Shown: piece by piece, positions 1 through 64,000 of the stretch
Layout of the letters: each line of letters starts with the position of its first letter
Numbering within the stretch: position 1 is the stretch's first letter
Translations under genes and position numbers: made by a program
NCBI GenBank assembly: GCA_023823795.1
Contig: CP085711.1
Location: 124,001-188,000 of the forward strand
Source of the DNA: Bacillus sp. F19
GTDB taxonomy: Bacteria; Bacillota; Bacilli; Bacillales; Bacillaceae
DNA: 64,000 nucleotides
Reading direction: 5' to 3'
The notes under the pieces: model-generated
Database searches by the model: none
The model's input: the letters and a program-made list of their open reading frames with translations, nothing else
What the model was told of the DNA's origin: nothing

Positions 1-588
1 CAAACATAAATCGCCTGCCTCAACGGTTTCAAGGCAGGTGGTACCGTATGTTTTATCATTATTCTTTCCTGGTCCAAGCTGCATGTTAAGAAATTGACCA
101 CTCAGTAAATCATTTTCCAATTGGATTTTCACACCTGCCGTATTACTACTCCCACCTGAACCTTGATAGTCAGTGGCAAAATGATCAGGCAGTTGAAACA
201 CTGTCGCATCTAAGATACGGATACGATTAAAAGTAGAAATCATGTGTGCAGAAAGCGATTGATTTGAACAGAGTTTTTTTGAGAGAAGAGAAGTAAAGAC
301 TTCTCGAAGAAATGCGACAGCTGCTGGATTAAAGCGTTGATTCAGTCCTTCTGGGCTAATTAGTACCTCTGTGGAAGCTTCTAACCGACTGCACAATTGT
401 GTAAGTGATGTGCTAGCGATTTCCTGACTGAGCCATACGCAAAGGGCAATGAGTTCGTTTGCTTGATACTTACTAGATCGCTGTACAAAGCCAACTTGTT
501 TGGATATGTTCTGTAGGACTACTGGAGATAAAAAGTATTGTAGCTCTTGTGCGAAAAGATTTAGTTCATTTGAAATGATAGGATTCAT
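1..588 (-). CDS. IS4-family transposase, N-terminal part (runs off the left edge)
   Basis: An open frame on the minus strand starts at ATG 588 and continues past base 1. The protein begins [17 protein letters not shown] and contains [14 protein letters not shown], the region of the first catalytic Asp in IS4-type DDE transposases. It is clearly similar to the broken transposase at 37769-38373. I chose ATG 588 over ATG 600 because the AAAGG ribosome binding site directly abuts ATG 600, and the related gene also starts at the position equivalent to 588. The enzyme would cut and paste its own element. Whether the C-terminus is intact cannot be seen here. Confidence 0.85.
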
Positions 589-659
589 CAAAAACGCCAT
601 CCTTTCTCGTAAACCTCTTACGATAAGCATAGCGTTTTTTCATTTTGAGGGTATGATTT

Positions 660-690
660 TAACTTCGCTTGATGGGTATGTGGCGGTACC
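660..690 (-). repeat. Terminal inverted repeat of the left-edge IS4 element
   Basis: Read on the minus strand, this stretch begins GGTACCGCCACATACCCATC, close to the terminal repeat GGTACTACCCCATCGCTATC of the second IS4 element at 37667. It marks the 5' end of the element whose transposase starts at 588. Confidence 0.65.
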
Positions 691-694
691 CCTG

Positions 695-1001
695 TTCCAA
701 ACTATACAAAAAGGCACCCAAGAATTATCAAAGAGTCTCCTTCGTCTGTTTAACCTCCTACAGCGCAACGGACGAAAATCTCATAGATACCAGAAAAAAC
801 AGTCTTTGATATATTAGGTGTCGTTTACAATTGTACCATATCTGAAGATCTAGCTGCTTAATTAAAAAAAGACAAAACCCATTAGGGTTTATTTCGTATG
901 CGAATTTTTAAATAATCTACACTGATCCCCTATAAAAAGTAAAAAAACTCTCCTGAAAATTTCCTAATGCAGTCTTAGCTTGATAGCGATGTGGTACTAC
1001 C
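695..1001 (+). mobile_element. Right-end remnant of an IS4-family element
   Basis: Bases 706-861 match the 3' end of the IS4 transposase at 38221-38373 (residues like NGRKSHRY then a [10 protein letters not shown] tail). One A is missing in the A-run near 795, so the frame is broken. The stretch continues through a small hairpin (AAACCC/GGGTTT near 876-892) to the element's terminal repeat, which ends ACTACC at 1001. The upstream body of this element is absent. Its place is taken by the oppositely oriented IS4 element ending at 690, so this is an IS-into-IS or recombination junction. Confidence 0.75.
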
Positions 1002-1239
1002 CCAAATTGGGGGATTAGCAGCCTCAGTCGTCCATTTATCAACTACATTAAAGGTACCGAATGGCAAAGAAACTATTGAATTACAAAAGATCTTAGACGG
1101 TTTCTTCCCAGGGTTCCTATCCCTTCTTGCAGTCCTATTTTTCTGGTATTTAATTTCCAGGAAAAAGTATAGTGGGAAAAAAGTTCTGCTCATATTAGTA
1201 GCTATTACAATTGTGGGTGTTCTATTAAATGTGTTTTAA
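1002..1239 (+). pseudogene. PTS mannose-family IID component, C-terminal fragment (copy A)
   Basis: The reading frame gives QIGGLAASVVHLSTT through the end LLNVF. It aligns with the last about 76 residues of the intact EIID at 27113-27919 (GGLAASSVKLATT, then LQKTLDGFFPGLLSL). The IS4 terminal repeat abuts the fragment exactly where EIID would continue upstream, so the gene was interrupted by the IS. The sequence is diverged from the intact gene, so it comes from a second mannose-type PTS rather than a recent copy. Related fragments lie at 6652 and 38514. Confidence 0.85.
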
Positions 1240-1345
1240 GCAATTTTAGATCAGGATGATATTCAGGCCTGACAGGGTGAGTTTGTTATTATGAATATTC
1301 GTTAAATTCCGCCCCGCCCACACAGAATATAACTTTTGAACTATA

Positions 1346-1405
1346 TAGTTATACCAATAGTTAAACCAATAGTTATACCAATAGTTAAACCAATAGTTAA
1401 AACAA
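1346..1405. repeat. Tandem 13-bp repeat
   Basis: About five head-to-tail copies of a unit like CCAATAGTTATA/CCAATAGTTAAA lie just upstream of the Pho-box-like hexamers. The other leader copies have a single related motif (ATAACAATATATC) here, so the expansion is specific to this copy. Confidence 0.8.
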
Positions 1406-1592
1406 TTATCAATATTGCAAAAATTTACGTTGGATTTACACCCTGTTAAAATTTGTCACTTACCATTAAGCAGATAAGCAAATTTGATTCTGGAGGGGGT
1501 GGTTTTAGAATAATGTCCGGCCAATGGAATGTATCAGTGAGTTGATATGCTAAATTGGGTGGAAATCTTGCAGCAAGAGTTGTATAGGATCA

Positions 1593-1709
1593 ATGCTTAC
1601 GAATTTAGCTCAAAAACTTTACGACGAGGGAGGGACAACCAGATTCGATGTTAACGGGGTCTCGCTGTCAAAACGAGAATTTTTCCAGCTAAGCGATCAA
1701 GTAATATAA
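1593..1709 (+). pseudogene. Unrecognised short ORF remnant (LAQKLYDEGG family), copy A
   Basis: The frame encodes MLTNLAQKLYDEGGTTRFDV and then a segment ending SDQVI. Related copies are at 38992-39108 and 53489-53629, and a truncated one at 7123-7195. The copy at 53489 extends eight residues further (ENPDFQPL), so this one ends early at a TAA. No convincing ribosome binding site precedes the ATG. It looks like the tail of a lost gene carried along with the leader. I do not recognise the family. Confidence 0.45.
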
Positions 1710-1813
1710 AATCCTGATTTTCAACCCCTCTAAGGGACCCCTTAACGGGCTAAGCAAAATGACAAACGGCCATTTCATATTGAGTATTACAAAGAATAAC
1801 AGGAGGTTTAATT

Positions 1814-4800
1814 ATGCTATTTCTTAAAAGGTTAAAAATTCTAACACTAACGATAATAGCTATTCTAGTAGGTTTTAGTGCTGTGCCTTTTCAGGGGGAA
1901 AGCTATGCAGAAGGGACAGAAAACACTACGGAAGAACCTATCTTCAGCTTCATGTCCATGTCGGACACGCATAGCAATACGGGTAAAACGGCTAAAGCTG
2001 TAACGGATGCTAAAAATAATAATGCAAGTGCAATCGTTTTAGTCGGGGATATAACCAATCTCGGGGATAGCGGTGAATATGATGCCATAAAAAATGCTAT
2101 CGATTCTGTAAAAGATCATCCGCCGGTGCATTATACAATGGGAAATCATGAATATGATTGGCAGTCGGATTTTAATGTAGCGGTGAACAGATTTATACAA
2201 AAGGCAGGAATACCAGAAAATAAGGTGTATTACCACCGGGAAATACAAGGCTATGACTTCCTATTTTTAGGGTATGATAAGAAACCGACCAATACCGCGT
2301 ATATGTCCGACGAACAGTTAGCCTGGTTTAAAAGTAAGCTTGCTGAAAATGCTGAACCGGACAAGCCGATTTTTGTGTTCAACCATATGCCTATTTCCAA
2401 GACCGTATCCAAGTCATATTCGGATAATTATGGTGAACAAACGGGACAGGAACAGAAGTTCAGAGATATCCTTGAAAAATATCCACAGGCTATTTTAACA
2501 ACAGGGCATCTTCACGACGATACTAAGATACAAGGCAACATGTACACCAATAGATTTACTGCATTAAGAGACGGTGCCGTTTTAGAGAGTCAAGCTATGA
2601 TGTTTGATGTATATAAAGACAAGGTGCATGTAAAGGGAAGAGATGTAACTACACAAAAAACCATATGGGAAGGTACTATGAGTCTGCACCCGAATACAAC
2701 CGGCATGTATGAAGCCGAGGATAGTGTGTTCGCATATGCAACATCTGGCGACGACATAAATCCGTCCGGCGGCAAGTATGTGAATATGAACCATGGAAGC
2801 GCATATATCGAGTCGCTCAAGGTTGACGGAGCTTCTGGCGGCAATAAAATATTGAAAATAAGGTATGCTACCGATGCTGCCAATGTTGCCAAGGGATTAT
2901 ATGTAAATGGAGCCAAAGTACAGACGCTCAGCTTTCCGACTACCGGGAGCACGAGCTCGTATAACGATTTGGTGGTACCTGTTGAGCTGAATCAGGGTCC
3001 AAATAACAAGATCGTCATAAAAAGCGATGGCAACGCAGCGGGCGTGAACATAGATAAATTCCAAATTATGGATAGTAAAGATCCCAGCACGATGTGGGGA
3101 TATAACGGCAATGGCAACGACAGTATCAAGAATGGGTTTAATGCAACTTTGCATGGAAGTGCTGCCTATGATACGACGGATAAAATGGAAGGTTCCGCTT
3201 CACTCAGCCTGAACGGTGCTGACGGTAATTATGCAAGTGCAGATCTTGTATCCACAAAAACAAACAATGTAACGCTAACAGCTTGGGTGAAGTGGAATGG
3301 TGCAACCTCAGGATCTCAACAAATATTGTCCAACGGAGATGGCCGTACCAATGGATATTCAATCGTGCTGGATCATGACCAAGGCGATAAGGTTTCCATT
3401 GCGGTCAACGGGCAGACGATCCTTGGATCGCAGACTGCATTGACTCCAGGACAATGGACCAATATTACTGCGGCAAGAAAAAGCGGCACCTGGAAGCTTT
3501 ATATCAATGGCAACAGCGTACCAGTAACCGATAACAATACAACTCCTGCCACACCTACAACGGGAACGTATATCGGTGCAGACAGTAGAGGCCAACAAAG
3601 CTTCAATGGACGTATTGATGCAGTAAAGGTTTACAATCAAGAATTGTCTACAGATCAGATCATGGCAATTGCCAACGAGACTCCTAACGTTAAGTTGCAA
3701 AGCATCGAAATAACTAAACTGCCAACAAAGTTGAATTACCTGCAGGGAGATGGGATTAATATAGATGGGCTGGTTGTGACAGGCACTTACAGCGATGGAA
3801 CAACAAAAGTGGAGAACGTAACGGTTGATCATATTACCGGCTTTAAGTCTTTTCGTAAAGGAAAAGTGCAACTGACTGTGACTCTAGGTGGAAAGACAGC
3901 CAGCTTTAACGTAAATATTTTAGATGTATTGTCTGGTTCAGCATCGGTGCCAGGAAGGATAGAAGGTGCAAACTACAATTCGAAACAGGGTGCTGTACTT
4001 AGAAGTGGACGGGTTAATGATGGCGGACCCGCATGGCAAGTGGTTTGGATAGAAAAAGGCGACTGGATGGAATATCACGTAGATGTGGCAAAATCGGGAT
4101 TCTATCAAGTAAATTACAAGGTGGCAACAAGCTGGAGTCAAAATGGAAAATTCGGTCCGGCAGAGATTGAATTCCAGGTAGATGGAGTACCTCAAACGAG
4201 AACCACATTCTTAAACTCGCATTGGAACTATGTCATTAAATCCGATACGGTCGCACTGAGTGAAGGCTCACATAAAATAAGGCTGAAAGCAACTGCACCT
4301 TTTTGGGTTTTGCGCTGGTTTGAATTGATAGAGACTCAAGAAAAAAAATTGAACAGCATCACTGCGCCTGCACCGGTAACAGTGGCCATCGGAACGGCGA
4401 AGACAGCGGAAGCTCTTGGATTGCCTGCTAAAGTAGCCCTTGTAACCGATGGGGGAAATGTGGATGCCAGTGTGAATTGGGATGTAAATAGTGCAAGCTA
4501 CGATCCAACTGCCACGACGGCGCAGACCTTCACGGTAACAGGAAAAGTAACTCTGCCTATTGGAGTCACAAACCCGAACAGTGTTCCATTGACAACAAGC
4601 ATTAGCGTATCTGCAAGGGCTGCCGAATTAGTAGCCCACTGGAAGTTCGATGAAGGCTCCGGTACAACCGTCGGCGATTCTTCAGGCAACGGCAACACCG
4701 GAACTCTGGTTAACAACCCGACTTGGACCGATTCGGGCAAAGACGGAGCGCTTGCTTTCAGCGGCGGCTCAAGGGCCGAGTTCAACTCTTCGGCAACTTT

Positions 4801-5278
4801 GAATAAAACAGGTGACGAGTCCGTGTCGTTGTGGTTCAAGACTTCTCAACCTGCAACCAGCACCACGAGCATTTTCCGTAACAATAATCGTTTCACGGCC
4901 CTTCAGTTGGCAGGCGGTCAAGCTCGCGCGGCCCATTGGCCCATTGCTTCATCCAGTTATAAAGCGCTGTATTTTCCATGGACTTACAACGATAACAAAT
5001 GGCATCATTATGTGGCTTCCTACGATCATTCAACGGGGATGAAGATTTATGTCGACGGTAACTTAGTGACAAGCAATACAACGAATCTCGGACTGCTTCC
5101 GACTGTGACGAATAAAATCGTGCTGGGAGCCACCGAAACCGGCGCAGAAGGTTACAATGGACTGCTGGACGACGTTCGCGTATATGATCTCCCGTTGACT
5201 CAGGACGAAGTAAGGCAATTGAGTGATCAACAATCGCCAACGACAACGGACAATGCGCCAAGCGGCTCGGTCAATTAA
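1814..5278 (+). CDS. Secreted multidomain metallophosphoesterase, MPE1
   Basis: An 1154-residue exported phosphoesterase, expected to hydrolyse phosphate esters outside the cell. A Sec signal peptide covers about residues 1-33. The calcineurin-like domain (about 42-290) shows the full metal-ligand set: D51-x-H53, G78-D79, G110-NHE, H191 and GHLH 231-234. Next come a CBM6/35-like sandwich (297-420), a LamG/concanavalin-like domain (440-620), a Big_3-type Ig fold (630-710), a CBM6-like domain (718-850), a Big_4-type Ig domain (855-945) and a second LamG (948-1135). The start is set by AGGAGG 7 bases upstream. The TAA at 5276 interrupts a frame that continues for 93 codons into a FIMAH domain, so the protein is C-terminally truncated. 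The substrate is unknown. Confidence 0.85.
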   Translation: MLFLKRLKILTLTIIAILVGFSAVPFQGESYAEGTENTTEEPIFSFMSMSDTHSNTGKTAKAVTDAKNNNASAIVLVGDITNLGDSGEYDAIKNAIDSVKDHPPVHYTMGNHEYDWQSDFNVAVNRFIQKAGIPENKVYYHREIQGYDFLFLGYDKKPTNTAYMSDEQLAWFKSKLAENAEPDKPIFVFNHMPISKTVSKSYSDNYGEQTGQEQKFRDILEKYPQAILTTGHLHDDTKIQGNMYTNRFTALRDGAVLESQAMMFDVYKDKVHVKGRDVTTQKTIWEGTMSLHPNTTGMYEAEDSVFAYATSGDDINPSGGKYVNMNHGSAYIESLKVDGASGGNKILKIRYATDAANVAKGLYVNGAKVQTLSFPTTGSTSSYNDLVVPVELNQGPNNKIVIKSDGNAAGVNIDKFQIMDSKDPSTMWGYNGNGNDSIKNGFNATLHGSAAYDTTDKMEGSASLSLNGADGNYASADLVSTKTNNVTLTAWVKWNGATSGSQQILSNGDGRTNGYSIVLDHDQGDKVSIAVNGQTILGSQTALTPGQWTNITAARKSGTWKLYINGNSVPVTDNNTTPATPTTGTYIGADSRGQQSFNGRIDAVKVYNQELSTDQIMAIANETPNVKLQSIEITKLPTKLNYLQGDGINIDGLVVTGTYSDGTTKVENVTVDHITGFKSFRKGKVQLTVTLGGKTASFNVNILDVLSGSASVPGRIEGANYNSKQGAVLRSGRVNDGGPAWQVVWIEKGDWMEYHVDVAKSGFYQVNYKVATSWSQNGKFGPAEIEFQVDGVPQTRTTFLNSHWNYVIKSDTVALSEGSHKIRLKATAPFWVLRWFELIETQEKKLNSITAPAPVTVAIGTAKTAEALGLPAKVALVTDGGNVDASVNWDVNSASYDPTATTAQTFTVTGKVTLPIGVTNPNSVPLTTSISVSARAAELVAHWKFDEGSGTTVGDSSGNGNTGTLVNNPTWTDSGKDGALAFSGGSRAEFNSSATLNKTGDESVSLWFKTSQPATSTTSIFRNNNRFTALQLAGGQARAAHWPIASSSYKALYFPWTYNDNKWHHYVASYDHSTGMKIYVDGNLVTSNTTNLGLLPTVTNKIVLGATETGAEGYNGLLDDVRVYDLPLTQDEVRQLSDQQSPTTTDNAPSGSVN

Positions 5279-5560
5279 GATGTCACTGTAACCTTAAGCG
5301 CGAGCGATAACGAATCGGGTGTAGCCGATACCTGCTACACGGTAGACGATGGCGCTGAGCAAACGGGAATTGCCGATAGCCTGCAGGACAAATTGGCAAA
5401 CAACGAGCTAAAGGGCTTTGTGAGTGAAGTGAAGGCTCAAAGCGGGAAGCACATATCAGGTGAAGCGGCAAAATATTTGCTGCGGAACGCTCAATATTTA
5501 GACGCTCAATATTCATTGACACAATTACGATTCGCTCAAGGGATTAGATTTAAACTTTGA
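5279..5560 (+). pseudogene. In-frame continuation of MPE1: Ig-like linker and FIMAH domain
   Basis: After the TAA at 5276-5278 the same frame reads DVTVTLSASDNESGVADTCY and then a FIMAH-type domain (LQDKLANNELKGF, SGKHISGEAAKYLL) to TGA 5558-5560. A single base change in the TAA would restore one ORF of about 1248 residues. FIMAH domains are typical C-terminal modules of Gram-positive exoenzymes. The linker has lost part of the sequence present at 42539-42770, so a deletion has also occurred. Confidence 0.8.
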
Positions 5561-5683
5561 TGAAAAGAGGTCCCGCGGCAAAATATTTGCTGCGGGACGC
5601 TCTATATTTAGACCTCAATATTTATTGACACAATTACGATTCGCTCCAAGGGATTAGATTTAAACTTTGATGAAAAGAGGTCT
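5465..5683. repeat. 110-bp tandem duplication at the FIMAH/hupE junction (copy 1)
   Basis: The segment from GCGGCAAAATATTTGCTGCG through TGAAAAGAGGTC occurs twice in tandem (starts 5465 and 5575, period 110). It joins the 3' end of the FIMAH coding sequence to the hupE ribosome binding site. The same duplication is at 42845 and 57142, so it predates the larger repeats. Confidence 0.85.
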
Positions 5684-5687
5684 CGCT

Positions 5688-5852
5688 TTGAAAATACGTG
5701 CATTCCTGTCCTTGTTCATAGTCACCTTAATATTTTGTGCGAATGCCAGCACTTCATTTGCCCATACTGACAAGGCCCAGTGGCAGGGTAGCTGCTATGA
5801 ACCGCAAAGTAGTTTACTGTATATGGAATATTTACAGGTGTTTATCCAATAA
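5688..5852 (+). pseudogene. HupE/UreJ-like protein, N-terminal fragment
   Basis: From TTG 5688 the frame encodes a signal peptide identical to the HupE-like proteins at 43068 and 57366 (LKIRAFLSLFIVTLIFCANA). At about 5779 the similarity stops and unrelated codons run to TAA at 5852. The EF-hand loop and all membrane segments are missing. This is the third hupE position lying directly after an MPE gene. Confidence 0.85.
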
Positions 5853-6207
5853 TAGTTACCAAAAACCACAGTTATTGTAATGATATCTTAAACCTATAAT
5901 GTTCATTGATACCATAGGCTTTGAGGTTTACCATAAAAAATCTCCAAAAACATTACCAAATATCTTTACCATAATGTTATCTTACTTTTCCTGCTGTTTA
6001 CTTTGCGGTCTGTGACATGAACCCTGTCACTAGGCCTAAAAGAGATGACGTTCATCTTTCGGAGAAACCATTAAGGCTTGATCACAGGGTTGCTGCTCTA
6101 ATCCGTCACATAAGTCTTAACACCGATGAAATGGCTGTTTTCCTGTTACCGAATAGGTTAGTTGGTCCCACAAATGACCCTTTTCGGTTCTTTGTTTTCT
6201 ACAAAGG
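5853..6207. other. Gap with no supported gene
   Basis: No recognisable gene is seen. A small palindrome, GTGACATGAACCCTGTCAC, lies near 6013-6031. The open frame at 6017-6268 has no ribosome binding site and overlaps the DJ-1 remnant in another frame. Confidence 0.5.
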
Positions 6208-6485
6208 TTCAAAGTTGCTAAAGAGGAAACAATTATTGCAAGTATATCAAGTTCTCCATTTTTATTAGCAAAAGCAGGAATCTTAAAGGAAAAAAATATA
6301 CTGTTGGAATGACTCCAGAAAATATGGAGAGTTCAGGCATCTTTGAAAAAGAAAATTATTCAGAAGAATTAGTTGTGAAGGATGGAAACATAATTACTGC
6401 AAGAGGAAGAGGGTTTATTAAATTCGGAAAATATTTTGGGGATGCTTTAAAACTTGAGTTTAATGAAAGATGGTATCAAGAATAA
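6208..6485 (+). pseudogene. DJ-1/PfpI family protein, C-terminal fragment with frameshift
   Basis: The frame reads FKVAKEETIIASISSSPFLL and AKAGIL. After an extra A in the run near 6290 it resumes in another frame as GKKYTVGMTPE and ends GDALKLEFNERWYQE at TAA 6483. This is the C-terminal half of a DJ-1/PfpI-like domain. The usual nucleophilic-elbow Cys position appears as Ser (ISSSP). The N-terminal half is missing, so the piece is not functional. Confidence 0.7.
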
Positions 6486-6651
6486 ATAAATTGATATTCA
6501 ACTAACGCATGCGTTTCTTCAATAAGGTCTTTGAAATGTTCTTCCGCAAAACAGGGTCAATAGAGAAGAACGTTATTAATGTCTTCTAAGATTATCTTGA
6601 AATCGAGTCTTCTGTTAAAGGGCGCGTTTCTTCAGGAACGCGTCTATTTTA
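6486..6651. other. Short gap with a GC-rich hairpin
   Basis: No gene is seen. A hairpin GGGCGCGTT/AACGCGTC with a T-rich flank lies at 6618-6650 and could terminate transcription. Confidence 0.4.
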
Positions 6652-6831
6652 GAAACTATTGTATTACAAAAGATCTTAGACGGTTTCTTCCCAGGGTTCC
6701 TATCCCTTCTTGCAGTCCTATTTTGCTGGTATTTAATTTCTAAGAAAAAGTATAGTGGGACAAAAGTTCTGCTCATATTAGTAGCTATTACAATTGTGGG
6801 TGTTCTATTAAATGTGTTTAAGCAATTTTAG
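6652..6831 (+). pseudogene. PTS IID component, C-terminal fragment (copy B)
   Basis: The frame gives LQKILDGFFPGFLSLLAVLF through LLNVFKQF. It is nearly identical to 1081-1239, but loss of one T at the old stop codon extends the frame by two residues. It starts abruptly and is followed by the same downstream sequence (GATCAGGATGATATTCAGG) as copies A and C. Confidence 0.85.
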
Positions 6832-6883
6832 ATCAGGATGATATTCAGGTCTGACAGGGTGAGTTTGTTATTTTGAATATTCG

Positions 6884-6909
6884 TTAAATCCTGTCTACAC
6901 AGGATTTAA
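6884..6909. terminator. Conserved 11-bp-arm hairpin (copy B)
   Basis: TTAAATCCTGT and ACAGGATTTAA form a perfect stem around CTAC, followed by ATTTT. It recurs at 38814, 44455, 53309 and 58614, always just upstream of the Pho-like leader. It may be the terminator of the ancestral manZ, or a regulatory hairpin. Confidence 0.55.
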
Positions 6910-6943
6910 ATTTTGAATTATACAGTTATAACAATATATCAAT

Positions 6944-6982
6944 ATTACAAAATGTTTACGTTGTATTTACACTCTATTAAAA
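6944..6982 (+). promoter_or_regulatory. Tandem Pho-box-like hexamers, leader copy B
   Basis: ATTACA (6944), TTTACG (6955), TTTACA (6966) and TTAAAA (6977) are spaced exactly 11 bp apart. This matches the TTAACA-N5 direct-repeat organisation known for Bacillus PhoP. No intact gene follows directly, only a phoX fragment, so this copy is probably orphaned. Confidence 0.6.
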
Positions 6983-7122
6983 TTTATCACTTACCATTAA
7001 GAAGATAAGAAAATTTGATTCTGGAGGTGGTGGTTTTAAAATAATGTCCGGCCGATAGAATGTATCAGTGAGTTGATATGATAAATTGGTGGAAATCTTG
7101 TAGCAAGAGTTGCATAGGATCA

Positions 7123-7195
7123 ATGCTTGCGAATTTAGCTCAAAAACTTTACGACGAGGGAGGGACAATAAGATTCGACGTTAACGGGGTCCCGC
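7123..7195 (+). pseudogene. LAQKLYDEGG ORF remnant (copy B), fused to a phoX fragment
   Basis: The frame MLANLAQKLYDEGGTIRFDV runs directly into phoX-derived codons at about 7196, creating a chimeric frame (7078-7413). The junction shows recombination between the leader repeat and the phoX block. The family is not recognised. Confidence 0.45.
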
Positions 7196-7437
7196 GATCT
7201 GAATTGGCAGGACCTGTCTTCTCGCCTGATGGAAACACGCTTTTTGTCAATATTCAAAGCCCAGGTCAAACCTTTGCCATTTGGGGACCGTTCCAACGCA
7301 GAAACTCTGCGCGCGCAAGGGAAATGTCCTATGCTGCTCCTGCGAAGCAATTTGCACCGCAGTTTCGGACAAACTGGCTCAAGTTGCCGAGAGTCAAGGG
7401 ATGTCCATTCTAGAAGCTGCAGCATTTGAGCGCCACG
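7196..7437 (+). pseudogene. Alkaline phosphatase PhoX, C-terminal fragment
   Basis: The sequence matches the last about 77 codons of the intact phoX at 59335-60771 (ELAGPVFSPDGNTLF versus ELTGPTFSPDGNTLF). One A is missing near 7361, breaking the frame. The 3' end (ERH) is joined directly to the small CxxC ORF by a deletion of about 145 bp relative to 60755-60901. Confidence 0.9.
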
Positions 7438-7445
7438 CACCTCAG

Positions 7446-7634
7446 ATGATGTTTGCTTGTACAAAACACGTTAAGGAAGCTTTAAAGATGATGTATCTCC
7501 CACACGTTCATGTCATCTCGAACCAAGATAAATTAAGTGAGAGTGTCAGATGTCATATTTGTGGTTATAAAGCTCATTATAAGTTGTTTAACTATCTCCC
7601 TCAAAAGAAGCAGGATTTAAAAAATATTATATAA
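7446..7634 (+). CDS. Small CxxC protein, copy 1
   Basis: A 62-residue protein, [20 protein letters not shown] onward, with a single CHIC pair followed by [11 protein letters not shown], suggestive of half a zinc ribbon. It is nearly identical to 60910-61098. Here the deletion that fused it to the phoX fragment has removed the GGGAGGGG ribosome binding site seen in copy 2, so expression is doubtful. It lies 17 bases before tatA. The family is not recognised. Confidence 0.5.
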
Positions 7635-7651
7635 ATAGGAGGTTAATTATA

Positions 7652-7876
7652 ATGTTACAAAACATAGGGATTCCTGGTTTGATTTTAATACTTGTGATTG
7701 CTTTAATTATTTTCGGCCCCTCCAAGCTGCCGGAAGTCGGACGGGCTTTTGGACGCACGTTAACTGAATTCAAGAGTGCGGCCAAGGGGTTAGTATCCGA
7801 TGAAGAGAAAGAGGAAGCGAAAAAGCCTGAATTAACAGCTGTTGAAAAGAAGCAGGAGAAATCAGCAGTTTTATAA
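7652..7876 (+). CDS. tatA: Sec-independent (Tat) translocase subunit TatA, copy 1
   Basis: A 74-residue TatA/TatE-type protein: short N-terminus, one membrane helix (about residues 6-22, [15 protein letters not shown]), the [17 protein letters not shown] hinge and amphipathic helix, then a charged tail. AGGAGG precedes the ATG by 7 bases. TatA oligomers form the passage for folded twin-arginine proteins, and the MPE just downstream (8222) carries such a signal. It differs from copy 2 (61116) only at the last residue (Leu versus Ser). Confidence 0.95.
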
Positions 7877-7883
7877 TCATAGG

Positions 7884-7909
7884 TAGACGAGGCAACTCGT
7901 CTATTTCTT
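7884..7909 (+). terminator. Terminator after tatA copy 1
   Basis: Stem TAGACGAG/CTCGTCTA around GCAA, followed by a T-rich run. Confidence 0.75.
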
Positions 7910-7913
7910 TGTG

Positions 7914-8101
7914 ATGTTCTTAACGAAATTAGGGATTCTTAACCCAATCAGACTGGCTAAAGCGAGGAAACTCTCATATTTTGCTCTTATTGTAGTATCG
8001 ATCTTGATTACGCCACCTGAAGGCACAAAACGGGAAATACATTTCAAGAAGCTGCAACCATTTTGCTGCGAGACGCTCAATATGTGTTGTCACAACAATA
8101 G
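7914..8101 (+). pseudogene. TatC fragment joined to a FIMAH C-terminal fragment (copy 1)
   Basis: MFLTKLGILNPIRLAKARKL followed by SYFALIVVSILITPP is the penultimate region of TatC. After about 8022 the sequence changes to the C-terminal end of a FIMAH domain (EAATILLRDAQYVLSQQ) in another frame, ending at TAG 8101. A tatC gene once followed tatA, as in tatAd-tatCd operons, and was collapsed onto the tail of a secreted enzyme gene. It is repeated at 61378-61565. Confidence 0.75.
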
Positions 8102-8221
8102 CGTATTTATGAAAAGATAGAGGAAACGGATTCCAGCATGACTTGAGTTATAAACTTAATATCTACTCATTATTATTAATATTGTGAAAAATAATACTTT
8201 GTTAGAAGGGAAGAATATTCA

Positions 8222-10828
8222 ATGAAAAAAATTATGAAAGACCAAAACGTATTAAACGAAGAAGTAAAAACGGTAAAAAATGATCCTTTTAATGTGGAAA
8301 TGGATCGCCGCACCTTTTTGCAGAAGACCACGATTTTTGTTGGAGCTGCTGCCATAGGATCGACTCTAGTAAACTCAATTCCTGGTTTACCAGCTAGTGC
8401 AGCATCTAGTGCAGCATCTAGTTCATCCATCATGAAACCAGCAGGGGCAGAAAACCCTATCTTCAGCTTTATGTCCATATCTGACATACATGTCAATACA
8501 ACGAATCTTGCTGAGGCGTTGAATGACTCTGTTGCTAACAATGTCAGTGCTATAGTTTCAAATGGGGATATGGTCAATTATCAAAGAGATGATGAATATG
8601 ACACTGTCATAAATGCGATGAATGCAACAAAACATGCTCCAGTATATTATACAATTGGAAACCACGAGTATGACTACGATCCTGATTTCAACATATCCAA
8701 GAATAGATATTTAAAAAAGACAGGAATGCCGGGATTGTATTATGATAAGTGGATCGAAGGTTATCATTTCATTTTTTTAGGATCAGAGGAAAAATGGGCA
8801 TTTATTTCCGACGAGCAGATCAGTTGGTTAGAGAGCAAGCTAGCTTCCAATGCCGACCCAAGCAAGCCGATTTTTCTGTTCTTGCATCATCCATTAGACG
8901 CAACTGTATCTAAATCATATCCATCGGATGGTTATATCGGAGTTGATTTTTTACAGCAGCAGAAAATCAAGAAAGTTTTGGCGAAATATCCACAGGCTAT
9001 TTTAACAACAGGGCATCTCCATAATGATATTAGATTGGAAAACAATTTATATAGCAAAGAATTCTCAGCAGTAAGAGATGGATTTGTTACTGGCGCTGGC
9101 TGTCAAGGTTTAATATTTGATGTGTATAAAAACAAGGTGCAAATTAGGGGCAGGCACTTCAATACGTTAACAACAATATGGAACGGTACGATACTACTGA
9201 AACCGAATAAAAAAGGTGCGTACGAAGCCGAAGATGGTGTATTCGCTTACGCAACCATGAGCGATGACGTCAATGCGTCTGGTAGTAAGGTTGTCAATAT
9301 GAACGATGGACGAGCATATTTGGAAATGCTCAGGGTTGACGGAGGAGCATCTGGCGGCAATAAAATATTGAAAATAGGGTATGCTACCGATGCTGCTAAT
9401 GCTTCGATGGGGGTATATGTAAATGGAACCAAGGTACAGACGCTTAGCGTTCCGACTACCGGAGGAATGAGTTCATATAACGATCTGGCGGTTGCTATTG
9501 ATCTGAATCCGGGTCCAAATAACAAGATCGTCATAAAAAGCGATGGCAACGCAGCGGGCATGAACATAGATAAATTACAAATTATGAAAAGTACCGATCC
9601 CAGCACGATGTGGGGATTTAACGGCAATGGCAACGACAGTATCAAGAATGGGTTAATTGCAACCTTGCATGGAAGTGCTGCCTATGATAAGACGGATAAA
9701 ATGGAAGGTTCAGCTTCGCTCAGCCTGAACGGTGCTGACGGCAATTATGCGAGCGCAGGCCTTGCATCAACCAAAAGAGACGATGTAACGCTAACAGCTT
9801 GGGTGAAGTGGAATGGTGCAACCTCAGGATCTCAACAAATATTGTCCAACGGAGATGGCCGTACCAATGGATATTCAATCGTGCTGGATCATGACCAAGG
9901 CGATAAGGTGTCCATTGCGATCAACGGTCAGAAGATCCTTGGATCGCAGACTGCGTTGACTGCAGGACAATGGACCAATATTACTGCGGCAAGAAGAAGC
10001 GGAACCTGGGAGCTTTATATCAATGGCAACAGCGTACCAGTAACCAACAAGAACACAACTCCTGCCAAACCTAGAACGGGAACGTATATCGGTGCAGACA
10101 GCAGCGGCAAACATGTCTTCAATGGAAATATCGATGCTGTTAGGATTTACAATCATGCATTGTCCACCGATCAGATAAAGGCGATTGCCAATGAGACTTC
10201 TGACGCTAAGTTGGAAAGCATCACAATTACAAATCTGCCAACAAAGCGGATTTATACTATAGGGGAAAAAATTAATATCAGTGGCATGACCGTTGTTGGT
10301 ACCTATAGCGACGGTTCTACACAGAATGTGAAGGTAAGTGCTGACAACATAACCGGCTTTAAAAGTATTGCTGAGGAAATGGGTCAGACCGTAACGTATA
10401 CGGTAGGTGGAAAAACTGCTTCATTTACAGTAGATATATATACGGTAAAGCCTGGTGTACAATCAGTACCAGGATTGATACTAGCTTCAAGCTATAATGC
10501 AATGTCTAGTGTAATCCCTACCGATGACGGACAGATGGTAGTTTATCTAACCAAAAACACCTGGTTGGACTATGTTGTGAATGTAGAGAGTACAGGAACT
10601 TATCGTGCAGATTTCCTGGTAGCAGCACCTGGTGATGGAGCAATAGATTTTATTGTCGATGGTGTTTACCAGAAAACAATATCTTTGCCGAGTACCGGTG
10701 GCTGGACTTCCTGGAAGACTAGATCAGATACTGTAGAACTAAGCAAAGGCGCGCATACTGTAAGGTTAAAAATAAAGCAAGCGGGATTTGACTTCCGTTC
10801 GTTTGAATTGGTAAAGATGAATGATTGA
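8222..10828 (+). CDS. Tat-exported multidomain metallophosphoesterase, MPE-T1
   Basis: An 868-residue protein with a twin-arginine signal (MDRRTFLQK, Arg 29-30, then a hydrophobic stretch and an ASA-type site near 60). The calcineurin-like domain has D88-x-H90, G115-D116, GNHE, HH and GHLH. CBM6/35-like, LamG, Ig-like (Big_3) and CBM6-like domains follow. The first 71 residues are identical to the protein at 61686, whereas the catalytic domain resembles the Sec-type MPE1. It is therefore a leader/passenger chimera with its junction at about 8435. The TGA at 10826 interrupts a frame that continues downstream. The role is extracellular phosphate-ester hydrolysis of unknown substrate, exported folded. 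Confidence 0.85.
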   Translation: MKKIMKDQNVLNEEVKTVKNDPFNVEMDRRTFLQKTTIFVGAAAIGSTLVNSIPGLPASAASSAASSSSIMKPAGAENPIFSFMSISDIHVNTTNLAEALNDSVANNVSAIVSNGDMVNYQRDDEYDTVINAMNATKHAPVYYTIGNHEYDYDPDFNISKNRYLKKTGMPGLYYDKWIEGYHFIFLGSEEKWAFISDEQISWLESKLASNADPSKPIFLFLHHPLDATVSKSYPSDGYIGVDFLQQQKIKKVLAKYPQAILTTGHLHNDIRLENNLYSKEFSAVRDGFVTGAGCQGLIFDVYKNKVQIRGRHFNTLTTIWNGTILLKPNKKGAYEAEDGVFAYATMSDDVNASGSKVVNMNDGRAYLEMLRVDGGASGGNKILKIGYATDAANASMGVYVNGTKVQTLSVPTTGGMSSYNDLAVAIDLNPGPNNKIVIKSDGNAAGMNIDKLQIMKSTDPSTMWGFNGNGNDSIKNGLIATLHGSAAYDKTDKMEGSASLSLNGADGNYASAGLASTKRDDVTLTAWVKWNGATSGSQQILSNGDGRTNGYSIVLDHDQGDKVSIAINGQKILGSQTALTAGQWTNITAARRSGTWELYINGNSVPVTNKNTTPAKPRTGTYIGADSSGKHVFNGNIDAVRIYNHALSTDQIKAIANETSDAKLESITITNLPTKRIYTIGEKINISGMTVVGTYSDGSTQNVKVSADNITGFKSIAEEMGQTVTYTVGGKTASFTVDIYTVKPGVQSVPGLILASSYNAMSSVIPTDDGQMVVYLTKNTWLDYVVNVESTGTYRADFLVAAPGDGAIDFIVDGVYQKTISLPSTGGWTSWKTRSDTVELSKGAHTVRLKIKQAGFDFRSFELVKMND

Positions 10829-11250
10829 AAATTAAACAGCATCACAGCACCTGCACCGGTAACAGTGGCCATCGGGACGGCGAAGACAGCGGACGCCCTT
10901 GGATTGCCAACGACAGTAGACTAGGTTACCGATTCAGGCAGCCACCCCATTCAAGCCAAAGTGACATGGAATGTAGATGCTTCAAACTATGATCCCACTT
11001 TAAAGACTGTACAGACCTTCACTGTAAATGGAACTGTAACTTTGCCAAATGGGGTGGAAAATCCCAATAACGTGCCTTTGACAACCAGCATTAGAGTAAC
11101 TGTTAATAGTATCCCACAGTCTCAAATGACGGAAACAGCGACAAGTCAGGAAACAAGTGCCGCTAATAATGCAACATCCATGGCGATTGACGGAGACCCA
11201 CAAACGTTTTGGCATACAAAGTGGGATAAATCTGATGTTCTCCCCCAATC
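10829..11250 (+). pseudogene. Decayed 3' continuation of MPE-T1 (Ig-like and discoidin-like modules)
   Basis: In frame with the upstream gene, this encodes KLNSITAPAPVTVAIGTAKT and on through a Big_4-like Ig domain, interrupted by TAG at 10922 (TTG in the homologue). It then enters the start of an F5/8C-like domain (QMTETATSQETSAANN, shared with 34190-34300). The match ends at about 11250, where unrelated sequence begins, so the rest was lost. Confidence 0.8.
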
Positions 11251-11330
11251 AGATCAGAACAAAGAGCAGTCGCTTTTTTACTGGTAAGATCCGAAATGTT
11301 CTAAAAATGATTGATGTAGATAATCAGAAA

Positions 11331-11365
11331 CCCAGCATCTTCACATGAGAAGATGCTGGGTTTTT
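11331..11365 (+). terminator. Strong intrinsic terminator
   Basis: CCCAGCATCTTC and GAAGATGCTGGG form a 12-bp perfect stem followed by TTTTT. Confidence 0.9.
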
Positions 11366-11367
11366 AA

Positions 11368-12186
11368 GGTTAGATGTGCAAAATATCGCCTAAAATAAGT
11401 GCAAAATAACTCCTAAAGTGACACCCCGAAGATAATTCAAGTGGAAACATTATCAACCTGATATTATTTTATTATCCGTTCGATGGTACCTACGGTATAA
11501 CCTCAGTTTTCGTGATTCAGTCGAAATGATGGAAGAACGTGGACTATCTATGGCTCATACAACCATTATGCGTTGGGTTCATCAATATGGACCTGAATTA
11601 GATGAACGAGTACGACGTTGTCTTAAACCAACCAATGATTCCTGGAGAGTCGATGAAACCTATCTGGAAGTCAAAGGTCAATGGATATATCTGTATCGTG
11701 CCGTTGATTCAGAAGGGAATACGATTGATTTTTATCTAAGTAAAGCAAGAAATAAACAAGCAGCCAAGCGCTTTTTTAAGAAAGCCTTGGCTTTTTCGCA
11801 CGTTTCTAAGCCTCGTGTGATAACCGTAGACAAGAACCCAGCTTATCCCAGCGCTATCCAAGAGTTAAAAGAAGAAAAGCAGATGCCTGAAGGCATCCAA
11901 CTAAGGCAAGTGAAATATCTCAACAATATCGTAGTTCAGGATCATCGCTTCATTAAAAAACGAATTCGCCCGATGCTTGGATTAAAGTCCTTGCGAACTG
12001 CTAAACGAATTATTGCGGGGATAGAGGCTATGCACATGATCAAAAAAAGACAGACTCTCCAAAGGGAGAAGTCTGTCCAAAATCAAAAAGAATTCATTCA
12101 TAAATTGTTTGAATTAGCTTCATAAGCTAGCAATTTAAGGAAATTGACACTCTATGTTTCTATCGAGTATTTTTTGCACCAGAACC
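11368..12186 (+). mobile_element. IS6-family insertion sequence
   Basis: The right end at 12186 reads, on the minus strand, GGTTCTGGTGCAAAAAATAC, a typical IS6/IS240-type terminal repeat. A weaker match (GGTTAGATGTGCAAAATA) at 11368 is the probable left end. The transposase reads left to right between them. A lone copy of the right end occurs at 36130-36202. Confidence 0.7.
11436..12125 (+). pseudogene. IS6-family transposase, 5' end damaged
   Basis: The DDE integrase core is complete: WRVDETY, a VDKNPAYP stretch and VQDHRFIKKR. The frame can be followed upstream of ATG 11526 to FKWKHYQPDIILLSVRWYL (from 11436), the usual IS6 N-terminus. A TAA at 11433 precedes it, and loss of one T near 11437 explains the missing start. 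Translation from ATG 11526 would give only 199 residues, lacking the N-terminal DNA-binding part. Probably inactive in trans. Confidence 0.8.
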
Positions 12187-12512
12187 GAATCCTCCGATAA
12201 CATGCTGCTTAGAATCGATTCTATAATAATGATCAGTCCCCAGTATTCCTAAAACAACCCTTTAGATTAATGGGATTCATCTATATCTTTGGTGCTATAC
12301 ATCTAAAACAAAAGGCACATACAAATTATAACATTTGATGAGCAGTCAAATAAAGAAATAGGCATTAAACTAATATAGTAGCTTGCCATTTGAGGATGAG
12401 CTTACAGCCGGTGATTGGCTAGTGGATATTTTCCATTTTGCCAGTGCCGGTTTTTTTTGTTGGATAATAATGGATAAATAGATTCTTTGAAATAAAGGAA
12501 GGTGGCGTTTCC
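12187..12512. other. Gap with a terminator-like hairpin
   Basis: No gene is seen. An imperfect GC-rich stem (CCGGTGATTGGC/GCCAGTGCCGG) followed by eight T lies at 12412-12465. Confidence 0.5.
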
Positions 12513-13043
12513 GTGGATGAGGTATTGGAAAAAGTAGAGGAGTGTAGAACGTATTTTGATGGACATCAATCTCCCTGGAAAAAATGGAATTAAGGTTACG
12601 TCACGCGTGAAAAGTCAGTATCCGAATTGCCGTGTTCTTGTGTTGACGATGTTTGAAGATGATTAATACTAAATGGAAGCACTGCGGGCGGGTGCAGATG
12701 GCTATGTATTGAAGGATTCGCCATCTGAACAAGTGGAGGCGGCCATTCGAATGGTATCACTAGGAGATTCTATTATTCATCCTCGCATGACCAAAAAGTT
12801 AATTACATATCATCACCAGCAAACGTAATCCGAATCAAATGAAAATACTTTGACCGAGCGAGGAAAAGAAATACTGTTTGAATTGGTCAAAGGTCTTAGC
12901 AACAAGGAAATCGCTGAAGCGCTATTTATCAGTGACAAGACCGTCAAAATTCACATCAATAAGATTTTTAAAAAGCTGAATGTGAAAAGCGTTCACAGGC
13001 AGTCATTTATGCCGTTCGAAATCAACTTGTTCCATTTTCTTAA
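12513..13043 (+). pseudogene. NarL/LuxR-type response regulator, multiply broken
   Basis: The receiver-domain core VLMDINLPGKNGIKV (phospho-acceptor Asp), VLVLTMFEDD and YVLKDSPSEQVEAAI is readable from about 12552. The LuxR-type helix-turn-helix is TERGKEILFELVKGLSNKEI and onward to KLNVK. Three in-frame stops (TAA 12664, TAA 12670, TAA 12826) interrupt it. Frameshifts near 12552 and 12983 complete the damage; the second would restore the normal end (SQAVIYAVRNQLVPFS, TAA 13041). The first about 35 receiver residues are absent. No partner kinase is present. Confidence 0.85.
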
Positions 13044-13090
13044 AGAACTATCCTGCGCTATTTAAGGTGCGGATAGTTCTTTTGTTTTAT
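13043..13090 (+). terminator. Terminator after the response-regulator remnant
   Basis: Arms AAGAACTATCC and GGATAGTTCTT, followed by TTGTTTT. Confidence 0.85.
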
Positions 13091-13094
13091 GTTG

Positions 13095-13222
13095 CCATAG
13101 AACCAAAAGCTATAGCAATTATACCTTTTGATTAATTTTCAGAAAAGTGAAAATGAGAGATGATAAAGATAGATTTGAAGTTTACTAGTTTTAATTTATT
13201 TTTTTATAAGGAAAAGGAGATA
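13095..13222 (+). promoter_or_regulatory. Upstream region shared by the two subtilase genes (copy 1)
   Basis: ATAGAACCAA, then after a variable stretch TTAATTTTCAGAAAAGT followed by GAAATG-like sequence and TTTACTAGTT, matches 16893-16985 upstream of the second subtilase. Conservation of blocks between divergent spacers points to a shared promoter or regulator site. GAAAAGGAGATAGG before 13228 is the ribosome binding site. Confidence 0.5.
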
Positions 13223-13227
13223 GGTTC

Positions 13228-16200
13228 ATGAAAAAAGGAAAAATGAAGGCATGGAAAGTCATGACCACGGCAGCGATGACTTCCTTATTATTTTCATCAC
13301 TTACCGTTTTTGCAGAAGGTGATGTAACGCCAGTTGATTCGCCAATGGCTAAAGAAATGGCGGAACAGGGAGGACAATTATTTTTTGATAAGGATAAGAT
13401 CGAAACAGGTCAAAAAGATTCACTATATAAAGACGTCAAAAAGGAAGGTTTTGCTAAAGCATATAAACCGAATGATACGGTTCGCTTAATCGTAGAAGTT
13501 GAACAGCCAGCAGAAATTAAGCAAACAGCCAAAAGCAAAAAATCTTTATATAAACAAAAACAAGATAAAGTAATCGAACAAATCTCAAATGAAAAAAATT
13601 CGAAATCAAATGCTCCTATTAAAGTGAAGCATCGTTTTTTCAAAGGGTTTAACGGATTCAGTGTAGAAACAGAGTTCCAAAATATAAAAGATATCCAGTC
13701 TATTCCTGGGGTTACGAATGTCCATATCGCCAGAACTTTCCAGGAAAATATGGCAGCAAGTAAAGAATTAGTACAAGCTCAAAAAGTATGGGAGCAATAT
13801 GGCTATAAAGGTGAAGGATTAGTAGTAGCGGTCGTAGATTCCGGGATTGATTATACGCACAAAGATATGACATTATCTGACACAGCCAAAGCGAAGGAAA
13901 AATGGACTCAAGATAAAATTAATCAAAAATTTGCTGAGACAGACGTAAACGAAATTTGGTATTCCGACAAAGTTCCAACAGGATATGATTGGGCAGACAA
14001 TGATACGGATGTCATTCCGGGAACAAATGGCAGTCCGCATGGTACACACGTGGCTGGTACAATTGGAGCAAGTGGAGACGAAACGAAAGATGGAGTCGAG
14101 GGTATTGCACCAGGTGTTCAACTATTAGCTGAGAAGGTATTTTCAGATAATGGCGGCGGTGCCTATGAGGATGATATTATCGCTGGAATTGAGCATGCAG
14201 TCACAATGGGTGCAGATGTAATTAACATGAGTTTAGGTGTCGATGCAGGCTATGTAGATGAAGAATTTGATCCGATTCAAAAAGCCATTCGAGTTGCGAC
14301 AGAACAAGGCACCCTTGTTGTAGCAGCAGCCGGAAATTCAGCCTACAGTACGAAGAATAATATCATTCTCTCTTCATTAAAACCATATGCAGAAAATCCT
14401 GATATTGGAACAGTTGGTGCACCGGGTGTAAGTCCATATGCTCTATCGGTTGCTTCCTATGAAAATACGAAACTTCATTTAAATGCATTAGCAGATGCAA
14501 GTGGTTTTTCGGTGCCGTTCAAAGATCAAACGCAATTTCCAGCATCGTATAATTTTAAAGTCTCTAAGGTTCTTTCGCCAGATGTACCTTATGACTTGGT
14601 ATATGTTGGGGAAGGAAAGAATGCATCAGATTATCCTAAAGGCAAAACTGACTACATTGCTGTGGTTAAACTATTAAATTCATATAGTACGGTTTCAACC
14701 ATTCAGTGGGAAGCTAAGAGAGCAGGAGCAAAGGCAATTATTATGATACCACCTGCAAATTGGTCAGATTATACTACTCTGCCAGTAACGCCAACTGCAG
14801 CACCAACGGCGTCAACAAGTAAAGCTGCAGGTGAAGCATTGTTAAGTAAAATGGGTAGTCTGCCAAGCGGTCAATATTTAAGTATGAAATATACAGGCGG
14901 TACTTGGGTAGAGAATCCAGCGAAGGGCACCATGTCCTATTTTTCATCCTTTGGTTCTCCAAGTACATTAGATTTTAAACCAGAGATTTCTGCTCCTGGA
15001 GGAAATATTTATTCAACTATACCAGGTAATGATTATGAAGTAATGAGCGGTACATCGATGGCAGCTCCTCATGTTGCAGGCGGTTCAGCATTGCTGCTGC
15101 AAGCCTTATATGAAAAAGGGTTATCTCATTCAAAGAATACAGCGTTAAAGGCAAAAATTGCATTGATGAATACATCAAAGGTAGTAGAAGATCCTCGTAC
15201 GAATAATAAGGTACCGTATTCTCCTCGTGTCCAAGGATCCGGCTTAATGCAAATTCAAAATGCGATTAAAACGCCTGTTATTGTCACCAGCAAAGATACT
15301 CCGCTAGAGCAAGCAGGAGCAGTTGCGTTAAAAGAGATTAAGGGCAACAATGCGCATTTCAAGTTGAATGTGGAAGCTCTTAAAAACGCAGATGTAAAAG
15401 AATTGGAGTATACCGTGTATGTAGATGTTTTGACGGATGAAACAGAAACAAAAGAATTTGACTTAGACAATGATGGAACGTTGGATTCCAAAGAATATTT
15501 AACTTTAACAAGCAAGCGTGTACAAGGGGCTACCTCATTAGTGAACGGGGAAGCAGTCACTCATACACAAGGAACGAATATAAAAATTAAACCGGGGCAA
15601 GAAAAAGATCTGGATGTAACGCTTTTATTACCGAAGAACTTAAAGAAAAATGCGTTTGTTGAGGGCTATGTTCGCTTAGTCCCAACTGGCAAAAACAGTA
15701 ATGCAGCAGTTCCTTTAACTGTTCCATATATGGGCTTCTATGGAAAATGGGATGAACCACGAAATATCGATGCACCTGCATGGGAGAAGGAAGCATTTGT
15801 AGGATATACTGCCCTTTGGGATGAGAATTCAGAAAGTTATCCTTTGGGATATAACCCATATACTGGAAGGTTCAGTCTTAACCATATTGCATTCTCGAAA
15901 AACTATATACTCGATGGCATCTATCCGTCATTCCAAGCCTTACGTAATTTAGACAAAGCTGAAATGTATATTGAAGATCAATCTGGAAATCTCATTAAAA
16001 ATTTAGGCGATTTTAGTGAGTATACTGGTACTCCATGGAAATTTAGAAAAAATATCATGTCATATGGGGATACAAAGTATGGCGGATATAAATGGGATAT
16101 GAAAGACTCATCTGGACAATATGTACCTGATGGTGTGTATCAATATGTTATCAAAACAACATTAGATAATCCAAACGCAAAACCACAGATTGTCAAAATG

Positions 16201-16764
16201 CCAATTACGGTAGATTCCGTCGCTCCGACCGTTTCAGATATTGAGGTAACACCAAAGAACGGAAAATATGAAATTGCCTTCCATGCGGAAGATAATGCAA
16301 GTGACTTTAATTCTGCTGTTGTTTATGTAAATGGTCAATATCATGAAGTGCCGCCTGAGCAAAAATCTCTAACTGTCAATACAGAGCCGAAAGGTATGGT
16401 CATTTTAGCTATTGATTATGCAGGAAATATATCTTGGACTACGTGGGGAGATCAAAGCTATAATAAGCAAAGTATGGCCATTCAAACCATTGGTATAACC
16501 CCGACTGCTGGTCTTAACCAAAATAAGTCAGCAAGTATTTCTGCGTGGGCTTATAACAGAGTAGACTGGACGATTCATGTTAGAAATGCAAGCGGGCAGA
16601 TTGTAGATTCATCTACAGTGAAAAATGAACATACATTAAAAGCAAAATGGACACCTGATAAAGATCTTCCAAGCGGCACATATACGATTTCAGTAGATGT
16701 CGCTACAAAAGACGGCTTTAAAGTGACAACCACACCTAAACAAGTAACGGTTCTCCAGCCATAA
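13228..16764 (+). CDS. Secreted S8 (subtilisin-family) serine protease with PA domain
   Basis: An 1178-residue exported protease. A signal peptide covers about 1-31 and an I9-like propeptide about 70-170. The catalytic triad lies at D204 (VVDSGID), H271 (PHGTHVAGT) and S610 (GTSMAAPHVAGG). A PA-type insert (about 410-560) sits between His and Ser. Downstream are Fn3-like domains of the kind in cell-envelope proteinases and Vpr/C5a-peptidase relatives. No LPXTG, SLH or dockerin is visible, so it is probably released. Regulation may be shared with the next gene, which has a similar upstream region. It has its own terminator. Confidence 0.92.
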   Translation: MKKGKMKAWKVMTTAAMTSLLFSSLTVFAEGDVTPVDSPMAKEMAEQGGQLFFDKDKIETGQKDSLYKDVKKEGFAKAYKPNDTVRLIVEVEQPAEIKQTAKSKKSLYKQKQDKVIEQISNEKNSKSNAPIKVKHRFFKGFNGFSVETEFQNIKDIQSIPGVTNVHIARTFQENMAASKELVQAQKVWEQYGYKGEGLVVAVVDSGIDYTHKDMTLSDTAKAKEKWTQDKINQKFAETDVNEIWYSDKVPTGYDWADNDTDVIPGTNGSPHGTHVAGTIGASGDETKDGVEGIAPGVQLLAEKVFSDNGGGAYEDDIIAGIEHAVTMGADVINMSLGVDAGYVDEEFDPIQKAIRVATEQGTLVVAAAGNSAYSTKNNIILSSLKPYAENPDIGTVGAPGVSPYALSVASYENTKLHLNALADASGFSVPFKDQTQFPASYNFKVSKVLSPDVPYDLVYVGEGKNASDYPKGKTDYIAVVKLLNSYSTVSTIQWEAKRAGAKAIIMIPPANWSDYTTLPVTPTAAPTASTSKAAGEALLSKMGSLPSGQYLSMKYTGGTWVENPAKGTMSYFSSFGSPSTLDFKPEISAPGGNIYSTIPGNDYEVMSGTSMAAPHVAGGSALLLQALYEKGLSHSKNTALKAKIALMNTSKVVEDPRTNNKVPYSPRVQGSGLMQIQNAIKTPVIVTSKDTPLEQAGAVALKEIKGNNAHFKLNVEALKNADVKELEYTVYVDVLTDETETKEFDLDNDGTLDSKEYLTLTSKRVQGATSLVNGEAVTHTQGTNIKIKPGQEKDLDVTLLLPKNLKKNAFVEGYVRLVPTGKNSNAAVPLTVPYMGFYGKWDEPRNIDAPAWEKEAFVGYTALWDENSESYPLGYNPYTGRFSLNHIAFSKNYILDGIYPSFQALRNLDKAEMYIEDQSGNLIKNLGDFSEYTGTPWKFRKNIMSYGDTKYGGYKWDMKDSSGQYVPDGVYQYVIKTTLDNPNAKPQIVKMPITVDSVAPTVSDIEVTPKNGKYEIAFHAEDNASDFNSAVVYVNGQYHEVPPEQKSLTVNTEPKGMVILAIDYAGNISWTTWGDQSYNKQSMAIQTIGITPTAGLNQNKSASISAWAYNRVDWTIHVRNASGQIVDSSTVKNEHTLKAKWTPDKDLPSGTYTISVDVATKDGFKVTTTPKQVTVLQP

Positions 16765-16775
16765 ACCGATTGCGG

Positions 16776-16807
16776 CCCAAGTGAGGATAACTCACTTGGG
16801 TTTTTTC
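16776..16807 (+). terminator. Terminator after subtilase 1
   Basis: CCCAAGTGAG and CTCACTTGGG form a perfect stem followed by TTTTTT. Confidence 0.92.
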
Positions 16808-16884
16808 ATGCCCGGTGCATGGTGCTATATCTATACGCAAAAGATGAATGATTAAACAAAAAGTCGCGGAGTAGTACTTTTGTT

Positions 16885-17025
16885 TTATACTGATATAGAA
16901 CCAATAGGTGCAAAATTTACTTCTTATGTTTAATTTTCAGAAAAGTAGAAATGTGGGATAATTGTCGAAACATAGTTTGCTAGTTCATTCATTTTTTAAT
17001 GAAAAATAATATTGGAGAAGGAGAT
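16885..17025 (+). promoter_or_regulatory. Upstream region shared by the two subtilase genes (copy 2)
   Basis: Conserved blocks ATAGAACCAA, TTTAATTTTCAGAAAAGTAGAAATG and GTTTGCTAGTT match 13095-13195. AGAAGGAGATG before 17031 is the ribosome binding site. Confidence 0.5.
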
Positions 17026-17030
17026 GCGGT

Positions 17031-20000
17031 ATGAAGAGAAAGAAAATAAGGAAGATACTTACAGGAACATTAGCTGTTGGATTGTTATTGTCTCAAGGCG
17101 CACCGTATAACGTATTGGCGAAAAGCCCGTACGAGCTGAATTCAGTGGATCATGCGGAAGAAATTCTAAAGAGCCTGTCTGTGGAACAAAGAAAAGCATT
17201 AGAGCAGTTGGATACAAAGCCAAGCTTTACCATTTCTCCGGATATTAATGTGAATAGTCCGGAATTAGTCAAAGTCATCGTGGAATTCAAACAGGCGCCA
17301 GCGAAAATTGAAGTGATGAAACAAGCGGCGAAAGGAACGAAACTGTCTTCTGCAATTGCGAATGAGAAAGTGGAAAAATCTCATAAAGATTTTAAACAGC
17401 ATGTGCAATTATTGAAATCACAGAAAAACGTGACCAAATACAAAGCGGAAGATATAAACATCACTAGAGAGTATACAAACGCCATCAATGGTGTAGCGAT
17501 GACACTGCCTGGCGTGGCCGTGCAGGATTTGCTTGAATCAGGAGTAGTTAATCGTATTTTTAAAGATTACGAAGTAAAAGTGGAACCGCCGGTAAAAACA
17601 AAAGAAGCAATCGATCCAAAAATGGCGGACAGTATTCCGCAAATTGGAGTGGACAAGCTGCATGCCGAGAACATTACCGGTAAGGGCATTAAAGTCGGTG
17701 TTCTTGATACAGGTGTTGACTACAATCATCCTGACTTAAAAGAAGCTTATAAAGGCGGATATGATTTTGTAGATAATGATACCGATCCGATGGAAACGAC
17801 ATACGAGGATTGGATCAATGCTGGCAAGCCAGAATACCCTGGTTTAGTGTATTACACAAACCACGGGACACATGTCGCGGGGACGATAGCAGCACAAAAG
17901 AAAAACAATGTCGATTACGCTGTTAAAGGGGTAGCACCTGAAGTAGATTTATATGCTTATAGAGTATTAGGACCTTGGGGAGGGGGAGATACAGCGGGAA
18001 TCCTTGCTGGTATCGATAAAGCGATTACAGATGGCATGGACGTCATCAATATGTCGCTCGGCGCCAGAACCAACGATCCGTTATATGCCACTTCTGTCGC
18101 AACAAATAACGCTATGCTTTCAGGCGTGGTGACAGTTGTTGCCGCAGGAAATGCCGGACCGAACGAAAAAACTCTCGGTTCCCCAGGAACAGCAGCCCTT
18201 GGCATTTCAGTAGGGGCAAGCGATGCTTCGATGTCGATTCCGACATTTAATGGAAGCGCTTCCGGCGAAAAATTTGAAAATATGCAGCTGCTGGGTAAAG
18301 ATTTTTCTAATAAGTTAGAAGATTTACAAGGACAATCCTTACCAATTGTTTATGCAGGTCTTGGTAAAGCTGATGACTTTGCTGGGAAAGATGTCAATGG
18401 GAAACTTGCGTTGATTCAGCGCGGAGAAATTACGTTTGATGAAAAAATCAAAAATGCTAAAAACGCTGGGGCTAAAGCAGTGATTGTGTATAACAATGTT
18501 GACGGGCAAATATCTGCCTATTTAGGTGAGGCCGTCGGTTTAATCCCGGCTTTCCGCCTATCAAAAGCGGATGGTGAGCGGTTAAATGGGCTGGGCGAAG
18601 GTTCTTTCACCTTTGAAACGTTAAGCAACACAAAAACGGAAGGCGATCATTTAGCAGATTTCAGTTCACGCGGGCCGGTAAATGGAAATTATGATATTAA
18701 GCCGGATGTAGTCGCTCCAGGTGTGTCGGTTTTCTCTACAGCACCGGAATATATCAATGATCCGCAGGATGGCATTAATTACGGGAATGCCTATGTGCGC
18801 TTATCGGGCACGTCTATGGCTACTCCTCACACAGCAGGTACAGCAGCATTGATTCTGCAGGAGCATCCGGAATACACTCCTTTCGATGTAAAATCGGCAC
18901 TCATGAATACTTCAGACGATTTAAAAGAGGATTATTCTGTATACGAAGTAGGGGCGGGACGAATCGATGCCTATCAAGCGGTTCATACAGATACATCAAT
19001 CAAAGTATGGGATAAAACAAAAAATATCGAAAATGGAAATATCGTAGAAATTGACGAACAAACCGGCTCCATCGTATTCGGCAGATATTATAAAAATGGT
19101 GATCAGCCAATTGAAGCAAGCAGAAAGGTGACGGTTCAAAACAACAGCCTGGAAGAAAAATCTTTTAACCTAGAAGTGGAGTATCATGGCGAGCGTAAAG
19201 GCATCCAAGACGCAGTGAAGAACGGTGTAAAAGTGGCAGTGCCTTCATCATTTACAGTAGGAAGCGGCCAAGAACAGGAGTTTCAGCCAAAAATCACGAT
19301 ACCAACCAGTGCTGTGGCAGGAAGATATGAAGGGTATATTCATGTGACCAATACGAACAATCCAGCCGAAACCTATCAAATTCCATTTGCTGTCATGGTG
19401 ACGGAAAAGGGATTTGATTATGCGAAAACGAGCAAGCCATCCGTGACAAATACGACGCCTTTCTGGCAATATATGTACCCGTATGTCCATGTCATCATGA
19501 AATTGAATAGCCCTATGAAAACCATTGATGTGCTTGTTAAGGACAGTAAAACAGGGAAAGCTGTAGGTTTTGTAGGAACAGCGGATACTAGTAAATTACT
19601 AATAGACAGAGAAACGTTTCTTATGAATGCATTTAGCGGTACTGTCTATCCATTTACAAATGATCCTTCTAAGCCGATTGGTGATCTTCCTGTAAAGCTT
19701 CCGGCAGGCGATTATATAATGGAACTGATTGCACACGATGAGGAAGGGAAATCATATGTTGCAGACAATCCGCTTATTGTGGACAATACAGCACCAGAAG
19801 TAAACATGGATAAAAAACCGGGTGTAATCGAGGTTAATGACTCCATGTTTACAGTAGAGGATGGACAAAAAGCGGTATGGCTGCATGGAACAGCTAAGGA
19901 TGAGACAGTGGACGTATTACAATCCAAAGGCTTGAACGTTGACCAATCATCCAACAGCATGGGTTACTCTGCAAACTCTCCATTCATAAATGGGTACTTC

Positions 20001-21167
20001 CCAATCCAAGCGAATGGAGATGTAAAATTCGGAGTTGAGGCAAATGATATTGCAACGAAGCCTCTAAAGCTGACTTTGACTACGTCTGATATTGCAACTG
20101 CAATGGGTAAACAACACTATGTCTTCGTAAAAGAAGGCACGGAATATACGACTTCTAGTTATGATAAGAAAGATGTAAAAATCGGTGATACTGTAACAAT
20201 GACACTCAGCCTCAATAATGCGAAGCAGCTTGTATCTGGGGACTTCCAAGTCGAATTCAAGAATGATCTGTTTAAGTTTGAGAATGTGAAGCTGAACAGT
20301 GCGGCAAATGAGTATGCGAAGGAAAAAGGCTTGGAGGTATCGCTGCAAGAACCTGTGCTGACAGAAGGAGCTCTAACTAATACAGTGAATGTTGGCGCAT
20401 CTATGAAAGGGAATGCATTTAGCGGTATGGACGGCGATCTGCCTTTCCTTGATGTTACGTTCAAAGTAGTAAGTGATGCATTTTACGATAATGTTACCAG
20501 TTTTAATGTACTACAGGCGTCTTATATGAAAGCGGGACAAACAGCCGCTACTGCCATTCCTTTTTACAATACGGAAAATTTTAACCTTATTCCAACGCAT
20601 TCCAGAGTGCAGGGTTCTATCCAACCAGAAGCATTTTTGAGAAATGACGGTTCTTTGCCAATAGGTGATTATTCAAAAATCGGTGCCCAAGTATATGTGA
20701 TGTCCCCAAGCGGTAAAAAATATAAAGGAACAATTGATAATAAAGGATTCTACAGCATTCATGGTATCCCAGCTTCTACGGAAGCATACACAATTGTTAT
20801 TGATGTTCCGGGACATCTCAAAGTGATGAAGAAATTCATTCCTGGATATTCTGTAAACGGTGAGATGCGCGGGCAACATTTTAGATTAGGTGGTAAAGGT
20901 CTTGCGGGGGACGTGAATGGTGACAGCATGATTGATATTCTCGATATACAAAGTATCGCAGAAGCCTATGGTACGAATGATCCATCGATCGTGCCGCAAG
21001 ATCTCAATCAGGACGGCGTGGTGAATGAAACCGATATTCGTTTCGTTGAGAAAAACTTCTTAACGAAGGGGCCGGATGCACCTGCTAATAAGCAGCCAAA
21101 AGCAACAATTGGCAAAAAAGATCTGGAATACTTCCTGCGCCTGATCGGACTTGAGCCAAAGCAATAG
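17031..21167 (+). CDS. Secreted S8 serine protease with PA, cohesin-like and dockerin domains
   Basis: A 1378-residue exported protease. A signal peptide covers about 1-30, followed by an I9 propeptide (about 80-185). The triad is D226 (VLDTGVD), H278 (NHGTHVAGT) and S595 (GTSMATPHTAG), with a PA insert at about 420-530. Next come Fn3-like domains, then about 1040-1165 a cohesin-like fold (VKIGDTVTMTLSLNNAKQL), a carboxypeptidase-regulatory-like sandwich, and a two-repeat type I dockerin (DVNGDSMIDILDI and DLNQDGVVNETDI). Carrying both a cohesin-like domain and a dockerin suggests self-assembly or attachment to a partner. A dockerin remnant at 34650-34764 could be part of the same interaction set. 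Confidence 0.92.
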   Translation: MKRKKIRKILTGTLAVGLLLSQGAPYNVLAKSPYELNSVDHAEEILKSLSVEQRKALEQLDTKPSFTISPDINVNSPELVKVIVEFKQAPAKIEVMKQAAKGTKLSSAIANEKVEKSHKDFKQHVQLLKSQKNVTKYKAEDINITREYTNAINGVAMTLPGVAVQDLLESGVVNRIFKDYEVKVEPPVKTKEAIDPKMADSIPQIGVDKLHAENITGKGIKVGVLDTGVDYNHPDLKEAYKGGYDFVDNDTDPMETTYEDWINAGKPEYPGLVYYTNHGTHVAGTIAAQKKNNVDYAVKGVAPEVDLYAYRVLGPWGGGDTAGILAGIDKAITDGMDVINMSLGARTNDPLYATSVATNNAMLSGVVTVVAAGNAGPNEKTLGSPGTAALGISVGASDASMSIPTFNGSASGEKFENMQLLGKDFSNKLEDLQGQSLPIVYAGLGKADDFAGKDVNGKLALIQRGEITFDEKIKNAKNAGAKAVIVYNNVDGQISAYLGEAVGLIPAFRLSKADGERLNGLGEGSFTFETLSNTKTEGDHLADFSSRGPVNGNYDIKPDVVAPGVSVFSTAPEYINDPQDGINYGNAYVRLSGTSMATPHTAGTAALILQEHPEYTPFDVKSALMNTSDDLKEDYSVYEVGAGRIDAYQAVHTDTSIKVWDKTKNIENGNIVEIDEQTGSIVFGRYYKNGDQPIEASRKVTVQNNSLEEKSFNLEVEYHGERKGIQDAVKNGVKVAVPSSFTVGSGQEQEFQPKITIPTSAVAGRYEGYIHVTNTNNPAETYQIPFAVMVTEKGFDYAKTSKPSVTNTTPFWQYMYPYVHVIMKLNSPMKTIDVLVKDSKTGKAVGFVGTADTSKLLIDRETFLMNAFSGTVYPFTNDPSKPIGDLPVKLPAGDYIMELIAHDEEGKSYVADNPLIVDNTAPEVNMDKKPGVIEVNDSMFTVEDGQKAVWLHGTAKDETVDVLQSKGLNVDQSSNSMGYSANSPFINGYFPIQANGDVKFGVEANDIATKPLKLTLTTSDIATAMGKQHYVFVKEGTEYTTSSYDKKDVKIGDTVTMTLSLNNAKQLVSGDFQVEFKNDLFKFENVKLNSAANEYAKEKGLEVSLQEPVLTEGALTNTVNVGASMKGNAFSGMDGDLPFLDVTFKVVSDAFYDNVTSFNVLQASYMKAGQTAATAIPFYNTENFNLIPTHSRVQGSIQPEAFLRNDGSLPIGDYSKIGAQVYVMSPSGKKYKGTIDNKGFYSIHGIPASTEAYTIVIDVPGHLKVMKKFIPGYSVNGEMRGQHFRLGGKGLAGDVNGDSMIDILDIQSIAEAYGTNDPSIVPQDLNQDGVVNETDIRFVEKNFLTKGPDAPANKQPKATIGKKDLEYFLRLIGLEPKQ

Positions 21168-21335
21168 CAAAAATAGAAGGGGAGGAATCTAGAGCATTCC
21201 CCCCAAAAAAGTAAAATACCTGATATAAAATCATTTTGAGCATATTTTAAAAAGGAAAAAAAGGATGAGATGTGTTCTGCACACAAGTTCACCCTTGGGA
21301 ACGCGAACAATATATGAGCATGGACTAATACCTGT
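21168..21335. other. Post-protease gap
   Basis: An imperfect hairpin (GGGGAGGAAT/ATTCCCCCC, 21179-21206) lies just after the stop. Nothing else is recognisable. Confidence 0.4.
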
Positions 21336-21372
21336 AAACCCTTGACACGATTAGTGTTGAGGGTTTTTCTTA
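21336..21372 (+). terminator. Terminator-like hairpin
   Basis: AAACCCTTGACAC and GTGTTGAGGGTTT pair with two weak positions, followed by TTCTTATTTTTT. Confidence 0.7.
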
Positions 21373-21513
21373 TTTTTTATTTATGAGGAAAAATAACTGA
21401 CCACCATTTTGACCACCAGATTTTTAACATTATTTTCTTTTGAGCGTTTATAAAACAAAAAGATTGTCCGATTTGAGTTACTAAAAAAGTTAGACATGAT
21501 GGAAAGGGGGCTG

Positions 21514-21704
21514 AAGAAAAACGAGTAAAAGTCTCTGCTGAACAGCGGTTTCTTTTAATACGTTCTGTAATTGCAAAGTACGAAATTAAAAATATGGTGA
21601 GTTACTTATGCGAAATTGCGGGAGTTTCTCGCTTAGGTTTTTATAACTACTTTTCTTCAGAATCTCAGGAAAAGTTGAAAATTAACGCTCTGCAGGAATG
21701 CTAA
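21514..21704 (+). pseudogene. IS3-family transposase fragment
   Basis: The frame EEKRVKVSAEQRFLLIRSVI then AKYEIKNMVSYLCEIAGVSR, GFYNYFSSESQEK matches the orfA/orfB junction of IS3-type transposases. It ends at TAA 21702 without the DDE domain and lacks a start. Only this piece remains. Confidence 0.7.
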
Positions 21705-21838
21705 ACCAGCTAATAGTTTGTCAACATTTTTCAATAAAAAGATTAATAGCCACATGATATACTAAAAATATTCATGGCAAATACCCTTCCGTTAATCTGT
21801 TCTTGGAAGGTTTTGTTGTATTTAGTTAGATATAGTTT

Positions 21839-23077
21839 CTAAGCTATATCTTGGAAAGTAGTTCTGCTTTTTAGTAAGGCGTATATCCAATATAAGAGCT
21901 TATTAACACATGCAATAACTGCTACCCTGAAGGGTTTTCCTTCTTCTCGTTTCTTATCGTAAAACTCTCTTAGTCTTTTATTGCGTGCTATGATCTCATC
22001 TGTTGTTTTCTTCTTACGGGCATCCCGAATACCACTTTGAACAGCCATATACAAAGCGTGACGTAGTCTGCAAGATCCTCTTTTGGTAATTCGATTAACT
22101 GATGCAGTAAACTTACCAGAAGAGTAAACACTAGGATCTACTCCAGCGAATGCAACTAGTTTTTTGGCATCATTAATCCGATCTATCTCTCCGACTTCAG
22201 AAATAATCGTTGCAGCGATTTTTTCTCCGATTCCAGGGATAGATTGGAGTATTTTATATTCTTCAATTTCACTAGCGAGGGCATCTATTTCATCCGCAAT
22301 TTTTGATAGATGCTCTTGGTATTGAAGAACTATGTTAATCAACGTTTCAAGATTAAAGATATGACTTTGGTACAGATTGCTTTGGAACGGGTTACGATTG
22401 GCTGATTCTCTTAACTTTTGTGCCTTTTCTTTTGCCCATAGTTCTTAACGGCTCATACATAACGAAGCTATTTTTTCAGTTAGTTCTTTTTCACTCACAC
22501 TTAAGACGGCCTCAGAAGTTGGAAATGCAAGTAGAGTAAGCAATGATACTTTTGAATAAGGACTTCCAAAAACACCTCTATACTCAGGAATTACCTGATC
22601 TATTAGGGAATGGAGCTGTAACTTAGTCTTTGCTGATATTTCCGCAATACTTTCCTGTTGTCTTGTTAGATTGCGAAGGTTTAAGAGTTGTACTCCTCGT
22701 TTTTTATAAGGCTCTAACTCTTCTTTATAAAACAACTCACAAAGATGATAAGCATCAACTGCATCTGTTTTTACCTTACGCAAACTTGAACTTTTGGCTC
22801 GATGTGAGAGTAGTGGATTAACAATAATATAAACATAATTTTGCTCCTCCAAAAATTGAATAACTGGAGTATGGTAGTGTCCAGTTGACTCTAAAACGGC
22901 CGAAGGTTGGTTACCATTAGCCGTTTTTTCCACTTCTTGAAGGAATTCTAGTAAATTCCTCAAGCCTTCAAGATTGTGTTCAATACTAAAGCTCTTCCTA
23001 TATGGTTTACCTTTATCTAAGAATGCTTGAACCTGACTTTCCCCTTTTGAAACATCCAGACCAATGACTGGATTCAT
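21839..23077 (-). pseudogene. IS110-family transposase interrupted by one nonsense codon
   Basis: From ATG 23077 the minus strand encodes an IS110 DEDD-type recombinase: GLDVSKGESQVQAF with the first acidic residue, then VKTDAVDAYHL. A TAA at 22447-22445 stops translation after 210 residues (SLCMSR). The same frame then continues without shift through ELWAKEKAQKL to the transposase_20 domain (LQSIPGIGEKIAATI, FAGVDPSVYSSGKF) and ends at TAG/TAA 21839. A single base change (for example TCA to TAA) explains the break. Full length would be about 412 residues, normal for the family. GGAGGAG precedes the ATG. Confidence 0.9.
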
Positions 23078-23280
23078 ACTTGAATCTCCTCCTCTAGAAT
23101 AACTATATTAGTCGGTAACCCCTAAGGCTTCTTGTAATGTCATAGGTTCGCTTGTTAAACGGGATCATTGTCCCAACCAGCCTGAAACATGTTTATACAA
23201 GTAGGGGGTGAACAGTTTAGCTGACGGGGATCGAGTCCCACGGGTGCGAGGTTCTACCCCGACTACCGTTATAATAAAAC
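23078..23280 (-). ncRNA. Candidate IS110 bridge-RNA region (5' non-coding end)
   Basis: IS110-family elements carry a non-coding end next to the transposase start that encodes a structured bridge RNA, shown for IS621-type elements. Here the about 200 bases upstream of the minus-strand transposase hold no gene and contain self-complementary parts such as GGGATCATTGTCCC (23161) and GGTAGTCGGGG/CCCCGTCAG-like pairs (23235-23275, minus strand). Element borders and guide loops could not be fixed by eye, so this is inference from position. Confidence 0.4.
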
Positions 23281-23404
23281 CTTGTAGAAAAAGGTCAACC
23301 AGAAATATCTGGCTAAGGTTATATTACGAACGGGTGCGATACTTTAAAAGATTCTTTGATAAAAGACTTTTATGGACAAGGTATATCGACCGTTTGAAAA
23401 TAAA

Positions 23405-23442
23405 AAACCGCCCATTCTTTGTGAATAGACGGTTATTTTATG
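23405..23442 (+). terminator. Terminator-like hairpin upstream of the mannose operon
   Basis: AACCGCCCATTC and GAATAGACGGTT pair with one mismatch, followed by ATTTTATGTTTT. Confidence 0.7.
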
Positions 23443-23558
23443 TTTTAAAAATTGGGGTTGCTACGGCAGTCTTTTTCTTTTTTGCCATGATTCGAAAAGG
23501 GATTGTAATAATTTTTAGGTAGTTTGTTTGTATTATTTTATTTATTTTGAAAATTCAT

Positions 23559-23630
23559 AAGAAACCGCTTGCAAAGGAAGGTAAATCATTTTATTATAAG
23601 ATTATAACGTTACAACGTTACAATAAAGGA
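23559..23630 (+). promoter_or_regulatory. Mannose operon promoter with cre-like site and direct-repeat operator
   Basis: AAGAAACCGCTTGCA (23559-23573) fits the CcpA cre consensus with one mismatch. It overlaps a possible -35 (TTGCAA, 23570) placed 16 bp before TATTAT (23592). AACGTTAC occurs twice back to back (23606-23621) just downstream, a likely operator for the GntR-type regulator at 28052. A related GTACGTTATAATTAACG lies at 27991, upstream of the regulator gene. AAGGAGAG precedes the ATG. Confidence 0.55.
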
Positions 23631-23641
23631 GAGCAAATATC

Positions 23642-25381
23642 ATGTATAATAAGTTTCCTGAAATAAGAGTAAAAGGTCCTCTAATCAATGAATCTTGGCA
23701 AGGGTATGAATCAATTCAAAAAGAATTATTACATCAGCTGAGTAATAATGAAAATATGAAAACAGTCGTCATCGATTGTTATCCAGGTGTTCGATATGAT
23801 GAGATTAAAACAAAACTAATTGATGGATTAGATGCGAATTTAGTTATTTTCTCAGATGATTTAGCATATTCGGGTAAAGAAATTACTACATTAATAGAAC
23901 GTAATTTAACCGATGATCGGGTATTTGGAGTTTTATCTTGTCATACATTAGAAGAGTTCTTCGATATGAATCAAATCCAAGACGCAAGAAAAAAAGTAGA
24001 AGGTCATAATGGGATTGTAGTGGTCTATGGTGTAGGAGCTTCATTAGTAACAAAAGGTGATATATTAATATACGCTGACTTAGCCCGTTGGGAAATTCAA
24101 CAACGATATCGCTCCAAAGAATTGGGAAATTGGAAAATTGACAATCATGAGGAAGATATTCTACGAAAATATAAACGGGGTTTCTTTGTTGAATGGAGAG
24201 TAAGTGATCGTCATAAAAAGACGCTATATAATGATATTCATTACTATATGGATACAAATGAAAAAGATAATGCGAAGATGGTATCTGGAAAAGCGTTTTT
24301 AGAAGGTATGCGTCAAACAGTTCATCAACCATTCCGTTTAGTTCCTTATTTTGATCCCGGAGTATGGGGAGGCCAATGGATGAAAGAGGTTTGTGGGCTT
24401 GATAAAGAAAAAGAGAACTTTGCTTGGAGTTTTGATGGAGTACCAGAAGAAAACAGTTTATATTTAACCTATGGTGATGTACGAATTGAAACACCATCAA
24501 TTAATACAGTATTCTTGCATCCTACTGATTTATTAGGGGATCGTGTGCATGCTAGATTTGGAACTGAGTTTCCGATTCGATTTGATTTTTTAGATACAAT
24601 GTCTGGACAAAATTTGAGCTTACAAGTACATCCATTGGTTGAGTACATTCAAGAAAAATTTGGTATGCATTATACGCAAGATGAAAGTTATTATATTCTT
24701 GATGCAAAAGAAAATGCTGAGGTATATCTTGGAATGAAGGCTGATGTGAATCCTAAAGAAATGATGGAGGATTTACGAAGAGCAGAACGTGGAGAAATTT
24801 CTTTCCCTGATGAAAAATACGTAAATAACTTTCCAGCCAAAAAGCATGATCATTACTTGATACCTGCTGGAACAGTTCATTGTTCAGGTACAGATACAAT
24901 GGTTTTAGAAATTAGTTCTACACCGTATATTTTTACCTTTAAATTATGGGATTGGGATCGACTTGGCCTTGATGGTTTACCAAGACCTGTTCATATTGAT
25001 CATGGTGAAAAAAATATTGTATGGAATCGAGATACGGAGTGGGTAGAAACTAATTTAATTAATCGTATCGAGACAATTGCAAGTGAGGATGGATGGAGAG
25101 AAGAAAGAACAGGGCTTCATGAAAGAGAATTTATTGAAACAAGAAGACATTGGTTTACTTCAACTGTTCATCACAATACAAATGGAAGCGTTAACATGTT
25201 GAATTTAATTGAAGGTGAAGAAGCGATTGTTGAAAGTCCAACGAATAAATTCGAACCTTTCATCGTTCGATATGCTGAAACATTTATTATTCCTGAATGT
25301 GTAAAGGAATACACGATAAAACCATATGGAAAATCAAAAGGAAAAGAAATTGCTACAATTAAAGCTTTTGTAAGAATTTAA
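23642..25381 (+). CDS. manA: Class I mannose-6-phosphate isomerase with extra N-terminal domain
   Basis: A 579-residue cytoplasmic enzyme. Residues about 225-579 carry the type I phosphomannose isomerase cupin with zinc-ligand motifs: LSLQVHP (Gln and His), DESYYIL (Glu) and LIPAGTVHCSG (His). It interconverts mannose-6-phosphate and fructose-6-phosphate. Residues 1-210 form an additional domain resembling a degenerate P-loop kinase fold (TVVIDCYPGV where a Walker A would be, LVIFSDDLAYSG); catalysis there is unlikely. Ordinary enzymes of this class have about 315 residues. First gene of the PTS operon, 21 bases before EIIA. Confidence 0.88.
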   Translation: MYNKFPEIRVKGPLINESWQGYESIQKELLHQLSNNENMKTVVIDCYPGVRYDEIKTKLIDGLDANLVIFSDDLAYSGKEITTLIERNLTDDRVFGVLSCHTLEEFFDMNQIQDARKKVEGHNGIVVVYGVGASLVTKGDILIYADLARWEIQQRYRSKELGNWKIDNHEEDILRKYKRGFFVEWRVSDRHKKTLYNDIHYYMDTNEKDNAKMVSGKAFLEGMRQTVHQPFRLVPYFDPGVWGGQWMKEVCGLDKEKENFAWSFDGVPEENSLYLTYGDVRIETPSINTVFLHPTDLLGDRVHARFGTEFPIRFDFLDTMSGQNLSLQVHPLVEYIQEKFGMHYTQDESYYILDAKENAEVYLGMKADVNPKEMMEDLRRAERGEISFPDEKYVNNFPAKKHDHYLIPAGTVHCSGTDTMVLEISSTPYIFTFKLWDWDRLGLDGLPRPVHIDHGEKNIVWNRDTEWVETNLINRIETIASEDGWREERTGLHEREFIETRRHWFTSTVHHNTNGSVNMLNLIEGEEAIVESPTNKFEPFIVRYAETFIIPECVKEYTIKPYGKSKGKEIATIKAFVRI

Positions 25382-25402
25382 GGTAGAAAAAGGAGAATAG
25401 AT

Positions 25403-25798
25403 ATGATTGGTATTTTAGTAACAACTCATGGTGAACTTTGTAACGGATTGTTACATGCAGCACATATGATTGCTGGTGAACAAGAAGGAATTGAAGCTGT
25501 TTCATTAGATGAAAATGGAGTAGATGATTTTGCTAGTCGTTTAGAAGCAAAGTTAGACGAAATGGTAGAAAAGTATAATCAAGTTCTTGTGATGTGTGAT
25601 TTAAAAGGTGGAACACCATGTAACCAAAGCTTGAAATATGGCTTCGTGAATGAAGGGAAAGTAAAGGTAGTTGCAGGTATAAATTTACCAATGTTAATTG
25701 AAACGATTTTTGGTCGCAGCAGTGTTGGAAATCTGGATGAATTAGCAAGTTTTGCTAGTGATTCAGGTAAGCAATCGATTGAATTTATTACATTATAA
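25403..25798 (+). CDS. PTS mannose-family EIIA component
   Basis: 131 residues. MIGILVTTHGELCNGL places the phospho-accepting His at position 9, as in EIIA-Man. It takes phosphate from HPr and passes it to EIIB. The KGGTPCNQSL loop is also conserved. AAAGGAGAA precedes the ATG. Genes here are 2 to 21 bases apart, so one transcript is expected. Confidence 0.95.
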   Translation: MIGILVTTHGELCNGLLHAAHMIAGEQEGIEAVSLDENGVDDFASRLEAKLDEMVEKYNQVLVMCDLKGGTPCNQSLKYGFVNEGKVKVVAGINLPMLIETIFGRSSVGNLDELASFASDSGKQSIEFITL

Positions 25799-25817
25799 CC
25801 TCTGGGAGGAATGAGTA

Positions 25818-26303
25818 ATGCCTATTACATTTGTACGAATTGATGATCGAGTAATCCATGGACAAGTTGTGACAAGATGGTCTAGACAAAAAGCGGTAAA
25901 CGGAATTTTAGTCATTGATGAAAGAATTGTGAAGGATGAATTTCAAAAGAAAATCTTAACAAATGCAGCTCCTTCAGGTGTTAAAGTAGGAATCTATGGC
26001 ATTGAAGAAGGTTTAGAAAAAATTAAGCTAGCAAAAAATGCGAAAAATAGTTATTTCGTGATTGTTAAAACACCAGTTACCCTACAAAAGCTTGTTAAAG
26101 CAGGTGCTGACTTTGGTAATGAGATAAATGTTGGACCAATGAGTGCTCGTCCAGATGCTAAAACAGTGGCGAAAAATGCAGCTGTTACAGAAGAAGAAAA
26201 AGCGGCATTTGATTATCTAGTAGAAAAAAATATTAGTGTTACATTTCAACTAATTCCTGAGGAAACTCCTCTTTCTTGGACAAAAGTAAAAGAAAACTAT
26301 TAA
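25818..26303 (+). CDS. PTS mannose-family EIIB component
   Basis: 161 residues. ITFVRIDDRVIHGQVVTRW contains the phosphorylated His (H14) of the sorbose/mannose EIIB family. It transfers phosphate to the sugar entering through EIIC/EIID. The length is standard. GGGAGGAATG precedes the start. Confidence 0.95.
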   Translation: MPITFVRIDDRVIHGQVVTRWSRQKAVNGILVIDERIVKDEFQKKILTNAAPSGVKVGIYGIEEGLEKIKLAKNAKNSYFVIVKTPVTLQKLVKAGADFGNEINVGPMSARPDAKTVAKNAAVTEEEKAAFDYLVEKNISVTFQLIPEETPLSWTKVKENY

Positions 26304-26318
26304 AGAGAGGGATAATTT

Positions 26319-27110
26319 ATGGATGTTGCTATCTTAATTCAAGCTGTATTAATAGGGGTTTTCTGTTATCTCGGATCCGTTTCTTCACCGTGGTTACTTG
26401 GTGTAACAGGGGGCTACTATATTATTGGAAGACCTTTAGTAGCGGGTCTAATTGTAGGTCTTATTCTTGGTGATGTTTCAACGGGTATTCTTCTAGGGGT
26501 AGCTGTTCAAGCTGCGTTTATTGCTACTATTTCGACTGGTGGTACACAAAACTCTGAGATTACATATGCAGCGTATGGTGGTATTGCACTTGGTATGCTT
26601 GCAAATGCCTCTCCGGGTGTAACGGTTACTCTATCAATTGGTATAGGTGCTCTAGGTTTAATTCTTCATAATCTGATGATGGTTACAAACTCTGTTTGGA
26701 ATACTCGAGCAGAAAAAGCTGCAGAAAGGGGAGATATGCGTGGGGTTGCTCTAAACAACGGTGTGTATCCTCAAATCGTCAATTTTTTATTACGTGTCAT
26801 TCCAGTTGCTTTAGCCGTGTATTTTGGACAAGGTTTCGTAGACGATGCGCTTAATGCTATTCCTGACACTGTTATTCAAATTATGAACGTTTTAGGTGGA
26901 TTACTTCCAGCGTTAGGTATTGCCTTATTAATGAACTTATTAATTAAAGATAAAACATATTTAATCTTTTTTGTTGGTGGTTTTGGTATCATCGCATTCA
27001 TCGTTCCAAACATGATTGCTTTAACAATTATAGCTGTATTGCTTGCATATATTGTTTACTTAGCTACAGGAAATAATGCTCCTAAAGAAGTTGAAGATGA
27101 GGTGATTTAG
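26319..27110 (+). CDS. PTS mannose-family EIIC permease
   Basis: 263 residues, strongly hydrophobic with several membrane helices and the conserved loop ATISTGGTQNSEITYAAYGG. Together with EIID it forms the membrane channel. Two bases separate it from EIID. Confidence 0.95.
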   Translation: MDVAILIQAVLIGVFCYLGSVSSPWLLGVTGGYYIIGRPLVAGLIVGLILGDVSTGILLGVAVQAAFIATISTGGTQNSEITYAAYGGIALGMLANASPGVTVTLSIGIGALGLILHNLMMVTNSVWNTRAEKAAERGDMRGVALNNGVYPQIVNFLLRVIPVALAVYFGQGFVDDALNAIPDTVIQIMNVLGGLLPALGIALLMNLLIKDKTYLIFFVGGFGIIAFIVPNMIALTIIAVLLAYIVYLATGNNAPKEVEDEVI

Positions 27111-27112
27111 CG

Positions 27113-27919
27113 ATGAAAAAACTTGATAAAGCGGATTTAAGAAAAGGCTGGCTGAAATGGGCAATGTTCCACTTGTCTTCTATGAGCTTTGAAAAACTAG
27201 AAGCACATGGCTTCGCTCATTCAATGATACCAATTATTAAAAAGTTATATAAAGATAATCCTGAAGAACAAAAAGAAGCGTTGAAACGACATTCCGTATT
27301 CTACAATACCGAGCCTCAAGTGGGGAGTGTTGTAAACGGTGTAGTGGCTTCACTTGAAGAAGAACGTGCTAATGGACAACCCATTACGGATGAAATGTTC
27401 CATAGTATTAAAACAGGATTAATGGGACCTGTTGCTGGTATAGGTGACTCAACAATTCAAGGTATTATTATCCCTATTCTTTTAACAATAGGTATGAGTA
27501 TTTCTGTTGATGGTAGTCCATTAGGTGTTTTATTCTATATTGTTGCTTATTTAGCGGTTATGGGGATGCTATCTTATTGGCTATATTTCCGAGGATATCA
27601 TCTTGGTACAAATGCTTTAGATGGTTTAATGGGAGCGAACGCTGATCGAATTAGAAATGCTTTAAACGTATTGGGAACTATGGTCATTGGTGGTTTGGCG
27701 GCATCTTCTGTAAAATTAGCAACGACCGTGAAAATACCAAATGGTGAAGAATTTATAGAGCTCCAAAAAACTTTAGATGGATTTTTTCCGGGTTTATTAT
27801 CGTTAATAGCCGTATTGATTAGTTGGTATCTAATTTCAATTAAGAAAATTAGTGCAACAAAAGTATTGTTGTTTTTAGTAGCTCTATCTATTGTAGGTGT
27901 ATTAGTCGGTTTGTTTTAA
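27113..27919 (+). CDS. PTS mannose-family EIID component
   Basis: 268 residues. The N-terminal cytoplasmic part (LRKGWLKWAMFHLSSMSFEK) is followed by GPVAGIGDSTIQGIIIP and C-terminal membrane helices (GFFPGLLSLIAVLISWYLIS). It is intact here and serves as reference for the three broken C-terminal fragments at 1002, 6652 and 38514, which come from a diverged paralogue. Confidence 0.95.
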   Translation: MKKLDKADLRKGWLKWAMFHLSSMSFEKLEAHGFAHSMIPIIKKLYKDNPEEQKEALKRHSVFYNTEPQVGSVVNGVVASLEEERANGQPITDEMFHSIKTGLMGPVAGIGDSTIQGIIIPILLTIGMSISVDGSPLGVLFYIVAYLAVMGMLSYWLYFRGYHLGTNALDGLMGANADRIRNALNVLGTMVIGGLAASSVKLATTVKIPNGEEFIELQKTLDGFFPGLLSLIAVLISWYLISIKKISATKVLLFLVALSIVGVLVGLF

Positions 27920-27933
27920 TTAAATAATAGAAA

Positions 27934-27972
27934 GGAGTCTATTTATAACTGACTCCCTCCTTATTGTATTTT
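27934..27972 (+). terminator. Terminator after the PTS operon
   Basis: GGAGTC/GACTCC stem around TATTTATAACT, followed by a T-rich run, separates EIID from the regulator gene. Confidence 0.65.
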
Positions 27973-28051
27973 ACCTCCTAAATAATTATGGTACGTTATA
28001 ATTAACGATAAATAATAGATTATGAACAATATGAAAAAGGGGTAGTCATTA

Positions 28052-28801
28052 GTGGATGATAATGAAATGATAAATTTGGCACCATTGTATATGCAAGTAA
28101 AGATTGATATAAAGAATAAGATTGAAGAAGGTAAGTGGGGGATTGGTGAGAAAATACCTACAGAAGGAGAATTATGTAGTTTTTATGATGTTAGCCGTGT
28201 AACTATTAGACAAGCAATTGATGAACTTGTTAATGATGGTTATCTTGAAAAGAAAAGACCTAAGGGTACATATGTATTAGATTATTTAGCTAATTCAGGA
28301 CCGGCTGGATTATCAACTTACGTAAAAAGCTTTACGAATGAGATGAAAGAACGAGGCTTAAATGTTAGTACGTTATTTGCTGATATTAAGCTTATTAAAG
28401 CCGATGAACATATAGCTAAACTTTTATGTGTTAAAGAGGGGGATGAAGTCATTTTATTAAGGAGAATACGAGGAATTAATGGAGTTAAAATAGGATATTT
28501 TAAAACCTATATGAAGCCTAATATGAATATCTCTTTAAATCCTAAAGATTATTACGAATCTCTTTATGCTTTGTTAGAGGTGAAAGGGATTATTGTAGCT
28601 CAAGTAAAAGAACAGTTATCGGCACTGCGATCTATAGAGGAAATCAGAGAAATGTTAGAAGTACCTCAAGATTGTCCAATATTAAGACGTATTCGATATG
28701 CTTATAAAAGTAATGGTGATTTTATTGAGTGTTCGGAATGCTATTACAATGGAGATGAATATTCTTACTACTTAGATTTTAGTTCAGCAGCATTTTCTTA
28801 A
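28052..28801 (+). CDS. GntR/HutC-family regulator with UTRA domain
   Basis: 249 residues. The N-terminal winged helix contains the GntR signature (GEKIPTEGELCSFYDVSRVT then IRQAIDELV). The C-terminal part is a UTRA effector-binding domain, probably sensing a phosphorylated sugar. The start is GTG 28052, preceded by AAAAAGGGG. It is the likely regulator of the preceding mannose PTS operon, given its position and the repeated AACGTTAC-like elements upstream of both units. Confidence 0.9.
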   Translation: MDDNEMINLAPLYMQVKIDIKNKIEEGKWGIGEKIPTEGELCSFYDVSRVTIRQAIDELVNDGYLEKKRPKGTYVLDYLANSGPAGLSTYVKSFTNEMKERGLNVSTLFADIKLIKADEHIAKLLCVKEGDEVILLRRIRGINGVKIGYFKTYMKPNMNISLNPKDYYESLYALLEVKGIIVAQVKEQLSALRSIEEIREMLEVPQDCPILRRIRYAYKSNGDFIECSECYYNGDEYSYYLDFSSAAFS

Positions 28802-29094
28802 ATATACTCTAGGGGACATACTTTGTAATGGTGTATCTTTTTTGAATTGAAACATTCTGAGATGTTCCCAGTATTTTGACACTAACTTATACATTTTTAA
28901 GAAAAATTATCTAAATATTCAGAAAGAATTGTTGATATAAAATTATCTCAAATATGTAGTAGGAATTCAGTTATGGTTGGATAGATTCTTACTTGTTTTT
29001 GATATTTTAAAATAATAATATGCAGTAAAGAAAAAAGGATGAAGGTTAGAATAATCATAAATTTATTTACAGGAGTAATTCAGCTTAGGGTAGA
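28802..29094. other. Gap with no recognised gene
   Basis: AT-rich sequence without a supported ORF. A weak stem GACATAC/GTGTATC followed by six T at 28817-28842 may end the regulator transcript. Confidence 0.5.
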
Positions 29095-29249
29095 AATATA
29101 AATTTTGAATTATATAGTAATAACAATATATCAATATTACAAAATATTTACGTTGGATTTATACTCTGTTAAAATTTAACACTTACCATTAAGCAGATAA
29201 GTAAATTTGATTCTGGAGGAGGTGGTTTTAAATAATGTTCGGCCGTTTG
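29095..29249 (+). promoter_or_regulatory. Pho-type leader repeat, copy C
   Basis: Hexamers ATTACA (29136), TTTACG (29147), TTTATA (29158) and TTAAAA (29169) are 11 bp apart. GGAGGAGGTGG (29215) and ATG 29235 follow, but the ATG opens a frame of five codons only (MFGRL, stop). This copy still sits upstream of SLH sequence, so it may preserve the original context. Confidence 0.6.
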
Positions 29250-29438
29250 TAAAAAAGTTGCACCGTTTAAAGACCAGTTTACTGATCACAAGTCTATATC
29301 GGATTATGCAAAAGCAGGAATTATTAAAGGAGATGGCAACGGCAGATTCTCTGCCAAAGCTAACGCAGCACACGCACAAAGTGCTGTGGTATTAAAGTGT
29401 ATGCTGCATTACTTGAAATTTATCAATTAAGACAATGA
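29250..29438 (+). pseudogene. S-layer homology (SLH) domain remnant
   Basis: The frame APFKDQFTDHKSISDYAKAG then IIKGDGNGRFSAKANA, QSAVVLK is an SLH motif (FKD, AGIIKGDG, F-P-like). A frameshift near 29395 is needed to reach VYAALLEIYQLRQ and stop at 29438. The start and the preceding SLH repeats are missing. SLH domains bind pyruvylated cell-wall polymers, so a wall-anchored protein was once encoded here. Confidence 0.75.
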
Positions 29439-29518
29439 AGCAATGGTAACGTATGGTGGGAACGGACTAACTGCAGCCCCACCAGCTTATTAAAGCAAGT
29501 AGAGAGGAAGGAATTGAA

Positions 29519-32500
29519 ATGAAAAAGAAAGTGTCGGCATTGTTAGCTTTTGTCATACTCTTATATTCGTTTAGTTCTACCTTTGTTGATGTTGAATTTG
29601 CAGCTAGTCCAGTCACGATTACACAAGTCACTCAAAGGCCGTTTATCATCAACGATGAAGGGAATTTAAAATCAGAAACGAAGCTGACCGTTAATAATCC
29701 CGACAGCGCATTTAGCGCTTGGGTCAGAATTACCGTTACTGGAAAAGATCCTTATATGCAGTCAATTGGCAACCTCGCTAGTGGGAATAATACTCCTATT
29801 GTCGATGTATTGGAGTTAAACAATGACGGTGATAATGTAACGTTTGAGATTTTTGATAATGCTAACGGAACGGGAACGCCATTAGCAACCAAAACTTTGC
29901 CGCAGAACAAAGTCCGCCATTGGAAATTTTTCATAGCGCACGATTTGCACCTGGACATCGGTTTTACTCATTATCAAGAGGATCTAAATAATGATATTTT
30001 GCCAGGTTTTCTGGATACAGCCAACTCTAAAATTAAGGAAACAGCTGGATTACCAACGAACGATCAGTTCCGATATCCGCTTGAGACTTCTTTTCAATAT
30101 CTCGATTCTGCTGCAAAGGTGAGAAATGCGGATTGGATTGAAACTTTCAAGCAAAATGTGAAAAGCGGGAATATATCTTACCCTTCTAATTATACAAACC
30201 CTGTGTATGAAGGCCTTGGTACCGAGCAGATGGCCAGGGAGAACTACTATTCAGAGAGGATTATGAAAGATGTAATCGGCGCCGAATCGAGCAAAGTGTT
30301 GGTGAAATCGGATGATAGTAGCATTTCATGGTCCAACATCGACGCCAATGTTCAAGCTGGCGTGAAATACGGCGTCATCCGCGCGAATCATGCAAACAGT
30401 ACATGGAGCGACAACGGTGGCACTGACTACTATTCCTCTTATCCTAGACTATTTTATATGCAAGGAAGAGTCCCCAATAATAAAATTTTATTTTACAATC
30501 ACGGGAAATATTCGCTAGATGAGTTTAGTTTTAGAAGTACAGATACTACGGGTAATACTACTTTTAATAAGATAGCCGATAAACTAATGGCTTTACAAAG
30601 AGGCAGCAGCAATCCGACGGATGCTTCCAGCTATCCATATGACGCTGTATTTGAAGATACTACGAATGGCGGCGATAATGGAGGAATTGTTGCTGATGTA
30701 CTCAATAACATTCAAAAAATGAATGCCAGAACAGACGGCAAAGGACGCAAATATGTTTATCCTGAATACCGAAGCTCTGATGTGGGCGATTTTTTTCGGT
30801 ATATTGAAGAAAACTCTGACACCACCCAGATCCCAGCATTTAAGGGAACGATCGAGGGTTCTTGGAACTATGGCGCGGGATCAACCGCTTACGAAACAGC
30901 CGTCAATAAAGAAAATCACGATAAATTGCCGGCAGCTGAGAAGTTTGCGACTTGGGCCAACATGGCGAGCGCGGGCAGGCGATATCCATTTGAGAAAATT
31001 AACGATGCATATAAGAAAATGTCCCTTTATGAAGAACACACATGGGATTACTGGAATACTGCTCACCCGACTTTGAATACGAATTGGAAGAGGGATATGT
31101 CTATATCCAGCAATAAATTATCCGATTCGGTTCTAAGCAGTTCACTCGACGCGATTAGTACCCAAATTCCAACAAGCGGACACACGATTGCCGTGTATAA
31201 TTCGCATTCGTGGACGAACTCGGATATCGCGAAGGTGAATTTGAAAAGTCTGCCGGCCCATTTTGATATTGTTGATAAAGAAACCAATTCGAAAGTCAAA
31301 TATCAGAAATTAAGCGACGGCAACGTTGTCTTTGTTGCGGAAAATGTTCCGGGCAACGGCTATAAAACGTTTCAGGTAAACTCCCGTTCGGATGATCCGG
31401 TATTTACAACGTCCGTTGTTGCGACATCCAATACGCTGGAAAATAATTATTATAAAGTGAAGTTCGACTCCAGTGGTTCGATTTACAGTATTATCGATAA
31501 AGTCAATGGGAATAAAGAGATGGTTGATAAAACGGCGCCGTATAAAATGAATCAGTTTATTTTTTATACTACCCCTTTACAATCAAGCGGCGTATCCTCA
31601 ACAAACATTGTAGAAACAGCGCAGCTTTCGAGCACAACTGGCGGGGTCATGGGGGTTATGACAGCTGATGGGAAACCTGCTTTGGGCGTAAGCAGTTTAA
31701 AAAGAAACGTTATATTGTACGATTCGATCCCGCGGATTGATATTGTCAATGATGTGGTAAAGAATCCTGCTATTGATATTAGCAGTCAAGACGAAGAAGC
31801 TTTCTTTTCCTTTCCTATGAATGTTTCAACACCTGTTATTCGCCACGAAATGCCAACAGGAGATGTGAGACCGGGTGTGAGCTCTAATATTAACGATCCA
31901 AGTACCGAGCAGTTATATGCTTCAATGACAGACGAATATACGGTGAATCGATGGATTGACGTATCCAACCAAAGCGATTACGGCATTACGTTTTCACCGA
32001 TAAACGCGCCGCTCGTGCAATACGGCGAACGCCGTTCTTACAAATTTGATAAAGACTATGATGTTAGGCAGAAGAAGCCATGGATTTATAGCTACGTAAT
32101 GAATAATAAGTGGCACGTGAACTTCCCGAAATCACAGCCTTCCCCCGTTTCATTTAAGTATTCGATCACATCCCATGGGGGCAAAAATTGGCAAGCGGGC
32201 AGGGCTGACAAATTTGGTATGCAAACTTCCTCCGGATTTAAGTCCACCGTGATTCAAAATGCGCAGCAGGGTTCATATAACGGAGTAAAAGATCAATTTA
32301 TTGGAATCGATCAAGATAATGTCGTGCTGACAGCTTCGAAAATTGCGGAAGACAACGGGGAAGGTGTCATTCTTCGATTTAACGAAACAACAGGAAAAAA
32401 TACGAGAGTAACGGTAGATTTAGGGAAATTACAAGCAAGTTCGGTCACAAAGACGGATATTGTCGAGAATGATATTGCGACATTACCGCTGAAAAACAAC

Positions 32501-34582
32501 AAAGTGAGTTTTACTATTAAAGGAAATGACTGGTTTACGATTCGCGTCAAACAAGGCACAGCGCCTGCTCAAGTAACGGGAGTCGAGGCGACGATGGATA
32601 ACCGAGGAACTCAGTTGACTTGGACGGACTTGAAGGATTCTTCTCTAGCCTATTATGAAATATTCAGAAGCCCGGATATCAATTTCACACCGGGAATGGG
32701 AAGCTATCTTGGCTCTGTAAGCAGCAACCATTTTTACGACAATCAGGTAATGACAGGTCTTACAAAAAAATATTACTACAAAGTAAGAGCCGTAAGGGCG
32801 GGAGCCAAAGGAGCATTTTCGAACGCTGTTTCGCCCGCAGCGGGAGCAATTTCAGATGAGCAAGTTCCTTCTACACCTGAACTGAGCATGGATTTCGCAG
32901 TTCCCGGTCGTGTTTCCATTAGTTGGACGAAATCGACCGATGACGTGTCCGTTGCAGGGTATAAAGTATACCGGGATGGAATTGAAATCAAGGACAACCC
33001 AGCTCTATTAAACAGCTATTTGGATTATCAAGTCGCTACGGGATTGCATACGTATACGGTTAGAGCTTACGACCGGGACGGTAAACTTTCGCAGATGAGC
33101 GACCAGGTTTCTGCTTTGGTTGATAATGAACCGAACAATATCGCTCCTAATGCGACTGTGACGGCATCAACAACCTCTCCTTCCTCTATCTATGAGCCGA
33201 TAAATGTCACAGATGGGATAAAAGGTATATCAAATGTAGGCGAGTGGGCGTCAACTACTTCGAAACCTTGGATTAAACTGACGTGGGACAGTACTCAGAA
33301 AATCGGCAAAATTGTGTTGTTTGATCGGAACTCGAGGGATCATCATGCGAATAGCGGAACGCTGTCGTTCAGCGACGGATCAACGATCGCCGTATCAGGT
33401 CTTCCGAAGAACGGTACATCCAAGACGATTCGATTTGCTCCGAAAGAGGTAACGTGGGTGAAATTCGACGTGAGCGGCGGTACGGGGACTAATGTTGGTT
33501 TAGCTGAATTTCAAGTATTTGCATCAACACAACATGATGTCGTGCCAGCAACGCTTGTTGCCCAGTGGAAATTGGACGAAGGTTCCGGTATAACCGCAAC
33601 CGACTCTACAGGCAACAAGAACCATACAGGAACGCTGATCAACAATCCGGAATGGTCAGCTTCTGGCAAGATCGATGGAGCACTCTCTTTCAACGGCTCC
33701 AATTCTAAAGTTGATATCGGCTCTTCGCCGGCTTTGAATGAAACGGATGCAATGACCATTACGGGTTGGTTTAAGACCTCTCAGTCCGCAAGTTCCGGCA
33801 ACGTGTCGATCATGAGTCATAACGGGCACTTTACCGGCTTGCAGCTGGATGGTGCGGGGCGCGGCCGCGCACAGTATTGGATCGATGGATCGCCTAACAC
33901 GTTGTCGTTTGACTGGACGTACAGCGATAACAAATGGCATCATTATGCTGCAAGTTATGACAAACGCAAGGGTATGACGCTATATGTTGATGGAACTCGA
34001 GTAGCCGAAGATCCTATGACCTTAGGAGCGCTTTCGACAACGACGGCTCATTTCGAGTTAGGCAACTCGGAGACCGGCAATGAAGCTTATAACGGGATGC
34101 TGGATGACGTTCGCGTATATCGTGGAGCACTAACGCATTCCGAGGTGCAACAATTAACTGTTAATAAGATCCCCCAGTCTCAAATGACGGCAACGGCGAC
34201 AAGTCAGGAAACGATTGGTGAAAATAATTCAGCATCCATGGCGATTGATGGAGACCCACAAACGTTTTGGCATACAAAGTGGGATAAATCTGATGTTCTC
34301 CCCCAATCGATCACCTTAAATCTTGGAGGAACTTACGCAATCGATAAGGTCGCGTATTTACCAAGGCCATCAGGCAGCAACGGAAATATTACAGGATATA
34401 ACGTTTATGTAAGTACAGATGGAGTGACCTTTACTAAAGTTGCAAGCGGAACTTGGGCAAACAACAATGAGGAGAAATTAGCAACTTTTGATCCGACAGA
34501 TGCATCATATGTCAAGCTCGAAGCAACGGAGGGTACTGGCGGCTGGGCATCGGCTGCGGAGATTAGCGTCCTTCGTCCTTAA
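29519..34582 (+). CDS. Large secreted GH38-like (alpha-mannosidase-type) multidomain protein
   Basis: 1687 residues. Signal peptide 1-29, a beta-rich domain (30-130), then a region starting FFIAHDLHLDIGFTH (H141, H144, D146) that resembles the zinc-binding HxHxDxG motif opening the GH38 (or related DUF5054) catalytic barrel. C-terminal modules are two Fn3-like domains (about 1010-1200), a discoidin/F5-8C-like domain (about 1205-1340), a LamG domain (about 1345-1535) and a last F5-8C-like domain (about 1550-1687). AGAGAGGAAGG precedes the ATG. It probably removes or binds mannose-type glycans outside the cell, fitting the mannose PTS upstream. Activity is inferred from the motif only. Confidence 0.72.
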   Translation: MKKKVSALLAFVILLYSFSSTFVDVEFAASPVTITQVTQRPFIINDEGNLKSETKLTVNNPDSAFSAWVRITVTGKDPYMQSIGNLASGNNTPIVDVLELNNDGDNVTFEIFDNANGTGTPLATKTLPQNKVRHWKFFIAHDLHLDIGFTHYQEDLNNDILPGFLDTANSKIKETAGLPTNDQFRYPLETSFQYLDSAAKVRNADWIETFKQNVKSGNISYPSNYTNPVYEGLGTEQMARENYYSERIMKDVIGAESSKVLVKSDDSSISWSNIDANVQAGVKYGVIRANHANSTWSDNGGTDYYSSYPRLFYMQGRVPNNKILFYNHGKYSLDEFSFRSTDTTGNTTFNKIADKLMALQRGSSNPTDASSYPYDAVFEDTTNGGDNGGIVADVLNNIQKMNARTDGKGRKYVYPEYRSSDVGDFFRYIEENSDTTQIPAFKGTIEGSWNYGAGSTAYETAVNKENHDKLPAAEKFATWANMASAGRRYPFEKINDAYKKMSLYEEHTWDYWNTAHPTLNTNWKRDMSISSNKLSDSVLSSSLDAISTQIPTSGHTIAVYNSHSWTNSDIAKVNLKSLPAHFDIVDKETNSKVKYQKLSDGNVVFVAENVPGNGYKTFQVNSRSDDPVFTTSVVATSNTLENNYYKVKFDSSGSIYSIIDKVNGNKEMVDKTAPYKMNQFIFYTTPLQSSGVSSTNIVETAQLSSTTGGVMGVMTADGKPALGVSSLKRNVILYDSIPRIDIVNDVVKNPAIDISSQDEEAFFSFPMNVSTPVIRHEMPTGDVRPGVSSNINDPSTEQLYASMTDEYTVNRWIDVSNQSDYGITFSPINAPLVQYGERRSYKFDKDYDVRQKKPWIYSYVMNNKWHVNFPKSQPSPVSFKYSITSHGGKNWQAGRADKFGMQTSSGFKSTVIQNAQQGSYNGVKDQFIGIDQDNVVLTASKIAEDNGEGVILRFNETTGKNTRVTVDLGKLQASSVTKTDIVENDIATLPLKNNKVSFTIKGNDWFTIRVKQGTAPAQVTGVEATMDNRGTQLTWTDLKDSSLAYYEIFRSPDINFTPGMGSYLGSVSSNHFYDNQVMTGLTKKYYYKVRAVRAGAKGAFSNAVSPAAGAISDEQVPSTPELSMDFAVPGRVSISWTKSTDDVSVAGYKVYRDGIEIKDNPALLNSYLDYQVATGLHTYTVRAYDRDGKLSQMSDQVSALVDNEPNNIAPNATVTASTTSPSSIYEPINVTDGIKGISNVGEWASTTSKPWIKLTWDSTQKIGKIVLFDRNSRDHHANSGTLSFSDGSTIAVSGLPKNGTSKTIRFAPKEVTWVKFDVSGGTGTNVGLAEFQVFASTQHDVVPATLVAQWKLDEGSGITATDSTGNKNHTGTLINNPEWSASGKIDGALSFNGSNSKVDIGSSPALNETDAMTITGWFKTSQSASSGNVSIMSHNGHFTGLQLDGAGRGRAQYWIDGSPNTLSFDWTYSDNKWHHYAASYDKRKGMTLYVDGTRVAEDPMTLGALSTTTAHFELGNSETGNEAYNGMLDDVRVYRGALTHSEVQQLTVNKIPQSQMTATATSQETIGENNSASMAIDGDPQTFWHTKWDKSDVLPQSITLNLGGTYAIDKVAYLPRPSGSNGNITGYNVYVSTDGVTFTKVASGTWANNNEEKLATFDPTDASYVKLEATEGTGGWASAAEISVLRP

Positions 34583-34764
34583 AACAGAAACTGTAAAGAA
34601 TTAGCTTCTAACTTAAAAGAATTTATTGAACGCTGGACACGGTGAATTAAGGAAAGACCCTTACAAGTGAGGATTGGCACATGGTTAAAGATGCAGATAT
34701 CAATCATAACGACAAGATTAATTTTGCAGATTTAGTTTGGATCGCCAATAAGATTTTGCAATAG
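34583..34764 (+). pseudogene. Dockerin-containing C-terminal remnant
   Basis: In frame after the TAA at 34580 comes ELASNLKEFIERWTR, stop. In two other frames the sequence continues GELRKDPYK and then KTLTSEDWHMVKDADINHND, KINFADLVWIANKILQ, TAG 34762. DADINHNDKINFADL is a dockerin/EF-hand calcium repeat. The GH38-like enzyme, or another gene joined here, once ended in a dockerin. Confidence 0.7.
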
Positions 34765-34829
34765 CACCAGATAATAAGGAGAGAAAAGTAAATCTTTTCT
34801 CTCCACTTTCTATGAAATGAGGTCCCATT

Positions 34830-35894
34830 ATGATTCGACGTTCATTCCTGTCTTTGTTTATCATCTTATTATTTTTGGGGACTGCCACAACTTCGTTTGC
34901 GCATTCCGGAGGCTTCGGTTACTCGACCTTAAACGTTGATGGAAAAGAGATAAAGTATGAACTTTTTATTGATCAAAGCGACTTGTTTCAACAAGTCGAT
35001 ACCAATATGGATAATAATCTGGAGAACGAGGAACTGGCTTCGCAAAAAGAATGGATTGAATCGTATTTAAAGAAAGGTCTTCGTATAGAAACGGACTCGC
35101 TGCCCTTAAAGATGGAATTGCTTTCGATGAAAATTGAAGAAAAGAATTCAATGAGAGGGGTACTGTTTCAATTACGGTTTACCGCCGATCAAGTGATTGA
35201 ACAATTTGATCTTCATTACAATCTGGTATTTGAGGACGCTGACCCTGCTCATACGAATATACTTTTGGTTAATTCAGGAAAACAATCTTATCAGGATATA
35301 ATTGAAACAAACAAAAGAGACATTCATATCATCGTTCCCCAGTCCGAAGTTGGCGTCGCACTATGGAAATACTTTGTTCTTGGAATCGAACATATTTTGA
35401 TAGGTTATGATCATTTGCTTTTTTTGTTATCTTTGGTACTGATCGTATCTAGCTTCAAGGAAGCGTTGAAGATTGTTACTGCTTTTACAATTACCCATAG
35501 CATAACACTATTCTTGGTGGCCACCGACCGTATTCAGGTCAGTTCGCATTGGATCGAAGCTTTTATAGCGCTGACCATCTGTTATGTGGCGGTTGAAAAT
35601 CTGTTTGTTCAAAAGGGGAAATGGAGGTGGATATTGACAGCCGTATTTGGCCTGATTCACGGTATGGGTTTCGCCGGGGCTTTGGCTGAAACGGGACTTC
35701 CAAAGAGCAATCTGATTGGCACACTCCTTTCGTTTAATTTAGGCGTGGAAACGGGTCAGTTCATGGTACTGTGTCTATTACTGCCTCTCTTGATTTGGCT
35801 GCGAAGGTTCCTATGGTATCGTAAAATGATGATCTCCGCGTCTTGCCTTATTTTTGTTTTAGCATTTTATTGGTTGATTCAACGCCTGCAGTAA
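34830..35894 (+). CDS. HupE/UreJ_2-family membrane protein, paralogue 1
   Basis: 354 residues. Signal peptide (about 1-26, cleavage after SFA), an extracellular domain of about 150 residues containing an EF-hand-like loop (DTNMDNNLENEE), then about six membrane helices with family motifs FVLGIEHILIGYDHLLFLLS, FTITHSITLFL, FGLIHGMGFAGAL and FNLGVETGQ. HupE/UreJ proteins are thought to move nickel or cobalt; the role of this subfamily is not settled. GAGG seven bases before ATG 34830 sets the start. Like the other copies it follows a giant secreted enzyme. Confidence 0.85.
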   Translation: MIRRSFLSLFIILLFLGTATTSFAHSGGFGYSTLNVDGKEIKYELFIDQSDLFQQVDTNMDNNLENEELASQKEWIESYLKKGLRIETDSLPLKMELLSMKIEEKNSMRGVLFQLRFTADQVIEQFDLHYNLVFEDADPAHTNILLVNSGKQSYQDIIETNKRDIHIIVPQSEVGVALWKYFVLGIEHILIGYDHLLFLLSLVLIVSSFKEALKIVTAFTITHSITLFLVATDRIQVSSHWIEAFIALTICYVAVENLFVQKGKWRWILTAVFGLIHGMGFAGALAETGLPKSNLIGTLLSFNLGVETGQFMVLCLLLPLLIWLRRFLWYRKMMISASCLIFVLAFYWLIQRLQ

Positions 35895-36129
35895 ACCATA
35901 GCCCAAAACATGAAAAGATTGCCAACCATATGGCCGGGAAGGCTCGAGAAGTGAAATCTTTTTATTTTGTCTATGTGGTTACCCTACAAATTGAGCCATT
36001 CCTATAAGGGGATGCGTAATGCAAGTTTATTAGTAGAAGGCGACGAAGTTTCCGGAATGGTTGAAGCGAAAAGCTTGACGGCGATATAACAATCATGATC
36101 AACTCAGTGAAAATTAAAGGAGATTTGGA
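35895..36129 (+). repeat. Repeat downstream of hupE, with a small broken ORF
   Basis: The stretch from CCATAGCCCAAAACATGAAA recurs after the hupE copies at 44154, 53147 and 58451. ATG 36019 opens MRNASLLVEGDEVSGMVEAK, and another frame continues DITIMINSVKIKGDLD, so a short beta-rich protein has been frameshifted. Family not recognised. Confidence 0.6.
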
Positions 36130-36202
36130 TTAGCTTCATAAGCTAGCAATTTAAGGAAATTGACACTCTATGTTTCTATCGAGTATTTTTTGCACCAGAA
36201 CC
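36130..36202 (+). mobile_element. Solitary right end of an IS6 element
   Basis: TTAGCTTCATAAGCTAGCAA through GCACCAGAACC is virtually identical to 12114-12186. Nothing of the transposase upstream remains except its last codons. Confidence 0.85.
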
Positions 36203-36251
36203 ATATTTTCTTATCTGGTTAACCTTATAATACGATCGGGCGCGATCGTGG

Positions 36252-37492
36252 GTGCGAAATGTTCCTGGCTTAAATGAAATGTGGTCACACGATTTCGGTA
36301 AAGGTCGGGTAGTTTTAGATTGCTAAAACTGAAGGGTTATGTTGAGGAGTCGAATGAGGAGGTAACGCTCTGAAAGGCTCCCCCTGCGTCGAATAGCACG
36401 CTGTTTAGTAAGGAAAAGCGTGTTATAAGCTCGGCTAATAGGCGTGAGAATTTACCGTAACAGTCCGGCTGACGGAAGCCTACCCGATGGGGTGGTGTAA
36501 ATCATGGTGCTTGGGTTGAACAGATATGGTGAGAATGCAATGTAAATACAATAAGATACTGTATTGCTGACGAACTTCTAAATGTACGGGTCTAGACGCG
36601 CATTATATAGAAATGTATTTACTACTAAATGTAGGGTTAGCTATGGATGAGTAAGAATCCACAATATAAAAATCCATCTTGTGTTATAGGCACATGCAAC
36701 GCTAACAGGCTCATAGGAAGCACCTAAGTTTGTTCTATAATAGATGTAACTCAACGTTGTAAGCTGATAACGTGGAGAGCTTACTCTCGTTGAAGCGTTG
36801 GAAAGGAAAATAGTCGTGAGAATAGCGACTATATAACTTTTCTTCATATCAGTGAAAGTGGTGGCACAGTACCGTCGAAGCGTGTAATGAACGTGGAGGG
36901 GTAGCCACTAGACTAATAAAAGATTCATTCAGCCATGCAAGACAGTTCTTAAACGATTAATAAGGTTCTTGTAAGACTAATAGAGGTTCAGCTCCGAAAG
37001 GAGCCACCGACTTGTTAAAACGAAAAAAGCTGAGGCACAATGAGTATAATGATATGCAATCTTATTTTGATTCTTTATATGCTCAAAGTGCTAATGGTCA
37101 AAATTTTTATGGATTACTAGATTTAATACAATCTGATGAAAATATTCGATTAGCTTATCGGAATATTAAACGAAATTTCTAATACAGATAATCGCTTTAT
37201 ATCTTCAATCGTCAATCCATCATATCCAGCCGTTTTACTGCTTTGAGAGATCAAGAGAAAATACAAATGCTTTTAAACTCACTCAAGTTAAATGAAAAGC
37301 AACTTACAGAAGTTAATAAATTGCGTGAGCAATGTCTGAACGAAGCAACCTGATTCTACATTTCATCTTGCATATACATAAAAATATTGAATGAGTTGGA
37401 TTAGTTGGAACGCCGTATGCTGGGAAACTCGCCTGTACGGTGTGAAGTGGGGGAAAAGCTGGCGACAACTTCAAAAGCTTACCTATCACTAT
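36252..37492 (+). mobile_element. Degenerate group II intron
   Basis: The 5' end GTGCGAAATGTTCCTGGC fits the GTGYG intron start. Domain I-like structured sequence follows (ATAGCACGCTGTTTAGTAAGG and CTCGGCTAATAGGCGTGAGA regions). A domain V-like hairpin (GCCGTATGCTGGGAAACTCG followed by CCTGTACGGTGTGAAG, 37411-37447) and a domain VI/3' end CCTATCACTAT close it. The maturase is reduced to an N-terminal fragment, so the intron could splice only with help from another element. Exact exon borders are uncertain. Confidence 0.75.
37012..37240 (+). pseudogene. Group II intron reverse transcriptase fragment with local inversion
   Basis: From TTG 37012 the plus strand encodes LLKRKKLRHNEYNDMQSYFD then SLYAQSANGQNFYGLL and ends AYRNIKRN at 37176. 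The next about 60 bases, read on the minus strand, encode SKTAGYDGLTIEDIKRLSV, the segment that should follow directly in the RT0/RT1 region. The rest of the reverse transcriptase, X and HNH domains are absent. Confidence 0.75.
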
Positions 37493-37666
37493 AAGAAAAT
37501 TAATATTTTTAAACGACTGTATTGCTGAGGCATCCTATAAAAAATTTAACAACTTTAGTTTACTCCCATCCAAACCAGGACGGGGGTATGCGTGTTAGAA
37601 GTATTAAACTTAAACAACTTATTGTAATCTTGACATTTCCTTATTGCGGGTGGTGACAGCTTCGTT

Positions 37667-38513
37667 GGTACTACCCCATCGCTATCAAGCTAACAAAATA
37701 AAATACCCCTAAAATGAAAAAATACGCTATTCTTTCTGTAGAATCATAGGAAAGGATGGCGTTTTTGTATGTCTATTTCTGTATCTGATGAATTACAACT
37801 ATTTGCTCGAGAAATTCAAGGCTTCTTATCCCCAAATTTCTTACGAGATCTTGCTAAAAATGTTGGTTTTGTCCAGCGAACTAGTAAATACCAAGCCAAA
37901 GATTTAGTTGCTTTATGTGTATGGATGAGCCAAAATGTTGCTACTACTTCTTTAACTCAGCTATCTAGCTGTTTAGAAGCATCAACAGAAGTACTCATCA
38001 GTCCTGAGGGACTGAATCAACTATTTAATAAAGCGGCCGTCCAATTTTTGCAACATATATTAGCTGAACTACTAAACCAAAAATTGGCCTCATCTATACC
38101 GATTTCTTCTCCATATACTTCTGTTTTCAAGCGTATTCGTATTTTAGATTCAACTGCATTTCAACTCCCAGATCCCTTTTCATTCGTTTATCCAGGCGCA
38201 GGAGGATGCAGCCATACAGCAAAGACACCCAAGAATTATCAAAGATTCTCCTTCGTCTGTTTAACCTCCTACAGTGTAATGGACGAAAATCTCATCGATA
38301 CGAGAAAAAAACAGTCTTTGATATATTAGGTGTCGTTTACAATTTTACCATATCTGAAGATCTAGCTGCTTAATTAAAAAAAGACAAAACCCATTAGAGT
38401 TTATTTCGTATGCGAATTTTTAAATAATCTACACTGATCCCCTATAAAAAGTAAAAAAACTCTCCTGAAAATTTCCTAATGCAGTCTTAGCTTGATAGCG
38501 ATGTGGTACTACC
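37667..38513 (+). mobile_element. Internally deleted IS4-family element
   Basis: Left end GGTACTACCCCATCGCTATC (37667) and right end AGCTTGATAGCGATGTGGTA (38489-38513) form terminal inverted repeats with two mismatches. Length is about 847 bp against roughly 1.4-1.5 kb expected. The right end abuts a PTS IID fragment exactly as at 1001/1002, so both positions descend from one insertion. Confidence 0.85.
37769..38373 (+). pseudogene. IS4 transposase with central deletion
   Basis: The N-terminal 150 residues are intact (MSISVSDELQLFAREIQGFL to [16 protein letters not shown]). At about 38220 the frame jumps into the C-terminal tail ([20 protein letters not shown], stop 38371), which is out of frame. 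About 600 bp, including two catalytic acidic residues, are missing. The start at 37769 is preceded by GGAAAGGATGG. Confidence 0.9.
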
Positions 38514-38750
38514 CCTAATCGGGGGATTAGCATCCTCATTCGTCCATTTATCAACTACATTAAAGGTTCCGAATGGCAAAGATACTATTGAATTACAAAA
38601 ATCTTAGACGGCTTCTTCCCAGGGTTCCTATCCCTTCTTGCAGTCCTATTTTGCTGGTATTTAATTTCTAAGAAAATGTATAGTGGGAAAAAAAGTTCTG
38701 CTCATATTAGTAGCTATTACAATTGTGGGTGTTCTATTAAATGTGTTTTA
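38514..38750 (+). pseudogene. PTS IID component, C-terminal fragment (copy C)
   Basis: Same segment as 1002-1239. A base lost in ACAAAAATCTTAG near 38600 and an extra A near 38693 break the frame. Confidence 0.85.
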
Positions 38751-38813
38751 AGCAATTTTAGATCAGGATGATATTCAGGCCTGACAGGGTAAGTTTGTCA
38801 TTTTGAATATTCG

Positions 38814-39205
38814 TTAAATCCTGTCTACACAGGATTTAAATTTTGAATTGTATGATTATAACAATATATCAATCTTACAAAAAATTTACGTTTGTTTTAC
38901 ACTCTATTAAAATTTATAACTTACTATTAAGCAGTTAAGCAAATTTGATTCTGGAGAAGGGGAATCTTGCAGCAAGAGTTGTATAGGATCAATGCTTACG
39001 AATTTAGCTCAAAAACTTTACGACGAGGGAGGGACAACAAGATTCGACATTAACGGAGGCCCGCTGTCAAAACGCGAATATTTCCAGCTAAGCGATCAAG
39101 TAATATAAAATCCTGATTTTCAATCCCTCTAAGGGACCCCTTAACGGGCTAAGCAAAATGACAAACGGCCATTTCAGATTGAGTATTACAAAGAATAACA
39201 GGAGG
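38814..39205 (+). promoter_or_regulatory. Pho-type leader repeat, copy D, upstream of MPE2
   Basis: Hairpin TTAAATCCTGT/ACAGGATTTAA (38814-38839), then CTTACA (38874), TTTACG (38885), TTTACA (38896) and TTAAAA (38907), 11 bp apart. A 38-residue LAQKLYDEGG ORF (38992-39108) and AGGAGG (39200) follow before the MPE start. Confidence 0.6.
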
Positions 39206-39212
39206 TTTAATT

Positions 39213-42200
39213 ATGCTATTTCTTAAAAGGCTAAAAAAGCCATTTCTATCACTCATGCTGGTGAATGTAGCCCTGACGGGTGTAGTAGGCAGTACTTCGG
39301 CAGAAAGCTCTGCAGCAGTGACAGAAAACACTACGGAAGAACCTATCTTCAGCTTCATGTCAATGTCGGACACGCATAGCGATACGGTTAAAACGGCTAA
39401 AGCTGTAACGGATGCTAAAAATAATAATGCCAGTGCAATATTTTTACCCGGGGATATAACCAATCTCGGGGATAGCGGTGAATATGACGCCATAAGAAAT
39501 GCTATCGATTCTGTAAAAGATCATCCGCCGGTGTATTATGCAATCGGAAATCATGAATATGATTGGCAGTCGGATTATAATGTAGCGAAGAACAGATTTA
39601 TAGAAAAGGCAGAAATACCAGAAAAGAAGGTGTATTACCACCGGGAAATACAAGGCTATGACTTCATAATTTTAGGGTTTGATAAGAAACCGTCCTATAC
39701 CGCGTATATGTCCGACGAACAGTTAGCCTGGTTGGAAAGCACGCTTGCTGCAAATGCTGAACCGGACAAGCCGATTTTTGTGTTCACGCATGAGCCTATT
39801 CACCAGACCGTATCCAAGTCATATTCTTCGAATGGTATTTATCAAAGAAATGCACAGGAACAGGAGTTCCGAAAAATCCTTGAAAAATATCCACAGGTTA
39901 TTTTAACAACAGGACATCTTCACGACGATACTAAGATACAAGGTAACATGTACGCGAATAAATTCACTGCATTAAGAGACGGTGCCGTTTTAAATAGTCA
40001 AGCTATGATGTTTGATGTATATAAAGACAAGGTGCATATAAAGGGAAGGGATGTAACTACACAAAAAACCATATGGGAAGGTACTATGAGTCTGCACCCG
40101 AATACAACCGGCATGTATGAAGCCGAGGATAGTGTGTTCGCATATGCTACCTCTGGCGACGACATAAATCCGTCCGGCGGCAAGTATGTGAATATGAACC
40201 ATGTAAGCGCATATATCGAGTCGCTCAAGGTTGACGGAGGAGCTTCTGGCGGCAATAAAATATTGAAAATTAGGTATGCTACCGATGCTGCCAATGCTAC
40301 CAAGGGAATATATGTAAATGGGGCCAAAGTACAGACGCTCAGCTTTCCGACTACCGGAAGCATGAGCTCGTATAACGAATTGGCGGTACCTGTTGAGCTG
40401 AATCCGGGTCCAAATAACAAGATCGTCATACAAAGCGATGGCAACGCAGCGGGCGTGAACATAGATAAAATCCAAATTATGGATAGTAAAGATCCCAAAA
40501 ATATGTGGGGATTTAACGGCAATGGCAACGACAGTATCAAGAATGGGATTAATGCAACCTTGCATGGAAGTGCTGCCTATGATAAGACGGATAAAATGGA
40601 AGGTTCCGCTTCACTCAGCCTGAACGGTGCTGACGGTAATTATGCAAGTACAGATCTTGTATCCAACAAACAGAACAATGTAACGCTAACAACCTGGGTG
40701 AAGTGGAATGGTGCAACCTCAGGATCTCAACAAATATTGTCCAACGGAGATGGCCTTACCAATGGATATTCAATCATGCTGGATCATGACCAAGGCGATA
40801 AGGTGTCCATTGCGATCAACGGGCAGACGATCCTTGGATCGCAGACTGCTTTGACGGCGGGCCAATGGACCAATATCACGGCGGCAAGAAGAAACGGCAC
40901 CTGGGAGCTTTATATCAATGGCAAGAGCACCCCGGTAACCAATAATACAACAGATCCTTCTACGCCAACAACGGGAACGTATATCGGTGCGGACAGTAGA
41001 GGCCAACAAAGCTTCAATGGACGTATTGATGCAGTAAGGGTTTACAATCAAGCATTGTCTACCGATCAGATCATGGCAATGGCCAACGAGACTTCTAACG
41101 TTAAGTTACAAAGCATCGAAATAACTAAACTGCCAACAAAGTTGAATTACCTTCAGGGAGATTGGTTGAATATAGACGGGCTGGTTGTGACAGGCACTTA
41201 CAGCGATGGAACAACAAAAGTGGAGAACGTAACGGATGATCATATTACCGGCTTTGATAGTGTCACTCTTAAAGAAGGAGTGCCACTGACTGTGACTGTA
41301 GGTGGAAAGACAGCCAGCTTTAATGTAAATATTTTAGATGTAATGCCTGGTTCAGCATCGGTGCCAGGAAGGATAGAAGGTGTAAACTACAATTCGAAAA
41401 AACCGGATTCTGTATTTAGAAATTTTCCGGGTAATGATGGCGGACCCACATGGTTGGTGATGGGTATAGAAAAAGGCGAATGGATGGAATATAACGTAGA
41501 TGTGGCAAAATCGGGATTCTATCAAGTAAATTACAGGGTGGCAACATGGCGTCCGGCAGAGGTTGAATTCCAGGTAGATGGAGTACCTCAAACGAGAACC
41601 CCATTTTCAACCGGGAGTTGGAGACCTGGCACTTTTTCTTCCGATACGATCAAACTGAGTGAAGGCTCACATAAAATAAGGCTGAATGCAAATACAGGTT
41701 TTTGGAGATTGCTCTGGTTTGAATTGACAGAGGTTCAAGAAAAAAAATTGAACAGCATCACTGCGCCTGCTGACATAGACGCAGCAATCGGAACGGCGAA
41801 GACAGCGGACGCCCTTGGACTGCCAAAGACAGTATCCTTGGATACCGATTTAGGAAATGTGAATGCCAATGTGACATGGAATGTAGATGCTTCAAACTAT
41901 GATCCCACTGTAAAGACTGGACAGACCTTCAATGTAAATGGAACTGTAACTTTGCCAACTGGGGTGGCAAATCCCAATAACGTGCCTTTGACAACAAGCA
42001 TTAGAGTAACTGTTAATAGGATCCCAGTGGGGACCGCCGCAGTTACCGCTTCATCGATTTACAATGCCAGTTTTACTCCCGACAAAGTGTTTGATGGCAT
42101 AGGGCAAGCGGTTAATGGCGAATGGGCCTCCAAGGGAGAACAGAATCCATGGATCCAGGTGAATTGGACGACGAATCAAACGTTCAACAAGATTATCTTT

Positions 42201-42419
42201 CATGATCGGCCCAACACAGCGGACTGGGCGCCCGGCGGAACGCTTACCTTCAGCGACGGAAGCACTTTGACGGTTTCAGGAATCCCGAATGACGGGAGCG
42301 CTTATTCTGTAACTTTCCCTGACAAGACGGTGACATGGATCAAATTCCAGGTATCCGGTGGAAGCGGGTCAAATGTAGGTTTGTCGGAAATGAAAATTTT
42401 AGCGCCGGTGGATAAGTAA
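39213..42419 (+). CDS. Secreted multidomain metallophosphoesterase, MPE2
   Basis: 1068 residues. The signal peptide (about 1-35) differs from those of MPE1 and MPE3 (KKPFLSLMLVNVALTGVVG), while the following domain is near-identical. Calcineurin-like metal ligands: D53-x-H55, G80-D81, GNHE, H in FTHEP and GHLH. Next come CBM6/35-like, LamG, Big_3, CBM6-like and Big_4 domains and, instead of a second LamG, a discoidin-like domain (AAVTASSIYNASFTPDKVFD). AGGAGG precedes the ATG. TAA 42417 ends the protein after APVDK, but the frame continues (VPEVEMTVLGDNSIY). An exported phosphatase or phosphodiesterase of unknown substrate. Confidence 0.87.
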   Translation: MLFLKRLKKPFLSLMLVNVALTGVVGSTSAESSAAVTENTTEEPIFSFMSMSDTHSDTVKTAKAVTDAKNNNASAIFLPGDITNLGDSGEYDAIRNAIDSVKDHPPVYYAIGNHEYDWQSDYNVAKNRFIEKAEIPEKKVYYHREIQGYDFIILGFDKKPSYTAYMSDEQLAWLESTLAANAEPDKPIFVFTHEPIHQTVSKSYSSNGIYQRNAQEQEFRKILEKYPQVILTTGHLHDDTKIQGNMYANKFTALRDGAVLNSQAMMFDVYKDKVHIKGRDVTTQKTIWEGTMSLHPNTTGMYEAEDSVFAYATSGDDINPSGGKYVNMNHVSAYIESLKVDGGASGGNKILKIRYATDAANATKGIYVNGAKVQTLSFPTTGSMSSYNELAVPVELNPGPNNKIVIQSDGNAAGVNIDKIQIMDSKDPKNMWGFNGNGNDSIKNGINATLHGSAAYDKTDKMEGSASLSLNGADGNYASTDLVSNKQNNVTLTTWVKWNGATSGSQQILSNGDGLTNGYSIMLDHDQGDKVSIAINGQTILGSQTALTAGQWTNITAARRNGTWELYINGKSTPVTNNTTDPSTPTTGTYIGADSRGQQSFNGRIDAVRVYNQALSTDQIMAMANETSNVKLQSIEITKLPTKLNYLQGDWLNIDGLVVTGTYSDGTTKVENVTDDHITGFDSVTLKEGVPLTVTVGGKTASFNVNILDVMPGSASVPGRIEGVNYNSKKPDSVFRNFPGNDGGPTWLVMGIEKGEWMEYNVDVAKSGFYQVNYRVATWRPAEVEFQVDGVPQTRTPFSTGSWRPGTFSSDTIKLSEGSHKIRLNANTGFWRLLWFELTEVQEKKLNSITAPADIDAAIGTAKTADALGLPKTVSLDTDLGNVNANVTWNVDASNYDPTVKTGQTFNVNGTVTLPTGVANPNNVPLTTSIRVTVNRIPVGTAAVTASSIYNASFTPDKVFDGIGQAVNGEWASKGEQNPWIQVNWTTNQTFNKIIFHDRPNTADWAPGGTLTFSDGSTLTVSGIPNDGSAYSVTFPDKTVTWIKFQVSGGSGSNVGLSEMKILAPVDK

Positions 42420-42940
42420 GTTCCTGAGGTCGAGATGACCGTACTGGGAGACAACAGCATTTATAAAGATTCCGTGGATTTGACGCCTAGTTTGCATTAA
42501 CCGACAACCTGTCGGGGGTCGATAACAGCAAAACGACGATGACACTCGATTCGCATTCTTACCAAATCGGAACGACGATCCCGCTTTATACGTTGCCGCT
42601 TGGGCAGCATACGCTTGTTGTATCCTCCAGCGACTTGGCAGGCAACCAGGTAAGCAAAACCGTTCACTTTCAGACAGTAGCCAGCATCGATTCCTTAAAG
42701 GCGGTGGTGACACGCATTGTCGATACCAAATGGATCGACAATGCCGGAATTGCCGATAGCCTGCAGGACAAATTGGCAAACAACGAGCTAAAGGGCTTTG
42801 TGAATGAAGTGAAGGCTCAAAGCGGAAAGCACATATCAGGTGAAGCGGCAAAATATTTGCTGCGGGACGCTCAATATTTAGACGCTCAATATTCATTGAC
42901 ACAATTACGATTCGCTCAAGGGATTAGATTTAAACTTTGA
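42420..42940 (+). pseudogene. Broken C-terminal extension of MPE2 with FIMAH domain
   Basis: In frame after TAA 42417 comes VPEVEMTVLGDNSIYKDSVD. A deletion near 42484 then shifts the frame; the third frame resumes at TMTLDSHSYQIGTTIP and runs through an Ig-like domain (GQHTLVVSSSDLAGN) into FIMAH (SIDSLKAVVTRIVDTKW, SGKHISGEAAKYLLRDAQYL) to TGA 42940. This is the most complete example of the lost tail. The piece from ATG 42539 alone lacks a start signal. Confidence 0.85.
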
Positions 42941-43067
42941 TGAAAAGAGGTCCCGCAGCAAAATATTTGCTGCGGGACGCTCTATATTTAGACGCTCAAT
43001 ATTTATTGACACAATTACGATTCGCTCAAGAGATTAGATTTAAACTTTGATGAAAAGAGGTCTCGCT
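42845..43067. repeat. 110-bp tandem duplication at the FIMAH/hupE junction (copy 2)
   Basis: Units begin at 42845 and 42955 and end in TGAAAAGAGGTC, the hupE ribosome binding site. Same as at 5465 and 57142. Confidence 0.85.
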
Positions 43068-44150
43068 TTGAAAATACGTGCATTCCTGTCCTTGTTCATA
43101 GTCACATTAATATTTTGTGCGAATGCCAGCACTTCATTTGCCCATACCGACAAAAGTAGGGGTTACTCGATTTTAAACATTAAAGGGAATACGATTGACT
43201 ATGAACTTTTTCTTGATCAAATAGACATGCTGGAACAATTTGATACCGACAAGGATAAACATCTGGAGAACGAGGAACTGTCCTCGCAGAAAGAAAGAAT
43301 CGAATCGGTATTACAGAAAGATCTTCGTATAGATGTGGATTCGAAGCCATTAACGATGGAAATACTTTCGATGGAGTTGGGAGAAAAGGCTTCCACGATC
43401 GGCGTAATGTTTAAACTAAGGTTAACCGCCGATGAAGCGATCGAACAATTTAATCTTCATTACAATCTGATGTTTGAAGGTGCGCCTCTTCATACGAATG
43501 TACTGTTGGTCCATGCAGGGGAATATTTCTATCAGAATATTCTTGATACCAAAAAAAGAGATGTTCAGATCACCATTGCTCAGCCTGAAAATATTGCTCA
43601 GCCTGAAAGTGAATCCGTCCTATGGAAATACTTTGTACTTGGAATCGAACACATTTTGACCGGGTTCGATCATATGCTGTTTTTGTTATCCTTAGTATTA
43701 ATCGCATCTCGCTTCAAGGATGCGTTGAAAATTGTTACTGCTTTTACAATCGGCCACAGCATAACACTATTCTTGGTGACCACCGACCGTATTCAGGTCA
43801 GTTCGCATTGGGTCGAAGTTTTTATAGCGCTGACCATCTGTTATGTGGCAGTAGAAAATATGTTTGTTCAAAAGGTGAAATGGCGGTGGCTATTGACAGC
43901 CATATTTGGCCTGATTCACGGTATGGGTTTCGCCGGGGGTTTGACTGAAATAGGACTTCCAAAGAGCAATCTGATTGGCACACTCCTTTCGTTTAATTTA
44001 GGCGTGGAAACGGGTCAGTTCATAGTACTGTGTCTATTACTGCCTCTCTTGATTTGGCTGCGAAGGTTCCCATGGTATCGTAAAATGATGATCTCCGCGT
44101 CTTGCCTTATTTTTGTTTTAGCATTTTATTGGTTGATTCAACGTCTGTAG
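43068..44150 (+). CDS. HupE/UreJ_2-family membrane protein, paralogue 2
   Basis: 360 residues from TTG 43068. I prefer this start because GAGG lies seven bases upstream and it aligns with ATG 34830 of paralogue 1; ATG 43050 has no ribosome binding site. A signal peptide is followed by an extracellular domain with a perfect EF-hand loop DTDKDKHLENEE. The membrane part has LGIEHILTGFDHMLFLLS, FTIGHSITLFL, LIHGMGFAGG and NLGVETGQ. Identical in protein sequence to 57366-58448. Possible metal transporter of unknown specificity, always next to a secreted MPE. Confidence 0.88.
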   Translation: MKIRAFLSLFIVTLIFCANASTSFAHTDKSRGYSILNIKGNTIDYELFLDQIDMLEQFDTDKDKHLENEELSSQKERIESVLQKDLRIDVDSKPLTMEILSMELGEKASTIGVMFKLRLTADEAIEQFNLHYNLMFEGAPLHTNVLLVHAGEYFYQNILDTKKRDVQITIAQPENIAQPESESVLWKYFVLGIEHILTGFDHMLFLLSLVLIASRFKDALKIVTAFTIGHSITLFLVTTDRIQVSSHWVEVFIALTICYVAVENMFVQKVKWRWLLTAIFGLIHGMGFAGGLTEIGLPKSNLIGTLLSFNLGVETGQFIVLCLLLPLLIWLRRFPWYRKMMISASCLIFVLAFYWLIQRL

Positions 44151-44454
44151 TAAACCATAGCCCAAAACATGAAAAGATTGCCAACCATATGGCCGGGAAG
44201 GCTCGAGAAGTGAAATCTTTTTATATTGTCTTTGTGGTTACCCTACAAATTGAGCCATTCCTATGAGGGGATGCGTAATGCAAGTTTATTAGTAGAAGGC
44301 GACGAAGTTTCCTGAAGGGTTGAAGCGAAAAGCTTGACGGCGATACACCGATCATGATCAACTCAGAGAAAATTAAAGGAGATAGCTATAGTACTTCCCA
44401 AATTTTCAACTTTAGTGTCAGTCGTTACAAAGTGAAAGTATTTTTGAATATTCG
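44151..44454. repeat. Repeat downstream of hupE (copy 2)
   Basis: Starts CCATAGCCCAAAACATG like 35895, 53147 and 58451. It contains the same small broken ORF (MRNASLLVEGDEVS, then frameshift). No other gene is seen. Confidence 0.6.
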
Positions 44455-44640
44455 TTAAATCCTGTCTACACAGGATTTAAATTTTGAATTATTGTAATAA
44501 CATAATATCGATATATCGATATTACAAAATGTTTACATTGAATCTAAACTCTATTAATATTTACCACTTATCATTAAGCAGAAAAGCAAATTTGATTCTG
44601 AAGGGGGGGAAATAATGTTCGGCCGTTTGTGAAAAAGTTG
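44455..44640 (+). promoter_or_regulatory. Pho-type leader repeat, copy E
   Basis: Hairpin 44455-44480; ATTACA (44521), TTTACA (44532), TCTAAA (44543) and TTAATA (44554) at 11-bp spacing. A Shine-Dalgarno-like GGGGGGG and ATG 44615 open the five-codon frame MFGRL-TGA. A MITE-like element truncates the rest. Confidence 0.55.
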
Positions 44641-44650
44641 TACCGTTTAT

Positions 44651-44790
44651 AAAAAAGATTGATTAAAATACAGTACATATTTTATAGAACGTTGATAAAA
44701 CAAGATTTATGAACATTTTTGCTCGAACTTTATTCTAAAATATATGGTCGGAAACATCAGGGGATTAATAGTTTTTGATCAATCTTTTTT
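44651..44790. mobile_element. MITE-like element with 13-bp terminal inverted repeats (copy 1)
   Basis: 140 bp bounded by AAAAAAGATTGAT and its inverse ATCAATCTTTTTT, no coding capacity. The leader sequence shared with 29249 is interrupted at its left end (CCGTTTAT), consistent with an insertion. Copy 2 at 58805 has the same length. Confidence 0.55.
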
Positions 44791-45110
44791 CCCAAAATAA
44801 AACTAAGTCCTATTGATAAATCATATCAAGTAGCAGTTTATATTAATAGAATGTAACGGAAGAGTATAGCTGTTACTCTCTGTTAAAAATATTGCAATGG
44901 AGTTGGAACATCCGTTTATCGGTTCCACCGATACAAAATCAATGGCATTGGTACCAAAGCTTAATAAGATATCCGCCACATATACCGCGGAATTTGCGCT
45001 ATCAGAAACATTATCAAAGCCGAAATTGTTGGAATGAAGATCCTGTCTGAACCGAGGACGGGCCCGTATATATATTCACAATTGACGAAAATTTTACAAG
45101 GAGAAGAGAA
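44791..45110. other. Region before the ABC operon; inverted ORF remnant
   Basis: Bases 44925-45075 on the minus strand encode NNFGFDNVSDSANSAVYVAD and on to FGTNAIDFVSVEP, and are an inverted copy of 59036-59190. Family not recognised. ACAAGGAGAAGAG (45098) is the ribosome binding site of the next gene. Confidence 0.55.
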
Positions 45111-46724
45111 ATGAAACCAAACTGTCGTACTTTCCTGCTACTAATTCTCGCAACAATTTTCGCGATTACAGGATGTTCTAAGAATGAAGGCTCAAGTGAG
45201 GAGACAACGAACTCTACTGAACAGGAGGTGCGTGAGTTGGTTCTTGCTGTGGGCGGCGAATCGGATGAAGGTTTCGACCCTACGACCGGCTGGGGTCGGT
45301 ATGGTTCTCCTCTTTTTCAAAGCACACTCCTTAAACGCGACAGCAACATGGAGATCGTCAATGATCTTGCAGAAAACTACAGCATAAGCGAAGATGCTCT
45401 AACCTGGACAGTGAATATAAGGCAAGACGTCAAATTCAGCGATGGCGAGCCGCTGACTGCCGAGGATGTTATCTATACGTTCGAAACAACAGCAAAAAGC
45501 AACTCGGTCGTTGACTTGCAAAATGTAGCGTCGGTAACGGCACAGAATGATTCTACAGTCATATTCACGTTGAAGAGTCCCCAATCGACTTTTATCGACA
45601 TTCTTGCAACCCTTGGTATTGTTCCCAAGCATGCTCATAATGAATCGTATGCCGAGCAGCCAATTGGATCGGGGCCGTTCAAGCTCGTCCAATGGGACAA
45701 GGGCCAACAGCTGATCGTGGAAGAGAATCCAAACTATTACGATGAGAAGCCTTACTTTAAGAAGCTTACATTTCTTTTCTTGGACGAAGATGCGGCATAT
45801 GCTGCCGCAAAAGCCGGAACGGTTGACGTAGCCTATATCCCTTCTGCGTTCAGCAAACAACAAGTAGCGGGAATGCGCCTGGAATCATTGGAATCCGTAG
45901 ATAACCGGGGAATTATGTTTCCTTATGTTAAGAGCGGCCAAACGACGGCAGATGGTCATCCGATCGGAAATGACGTAACCGCAGACCTCGCGATCCGCAA
46001 AGCTATCAATGCAGCAGTTGACCGTGAGGCGTTGGTAGAAGGCGTTCTGGAGGGGCAAGGAACCCCTGCCTATACGATTAGCGACAAGATGCCGTGGTGG
46101 AATTCGGATACGGTAATCGAAGATGGAGATGCCGCCAAAGCGAAGGGTATTTTATCAAAAGGCGGATGGAAGGACACGGATGACGACGGAATCGTTGAGA
46201 AAGACGGAGTAAAGGCGCAATTCACTTTGCTCTATCCATCGAGTGACGAGACAAGACAATCCCTTGCGATTGCCGTTGCGGATATGATCAAGCCGATCGG
46301 CATAGAAATCATTGTCGATGGGGAAAGTTGGGACGAAATAGGAAAAATGATGTATTCCAATGCAGTCCTGCTCGGGTGGGGCAGTCATGATCCGCTTGAA
46401 ATGTATAACGTTTACAGTAGTAAATACGCGGGAGTCGATTATTTCAATCCAGGCTTCTATAAGAGCCCTATAGTGGATCAGTATTTGGAAGAAGCGATTG
46501 CGGCAAAGGATGAAAAGGCGGCTATGGATCTTTGGAAGAAGGCGCAGTGGGACGGAACAACCGGAATGAGCGCAAAAGGCGATGCCCCTTGGGCGTGGCT
46601 TGTCAACTTGAATCACCTATTCCTGGTAAGAGAACAACTTGATATCGGACATCAACAAATACATCCTCACGGCCACGGATGGCCGGTCACCAGCAACATT
46701 GAGGAATGGAAATGGAAGGAATAA
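45111..46724 (+). CDS. ABC transporter substrate-binding lipoprotein (NikA/DppA type)
   Basis: 537 residues. A lipoprotein signal with lipobox AITGC (Cys 22) anchors it outside the membrane. The fold is SBP_bac_5 (family 5): VNIRQDVKFSDGEPLTAEDV, then GSGPFKLVQWDKGQ. The C-terminus carries a HPHGHGW motif that could ligand a metal. This family includes nickel- and peptide-binding proteins. The adjacent metal ATPase favours nickel or a metal complex, but peptide cannot be excluded. First gene of a five-gene importer operon, more GC-rich than its flanks. Confidence 0.85.
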   Translation: MKPNCRTFLLLILATIFAITGCSKNEGSSEETTNSTEQEVRELVLAVGGESDEGFDPTTGWGRYGSPLFQSTLLKRDSNMEIVNDLAENYSISEDALTWTVNIRQDVKFSDGEPLTAEDVIYTFETTAKSNSVVDLQNVASVTAQNDSTVIFTLKSPQSTFIDILATLGIVPKHAHNESYAEQPIGSGPFKLVQWDKGQQLIVEENPNYYDEKPYFKKLTFLFLDEDAAYAAAKAGTVDVAYIPSAFSKQQVAGMRLESLESVDNRGIMFPYVKSGQTTADGHPIGNDVTADLAIRKAINAAVDREALVEGVLEGQGTPAYTISDKMPWWNSDTVIEDGDAAKAKGILSKGGWKDTDDDGIVEKDGVKAQFTLLYPSSDETRQSLAIAVADMIKPIGIEIIVDGESWDEIGKMMYSNAVLLGWGSHDPLEMYNVYSSKYAGVDYFNPGFYKSPIVDQYLEEAIAAKDEKAAMDLWKKAQWDGTTGMSAKGDAPWAWLVNLNHLFLVREQLDIGHQQIHPHGHGWPVTSNIEEWKWKE

Positions 46725-46727
46725 TTC

Positions 46728-47717
46728 ATGTTTTTTGACCTAGCTAAATTTCTTTCTCTGCAAATAATGAAATTGGCGCTTCTGCTAACCGCGGTTAGCG
46801 CCATAACTTTTGCTCTTGTCAGCTATTCTCCTATTGATCCGACGCAAGCTTATATAGGCGCAGACATGTTACGGGTAAGTCCAGAGCAGCGTGCGGCAAT
46901 CGCAGAATATTGGGGACTTGACGATCCTCCCTTGCAGCGTTTCCTGGCATGGTACAGCGCATTGTTAAGAGGCGACTTAGGAACCTCCATGATTTATCGA
47001 GAGCCTGTAACGGACGTCATTGCAGAGCGGTTTCTTAGCTCACTCGGATTAATGAGCTCTGCATGGCTGCTATCCGGTATCATCGGCTTCGCTGTCGGAG
47101 CGGTAGCTGCGATGAGAAGGAATACGTGGCTGGACCAAGCGATTAAGTGGTATTGTTTAACGCTTTCCTCCACGCCACCGTTTTGGGCAGGCATACTCAT
47201 GCTTATTGTGTTTACCGTATGGCTTCCTATATTTCCTGTCGGATTGGGTGTTCCGGCAGGCGTGGTGGCCGAAGAAGTCACTAATCTAGACCGGATTCGC
47301 CATATGATCTTGCCGGTGCTCACATTAAGCATAACTGGAATCTCGGGAATCGCTCTTCATACTAGAGAAAAACTCGTGGAGGTACTCGAGAGCGATTACG
47401 TGCTATTTGCGAGAGCAAGAGGAGAAAAAGGATTTATACTCTTCCGCCGTCATGGATTGCGTAATATTATGCTGCCGGCGATCACTTTGCAATTCGCTTC
47501 GTTCAGCGAATTATTCGGCGGAGCGGTCTTGGTGGAACAGGTGTTTTCCTACCCAGGACTAGGCAGAGCAACCGTAGAAGCAGGTACTCGGGGAGATGTT
47601 CCACTATTATTAGGTATCGTATTGTTCAGTACCTTGTTTGTGTTCGCAGGAAACTTATTGTCTGAACTGTGTTACCGATGGATTGACCCTAGAATTCGGG
47701 AAGGGGATTCCATATGA
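46728..47717 (+). CDS. ABC transporter permease 1 (NikB/DppB type)
   Basis: 329 residues with about six membrane helices and the binding-protein-dependent permease EAA-like loop (ARARGEKGFILFRRHGLRNIM). N-terminal ALVSYSPIDPTQAYIG is typical of DppB/NikB. The start is three bases after the upstream stop and the end overlaps the next start by four bases (ATGA), so translation is coupled. Confidence 0.9.
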   Translation: MFFDLAKFLSLQIMKLALLLTAVSAITFALVSYSPIDPTQAYIGADMLRVSPEQRAAIAEYWGLDDPPLQRFLAWYSALLRGDLGTSMIYREPVTDVIAERFLSSLGLMSSAWLLSGIIGFAVGAVAAMRRNTWLDQAIKWYCLTLSSTPPFWAGILMLIVFTVWLPIFPVGLGVPAGVVAEEVTNLDRIRHMILPVLTLSITGISGIALHTREKLVEVLESDYVLFARARGEKGFILFRRHGLRNIMLPAITLQFASFSELFGGAVLVEQVFSYPGLGRATVEAGTRGDVPLLLGIVLFSTLFVFAGNLLSELCYRWIDPRIREGDSI

Positions 47718-48529
47718 ACCGCAGAAAGAGAACCGTCGTGTATTCCATCATTTCGCTCGCTTTATTGCTCGTGCCAATTATTCTCAGTGTATTGTTAAGC
47801 AACGATCAATTATCCACCCAATTAACGGAGAGAAACGAGCCCCCATCATGGGGAAACCCATTCGGTACGGATTGGCTCGGCCGAGATATGCTTACCCGGA
47901 CTATGAAAGGATTAGCGTTAAGCCTAGGGGTAGGCATGACTGCAGCTTCAATAAGCGTGCTCATAGCCGGAACGCTAGGCTTAATGGCAGCAACATTAGG
48001 ACAAACAGTGGATCGAATCATCACTTGGCTCGTTGATTTATTTCTTAGCATTCCGCATTTAGTCATGCTTATTCTAATCGCTTTCGTTTCAGGCGGAGGG
48101 GTGCGAGGCGTGATTATTGCCGTAGCGCTGACGCATTGGCCTAGTCTCACGCGAGTCATTCGGGCTGAAATTCTATATTTAAAGTCATGTGAATTCGTAA
48201 TGATCTCCAAACACATGGGCAGGTCGAAGTGGTGGATTGCCACCAGACACTTTCTACCGCACTTAATACCGCAATTTATCGTCGGTACGCTGCTTGCATT
48301 CCCTCATGCTATTTTGCACGAGGCTGCAATTACATTCTTGGGAATGGGGCTGTCGCCGCATCAACCCGCGATCGGTATTATTCTTTCGGAATCTATGAGA
48401 TATTTATCGACCGGCATGTGGTGGCTCGCTTTCTTCCCCGGGTTATGCTTGCTTATCGTCGTTCGAGCTTTCGACGTACTCGCGGAGAATCTTTATGCGC
48501 TGATCAATCCGAATCGTTCACAGGAGTAG
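47714..48529 (+). CDS. ABC transporter permease 2 (NikC/DppC type)
   Basis: 271 residues. GNPFGTDWLGRDMLTRTMKG is the DppC/NikC signature, and the EAA loop reads SKHMGRSKWWIATRHFLPHL. Pairs with permease 1 to form the channel. Confidence 0.9.
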   Translation: MNRRKRTVVYSIISLALLLVPIILSVLLSNDQLSTQLTERNEPPSWGNPFGTDWLGRDMLTRTMKGLALSLGVGMTAASISVLIAGTLGLMAATLGQTVDRIITWLVDLFLSIPHLVMLILIAFVSGGGVRGVIIAVALTHWPSLTRVIRAEILYLKSCEFVMISKHMGRSKWWIATRHFLPHLIPQFIVGTLLAFPHAILHEAAITFLGMGLSPHQPAIGIILSESMRYLSTGMWWLAFFPGLCLLIVVRAFDVLAENLYALINPNRSQE

Positions 48530-48541
48530 AGAGGAGGCATC

Positions 48542-49477
48542 ATGAGTTTGCCTTTGCTGGAAGTCAACAATGTATCCATTTCATTTATTCAATACGAGAC
48601 AGGTCTCAAACAGGTTAACGTGCCTGTAATTAAAAATCTTTCGTTATCTGTAAACCCTGGTGAGATCGTTGCAGTAGTCGGAGCCAGTGGTTCCGGGAAA
48701 AGCCTGCTTGCCCATGCGATTCTCGGAATTTTACCCAAGAACGCTAGAGTTACAGGTCAACTAACTTTTGACGGAGAACCGCTAACCTCCTCTCTAATTA
48801 AGAAGCTGAGAGGAAGAGAGGTGGCGTTAGTGCCGCAGTCGGTTCAGTTCCTAGACCCTCTTATGCGAGTAGGTCATCAAGTGAAGCAGGCGGTGCGCAC
48901 GGGAGATCCGGAAGAGGAGCAAATCAAGGCATTTCAGAGATACCGTTTAGGCCCTAAAACAGCTAGACGCTTTCCGCATCAGTTGTCCGGAGGAATGGCT
49001 AGGCGTGTCCTTGTTTCCATTGCAACAGTAAGCGGAGCAAGATTGCTCATTGCTGATGAGCCTACTCCCGGATTGGATGAGGCGGTAATACAAGAGACGC
49101 TTCTATCGTTCAAGGAGCTAGCTACGAGAGGATCGGCTATCATATTCATTACGCACGATCTGGAAGCGGCGCTGAAAATCGCTGATCGAGTAGCCGTGTT
49201 TTATTCCGGCACTACGGTGGAAGTAGCTCCTTCGACAGACTTTGAGGGAATGGGAGAGAATCTGCGTCACCCGTACACCCAGGCATTATGGAATGCATTG
49301 CCACAGAATCAGTTTTCCGTCCTGCAACAAAATTTCGGCGGAAAAGGGGAACCTCTCTCTATCAATGGTTGTATGTTTGCAGATAACTGTGGCAGTGCGA
49401 CATACGAGTGCAGTCAGATATTTCCGGAATTACGACCTTTACGCAATGGGATGGTGAGATGCTGTCATGCAACTTGA
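48542..49477 (+). CDS. ABC transporter ATP-binding protein 1 (NikD/DppD type)
   Basis: 311 residues. Walker A VGASGSGKS, Q-loop VPQSVQFLDP, a signature variant LSGGMARRVLVSIA and Walker B LLIADEPTPGLDE. The C-terminal region has the cysteine-containing oligopeptide-type extension (GCMFADNCGSATYEC). The normal LSGGQ/MxQR reads LSGGMARR here. The end overlaps the next start by 11 bases. Confidence 0.9.
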   Translation: MSLPLLEVNNVSISFIQYETGLKQVNVPVIKNLSLSVNPGEIVAVVGASGSGKSLLAHAILGILPKNARVTGQLTFDGEPLTSSLIKKLRGREVALVPQSVQFLDPLMRVGHQVKQAVRTGDPEEEQIKAFQRYRLGPKTARRFPHQLSGGMARRVLVSIATVSGARLLIADEPTPGLDEAVIQETLLSFKELATRGSAIIFITHDLEAALKIADRVAVFYSGTTVEVAPSTDFEGMGENLRHPYTQALWNALPQNQFSVLQQNFGGKGEPLSINGCMFADNCGSATYECSQIFPELRPLRNGMVRCCHAT

Positions 49478-50078
49478 GGCCAGAAACATAAGCAAGCGTT
49501 ACGGAAAAGATCAGTGGTTATTTCGTCATGCGACCGTTCAGGTTCACAGTGGTGAAGTGGTTGGAATGATAGGTCCAAGCGGTTGCGGCAAAACAACCTT
49601 CTGCCGCATCCTTGCAGGCTATGAAGCCGGGAAAGAAGGAGATGTTCTATTAAACGGACAAGCTTTGCCTAGTTCGGGCTATCGGCCGATTCAACTCATC
49701 TTTCAGCATCCTGAACGGGCAATAAATCCGCGTTGGAGAATCGAGCAGATCCTCAATGAGGGCTGGAATCCGGACGAAGAATTGCTTGAGTTATTAGGAA
49801 TCAGTCAACGCTGGTTCGGACGTTGGCCTTCCGAGCTTTCCGGAGGGGAATTGCAGCGAATTTGTATTGCGCGAGCGCTTGCTCCGCAAACCCGATTTTT
49901 TGTTGCGGACGAGATGACGACGATGTTAGACGCGATAACGCAAGCGCAGATATGGAAAACGGTGCTTGAGGTCGCTGAGAAACGTTCTATGGGATTGCTG
50001 ATCGTCAGTCACGACAGACATCTTATCCATCGAATTTGCACTAGAGTCGTTGATTTCACTCAATTTCTAACAAATTAA
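49467..50078 (+). CDS. ABC transporter ATP-binding protein 2 (NikE/DppF type)
   Basis: 203 residues. Walker A IGPSGCGKTT, signature LSGGELQRICIARAL, Walker B FFVADEMTTMLD, H-loop VSHDRH. It is short for a DppF-type protein and lacks the C-terminal oligopeptide domain, as many nickel-type NikE proteins do. Confidence 0.9.
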   Translation: MQLEARNISKRYGKDQWLFRHATVQVHSGEVVGMIGPSGCGKTTFCRILAGYEAGKEGDVLLNGQALPSSGYRPIQLIFQHPERAINPRWRIEQILNEGWNPDEELLELLGISQRWFGRWPSELSGGELQRICIARALAPQTRFFVADEMTTMLDAITQAQIWKTVLEVAEKRSMGLLIVSHDRHLIHRICTRVVDFTQFLTN

Positions 50079-50089
50079 GAGGTGATGAA

Positions 50090-50284
50090 ATGAGAAAATA
50101 TTGGAAGAGAATCGGAATGCTTCTTATCGCGTACCTTGTGCTCGCCGGACATTCATCTTGTGAAGATATAAAAACGCGTCCTGGACAAGAGAAAATTGAA
50201 GAAGGTACGCTGGATTCTGAAAAGATTCCTGCAGACGCTCAAAAACCATTTCAAAGTTACAAGGAGAAGGAGAGGGGGCAATAA
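50090..50284 (+). CDS. Small exported protein of unknown function
   Basis: 64 residues: MRKYWKRIGMLLIAYLVLAG forms a signal-like hydrophobic N-terminus, followed by HSSC and a charged tail. The Cys position recalls a lipobox but HSSC is a poor match. AGAGGTGATGAAATG gives a ribosome binding site. It lies between the importer and the ATPase with 1-11 base gaps. Family not recognised. Confidence 0.6.
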   Translation: MRKYWKRIGMLLIAYLVLAGHSSCEDIKTRPGQEKIEEGTLDSEKIPADAQKPFQSYKEKERGQ

Positions 50285-50285
50285 C

Positions 50286-50546
50286 GTGGATATTATAAAT
50301 AACGTGGATATTATGCTGCACGAAGGTAATCACGGTATTTTAACTCGTCATCATCATAATAAGAATAATCCCAGGGGCAATTACCGGCCATTAGGCGGGG
50401 GAAACGAGCCGGATGATGACGATTATAACGATTCCGATAAGAATGAAAGGAAAGATGGCAGCGAGGTCAGAAATAAAATCATCTCAGCCGTGATCGTGAT
50501 CGTCTCGTTGAGTTGTTATATAGTCTGGGAGTTTGGTCAGCTATGA
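50286..50546 (+). CDS. Small His/Asp-rich membrane protein
   Basis: 86 residues from GTG 50286, which has GGAGAAGGAGAGGGGG seven bases upstream. The longer frame from ATG 50196 overlaps the previous gene and has no such site. The N-terminal half is rich in metal ligands (HEGNHGILTRHHHNKNN, EPDDDDYND) and the C-terminal 22 residues form a membrane helix. Its stop overlaps the ATPase start (ATGA), implying coupled translation. It may bind a metal for the ATPase; function is inferred from composition and position. Confidence 0.65.
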   Translation: MDIINNVDIMLHEGNHGILTRHHHNKNNPRGNYRPLGGGNEPDDDDYNDSDKNERKDGSEVRNKIISAVIVIVSLSCYIVWEFGQL

Positions 50547-52450
50547 ACATGGAGCGAATTCGAAAAATTTATATTTGGTTTTTGCCGGTCGTGGTCGGGT
50601 TTGCATTGTTGCTTTCATATATTCCTAGCGTTGGAAACATAGCAGGATTTCCCCCAGCCTTCTATGCGATGCTGATGGGGGGCGGCATTATCGCGTACCG
50701 CGCTTTGTTGGCAATTCTGGACACGCGCACGATAACGGCCGGAACGCTGGTTGTAATCACGATGGCAGGCTGCGCTTATCTAGGATTTTACATAGCAGCG
50801 GCGCTTGTTGCACTTATGATGCTTATCGGCGAGCTACTGGAAGAAATTACTCTCTATAGAACGAGACAGTCTTTTGATGAATTGCTGGCGATGGTTCCTG
50901 ACGAAGCTACCGTGTGGAGAAATCATTCGTGGGAGCGAGTACCTACCGACATGCTGACGGAAGGCGACCGTGTACTCGTCAAAGCCGGGGAGCGCATCCC
51001 TGCAGACGGCGTTGTTGAAGCGGGAACCGCATCTGTGAACGAATCTGCCTTGACCGGAGAGCCTATGCCTCAAGATAAATATATAGGCAGCACAGTGTTC
51101 CAAGGAACGATCAACGAATTCGGGTCCATGGAGTTCACGGTTCAAAAGACGGGTGATCATACGACGATGGGGAAAATCATCACGTCAGTGCTTGAGGCGC
51201 AAGAAACGAAAGGCTCGATGCAACGGCTGGCAGACAGGTTTGCAGTATATTTCACGCCGTTAATTCTGGGTATTGCTTCGCTAGCTTGGCTAATAACGGG
51301 CGACCTGATCCGAACAATGACTGTGCTGGTTATCGCTTGCCCTTGTGCGCTCGTCTTAGCGACACCTACTGCAGTGGTCGCCAGCGTCGGAAACGTAGCG
51401 AAGCGAGGCGTGCTTGTGAAGGGAGGGCGTGCAATGGAGGCGCTGTCCAAAGTCACTATTGTTTGTTTCGACAAAACGGGCACGCTTACCGAGGGGAAGC
51501 CAAAGCTGAAGAAGATTGTGCCCTTCGGCAATTACACGGAAGCGGAGTTGCTTCGTTATGCGGAAGGGGCCGAGCGTTACTCGGAGCATCCGATCGGCCA
51601 TGCGATACTAGAGTCCGCCAGGGCCAATGGTTTCGTTTGCGCTGAGGAGCCGCTGGATTTCACTCAAGAAATAGGGGTAGGCGTAAGAGCGAAGATCGAG
51701 GACAAACTGGTTTGGGTAGGCAATGAAAGGCTGTTGAAGCATATCGACGGTATTTCGGAAGAAGCGAAACTCTTTCTGCAGGAACATAGAAGCGGGACCG
51801 CATTACTGGTTATTGCGGAGGGCGCCGCGATCGGGGGGCTTGTAGTTGGCGATACGGTAAGGGAAGGCGCCGTCAAAGCTCTTGAGGACATTCGCAGGCT
51901 CGGTGTTTCGAAGGTCGTTCTGTTAACCGGCGACAGCCATGGGGCGGCTGCGGAATTACAACGTGATTTGAAAATGGATGAAGTTCATGCGCGTCTCCTA
52001 CCTAACGATAAGCTTGCCGTAATAAAACGATATCAACGGGAAGGACATACGGTATCGATGGTCGGCGAGGGGATTAATGACGCTCCTGCGCTCATGGCTG
52101 CAGACGTTGGAATTGCGATGGGAGCGGCAGGGACGGACCTTGCGATCCAATCCTCGCAGGTTGCACTTATGGGCGATCGTTTAGAGAAACTGCCTGAGGT
52201 TATGCAAATCAGTCGTAGAACGATGTTTATCGTCCGACAAAATATTTGGATCTTTGCCGTAGCGTTTAATGTAGTCGGCATATTGCTTGCCGCAGCCGGC
52301 TTCATCGATCCGGTCGTCGGAGCAGCCATCCATAACGTTGCTTCTCTGTTCGTCGTCATCAACTCCGCCAGATTAATTCGATACGGCCCGAAAAATAATC
52401 CCCTGAACAAAGGTAAAACGTTACTTGGGAATAGAACAAATTATGTGTGA
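50543..52450 (+). CDS. P1B-type heavy-metal-translocating ATPase
   Basis: 635 residues from ATG 50543 (MNMERIRKIY). An upstream TTG at 50513 lies inside the preceding gene and is not preferred. Motifs: TGEP in the actuator domain, C266-P267-C268 metal-site helix, phosphorylated D310 in DKTGTLTEG, SEHPIGHAI. The hinge motif reads GEGINDAP instead of GDGINDAP (Glu 509). No N-terminal HMA domain, only one or two extra helices. The last helix has HNVASLFVVINSARL. It exports a soft or transition metal; the ion cannot be told from sequence alone. Last gene of the metal cluster. Confidence 0.9.
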   Translation: MNMERIRKIYIWFLPVVVGFALLLSYIPSVGNIAGFPPAFYAMLMGGGIIAYRALLAILDTRTITAGTLVVITMAGCAYLGFYIAAALVALMMLIGELLEEITLYRTRQSFDELLAMVPDEATVWRNHSWERVPTDMLTEGDRVLVKAGERIPADGVVEAGTASVNESALTGEPMPQDKYIGSTVFQGTINEFGSMEFTVQKTGDHTTMGKIITSVLEAQETKGSMQRLADRFAVYFTPLILGIASLAWLITGDLIRTMTVLVIACPCALVLATPTAVVASVGNVAKRGVLVKGGRAMEALSKVTIVCFDKTGTLTEGKPKLKKIVPFGNYTEAELLRYAEGAERYSEHPIGHAILESARANGFVCAEEPLDFTQEIGVGVRAKIEDKLVWVGNERLLKHIDGISEEAKLFLQEHRSGTALLVIAEGAAIGGLVVGDTVREGAVKALEDIRRLGVSKVVLLTGDSHGAAAELQRDLKMDEVHARLLPNDKLAVIKRYQREGHTVSMVGEGINDAPALMAADVGIAMGAAGTDLAIQSSQVALMGDRLEKLPEVMQISRRTMFIVRQNIWIFAVAFNVVGILLAAAGFIDPVVGAAIHNVASLFVVINSARLIRYGPKNNPLNKGKTLLGNRTNYV

Positions 52451-52596
52451 GAATAAAGTGAAACCCTTGAGGCATCGAAATACTAATGAATCAATGTCCA
52501 AGCCAGCATGTTCATGGAACATTATCTAAAAGGTTACAATTTGGAATGTTCCATTGATTATTACTTGCTAAAGCAAATCCCCAAGTTCAGACCGCG
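52451..52596. other. Gap with no recognised gene
   Basis: No ORF or hairpin of note between the ATPase and the DeoR remnant. Confidence 0.5.
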
Positions 52597-52883
52597 GAGG
52601 AGTTTTTCAAAGGATTTCATATCGATACATTTTTTATGAGTATCAGCGGCATTTCGTTGACGGAAGGACTAACGGATTACGGATTAGGTGAATACCAAGT
52701 AAAAATGAAGATGCTGGGGAATTCTCGAAATTGGTCTTAGCAGACAGCAGCAAATTTGATGTTGTATCCTTATTGAAGGTTTGCCAGTTTGATAGGATTG
52801 ACCGTATTATTTCCGATTCCAAGTTGTCGGAAAAAGTATTGCAGAAGTACGAAAAAGAAGGAATCGAGATCGTAAATAAATAG
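52597..52883 (+). pseudogene. DeoR-family sugar regulator, C-terminal fragment with frameshift
   Basis: The frame IDTFFMSISGISLTEGLTDY then GLGEYQVKMKML is the DeoR sensor-domain motif. After a shift near 52724 it continues KLVLADSSKFDVVSLLKVCQ and FDRIDRIISDSKLSE to TAG 52881. The N-terminal DNA-binding half is missing. Confidence 0.85.
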
Positions 52884-52903
52884 AAATGATATAATTTTAC
52901 GTT

Positions 52904-52938
52904 GAGGAAAAGTGAATGTTGGCTTTTCCTCTTTTTAT
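52904..52938 (+). terminator. Terminator of the DeoR remnant
   Basis: GAGGAAAAG and CTTTTCCTC form a perfect 9-bp stem followed by TTTTTATTT. Confidence 0.9.
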
Positions 52939-52995
52939 TTGGTTAAAAATGTGAAAATGTGATTATTTGTGTTAATTAACACTAAAATCAAAATA

Positions 52996-53146
52996 GGTGG
53001 AAACGGGTCAGTTCATGGTACTGTGTCTATTACTGCCTCTCTTGATTTGGCTGCGAAGGTTCCCATGGTATCGTAAAATGATGATCTCAATGTCTTGCCT
53101 TATTTTTGTTTTAGCATTTTATTGGTTGATTCAACGCCTGCAGTAA
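52996..53146 (+). pseudogene. HupE-like protein, C-terminal fragment
   Basis: GVETGQFMVLCLLLPLLIWL followed by RRFPWYRKMMIS to TAA 53144 matches the last 48 residues of the HupE-like proteins. It starts abruptly after unrelated AT-rich sequence, marking a recombination joint, and is followed by the usual hupE downstream repeat (53147-53280). Confidence 0.9.
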
Positions 53147-53308
53147 ACCATAGCCCAAAACATGAAAAGATTGCCAACCATATGGCCGGGAAGGCTCGAG
53201 AAGTGAAATCTTTTTATTTTGTCTATGTGGTTACCCTGCAAATTGAGCCATTCCTATGAGGGGATGCGTAATGCAAGTTTACAATGCGTTTGTTATTTTG
53301 AATATTCG

Positions 53309-53703
53309 TTAAATCCTGTCTACACAGGATTTAAATTTTGGATTATATAGCTATAACAATATATCAATATTACAAAATATTTACGTTGGATTTACACTCT
53401 GTTAAAATGTGTCACTTACTATTAAGCGGATAAGCAAATTTGATTCTGGAGGGGGTGGAAATCTTGTAGAAAGAGTTGTATAGGATCAATGCTTACGAAT
53501 TTAGCTCAAAAACTTTACGACGAGGGAGGGACAACAAGATTCGACGTTAACGGGGTTTCGCCTTCAAAACGCGAATTTTTCCAGCTAAGCGATCAAGTAA
53601 TAGAAAATCCTGATTTTCAACCCCTCTAAGGGACCCCTTAACGGGCTAAGCAAGACGACAAACGGCCATTTCATATTGAGTATTACAAAGAATAACAGGA
53701 GGT
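53309..53703 (+). promoter_or_regulatory. Pho-type leader repeat, copy F, upstream of MPE3
   Basis: Hairpin 53309-53334; ATTACA (53369), TTTACG (53380), TTTACA (53391) and TTAAAA (53402), all 11 bp apart. The longest LAQKLYDEGG ORF (46 residues, 53489-53629, ending ENPDFQPL) and AGGAGG (53698) follow. Confidence 0.62.
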
Positions 53704-53709
53704 TTAATT

Positions 53710-56700
53710 ATGCTATTTCTTAAAAGGTTAAAAATTCTAACACTAACGATGATAGCTATTCTAGTAGGCCTTAGTGCTGTGCCTTTTCAGGGAAAAAGCT
53801 ATGCAGAAGGGACAGAAAACACTACGGAAGAACCTATCTTCAGCTTCATGTCAATGTCGGACACGCACAGCGATACGGGTAAAACGGCTAAAGCTGTAAC
53901 GGATGCTAAAAATAATAATGCAAGTGCAATCGTTTTAGTCGGGGATATAACCAATCTCGGGGATAGCGGTGAATATGACGCCATAAAAAGGGCTATCGAT
54001 TCTGTAAAAGATCATCCGCCGGTGCATTATACAATGGGAAATCATGAATATGATTGGCAGTCGGATTATAATGTGGCGAAGAACAGATTTATACAAAAGG
54101 CAGGAATACCAGAAAATAAGGTGTATTACCACCGGGAAATACAAGGCTATGACTTCTTATTTTTAGGGTTTGATAGGAAACCGGCCAATATCGCGTATAT
54201 GTCCGACGAACAGTTAGCCTGGTTGGAAAGCAAGCTTGCTGAAAATGCTGAACCGGACAAGCCGATTTTTGTGTTCACGCATAATCCTATTTACCAGACC
54301 GTATCCAAGTCATTTTCGGATAATTATGGTCAAAATATGATACAGGAACAGAAGTTCAGAAATATCCTTGAAAAATATCCACAGGCTATTTTAACAACAG
54401 GACATCTTCACGACGATGTTAAGATACAAGGCAACATGTACACCAATAGATTTACTGCATTAAGAGATGGTGCCGTTTTAAATAGTCAAGCTATGATGTT
54501 TGATGTATATAAAGACAAGGTGCATATAAAGGGAAGGGATGTAACTACACAAAAAACCATATGGGAAGGTACTATGAGTCTGCACCCGAATACAACCGGC
54601 ATGTATGAAGCCGAGGATAGTGTATTCGCATATGCAACCTCTGGCGACGACATAAATCCGTCCGGCGGCAAGTATGTGAATATGAACAATGGAAAAGCAT
54701 ATATCGAGTCGCTCAAGGTTGACGGAGGAGCTTCTGGCGGCAATAAAATATTGAAAATAAGGTATGCTACCGATGCTGCCAATGCTACCGAGGGATTATA
54801 TGTAAATGGAGCCAGAGTACAGACGCTCAGCTTTCCGACTACCGGAAGCATGAGTTCGTATAACGAATTGGCGGTACCTGTTGAGCTGAATCCGGGTTCA
54901 AATAACAAGATCGTCATAAAAAGCGATGGCAACGCAGCGGGCGTGAACATAGATAAATTCCAAATTATAGATAGTGCCGATCCCAGCACGATGTGGGGAT
55001 TTAACGGCAATGGCAACGACAGTATCAAGAATGGGTTTAATGCAACCTTGCATGGAAGTGCTGCCTATGATACGACGGATAAAATGGAAGGTTCCGCTTC
55101 GCTCAACCTGAACGGTGCTGACGGTAATTATGCAAGTGCAGATCTTGTATCCACAAAAACAGACAATGTAACGCTAACAGCCTGGGTGAAGTGGAATGGC
55201 GCAGCTTCGAAATCGCAGCGGATCTTGTCCAATGGCGATGGCGATGACAACGGTTATTCTATTATGCTGGATCATGCCAATGGGGATAAGGTATCACTCG
55301 TGGTCAACGGTAAGCCGATTGCGAGATCGGAGACTGCTTTGACTGCAGGACAATGGACCAATATTACTGCGGCAAGAAGAAGCGGTACCTGGGAGCTTTA
55401 TATCAATGGCAACAGCGTACCAGTAACCAATAAGGAAGCAACTCCTGCCACACCTACAAAGGGAACGTATATCGGTGCAAACAGTCAAGGCAAACAAAGC
55501 TTCAATGGACGTATTGATGCAGTAAGGGTTTACAATCAAGCATTGTCTACCGATCAGATCATGGCAATGGCCAACGAGACTTCTAACGTTAAGTTACAAA
55601 GCATCGAAATAACTAAACTGCCAACAAAGTTGAATTACCTGTATGCAGATGCGCTTCTTTTAAATGGGCTGGTTGTGACAGGCACTTACAGCGATGGAAC
55701 AACAAAAGTGGAGAACGTAACGGGTGATCATATTACCGGCTTTGATAACGCCAATCTTAAAGCAGGATTGCCACTGACTGTGACTGTAGGTGGAAAGACA
55801 GCCAGCTTTAATGTAAATATTTTAGATGAATTGCCTGGTTCAGCATCGGTGCCAGGAAGGATAGAAGCTGCAAACTACAATAAGAAACAGGGTCTTGTAT
55901 TTAGATATCAAGGGACTAATGATGGCGGACCCGCATATCGAGTGAATTATATAGAAAAAGACGACTGGATGGAATATAACGTAGATGTGGCAAAATCGGG
56001 ATTCTATCAATTAGATTACAAGGTGGGAACAGCACCGGGTAAAACGGGAGAGGTTGAATTCGAGGTAGATGGAGTACCTCAAACGAGAACCTCATTCTCA
56101 ACCGGGGGTTGGGACAACTATGTTATTAAATCCGAAACGGTCGCACTGAGTGAAGGCTCACATAAAATAAGGCTGAATGTAACTCAACCTTTTTGGGTTT
56201 TTCGCTGGTTTGAATTGACAGAGGTTCAAGAAAAAAAATTGAACAGCATCACTGCGCCTGCTGACATAGACGCAGCCATCGGAACGGCGAAGACAGCGGA
56301 CGCCCTTGGACTGCCAAAGACAGTAGACTTGGTTACCGATTCAGGCAGCTTGAATGGGAAGGCCAAGGTGACATGGAATGTAGATGCTTCAGACTATGAT
56401 CCTACGGTAAAGACTGTACAGACCTTTACTGTAAATGGAACTGTAACTTTGCCAACTGGGGTGGCAAATCCCAATAACGTGCCTTTGACAACAAGCATTA
56501 GAGTAACTGCTAATAGGATCCCAGTGGGGACCGCCGCAGTTACCGCTTCATCGATTTACAATGCCAGTTTTACTCCCGACAAAGTGTTTGATGGCATAGG
56601 GCAAGCGGTTAATGGCGAATGGGCCTCCAAGGGAGAAAAGAATCCATGGATCCAGGTGAATTGGACGACGAATCAAACGTTCAACAAGATTATCTTCTAT

Positions 56701-56916
56701 GATCGGCCTAATTTAGTGGACTGGGCGACCGGCGGAACGCTTACCTTCAGCGACGGAAGCACTTTGACGGTTTCAGGAATCCCGAATGACGGGAGCGCTT
56801 ATTCTGTAACTTTCCCTGACAAGACGGTGACATGGGTCAAATTCCAGGTATCCGGTGGAAGCGGATCAAATGTCGGTTTGTCGGAAATGAAAATTTTAGC
56901 GCCGGTGGATAAGTAA
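53710..56916 (+). CDS. Secreted multidomain metallophosphoesterase, MPE3
   Basis: 1068 residues with a signal peptide (1-33) matching MPE1. Calcineurin-like ligands D51-x-H53, G78-D79, GNHE, THNP and GHLH. The domain series is the same as MPE2: CBM6/35-like, LamG, Big_3, CBM6-like, Big_4, discoidin-like. The LamG segment at about residues 497-545 (AASKSQRILSNGDGDDNGYS) differs clearly from MPE1 and MPE2 within otherwise near-identical sequence, indicating gene conversion or module exchange. TAA 56914 sits at the same position as in MPE2, and the frame continues beyond it. Probable role: extracellular phosphate-ester cleavage. Confidence 0.87.
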   Translation: MLFLKRLKILTLTMIAILVGLSAVPFQGKSYAEGTENTTEEPIFSFMSMSDTHSDTGKTAKAVTDAKNNNASAIVLVGDITNLGDSGEYDAIKRAIDSVKDHPPVHYTMGNHEYDWQSDYNVAKNRFIQKAGIPENKVYYHREIQGYDFLFLGFDRKPANIAYMSDEQLAWLESKLAENAEPDKPIFVFTHNPIYQTVSKSFSDNYGQNMIQEQKFRNILEKYPQAILTTGHLHDDVKIQGNMYTNRFTALRDGAVLNSQAMMFDVYKDKVHIKGRDVTTQKTIWEGTMSLHPNTTGMYEAEDSVFAYATSGDDINPSGGKYVNMNNGKAYIESLKVDGGASGGNKILKIRYATDAANATEGLYVNGARVQTLSFPTTGSMSSYNELAVPVELNPGSNNKIVIKSDGNAAGVNIDKFQIIDSADPSTMWGFNGNGNDSIKNGFNATLHGSAAYDTTDKMEGSASLNLNGADGNYASADLVSTKTDNVTLTAWVKWNGAASKSQRILSNGDGDDNGYSIMLDHANGDKVSLVVNGKPIARSETALTAGQWTNITAARRSGTWELYINGNSVPVTNKEATPATPTKGTYIGANSQGKQSFNGRIDAVRVYNQALSTDQIMAMANETSNVKLQSIEITKLPTKLNYLYADALLLNGLVVTGTYSDGTTKVENVTGDHITGFDNANLKAGLPLTVTVGGKTASFNVNILDELPGSASVPGRIEAANYNKKQGLVFRYQGTNDGGPAYRVNYIEKDDWMEYNVDVAKSGFYQLDYKVGTAPGKTGEVEFEVDGVPQTRTSFSTGGWDNYVIKSETVALSEGSHKIRLNVTQPFWVFRWFELTEVQEKKLNSITAPADIDAAIGTAKTADALGLPKTVDLVTDSGSLNGKAKVTWNVDASDYDPTVKTVQTFTVNGTVTLPTGVANPNNVPLTTSIRVTANRIPVGTAAVTASSIYNASFTPDKVFDGIGQAVNGEWASKGEKNPWIQVNWTTNQTFNKIIFYDRPNLVDWATGGTLTFSDGSTLTVSGIPNDGSAYSVTFPDKTVTWVKFQVSGGSGSNVGLSEMKILAPVDK

Positions 56917-57237
56917 GTTCCTGAGGTCGAGATGACCGTACTGGGAGACAACAGCATTTATAAAGATTCCGTGGATTTGACGTCTAAGTTTGCATTAACC
57001 GACAACCTGTCGGGGGTCGATAACAGCAAAACGACGATGACACTCGATTCGCATTTTTACAAAATCGGAATGACGATCCCGCTTCAATCTAAAGGGCTTT
57101 GTGAATGAATTGAATGCTCAAAGCGGGAAGCACATATCAGGTGCGGCAAAATATTTGCTACGGGACGCTCAATATTTAGACGCTCAATATTCATTGACAC
57201 AATTACGATTCGCTCAAGGGATTAGATTTAAACTTTG
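56917..57237 (+). pseudogene. Broken C-terminal extension of MPE3 with partial FIMAH
   Basis: In frame after TAA 56914 the sequence reads VPEVEMTVLGDNSIYKDSVD and KFALTDNLSGVDNSKTTMTL up to TGA near 57105. A deletion near 57087 then joins it to the end of FIMAH (KGFVNELNAQSGKHIS, YLLRDAQYL) in another frame. Less complete than the MPE2 tail. Confidence 0.8.
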
Positions 57238-57365
57238 ATGAAAAGAGGTCCCGCGGCAAAATATTTGCTGCGGGACGCTCTATATTTAGACGCTCAATAT
57301 TTATTGACACAATTACGATTCGCTCAAGAGATTAGATTTAAACTTTGATGAAAAGAGGTCTCGCT
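57142..57365. repeat. 110-bp tandem duplication at the FIMAH/hupE junction (copy 3)
   Basis: Same two-unit structure as at 5465 and 42845, ending with the hupE ribosome binding site AAAAGAGG. Confidence 0.8.
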
Positions 57366-58448
57366 TTGAAAATACGTGCATTCCTGTCCTTGTTCATAGT
57401 CACATTAATATTTTGTGCGAATGCCAGCACTTCATTTGCCCATACCGACAAAAGTAGGGGTTACTCGATTTTAAACATTAAAGGGAATACGATTGACTAT
57501 GAACTTTTTCTTGATCAAATAGACATGCTGGAACAATTTGATACCGACAAGGATAAACATCTGGAGAACGAGGAACTGTCCTCGCAGAAAGAAAGAATCG
57601 AATCGGTATTACAGAAAGATCTTCGTATAGATGTGGATTCGAAGCCATTAACGATGGAAATACTTTCGATGGAGTTGGGAGAAAAGGCTTCCACGATCGG
57701 CGTAATGTTTAAACTAAGGTTAACCGCCGATGAAGCGATCGAACAATTTAATCTTCATTACAATCTGATGTTTGAAGGTGCGCCTCTTCATACGAATGTA
57801 CTTTTGGTCCATGCAGGGGAATATTTCTATCAGAATATTCTTGATACCAAAAAAAGAGATGTTCAGATCACCATTGCTCAGCCTGAAAATATTGCTCAGC
57901 CTGAAAGTGAATCCGTCCTATGGAAATACTTTGTACTTGGAATCGAACACATTTTGACCGGGTTCGATCATATGCTGTTTTTGTTATCCTTAGTATTAAT
58001 CGCATCTCGCTTCAAGGATGCGTTGAAAATTGTTACTGCTTTTACAATCGGCCACAGCATAACACTATTCTTGGTGACCACCGACCGTATTCAGGTCAGT
58101 TCGCATTGGGTCGAAGTTTTTATAGCGCTGACCATCTGTTATGTGGCAGTAGAAAATATGTTTGTTCAAAAGGTGAAATGGCGGTGGCTATTGACAGCCA
58201 TATTTGGCCTGATTCACGGTATGGGTTTCGCCGGGGGTTTGACTGAAATAGGACTTCCAAAGAGCAATCTGATTGGCACACTCCTTTCGTTTAATTTAGG
58301 CGTGGAAACGGGTCAGTTCATAGTACTGTGTCTATTACTGCCTCTCTTGATTTGGCTGCGAAGGTTCCCATGGTATCGTAAAATGATGATCTCCGCGTCT
58401 TGCCTTATTTTTGTTTTAGCATTTTATTGGTTGATTCAACGTCTGTAG
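57366..58448 (+). CDS. HupE/UreJ_2-family membrane protein, paralogue 3
   Basis: 360 residues from TTG 57366, identical in protein sequence to the copy at 43068. GAGG seven bases upstream supports this start; ATG 57348 lacks one. Signal peptide, extracellular EF-hand-like loop, membrane part with the HupE motifs. Complete identity over 14 kb distance shows recent duplication or ongoing gene conversion. Confidence 0.88.
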   Translation: MKIRAFLSLFIVTLIFCANASTSFAHTDKSRGYSILNIKGNTIDYELFLDQIDMLEQFDTDKDKHLENEELSSQKERIESVLQKDLRIDVDSKPLTMEILSMELGEKASTIGVMFKLRLTADEAIEQFNLHYNLMFEGAPLHTNVLLVHAGEYFYQNILDTKKRDVQITIAQPENIAQPESESVLWKYFVLGIEHILTGFDHMLFLLSLVLIASRFKDALKIVTAFTIGHSITLFLVTTDRIQVSSHWVEVFIALTICYVAVENMFVQKVKWRWLLTAIFGLIHGMGFAGGLTEIGLPKSNLIGTLLSFNLGVETGQFIVLCLLLPLLIWLRRFPWYRKMMISASCLIFVLAFYWLIQRL

Positions 58449-58613
58449 TAAACCATAGCCCAAAACATGAAAAGATTGCCAACCATATGGCCGGGAAGGC
58501 TCGAGAAGTGAAATCTTTTTATTTTATCTATGTGGTTACCCTGCAAATTGAGCCATTCCTATGAGGGGATGCGTAATGCAAGTTTACAATGCGTTTGTTA
58601 TTTTGAATATTCG

Positions 58614-58795
58614 TTAAATCCTGTCTACACAGGATTTAAATTTTGGATTATATAGCTATAACAATATATCAATAATACAAAATGTTTACTTTGGATTTAC
58701 ACTCTATTAATATTTATCACTTATCATTTAGCAGAAAAGCAAATTTGATTCTGAAGGGGGGGGAAATAATGTTCGGCCGTTTGTAAAAAAGTTGT
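58614..58795 (+). promoter_or_regulatory. Pho-type leader repeat, copy G
   Basis: Hairpin 58614-58639; AATACA (58674), TTTACT (58685), TTTACA (58696) and TTAATA (58707) at 11-bp spacing. ATG 58769 opens MFGRL-TAA. Truncated by the MITE-like element like copy E. Confidence 0.55.
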
Positions 58796-58804
58796 ACCGT
58801 TTAT

Positions 58805-58944
58805 AAAAAAGATTGATTAAAATACAGTACATATTTTATAGAACGTTGATAAAACAAGATTTATGAACATTTTTACTCGAACTTTATTCTAAAATATATA
58901 GTCTGAAACATCAGAGGATTAAAAGTTTTTGATCAATCTTTTTT
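58805..58944. mobile_element. MITE-like element (copy 2)
   Basis: 140 bp with terminal AAAAAAGATTGAT inverted repeats, nearly identical to 44651-44790. Confidence 0.55.
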
Positions 58945-59035
58945 CCAAAAATAAAACTAAGTCGTACTGATAAATCAACGTTCATAGCGTATTTTTAATC
59001 AAAATTTTTTATAAGGCAACACTTACTAGGCTTAC

Positions 59036-59221
59036 GGGTCCGTCCTCGGTTCAGATAGGATCTTCATTCAGCACAATTTCGGCTTTGATAATGATTCTGA
59101 TAGCGCAAATTCTGTGGTACATGTGGCGGATATCTTATTAAGCTTTGGTACCAATGCCATTGATTTTATATCGGTGGAACCGTTAAAGCCCGGATTTACA
59201 GTGTCGAATAATAGCTGCTAG
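59036..59221 (+). pseudogene. Unrecognised ORF tail, inverted relative to 44925-45075
   Basis: The frame reads HNFGFDNDSDSANSVVHVAD, LLSFGTNAIDFISVEP, LKPGFTVSNNSC, TAG 59219. The inverted copy keeps the same frame with mostly silent or conservative changes, suggesting a once-real protein. No start is visible. Family not recognised. Confidence 0.5.
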
Positions 59222-59228
59222 CCAAGGC

Positions 59229-59278
59229 GTAACATTTTGTTACTTAATCCTTACAAAATTTCAATTAATGCTTAAAGT
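59229..59278 (+). promoter_or_regulatory. Pho-box-like hexamers upstream of phoX
   Basis: GTAACA (59229), TTACTT (59240), TTACAA (59251) and CAATTA (59262) are spaced 11 bp apart. The sequence is otherwise unrelated to the leader repeats, so the matching spacing before a phosphatase gene is independent support for PhoP control. Confidence 0.6.
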
Positions 59279-59334
59279 TCCCAAGTTAAACTACTAATAG
59301 ATAGAAGAAACATTCATGAGGAGGAATATTTATT

Positions 59335-60771
59335 ATGGAAAATCAAACATCTAAAAATGGCTTGAACAGAAGAGATTTCTTAAAAGCGGGAGGAATGAGC
59401 ACACTTGCTCTTACCCTAGGATCAACTGGTGTGTTATCACTCGGTTCAAAAGTATTGGCAGATACTACTGATAATCCAACCAGTGGTTTTGGCGGTTATG
59501 GTCCTTTGGTTCCAGATCCAAATGGTATTCTTGATCTTCCAGAGGGCTTTCATTACAAAATTATTTCTAAAGAAGGCGGTCTAATGACTGATGGGCGAAA
59601 AATCCCTGGAGCCTTTGATGGAACGGCAGCTTTTGAAGGTCCTAACAATACGACCATCCTTGTTCGTAATCATGAATTGGGGGCAGGCGCAGCATTTGGA
59701 AGCAATCCTTATGATGCCGCTGCTCAAGGTGGTACAACGGCTGTAGTTGTAGGTCCAGATCGCGAAGTTATCGAAGAATATGTCACCTCTTCAGGTACAA
59801 TCCGAAATTGTGCTGGTGGAGCGACTCCTTGGGGCACTTGGCTGACTTGTGAAGAAACACGTTCTGCGACACATGGATATGTGTTTGAAGTGGATCCGAC
59901 ACAGCCGGAGAACGAAATGTCCAGAACTCCAATCAAGGAAATGGGACGCTTTTCACACGAAGCCTGTGCAATTGACCCAGCGACAGGATATGTATACTTA
60001 ACAGAGGATTCAAGCCCAAGTTACCTTTACCGTTTTATCCCAAATGACTTAAGCCAAAAACCGGGCGCGTTACAAAAAGGCGGTAAGCTTTATGCGGCGG
60101 CGATTGAAGCGGTAACTGATCCATCAGCAAGCACATTTAAAACAGGACAAAAATTTCAGATTGTTTGGAAGGAACTAGATCCTCATCTCTGCCGTGAGGA
60201 TGCCGCTAAACATAAATGCATTCAGTTCAGTAGACTAGAGGGAGCGTTCTTCCAAGCGGGTGTCTTCTGGTTCGATGATACCTCTGCCGGCGAGAAAAAA
60301 CTTGGGCGTATTTACCGCTATTTCCCAGCAACCAATACCTTGGAGCTTTTCTATGAGGGAACGGATGCACATGACATGGAATATCCAGATAATATCTGTA
60401 TGACTCCTTGGGGCGACCTTTGGTATGCAGAAGATGGTTCAGGACAAGATCGACTTATGGGAATTACCCCAGAAGGCAAAGTCTATCCTTTTGCCGCCAA
60501 CCGTCTTAGTGATACTGAATTGACAGGCCCGACCTTCTCGCCTGATGGAAACACGCTTTTTGTCAATATTCAAAGCCCAGGTCAAACCTTTGCCATTTGG
60601 GGACCGTTCCAACGCAGAAACTCTGCGCGCGCAAGGGAAATGTCCTATGCTGCTCCTGCGAAGCAATTTGCACCGCAAGTTTCGGACAAACTGGCTCAAG
60701 TTGCCGAGAGTCAAGGGATGTCCATTCTAGAAGCTGCAGCATTTGAGCGCCACGGAGTAAAGATGATTTAA
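59335..60771 (+). CDS. phoX: Alkaline phosphatase PhoX (DUF839), Tat-exported
   Basis: 478 residues. The twin-arginine signal NRRDFLKAGG is followed by a hydrophobic stretch and cleavage near residue 42. The body is a PhoX-type beta-propeller with RNCAGGATPWGTWLTCEE (the conserved Cys pair), ETRS and ETGAEGY-like acidic calcium/iron ligand regions, and DNICMTPWGDLWYAEDG. PhoX enzymes use iron and calcium and hydrolyse phosphomonoesters outside the cell. GAGGAGG before ATG 59335. It leads a probable phoX-CxxC protein-tatA unit under Pho-box-like repeats. Confidence 0.95.
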   Translation: MENQTSKNGLNRRDFLKAGGMSTLALTLGSTGVLSLGSKVLADTTDNPTSGFGGYGPLVPDPNGILDLPEGFHYKIISKEGGLMTDGRKIPGAFDGTAAFEGPNNTTILVRNHELGAGAAFGSNPYDAAAQGGTTAVVVGPDREVIEEYVTSSGTIRNCAGGATPWGTWLTCEETRSATHGYVFEVDPTQPENEMSRTPIKEMGRFSHEACAIDPATGYVYLTEDSSPSYLYRFIPNDLSQKPGALQKGGKLYAAAIEAVTDPSASTFKTGQKFQIVWKELDPHLCREDAAKHKCIQFSRLEGAFFQAGVFWFDDTSAGEKKLGRIYRYFPATNTLELFYEGTDAHDMEYPDNICMTPWGDLWYAEDGSGQDRLMGITPEGKVYPFAANRLSDTELTGPTFSPDGNTLFVNIQSPGQTFAIWGPFQRRNSARAREMSYAAPAKQFAPQVSDKLAQVAESQGMSILEAAAFERHGVKMI

Positions 60772-60909
60772 ACTGTTTTACAGGATTCATCCATAAAAAG
60801 ATGTAAGCCGGCCCGCGTTAAAGAAAACCAATCTTCTTGATAAAAGAAAGGTGTAAATGGGTGATCTCGTTTACACCTTACCTTATTTAGTATGGGAGGG
60901 GCACCTCAG

Positions 60910-61098
60910 ATGATGTTTGCTTGTACAAAACACGTTAAGGAAGCTTTAAAGATGATGTATCTTCCACACGTTCTTGTCATCTCGAACCAAGATAAATTAA
61001 GTGAGAGTGTCAGATGTCATATTTGTGGTTATAAAGCTCATTATAAGTTGTTTAACTATCTCTCTCAAAAGAAGCGGGATTTGAAAAATGTTCTATAA
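60910..61098 (+). CDS. Small CxxC protein, copy 2
   Basis: 62 residues from ATG 60910 (or the adjacent ATG 60913). GGGAGGGG lies eight bases upstream, and the ATG at 60892 lies before that site, so it is rejected. [14 protein letters not shown] is followed by [17 protein letters not shown] and a basic end. One CxxC pair suggests metal-linked dimerisation. It sits between phoX and tatA. Family not recognised. Confidence 0.65.
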
Positions 61099-61115
61099 AT
61101 AGGAGGTTAATTATA

Positions 61116-61340
61116 ATGTTACAAAACATAGGGATTCCTGGTTTGATTTTAATACTTGTGATTGCTTTAATTATTTTCGGCCCCTCCAAGCTGCCGGAAG
61201 TCGGACGGGCTTTTGGACGCACGTTAACTGAATTCAAGAGTGCGGCCAAGGGGTTAGTATCCGATGAAGAGAAAGAGGAAGCGAAAAAGCCTGAATTAAC
61301 AGCTGTTGAAAAGAAGCAGGAGAAATCAGCAGTTTCATAA
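61116..61340 (+). CDS. tatA: Tat translocase subunit TatA, copy 2
   Basis: 74 residues, identical to copy 1 except the last (Ser). Membrane helix [14 protein letters not shown], hinge [10 protein letters not shown], amphipathic helix and charged tail. AGGAGG precedes the start. Placement after phoX fits a dedicated Tat route for PhoX and the MPE at 61686. Confidence 0.95.
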
Positions 61341-61347
61341 TCATAGG

Positions 61348-61373
61348 TAGACGAGGCAACTCGTCTATTTCTT
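61348..61373 (+). terminator. Terminator after tatA copy 2
   Basis: TAGACGAG/CTCGTCTA stem followed by TTTCTTTG, identical to 7884. Confidence 0.75.
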
Positions 61374-61377
61374 TGTG

Positions 61378-61565
61378 ATGTTCTTAACGAAATTAGGGAT
61401 TCTTAACCCAATCAGACTGGCTAAAGCGAGGAAACTCTCATATTTTGCTCTTATTGTAGTATCGATCTTGATTACGCCACCTGAAGGCACAAAACGGGAA
61501 ACACATTTCAAGAAGCTGCAACCATTTTGCTGCGAGACGCTCAATATGTGTTGTCACAACAATAG
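61378..61565 (+). pseudogene. TatC fragment joined to a FIMAH fragment (copy 2)
   Basis: Same structure as 7914-8101: KLGILNPIRLAKARKLSYFA (TatC), then out of frame EAATILLRDAQYVLSQQ (FIMAH end). No intact tatC exists in the window, so TatC must be supplied elsewhere. Confidence 0.75.
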
Positions 61566-61685
61566 CGTATTTATGAAAAGATAGAGGAAACGGATTCCAG
61601 CATGACTTGAGTTATAAACTTAATATCTACTCATTATTATTAATATTGTGAAAAATAATACTTTGTTAGAAGGGAAGAATATTCA

Positions 61686-63632
61686 ATGAAAAAAATTATG
61701 AAAGACCAAAACGTATTAAACGAAGAAGTAAAAACGGTAAAAAATGATCCTTTTAATGTGGAAATGGATCGCCGCACCTTTTTGCAGAAGACCACGATTT
61801 TTGTTGGAGCTGCTGCCATAGGATCGACTCTAGTAAACTCAATTCCTGGTTTACCAGCTAGTGCGGCATCTAGTGCAGCATCTAGTTCATCCATCATGAA
61901 TTCACCTAATATGACATTAAATGTGATCAGTGACTTACACATTACTAATCAACAGACTTATGAAAAGTTTTCGGCTGCACTTCAAGATCTTTACGAAATC
62001 GACCCGGAAGTAGATGCCATGGTTATCAATGGAGATATGACGAATTACGGTACAGATAAGGAATATTCAAAATTAAGAGAACTATTAGAGCAATCTCCTA
62101 AACCAGAGAAAACGTATATGACCATTGGGAACCACGAATTTTTTAACAGACAGGGCAACGAAGTGAATATTAAACGGTTTACAGACTTTATAGGTGAAGA
62201 TCACGTATATTATGAGAAAATGGTCGAAGGTTATTCTTTTATTTTTCTTGGCTCTGAAACCTGGGGACCAGATGGGCCATTAAAAGACGCAGCAAATTTA
62301 AGCGAGGAACAATTGAATTGGCTGGAAGATACTTTGGAAAAACGTAGTAAAAACAAAAAACCTATTTTTGTATTCCTTCACCAACAAATGGAAGAGACTT
62401 TTGATTGTCCTTTGCCAATTCTAATAATTCAAAATAAAGAACTGAACGATATTCTCTCGAAATACCCACAGTCCATTTTATTCTCAGGTCATACCCATCA
62501 AGATCTACATCGTCCAAGTATAATCCAGAAGGATTTTACAATGATTAATACTGCATCTGTCTATTATACAACTTTTTATGGTCAGGAAAGCCAAGGTTGG
62601 CATTTGGAAGTTTACGATGACAAGATCATCGTCAAAGGACGGGATTTCTACCGTAAACAATGGATTCCAGAAGCACAGTACACGATTGATTTTCAAACAA
62701 AAATAACCAGCCTCACTGCGCCTGCTGACATAATGGTGGCAATCGGAGCGGCGAAGACAGCGGACGCCCTTGGATTGCCAACGACTGTAGACTTGGTTAC
62801 CGTTTCAGGCAGCCACCCCATTCGAGCCAAAGTGACATGGAATGTAGATGCTTCAAACTATGATCCCACTTTAAAGACTGTGCAGACCTTCACTGTAAAT
62901 GGAACTGTAACTTTGCCAAATGGGGTGGAAAATCCCAATAACGTGCCTTTGACAACAAGCATTAGAGTAACTGTAAAGCCTGCCGAAATAGTAGCCCACT
63001 GGAAGTTCGATGAAGGCTCCGGTACAACCGTCGGCGATTCTTCAGGCAACGGCAACACCGGAACTCTGGTTAACAACCCGACTTGGACCGATTCGGGCAA
63101 AGGCGGAGCGCTTGCTTTCAGCGGCGGCTCAAGGGCCGAGTTCAACTCTTCGACAACTTTGAATAAAACAGGTGACGAGTCCGTGTCGTTGTGGTTCAAG
63201 ACTTCTCAGCCTGCAACCGGCACCACGAGCATTTTCCGTCACAGTAATCGTTTCACGGCCCTTCAGTTGACAAGCGGGGGTCAAGCTCGCGTGGCCTATT
63301 GGCCCAATGCTTCAGCCGGTTATACAGCGCTGGCATTTCCATGGACCTACAACGATAACAATTGGCATCATTATGTGGCTTCCTACAATCATTCAACTGG
63401 GCTGAAGATTTATGTCGACGGTAACTTAGTGGCAAGCGATACAACGAATCTCGGACCGCTTTCGACTGTGACGAGTAAAATCGTACTGGGAGCCACCGAA
63501 ACCGGCGGAGAAGCTTACAATGGACTGCTGGACGACGTTCGCGTATTTGACCTCCCGTTGACTCAGGACGAGGTAAGGCAATTGAGTGATCAACAAGCTT
63601 CCAAACCATTCACTGTTGGCAGTAAAGAATAG
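61686..63632 (+). CDS. Tat-exported metallophosphoesterase with Ig-like and LamG domains, MPE-T2
   Basis: 648 residues. The first 71, including the RRTFLQK twin-arginine signal, are identical to MPE-T1. The calcineurin-like domain (about 75-330) is a different lineage: NVISDLHIT, NGDMTNYG, GNHEFFNR, LHQQME, GHTHQD. A Big_4-type Ig domain (TSLTAPADIMVAIGAAKT, about 340-430) and a LamG (AEIVAHWKFDEGSGTTV, about 435-630) follow, both nearly identical to MPE1 modules. The ribosome binding site is AGAAGGGAAG. It ends without FIMAH. Probably a folded, metal-loaded extracellular phosphoesterase. Confidence 0.87.
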   Translation: MKKIMKDQNVLNEEVKTVKNDPFNVEMDRRTFLQKTTIFVGAAAIGSTLVNSIPGLPASAASSAASSSSIMNSPNMTLNVISDLHITNQQTYEKFSAALQDLYEIDPEVDAMVINGDMTNYGTDKEYSKLRELLEQSPKPEKTYMTIGNHEFFNRQGNEVNIKRFTDFIGEDHVYYEKMVEGYSFIFLGSETWGPDGPLKDAANLSEEQLNWLEDTLEKRSKNKKPIFVFLHQQMEETFDCPLPILIIQNKELNDILSKYPQSILFSGHTHQDLHRPSIIQKDFTMINTASVYYTTFYGQESQGWHLEVYDDKIIVKGRDFYRKQWIPEAQYTIDFQTKITSLTAPADIMVAIGAAKTADALGLPTTVDLVTVSGSHPIRAKVTWNVDASNYDPTLKTVQTFTVNGTVTLPNGVENPNNVPLTTSIRVTVKPAEIVAHWKFDEGSGTTVGDSSGNGNTGTLVNNPTWTDSGKGGALAFSGGSRAEFNSSTTLNKTGDESVSLWFKTSQPATGTTSIFRHSNRFTALQLTSGGQARVAYWPNASAGYTALAFPWTYNDNNWHHYVASYNHSTGLKIYVDGNLVASDTTNLGPLSTVTSKIVLGATETGGEAYNGLLDDVRVFDLPLTQDEVRQLSDQQASKPFTVGSKE

Positions 63633-63728
63633 TATAGCAATATTTTAATCATTTCTTAAAATAGGATCGTATGACAAATTTAGGTTAATAGATCATAAGT
63701 CTACAATCAACAATAGGAGGTCAACTTT

Positions 63729-63929
63729 ATGTTACAAAATATAGGGATTCCCGGTTTGATACTAATCCTTGTTATTGCATTAATCGTTTTCGGTCCATCA
63801 AAATTGCCAGAACTAGGTCGTGCAGTCGGTTCAACATTAAAGGAATTTAAAAAGTCAACACAAGATCTGGTTTCAGATGATGAGCCAGAACAAGAGCAAT
63901 CGAAAATTAAGAACGAAAAAAGTATGTAA
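63729..63929 (+). CDS. tatA: Tat translocase subunit TatA, copy 3 (diverged)
   Basis: 66 residues. [20 protein letters not shown] with the amphipathic helix [19 protein letters not shown] and an acidic tail. It differs from copies 1 and 2 at many positions, so it is an older paralogue and may be the original partner of MPE-T2. AGGAGG precedes the ATG. Confidence 0.95.
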
Positions 63930-63944
63930 TAATATAAATCTAGT

Positions 63945-63984
63945 AAGATGTGAGTATATCATTTAACTCGCATCTTCTTTTTTT
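63945..63984 (+). terminator. Terminator after tatA copy 3
   Basis: AAGATGTGAGT and ACTCGCATCTT pair with one weak position, followed by CTTTTTTT. Confidence 0.88.
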
Positions 63985-64000
63985 AACTAGGGGTATTACT

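Follow-up and report, generated by a model that had tools for sequence, protein, structure and literature searches.

A HupE/UreJ-2-type permease adjoins secreted, metal-dependent phosphoesterases in Bacillus sp. F19 and many relatives, suggesting a metal partnership

How exported metalloenzymes obtain the correct metal is an open question, to which the TerC proteins provide one recent answer. In a 64,000-nucleotide stretch of Bacillus sp. F19 DNA (contig CP085711.1, positions 124,001–188,000; hereafter, the window), genes for HupE/UreJ-2-type membrane proteins recur behind giant secreted enzymes. Does the membrane protein serve the enzyme and, if so, how? Three intact HupE_UreJ_2 genes lie in the window, along with two hupE remnants (Table 1). 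The three intact proteins score above the curated PF13795 cut-off (24.5 bits), and a Pfam scan of them returned two HupE_UreJ families and nothing else. Copies B and C differ at 1 of 1104 bases, and the recurrence within the window is mostly segmental duplication. Transposase genes and duplicated units are also present.

Table 1. Features of the window, in window coordinates.
Feature	Position	Strand	Evidence
Secreted metallophosphoesterase, LamG + CBM6 + Big_3, unit A	1814..5278	+	Pfam Metallophos 51.1 bits
FIMAH fragment, precedes 5667 hupE remnant	5357..5557	+	tblastn with 42539 ORF, 92.5%
hupE 5' remnant, first 38 codons	5667..5780	+	tblastn 94.7% identity
GH38-like protein, LamG + F5/8C, precedes copy D	29519..34582	+	Glyco_hydro38C2 43.0 bits, F5_F8_type_C 100.6 bits (Pfam)
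Dockerin-like remnant, frame other than that of the GH38-like gene	about 34651..34761	+	three-frame translation, by eye alone
hupE copy D, intact anglerase-type HupE_UreJ_2	34830..35894	+	PF13795 159.7 bits; alignment
Copy D predicted N-terminal His codon	34902-34904	+	alignment
Copy D EF-hand-like loop DTNMDNNLENEE	34998-35033	+	alignment
Secreted metallophosphoesterase, LamG + CBM6 + DUF7402, unit B	39213..42419	+	Pfam Metallophos 42.0 bits
FIMAH-bearing fragment, frame differs from that of the enzyme	42539..42940	+	Pfam FIMAH 27.9 bits, cut-off 24.8
hupE copy B, intact HupE_UreJ_2	43047..44150	+	PF13795 162.3 bits; AF2 model, 9gce match
Copy B predicted N-terminal His codon	43143-43145	+	
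Copy B EF-hand-like loop	43242-43277	+	
hupE 3' remnant, last 48 codons	52997..53140	+	tblastn 95.8% identity
Secreted metallophosphoesterase, unit C	53710..56916	+	Pfam Metallophos 50.9 bits
FIMAH fragment, shorter	57089..57235	+	tblastn 94%
hupE copy C, intact HupE_UreJ_2, protein identical to copy B	57345..58448	+	PF13795 162.3 bits
Copy C His codon	57441-57443	+	
Copy C EF-like loop	57540-57575	+	

A sequence-only reading had described four places where hupE or its remnant follows an exoenzyme with a FIMAH or dockerin tail. FIMAH pieces do lie between enzyme and hupE at three of them (5667, 43047 and 57345), the enzyme each time being a copy of the same metallophosphoesterase, and copy D has a dockerin-like remnant ahead of it; the tails, however, are detached, out of frame or beyond a stop, and no intact enzyme carries them. 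The enzyme preceding copy D is GH38-like, which counts against the explanation that we favor below. Dockerin is no predictor of hupE because a dockerin-bearing S8 protease (17031-21167) has no hupE after it. A whole-genome scan matched FIMAH at two places, missing the 42539 fragment though Pfam finds it, and the stronger match (C1:2405036) is approximately 52 kb from the nearest hupE. FIMAH or dockerin domains were therefore ruled out as the link.

The pairing itself is real and extends well beyond the window. We surveyed the neighborhoods of 61 hupE genes in relatives, with matches of at least 138 bits, a set that left out partial (G808, G688, G820), weak (G544, G796) and sub-cut-off matches. 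A secreted phosphoesterase-type metallohydrolase adjoins hupE at 46 of these loci, the partners being giant CehA/McbA-PHP proteins (27), smaller PHP-type proteins (5) and calcineurin-like enzymes (14). One remaining locus is masked and 14 have other neighbors, which at 5 loci are metal-related (CbiX, CopC or SOD). Searching with the CehA/McbA PHP profile NF038032 (cut-off, 80 bits) gave 28 matches over the cut-off in the 34 hupE-bearing genomes, 25 of them adjoining hupE; 4 of 80 other genomes of the family exceeded it. The profile recovers 25 of the 27 giants next to hupE; L089 and L094 have no match listed and were classed from clustering and their FNHP motif. The five PHP500 partners fall short of it, with 67.6 bits for L084 and 47–51 bits for the other four. 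A second, custom profile derives from 13 domains called by Pfam, the same ones on which it was tried. Among 38 named loci, 5 of which duplicate survey loci, a calcineurin-like gene lies within 4 kb upstream of hupE in 17, the region is heavily masked in 10, and 11 show no such gene, several of the latter being contig ends or fragments. The order once thought strict does not hold outside the region, where the enzyme is upstream, downstream or divergent, clade by clade.

The survey counts (46 of 61 loci and 25 of 28 CehA/McbA matches) support a functional tie well outside the region, and we consider it very probable that the hupE product is functionally tied to the phosphoesterase. Six Pseudomonadota records examined had no phosphoesterase adjoining hupE, a point against our favored explanation. 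The same reading had suggested that the membrane protein serves the enzyme through metal supply, anchoring or processing. Close pairing with surface proteins would fit a role in anchoring, processing or secretion, with metal as a merely structural component, but the partners are already equipped with varied anchors (LPXTG-type, SLH, dockerin and FIMAH), making such a role highly improbable. Export route was also considered as the divider, as two window enzymes with Tat-like leaders (judged by eye) and PhoX lack hupE. Forty other calcineurin-like genes were hand-picked among the matches listed (open frames of at least about 380 amino acids, away from hupE, in the same genomes); a crude script classified 30 as Sec-exported or membrane-bound, 2 as Tat-like and 8 as lacking a signal. 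The Tat-versus-Sec division was thus rejected, and calcineurin-like enzymes do not appear to depend generally on hupE, a further point against our favored explanation.

The permease architecture favors metal handling among the possible roles. A His directly follows the predicted signal peptide in 92 of 94 aligned proteins, including all intact window copies, and Ala precedes it in 93 of the 94; cleavage at this site is predicted from the sequence. An AF2 model of copy B matched structure 9gce, assigning the Ang-1 fold to the outer beta-sandwich domain; a PDB sequence search did not retrieve 9gce. The next-best fold matches were ZrgA and PA4063, whose PDB titles describe a zinc-bound protein from V. 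cholerae and a P. aeruginosa protein with zinc, respectively; identity to them is 6–7% and the matched chains lack a HupE part. His and Asp residues are invariant (94 of 94), with conserved His and Asp in the membrane part. Both a His after the signal peptide and an outer beta-sandwich Ang domain are given as marks of Anglerase-HupE/UreJ-2 proteins (PMC12537917), and each intact hupE very probably encodes an anglerase-type permease. A further mark of that family is a transition metal held by His1 and an Asn or Asp, and metal binding by the outer domain is predicted here on the same grounds.

The outer domain also carries the EF-hand-like loop claimed earlier, and all three intact copies have it (DTDKDKHLENEE in two, DTNMDNNLENEE in copy D). 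The loop fits a 12-residue EF pattern (D at position 1, D/N at 3, D/N/G at 5, a hydrophobic residue at 8 and E at 12) that is present in 52 of 93 proteins. The EF-hand pattern also calls for Gly at position 6. The window copies have Lys or Asn there, and many relatives have Gly (e.g., DENQDGYMKENE). In the model, helices 26–33 and 43–60 (broken at 49) flank loop 34–45 in a helix-loop-helix arrangement, and the loop probably binds calcium. Under a lax pattern the loop is absent from the PHP500 group (0 of 5), from 17 of 38 proteins in the window's label group and, save for one match judged spurious, from the MPN group (1 of 7), all of which counts against our favored explanation.

The best reading is that the permease is a metal-handling partner of the enzyme. 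Once the signal peptide is cut off, His would become residue 1 of the outer domain and could hold a transition metal, as in solved relatives, while the EF-hand-like loop of the same domain probably binds calcium. The multi-helix HupE/UreJ-2 domain, with its conserved His and Asp, would provide the metal path. The permease would then cooperate with the adjoining Sec-exported, metal-dependent phosphoesterase, most likely by holding metal ready at the membrane surface, or supplying it there, as the enzyme exits, and the pair would serve phosphate scavenging. The pairing, the predicted N-terminal His, the loop, the fold that the model matches and the promoter repeats described below form the sequence basis of this proposal, from which metal and calcium binding, transport direction and delivery to the enzyme are inferred. 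We advance the full scheme, including metal delivery, tentatively. It resembles the metalation of Sec-exported enzymes by the TerC proteins MeeF and MeeY of B. subtilis (PMC10550928), which if correct would make this another membrane metal protein serving such enzymes. TerC (Pfam03741) is general and secretosome-linked, whereas here the likely client is encoded adjacently and an outer Ang domain is present; the three window proteins have no match to the TerC family, so that the likeness is one of working and not of membership. A stronger version, in which the permeases form a calcium-sensing family dedicated to exoenzyme metalation, with His1 handing a transition metal to the enzyme, the EF loop acting as an extracellular on-switch, and phosphate-scavenging enzymes of the calcineurin-like and PHP types having recruited the module independently, seems unlikely.

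Metal import is a close rival to enzyme metalation. The Ang-1 and Ang-2 anglerases, which occur as fusions with HupE/UreJ-2 permeases, are described as uptake devices (PMC12537917, Nat Commun 2025), and HupE relatives are described as nickel permeases (Brito 2010, via PMC12537917); both would work in the wrong direction for supply. Following the model in section 8 of PMC12537917, the anglerase would catch an external transition metal and pass it inward. On this reading, the enzyme would adjoin through common induction by phosphate shortage or would free metal from metal-rich phosphate polymers for uptake. Three PhoP-like repeats occur in 6 of 30 shared promoters, all six divergent, and not in the other 24, which counts against our favored explanation; no triple repeat was found in same-strand promoters or in ten tested window genes. 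These repeats and the metal handlers or users (CbiX, CopC or SOD) at 5 of the 14 exceptions are consistent with import. By itself, import does not explain why the partners are extracellular metalloenzymes with two unrelated catalytic folds. No Zur, Fur or MntR box (consensus strings) was found upstream of the 61 hupE genes, where a PerR consensus gave one weak match; this counts against import and enzyme metalation alike. We regard import as possible, though less probable than metalation. The phosphoesterase pairing and PhoP-like repeats would also suit uptake of the enzyme product, phosphate or calcium, by a permease whose His and EF loop merely stabilize the outer domain; this is improbable given that His1, the Ang-1 fold, the membrane His and Asp and the metal proteins among other neighbors point to metal.

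The claim that the pairing had no described role was nearly right. Titles and abstract openings retrieved in a literature search, which covers subscription papers poorly, did not mention a hupE-phosphoesterase pairing in Bacillota, but metallophosphatases are among the neighbors listed for actinobacterial HupE/UreJ-2 anglerases (PMC12537917). Section 8 of that paper places Ang-1 above all among Pseudomonadota and Ang-2 among Actinomycetota, whereas the window and survey proteins belong to Bacillota; its main text does not contain the words EF-hand, calcium or phosphoesterase. Relative to the anglerases described there, the pairing here spans most surveyed loci and two catalytic folds. The nickel permease HupE of Rhizobium (Brito 2010, via PMC12537917) shares the HupE/UreJ membrane domain but serves hydrogenase, and the window proteins add a domain with His1 and the EF loop. 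These proteins extend the anglerase family into Bacillota and bring to it a site of calcium type; they also tie phosphate scavenging to a protein whose usual annotation is that of a HupE/UreJ nickel-type permease. In many Bacilli, a permease with a predicted outer metal-binding domain is encoded next to its likely client, and the two form a tractable client-partner pair.

Could hupE be functionless, a mere passenger of enzyme genes that are duplicated and horizontally transferred? The duplicated units and transposase genes of the window would fit such hitch-hiking, as would the low dS (only 0.06–0.14) between hupE and four loci of other named genera. A quickly built tree, whose branches are long, comprised 81 rows: 7 plasmid-record proteins and the set of 94 distinct proteins from which L082, whose N-terminus is missing, and most of the named loci had been dropped. 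The 18 changes on it are only rough because several neighbor labels are wrong (L069 is labeled CbiX, although no CbiX was found, and L036, L037 and the L011 copy are labeled other, although metallophosphoesterases are there). On this tree, distinct hupE clades have distinct enzymes and gene orders. This clade structure, the purifying selection on hupE and the invariant His and Asp residues largely refute hitch-hiking, the least probable of the explanations.

The contig that carries the window's genes for the HupE_UreJ_2 membrane protein (hupE; table below) is 507 kb long, and the genome, 5.59 Mb in two contigs, has four further full matches outside the window. Three units of enzyme, FIMAH fragment and hupE (~1.6–5.8, 39–44.3 and 53.5–58.6 kb of the window) are copies of one another, and hupE copies B and C differ at 1 of 1104 bases. 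The enzyme in these units, a phosphoesterase of the calcineurin-like type, carries a signal peptide and domains of carbohydrate-binding type. The sequence-only reading had proposed that hupE strictly follows exoenzymes with FIMAH or dockerin tails. The elements are indeed present, but the FIMAH pieces between enzyme and hupE are out of frame or past stop codons. Thus, the tails are the rubble of former C-termini. Copy D is preceded by a GH38-like protein, with a dockerin-like remnant in between. Among the other own-genome copies, a calcineurin-like enzyme lies 3' of hupE at two loci (L010 and L012), 5' at one (L011) and upstream at a greater distance at another (L008).

Positions of intact and remnant hupE genes in the window
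Feature	Copy	Position
Intact HupE_UreJ_2 gene	D	34830-35894
Intact HupE_UreJ_2 gene	B	43047-44150
Intact HupE_UreJ_2 gene	C	57345-58448
hupE remnant		5667-5780
hupE remnant		52997-53140

The HupE_UreJ_2 family (PF13795) is patchy: counting the own genome each time, matches over the cut-off occur in 5 of 81 genomes for the taxonomic family, 33 of 397 for the order and 18 of 398 for the class. Copy B has a dS of only 0.06–0.14 to hupE at four loci (L013, L014, L015 and L039). Genera named for such low-dS loci include Paenisporosarcina, Peribacillus and Neobacillus, and their flanks differ from those in the window. The low dS and different flanks make it likely that the enzyme-hupE unit was recently transferred horizontally.

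We surveyed the neighbors of 61 hupE genes outside the own genome (matches of at least 138 bits; weaker and partial matches excluded). A phosphoesterase-type partner adjoins 46 of them (27 + 3 + 5 + 10 + 1); one locus was masked and 14 have different neighbors. The partner is divergent, 1,701–3,215 aa long and has a signal-peptide-like start at 30 of the 61. One cluster holds 27 of these 30 ("giants"); in 25 the CehA/McbA PHP metallohydrolase domain scores above the NCBIfam cut-off, and the other two are assigned by cluster membership and an FNHP motif. Nuclease- or 5'-nucleotidase-like parts are further features of the profile-scanned giants, some of which have an LPXTG-type end. The giants are probably extracellular degraders of nucleic acids or phosphoesters. 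The large divergent partners outside the cluster (L051, L107 and L109) have a calcineurin-like domain. Five loci encode a same-strand PHP-type protein of 511–519 aa (NF038032 under cut-off, HHVHS motif by eye) and ten an adjacent calcineurin-like enzyme (home-made profile), including a purple acid phosphatase (L068) and four MetallophosN-type enzymes downstream of hupE (profile-checked in L056 and L108). One additional locus was incomplete in the survey stretch, and its enzyme shows in a separate analysis. The giants of L104, L126, L127 and sister loci L110–L125 are exported proteins with LTD, OB/DUF5689 and CehA/McbA PHP parts, some with 5'-nucleotidase parts and some with an LPxTATN-type sorting signal.

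Calcineurin-like genes occur at ~3.4 per Mb (335 matches in ~98 Mb of 22 genomes), so that, assuming ~1 gene per kb, ~0.4 adjacent cases are expected for 122 neighbor places; 14 were observed, figures inflated by kinship. The second and third neighbors of the surveyed hupE genes, 177 in all, included no calcineurin-like match. A reverse search of the 397 order genomes (ORFs of at least 1,578 aa, CehA/McbA E 1e-18, up to five candidates scored per genome) found at least 26 CehA/McbA ORFs; 20 of the 26 found are beside hupE and six are not, with kinship again inflating the figures. In the tree, hupE falls into five clades that each go with a different main enzyme type and gene arrangement; the neighbors in a sixth clade (n = 9) are CbiX, CopC, ytxC or others.

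The 14 exceptions adjoin a CbiX-type chelatase (three; L061 by profile, two by cluster), CopC (one), an Fe/Mn SOD (one), a ytxC-like gene (three; second neighbor in one, and under its cut-off in the one tested), a DUF3500 protein, an M23 peptidase and a DUF2334 protein (one each) or others (three). Exceptions L057 and L067 group with the clade of giants. In one genome family (L061, L062, L071 and L069), a gnd-like gene flanks hupE at all four loci and a CbiX-type chelatase lies on the other side at three, likely a cobalt or nickel context. Two unrelated clades have a gene pair of ArsP_1 permease and DUF1980 next to hupE (L030–L033; L095 7538-9527 with six sister loci); the profile check covered L031 and L095.

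Of the 30 intergenic stretches between hupE and a large divergent partner, six hold at least three tandem TT[ACT]A[CT]A repeats, as in Bacillus PhoP boxes, versus 0 of 133 control intergenics of the same loci (Fisher p 2.5e-5) and 0 of 71 low-GC controls (~5e-4). Widening the set to 55 regions added no triple repeats beyond these six (0.22 expected from shuffles). This excess points to phosphate control for a subset of these divergent pairs. No Zur, Fur or MntR boxes were found upstream of hupE.

The constant factors are a permease with an outer transition-metal-type domain and a Sec-exported, metal-dependent phosphoesterase. All 45 tested partners are Sec-like and their catalytic folds differ, so a common cofactor accounts for the pairing better than specific contact. 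A precedent for such metal service comes from the TerC proteins MeeF and MeeY of B. subtilis, which reportedly supply Sec-exported enzymes with metal (PMC10550928). Together with the constant factors, this analogy favors metal delivery, in which the permease would hand metal to the neighboring exported phosphoesterase. Import of metal by the permease when phosphate is short comes close as a rival reading: descriptions of HupE proteins make them permeases for uptake, and of 40 other calcineurin-like genes, none of them beside hupE, 30 look Sec-exported or membrane-bound. A phosphorus study of Synechococcus PCC 7002 scored a mutant of the HupE/UreJ gene A0340 (101.87% and 119.47% in two columns of a table), and its authors propose that A0340 may be detrimental in phosphorus-deficiency adaptation (PMC11358556). 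This hints at a further link of the family with phosphorus; the sign of the effect gives no support to HupE being needed in that strain.

Outside Bacillota, we examined seven annotated plasmid records (six Pseudomonadota, one Deinococcus). In the six Pseudomonadota records, hupE has no adjacent phosphoesterase; DUF4331 proteins occur nearby in three, and in one a dual-specificity protein phosphatase lies at a distance of two genes. The Deinococcus record has a PHP-type protein, resembling the 511–519 aa group, directly upstream of hupE. In an unannotated Paenibacillus plasmid record, the ORF after hupE is 763 aa long and its end is dockerin-like. Actinobacterial Ang-2 neighbors are reported to include metallophosphatases in a 2025 paper (PMC12537917).

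The EF-hand-like loop is modeled between strands 2 and 3, flanked by helix 26–33 and helices 43–60. The words "EF-hand" and "calcium" do not appear in the main text of the anglerase paper (PMC12537917). Searched in the first 170 aa, the strict loop pattern occurs in 52 of 93 HupE proteins versus 5 of 262 control stretches; it is present in all 29 HupE partners of giant enzymes and in 6 of 7 proteins from other phyla. The groups with 511–519 aa PHP-type and MetallophosN partners lack the loop or have a degenerate version, as do, by the lax pattern, 17 of the 38 proteins that share the window's group label. We infer that the loop binds calcium.

The window is also rich in phosphoesterases, with an alkaline phosphatase PhoX and two metallophosphoesterases lacking their own hupE (59335-60771, 8222-10828 and 61686-63632), the latter two with Tat-like leaders by eye. 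Further metal-type genes lie between two hupE copies (45111-52450): an ABC transporter of Nik/Opp type with five genes, of which the four scanned have nickel or oligopeptide families as best NCBIfam matches, all under cut-off, and a P-type ATPase of the heavy-metal class (559 bits for TIGR01525, against a cut-off of 346). Dockerin-tailed S8 proteases are encoded in the window without hupE (17031-21167) and just downstream of hupE at survey locus L092 (8482-12534).
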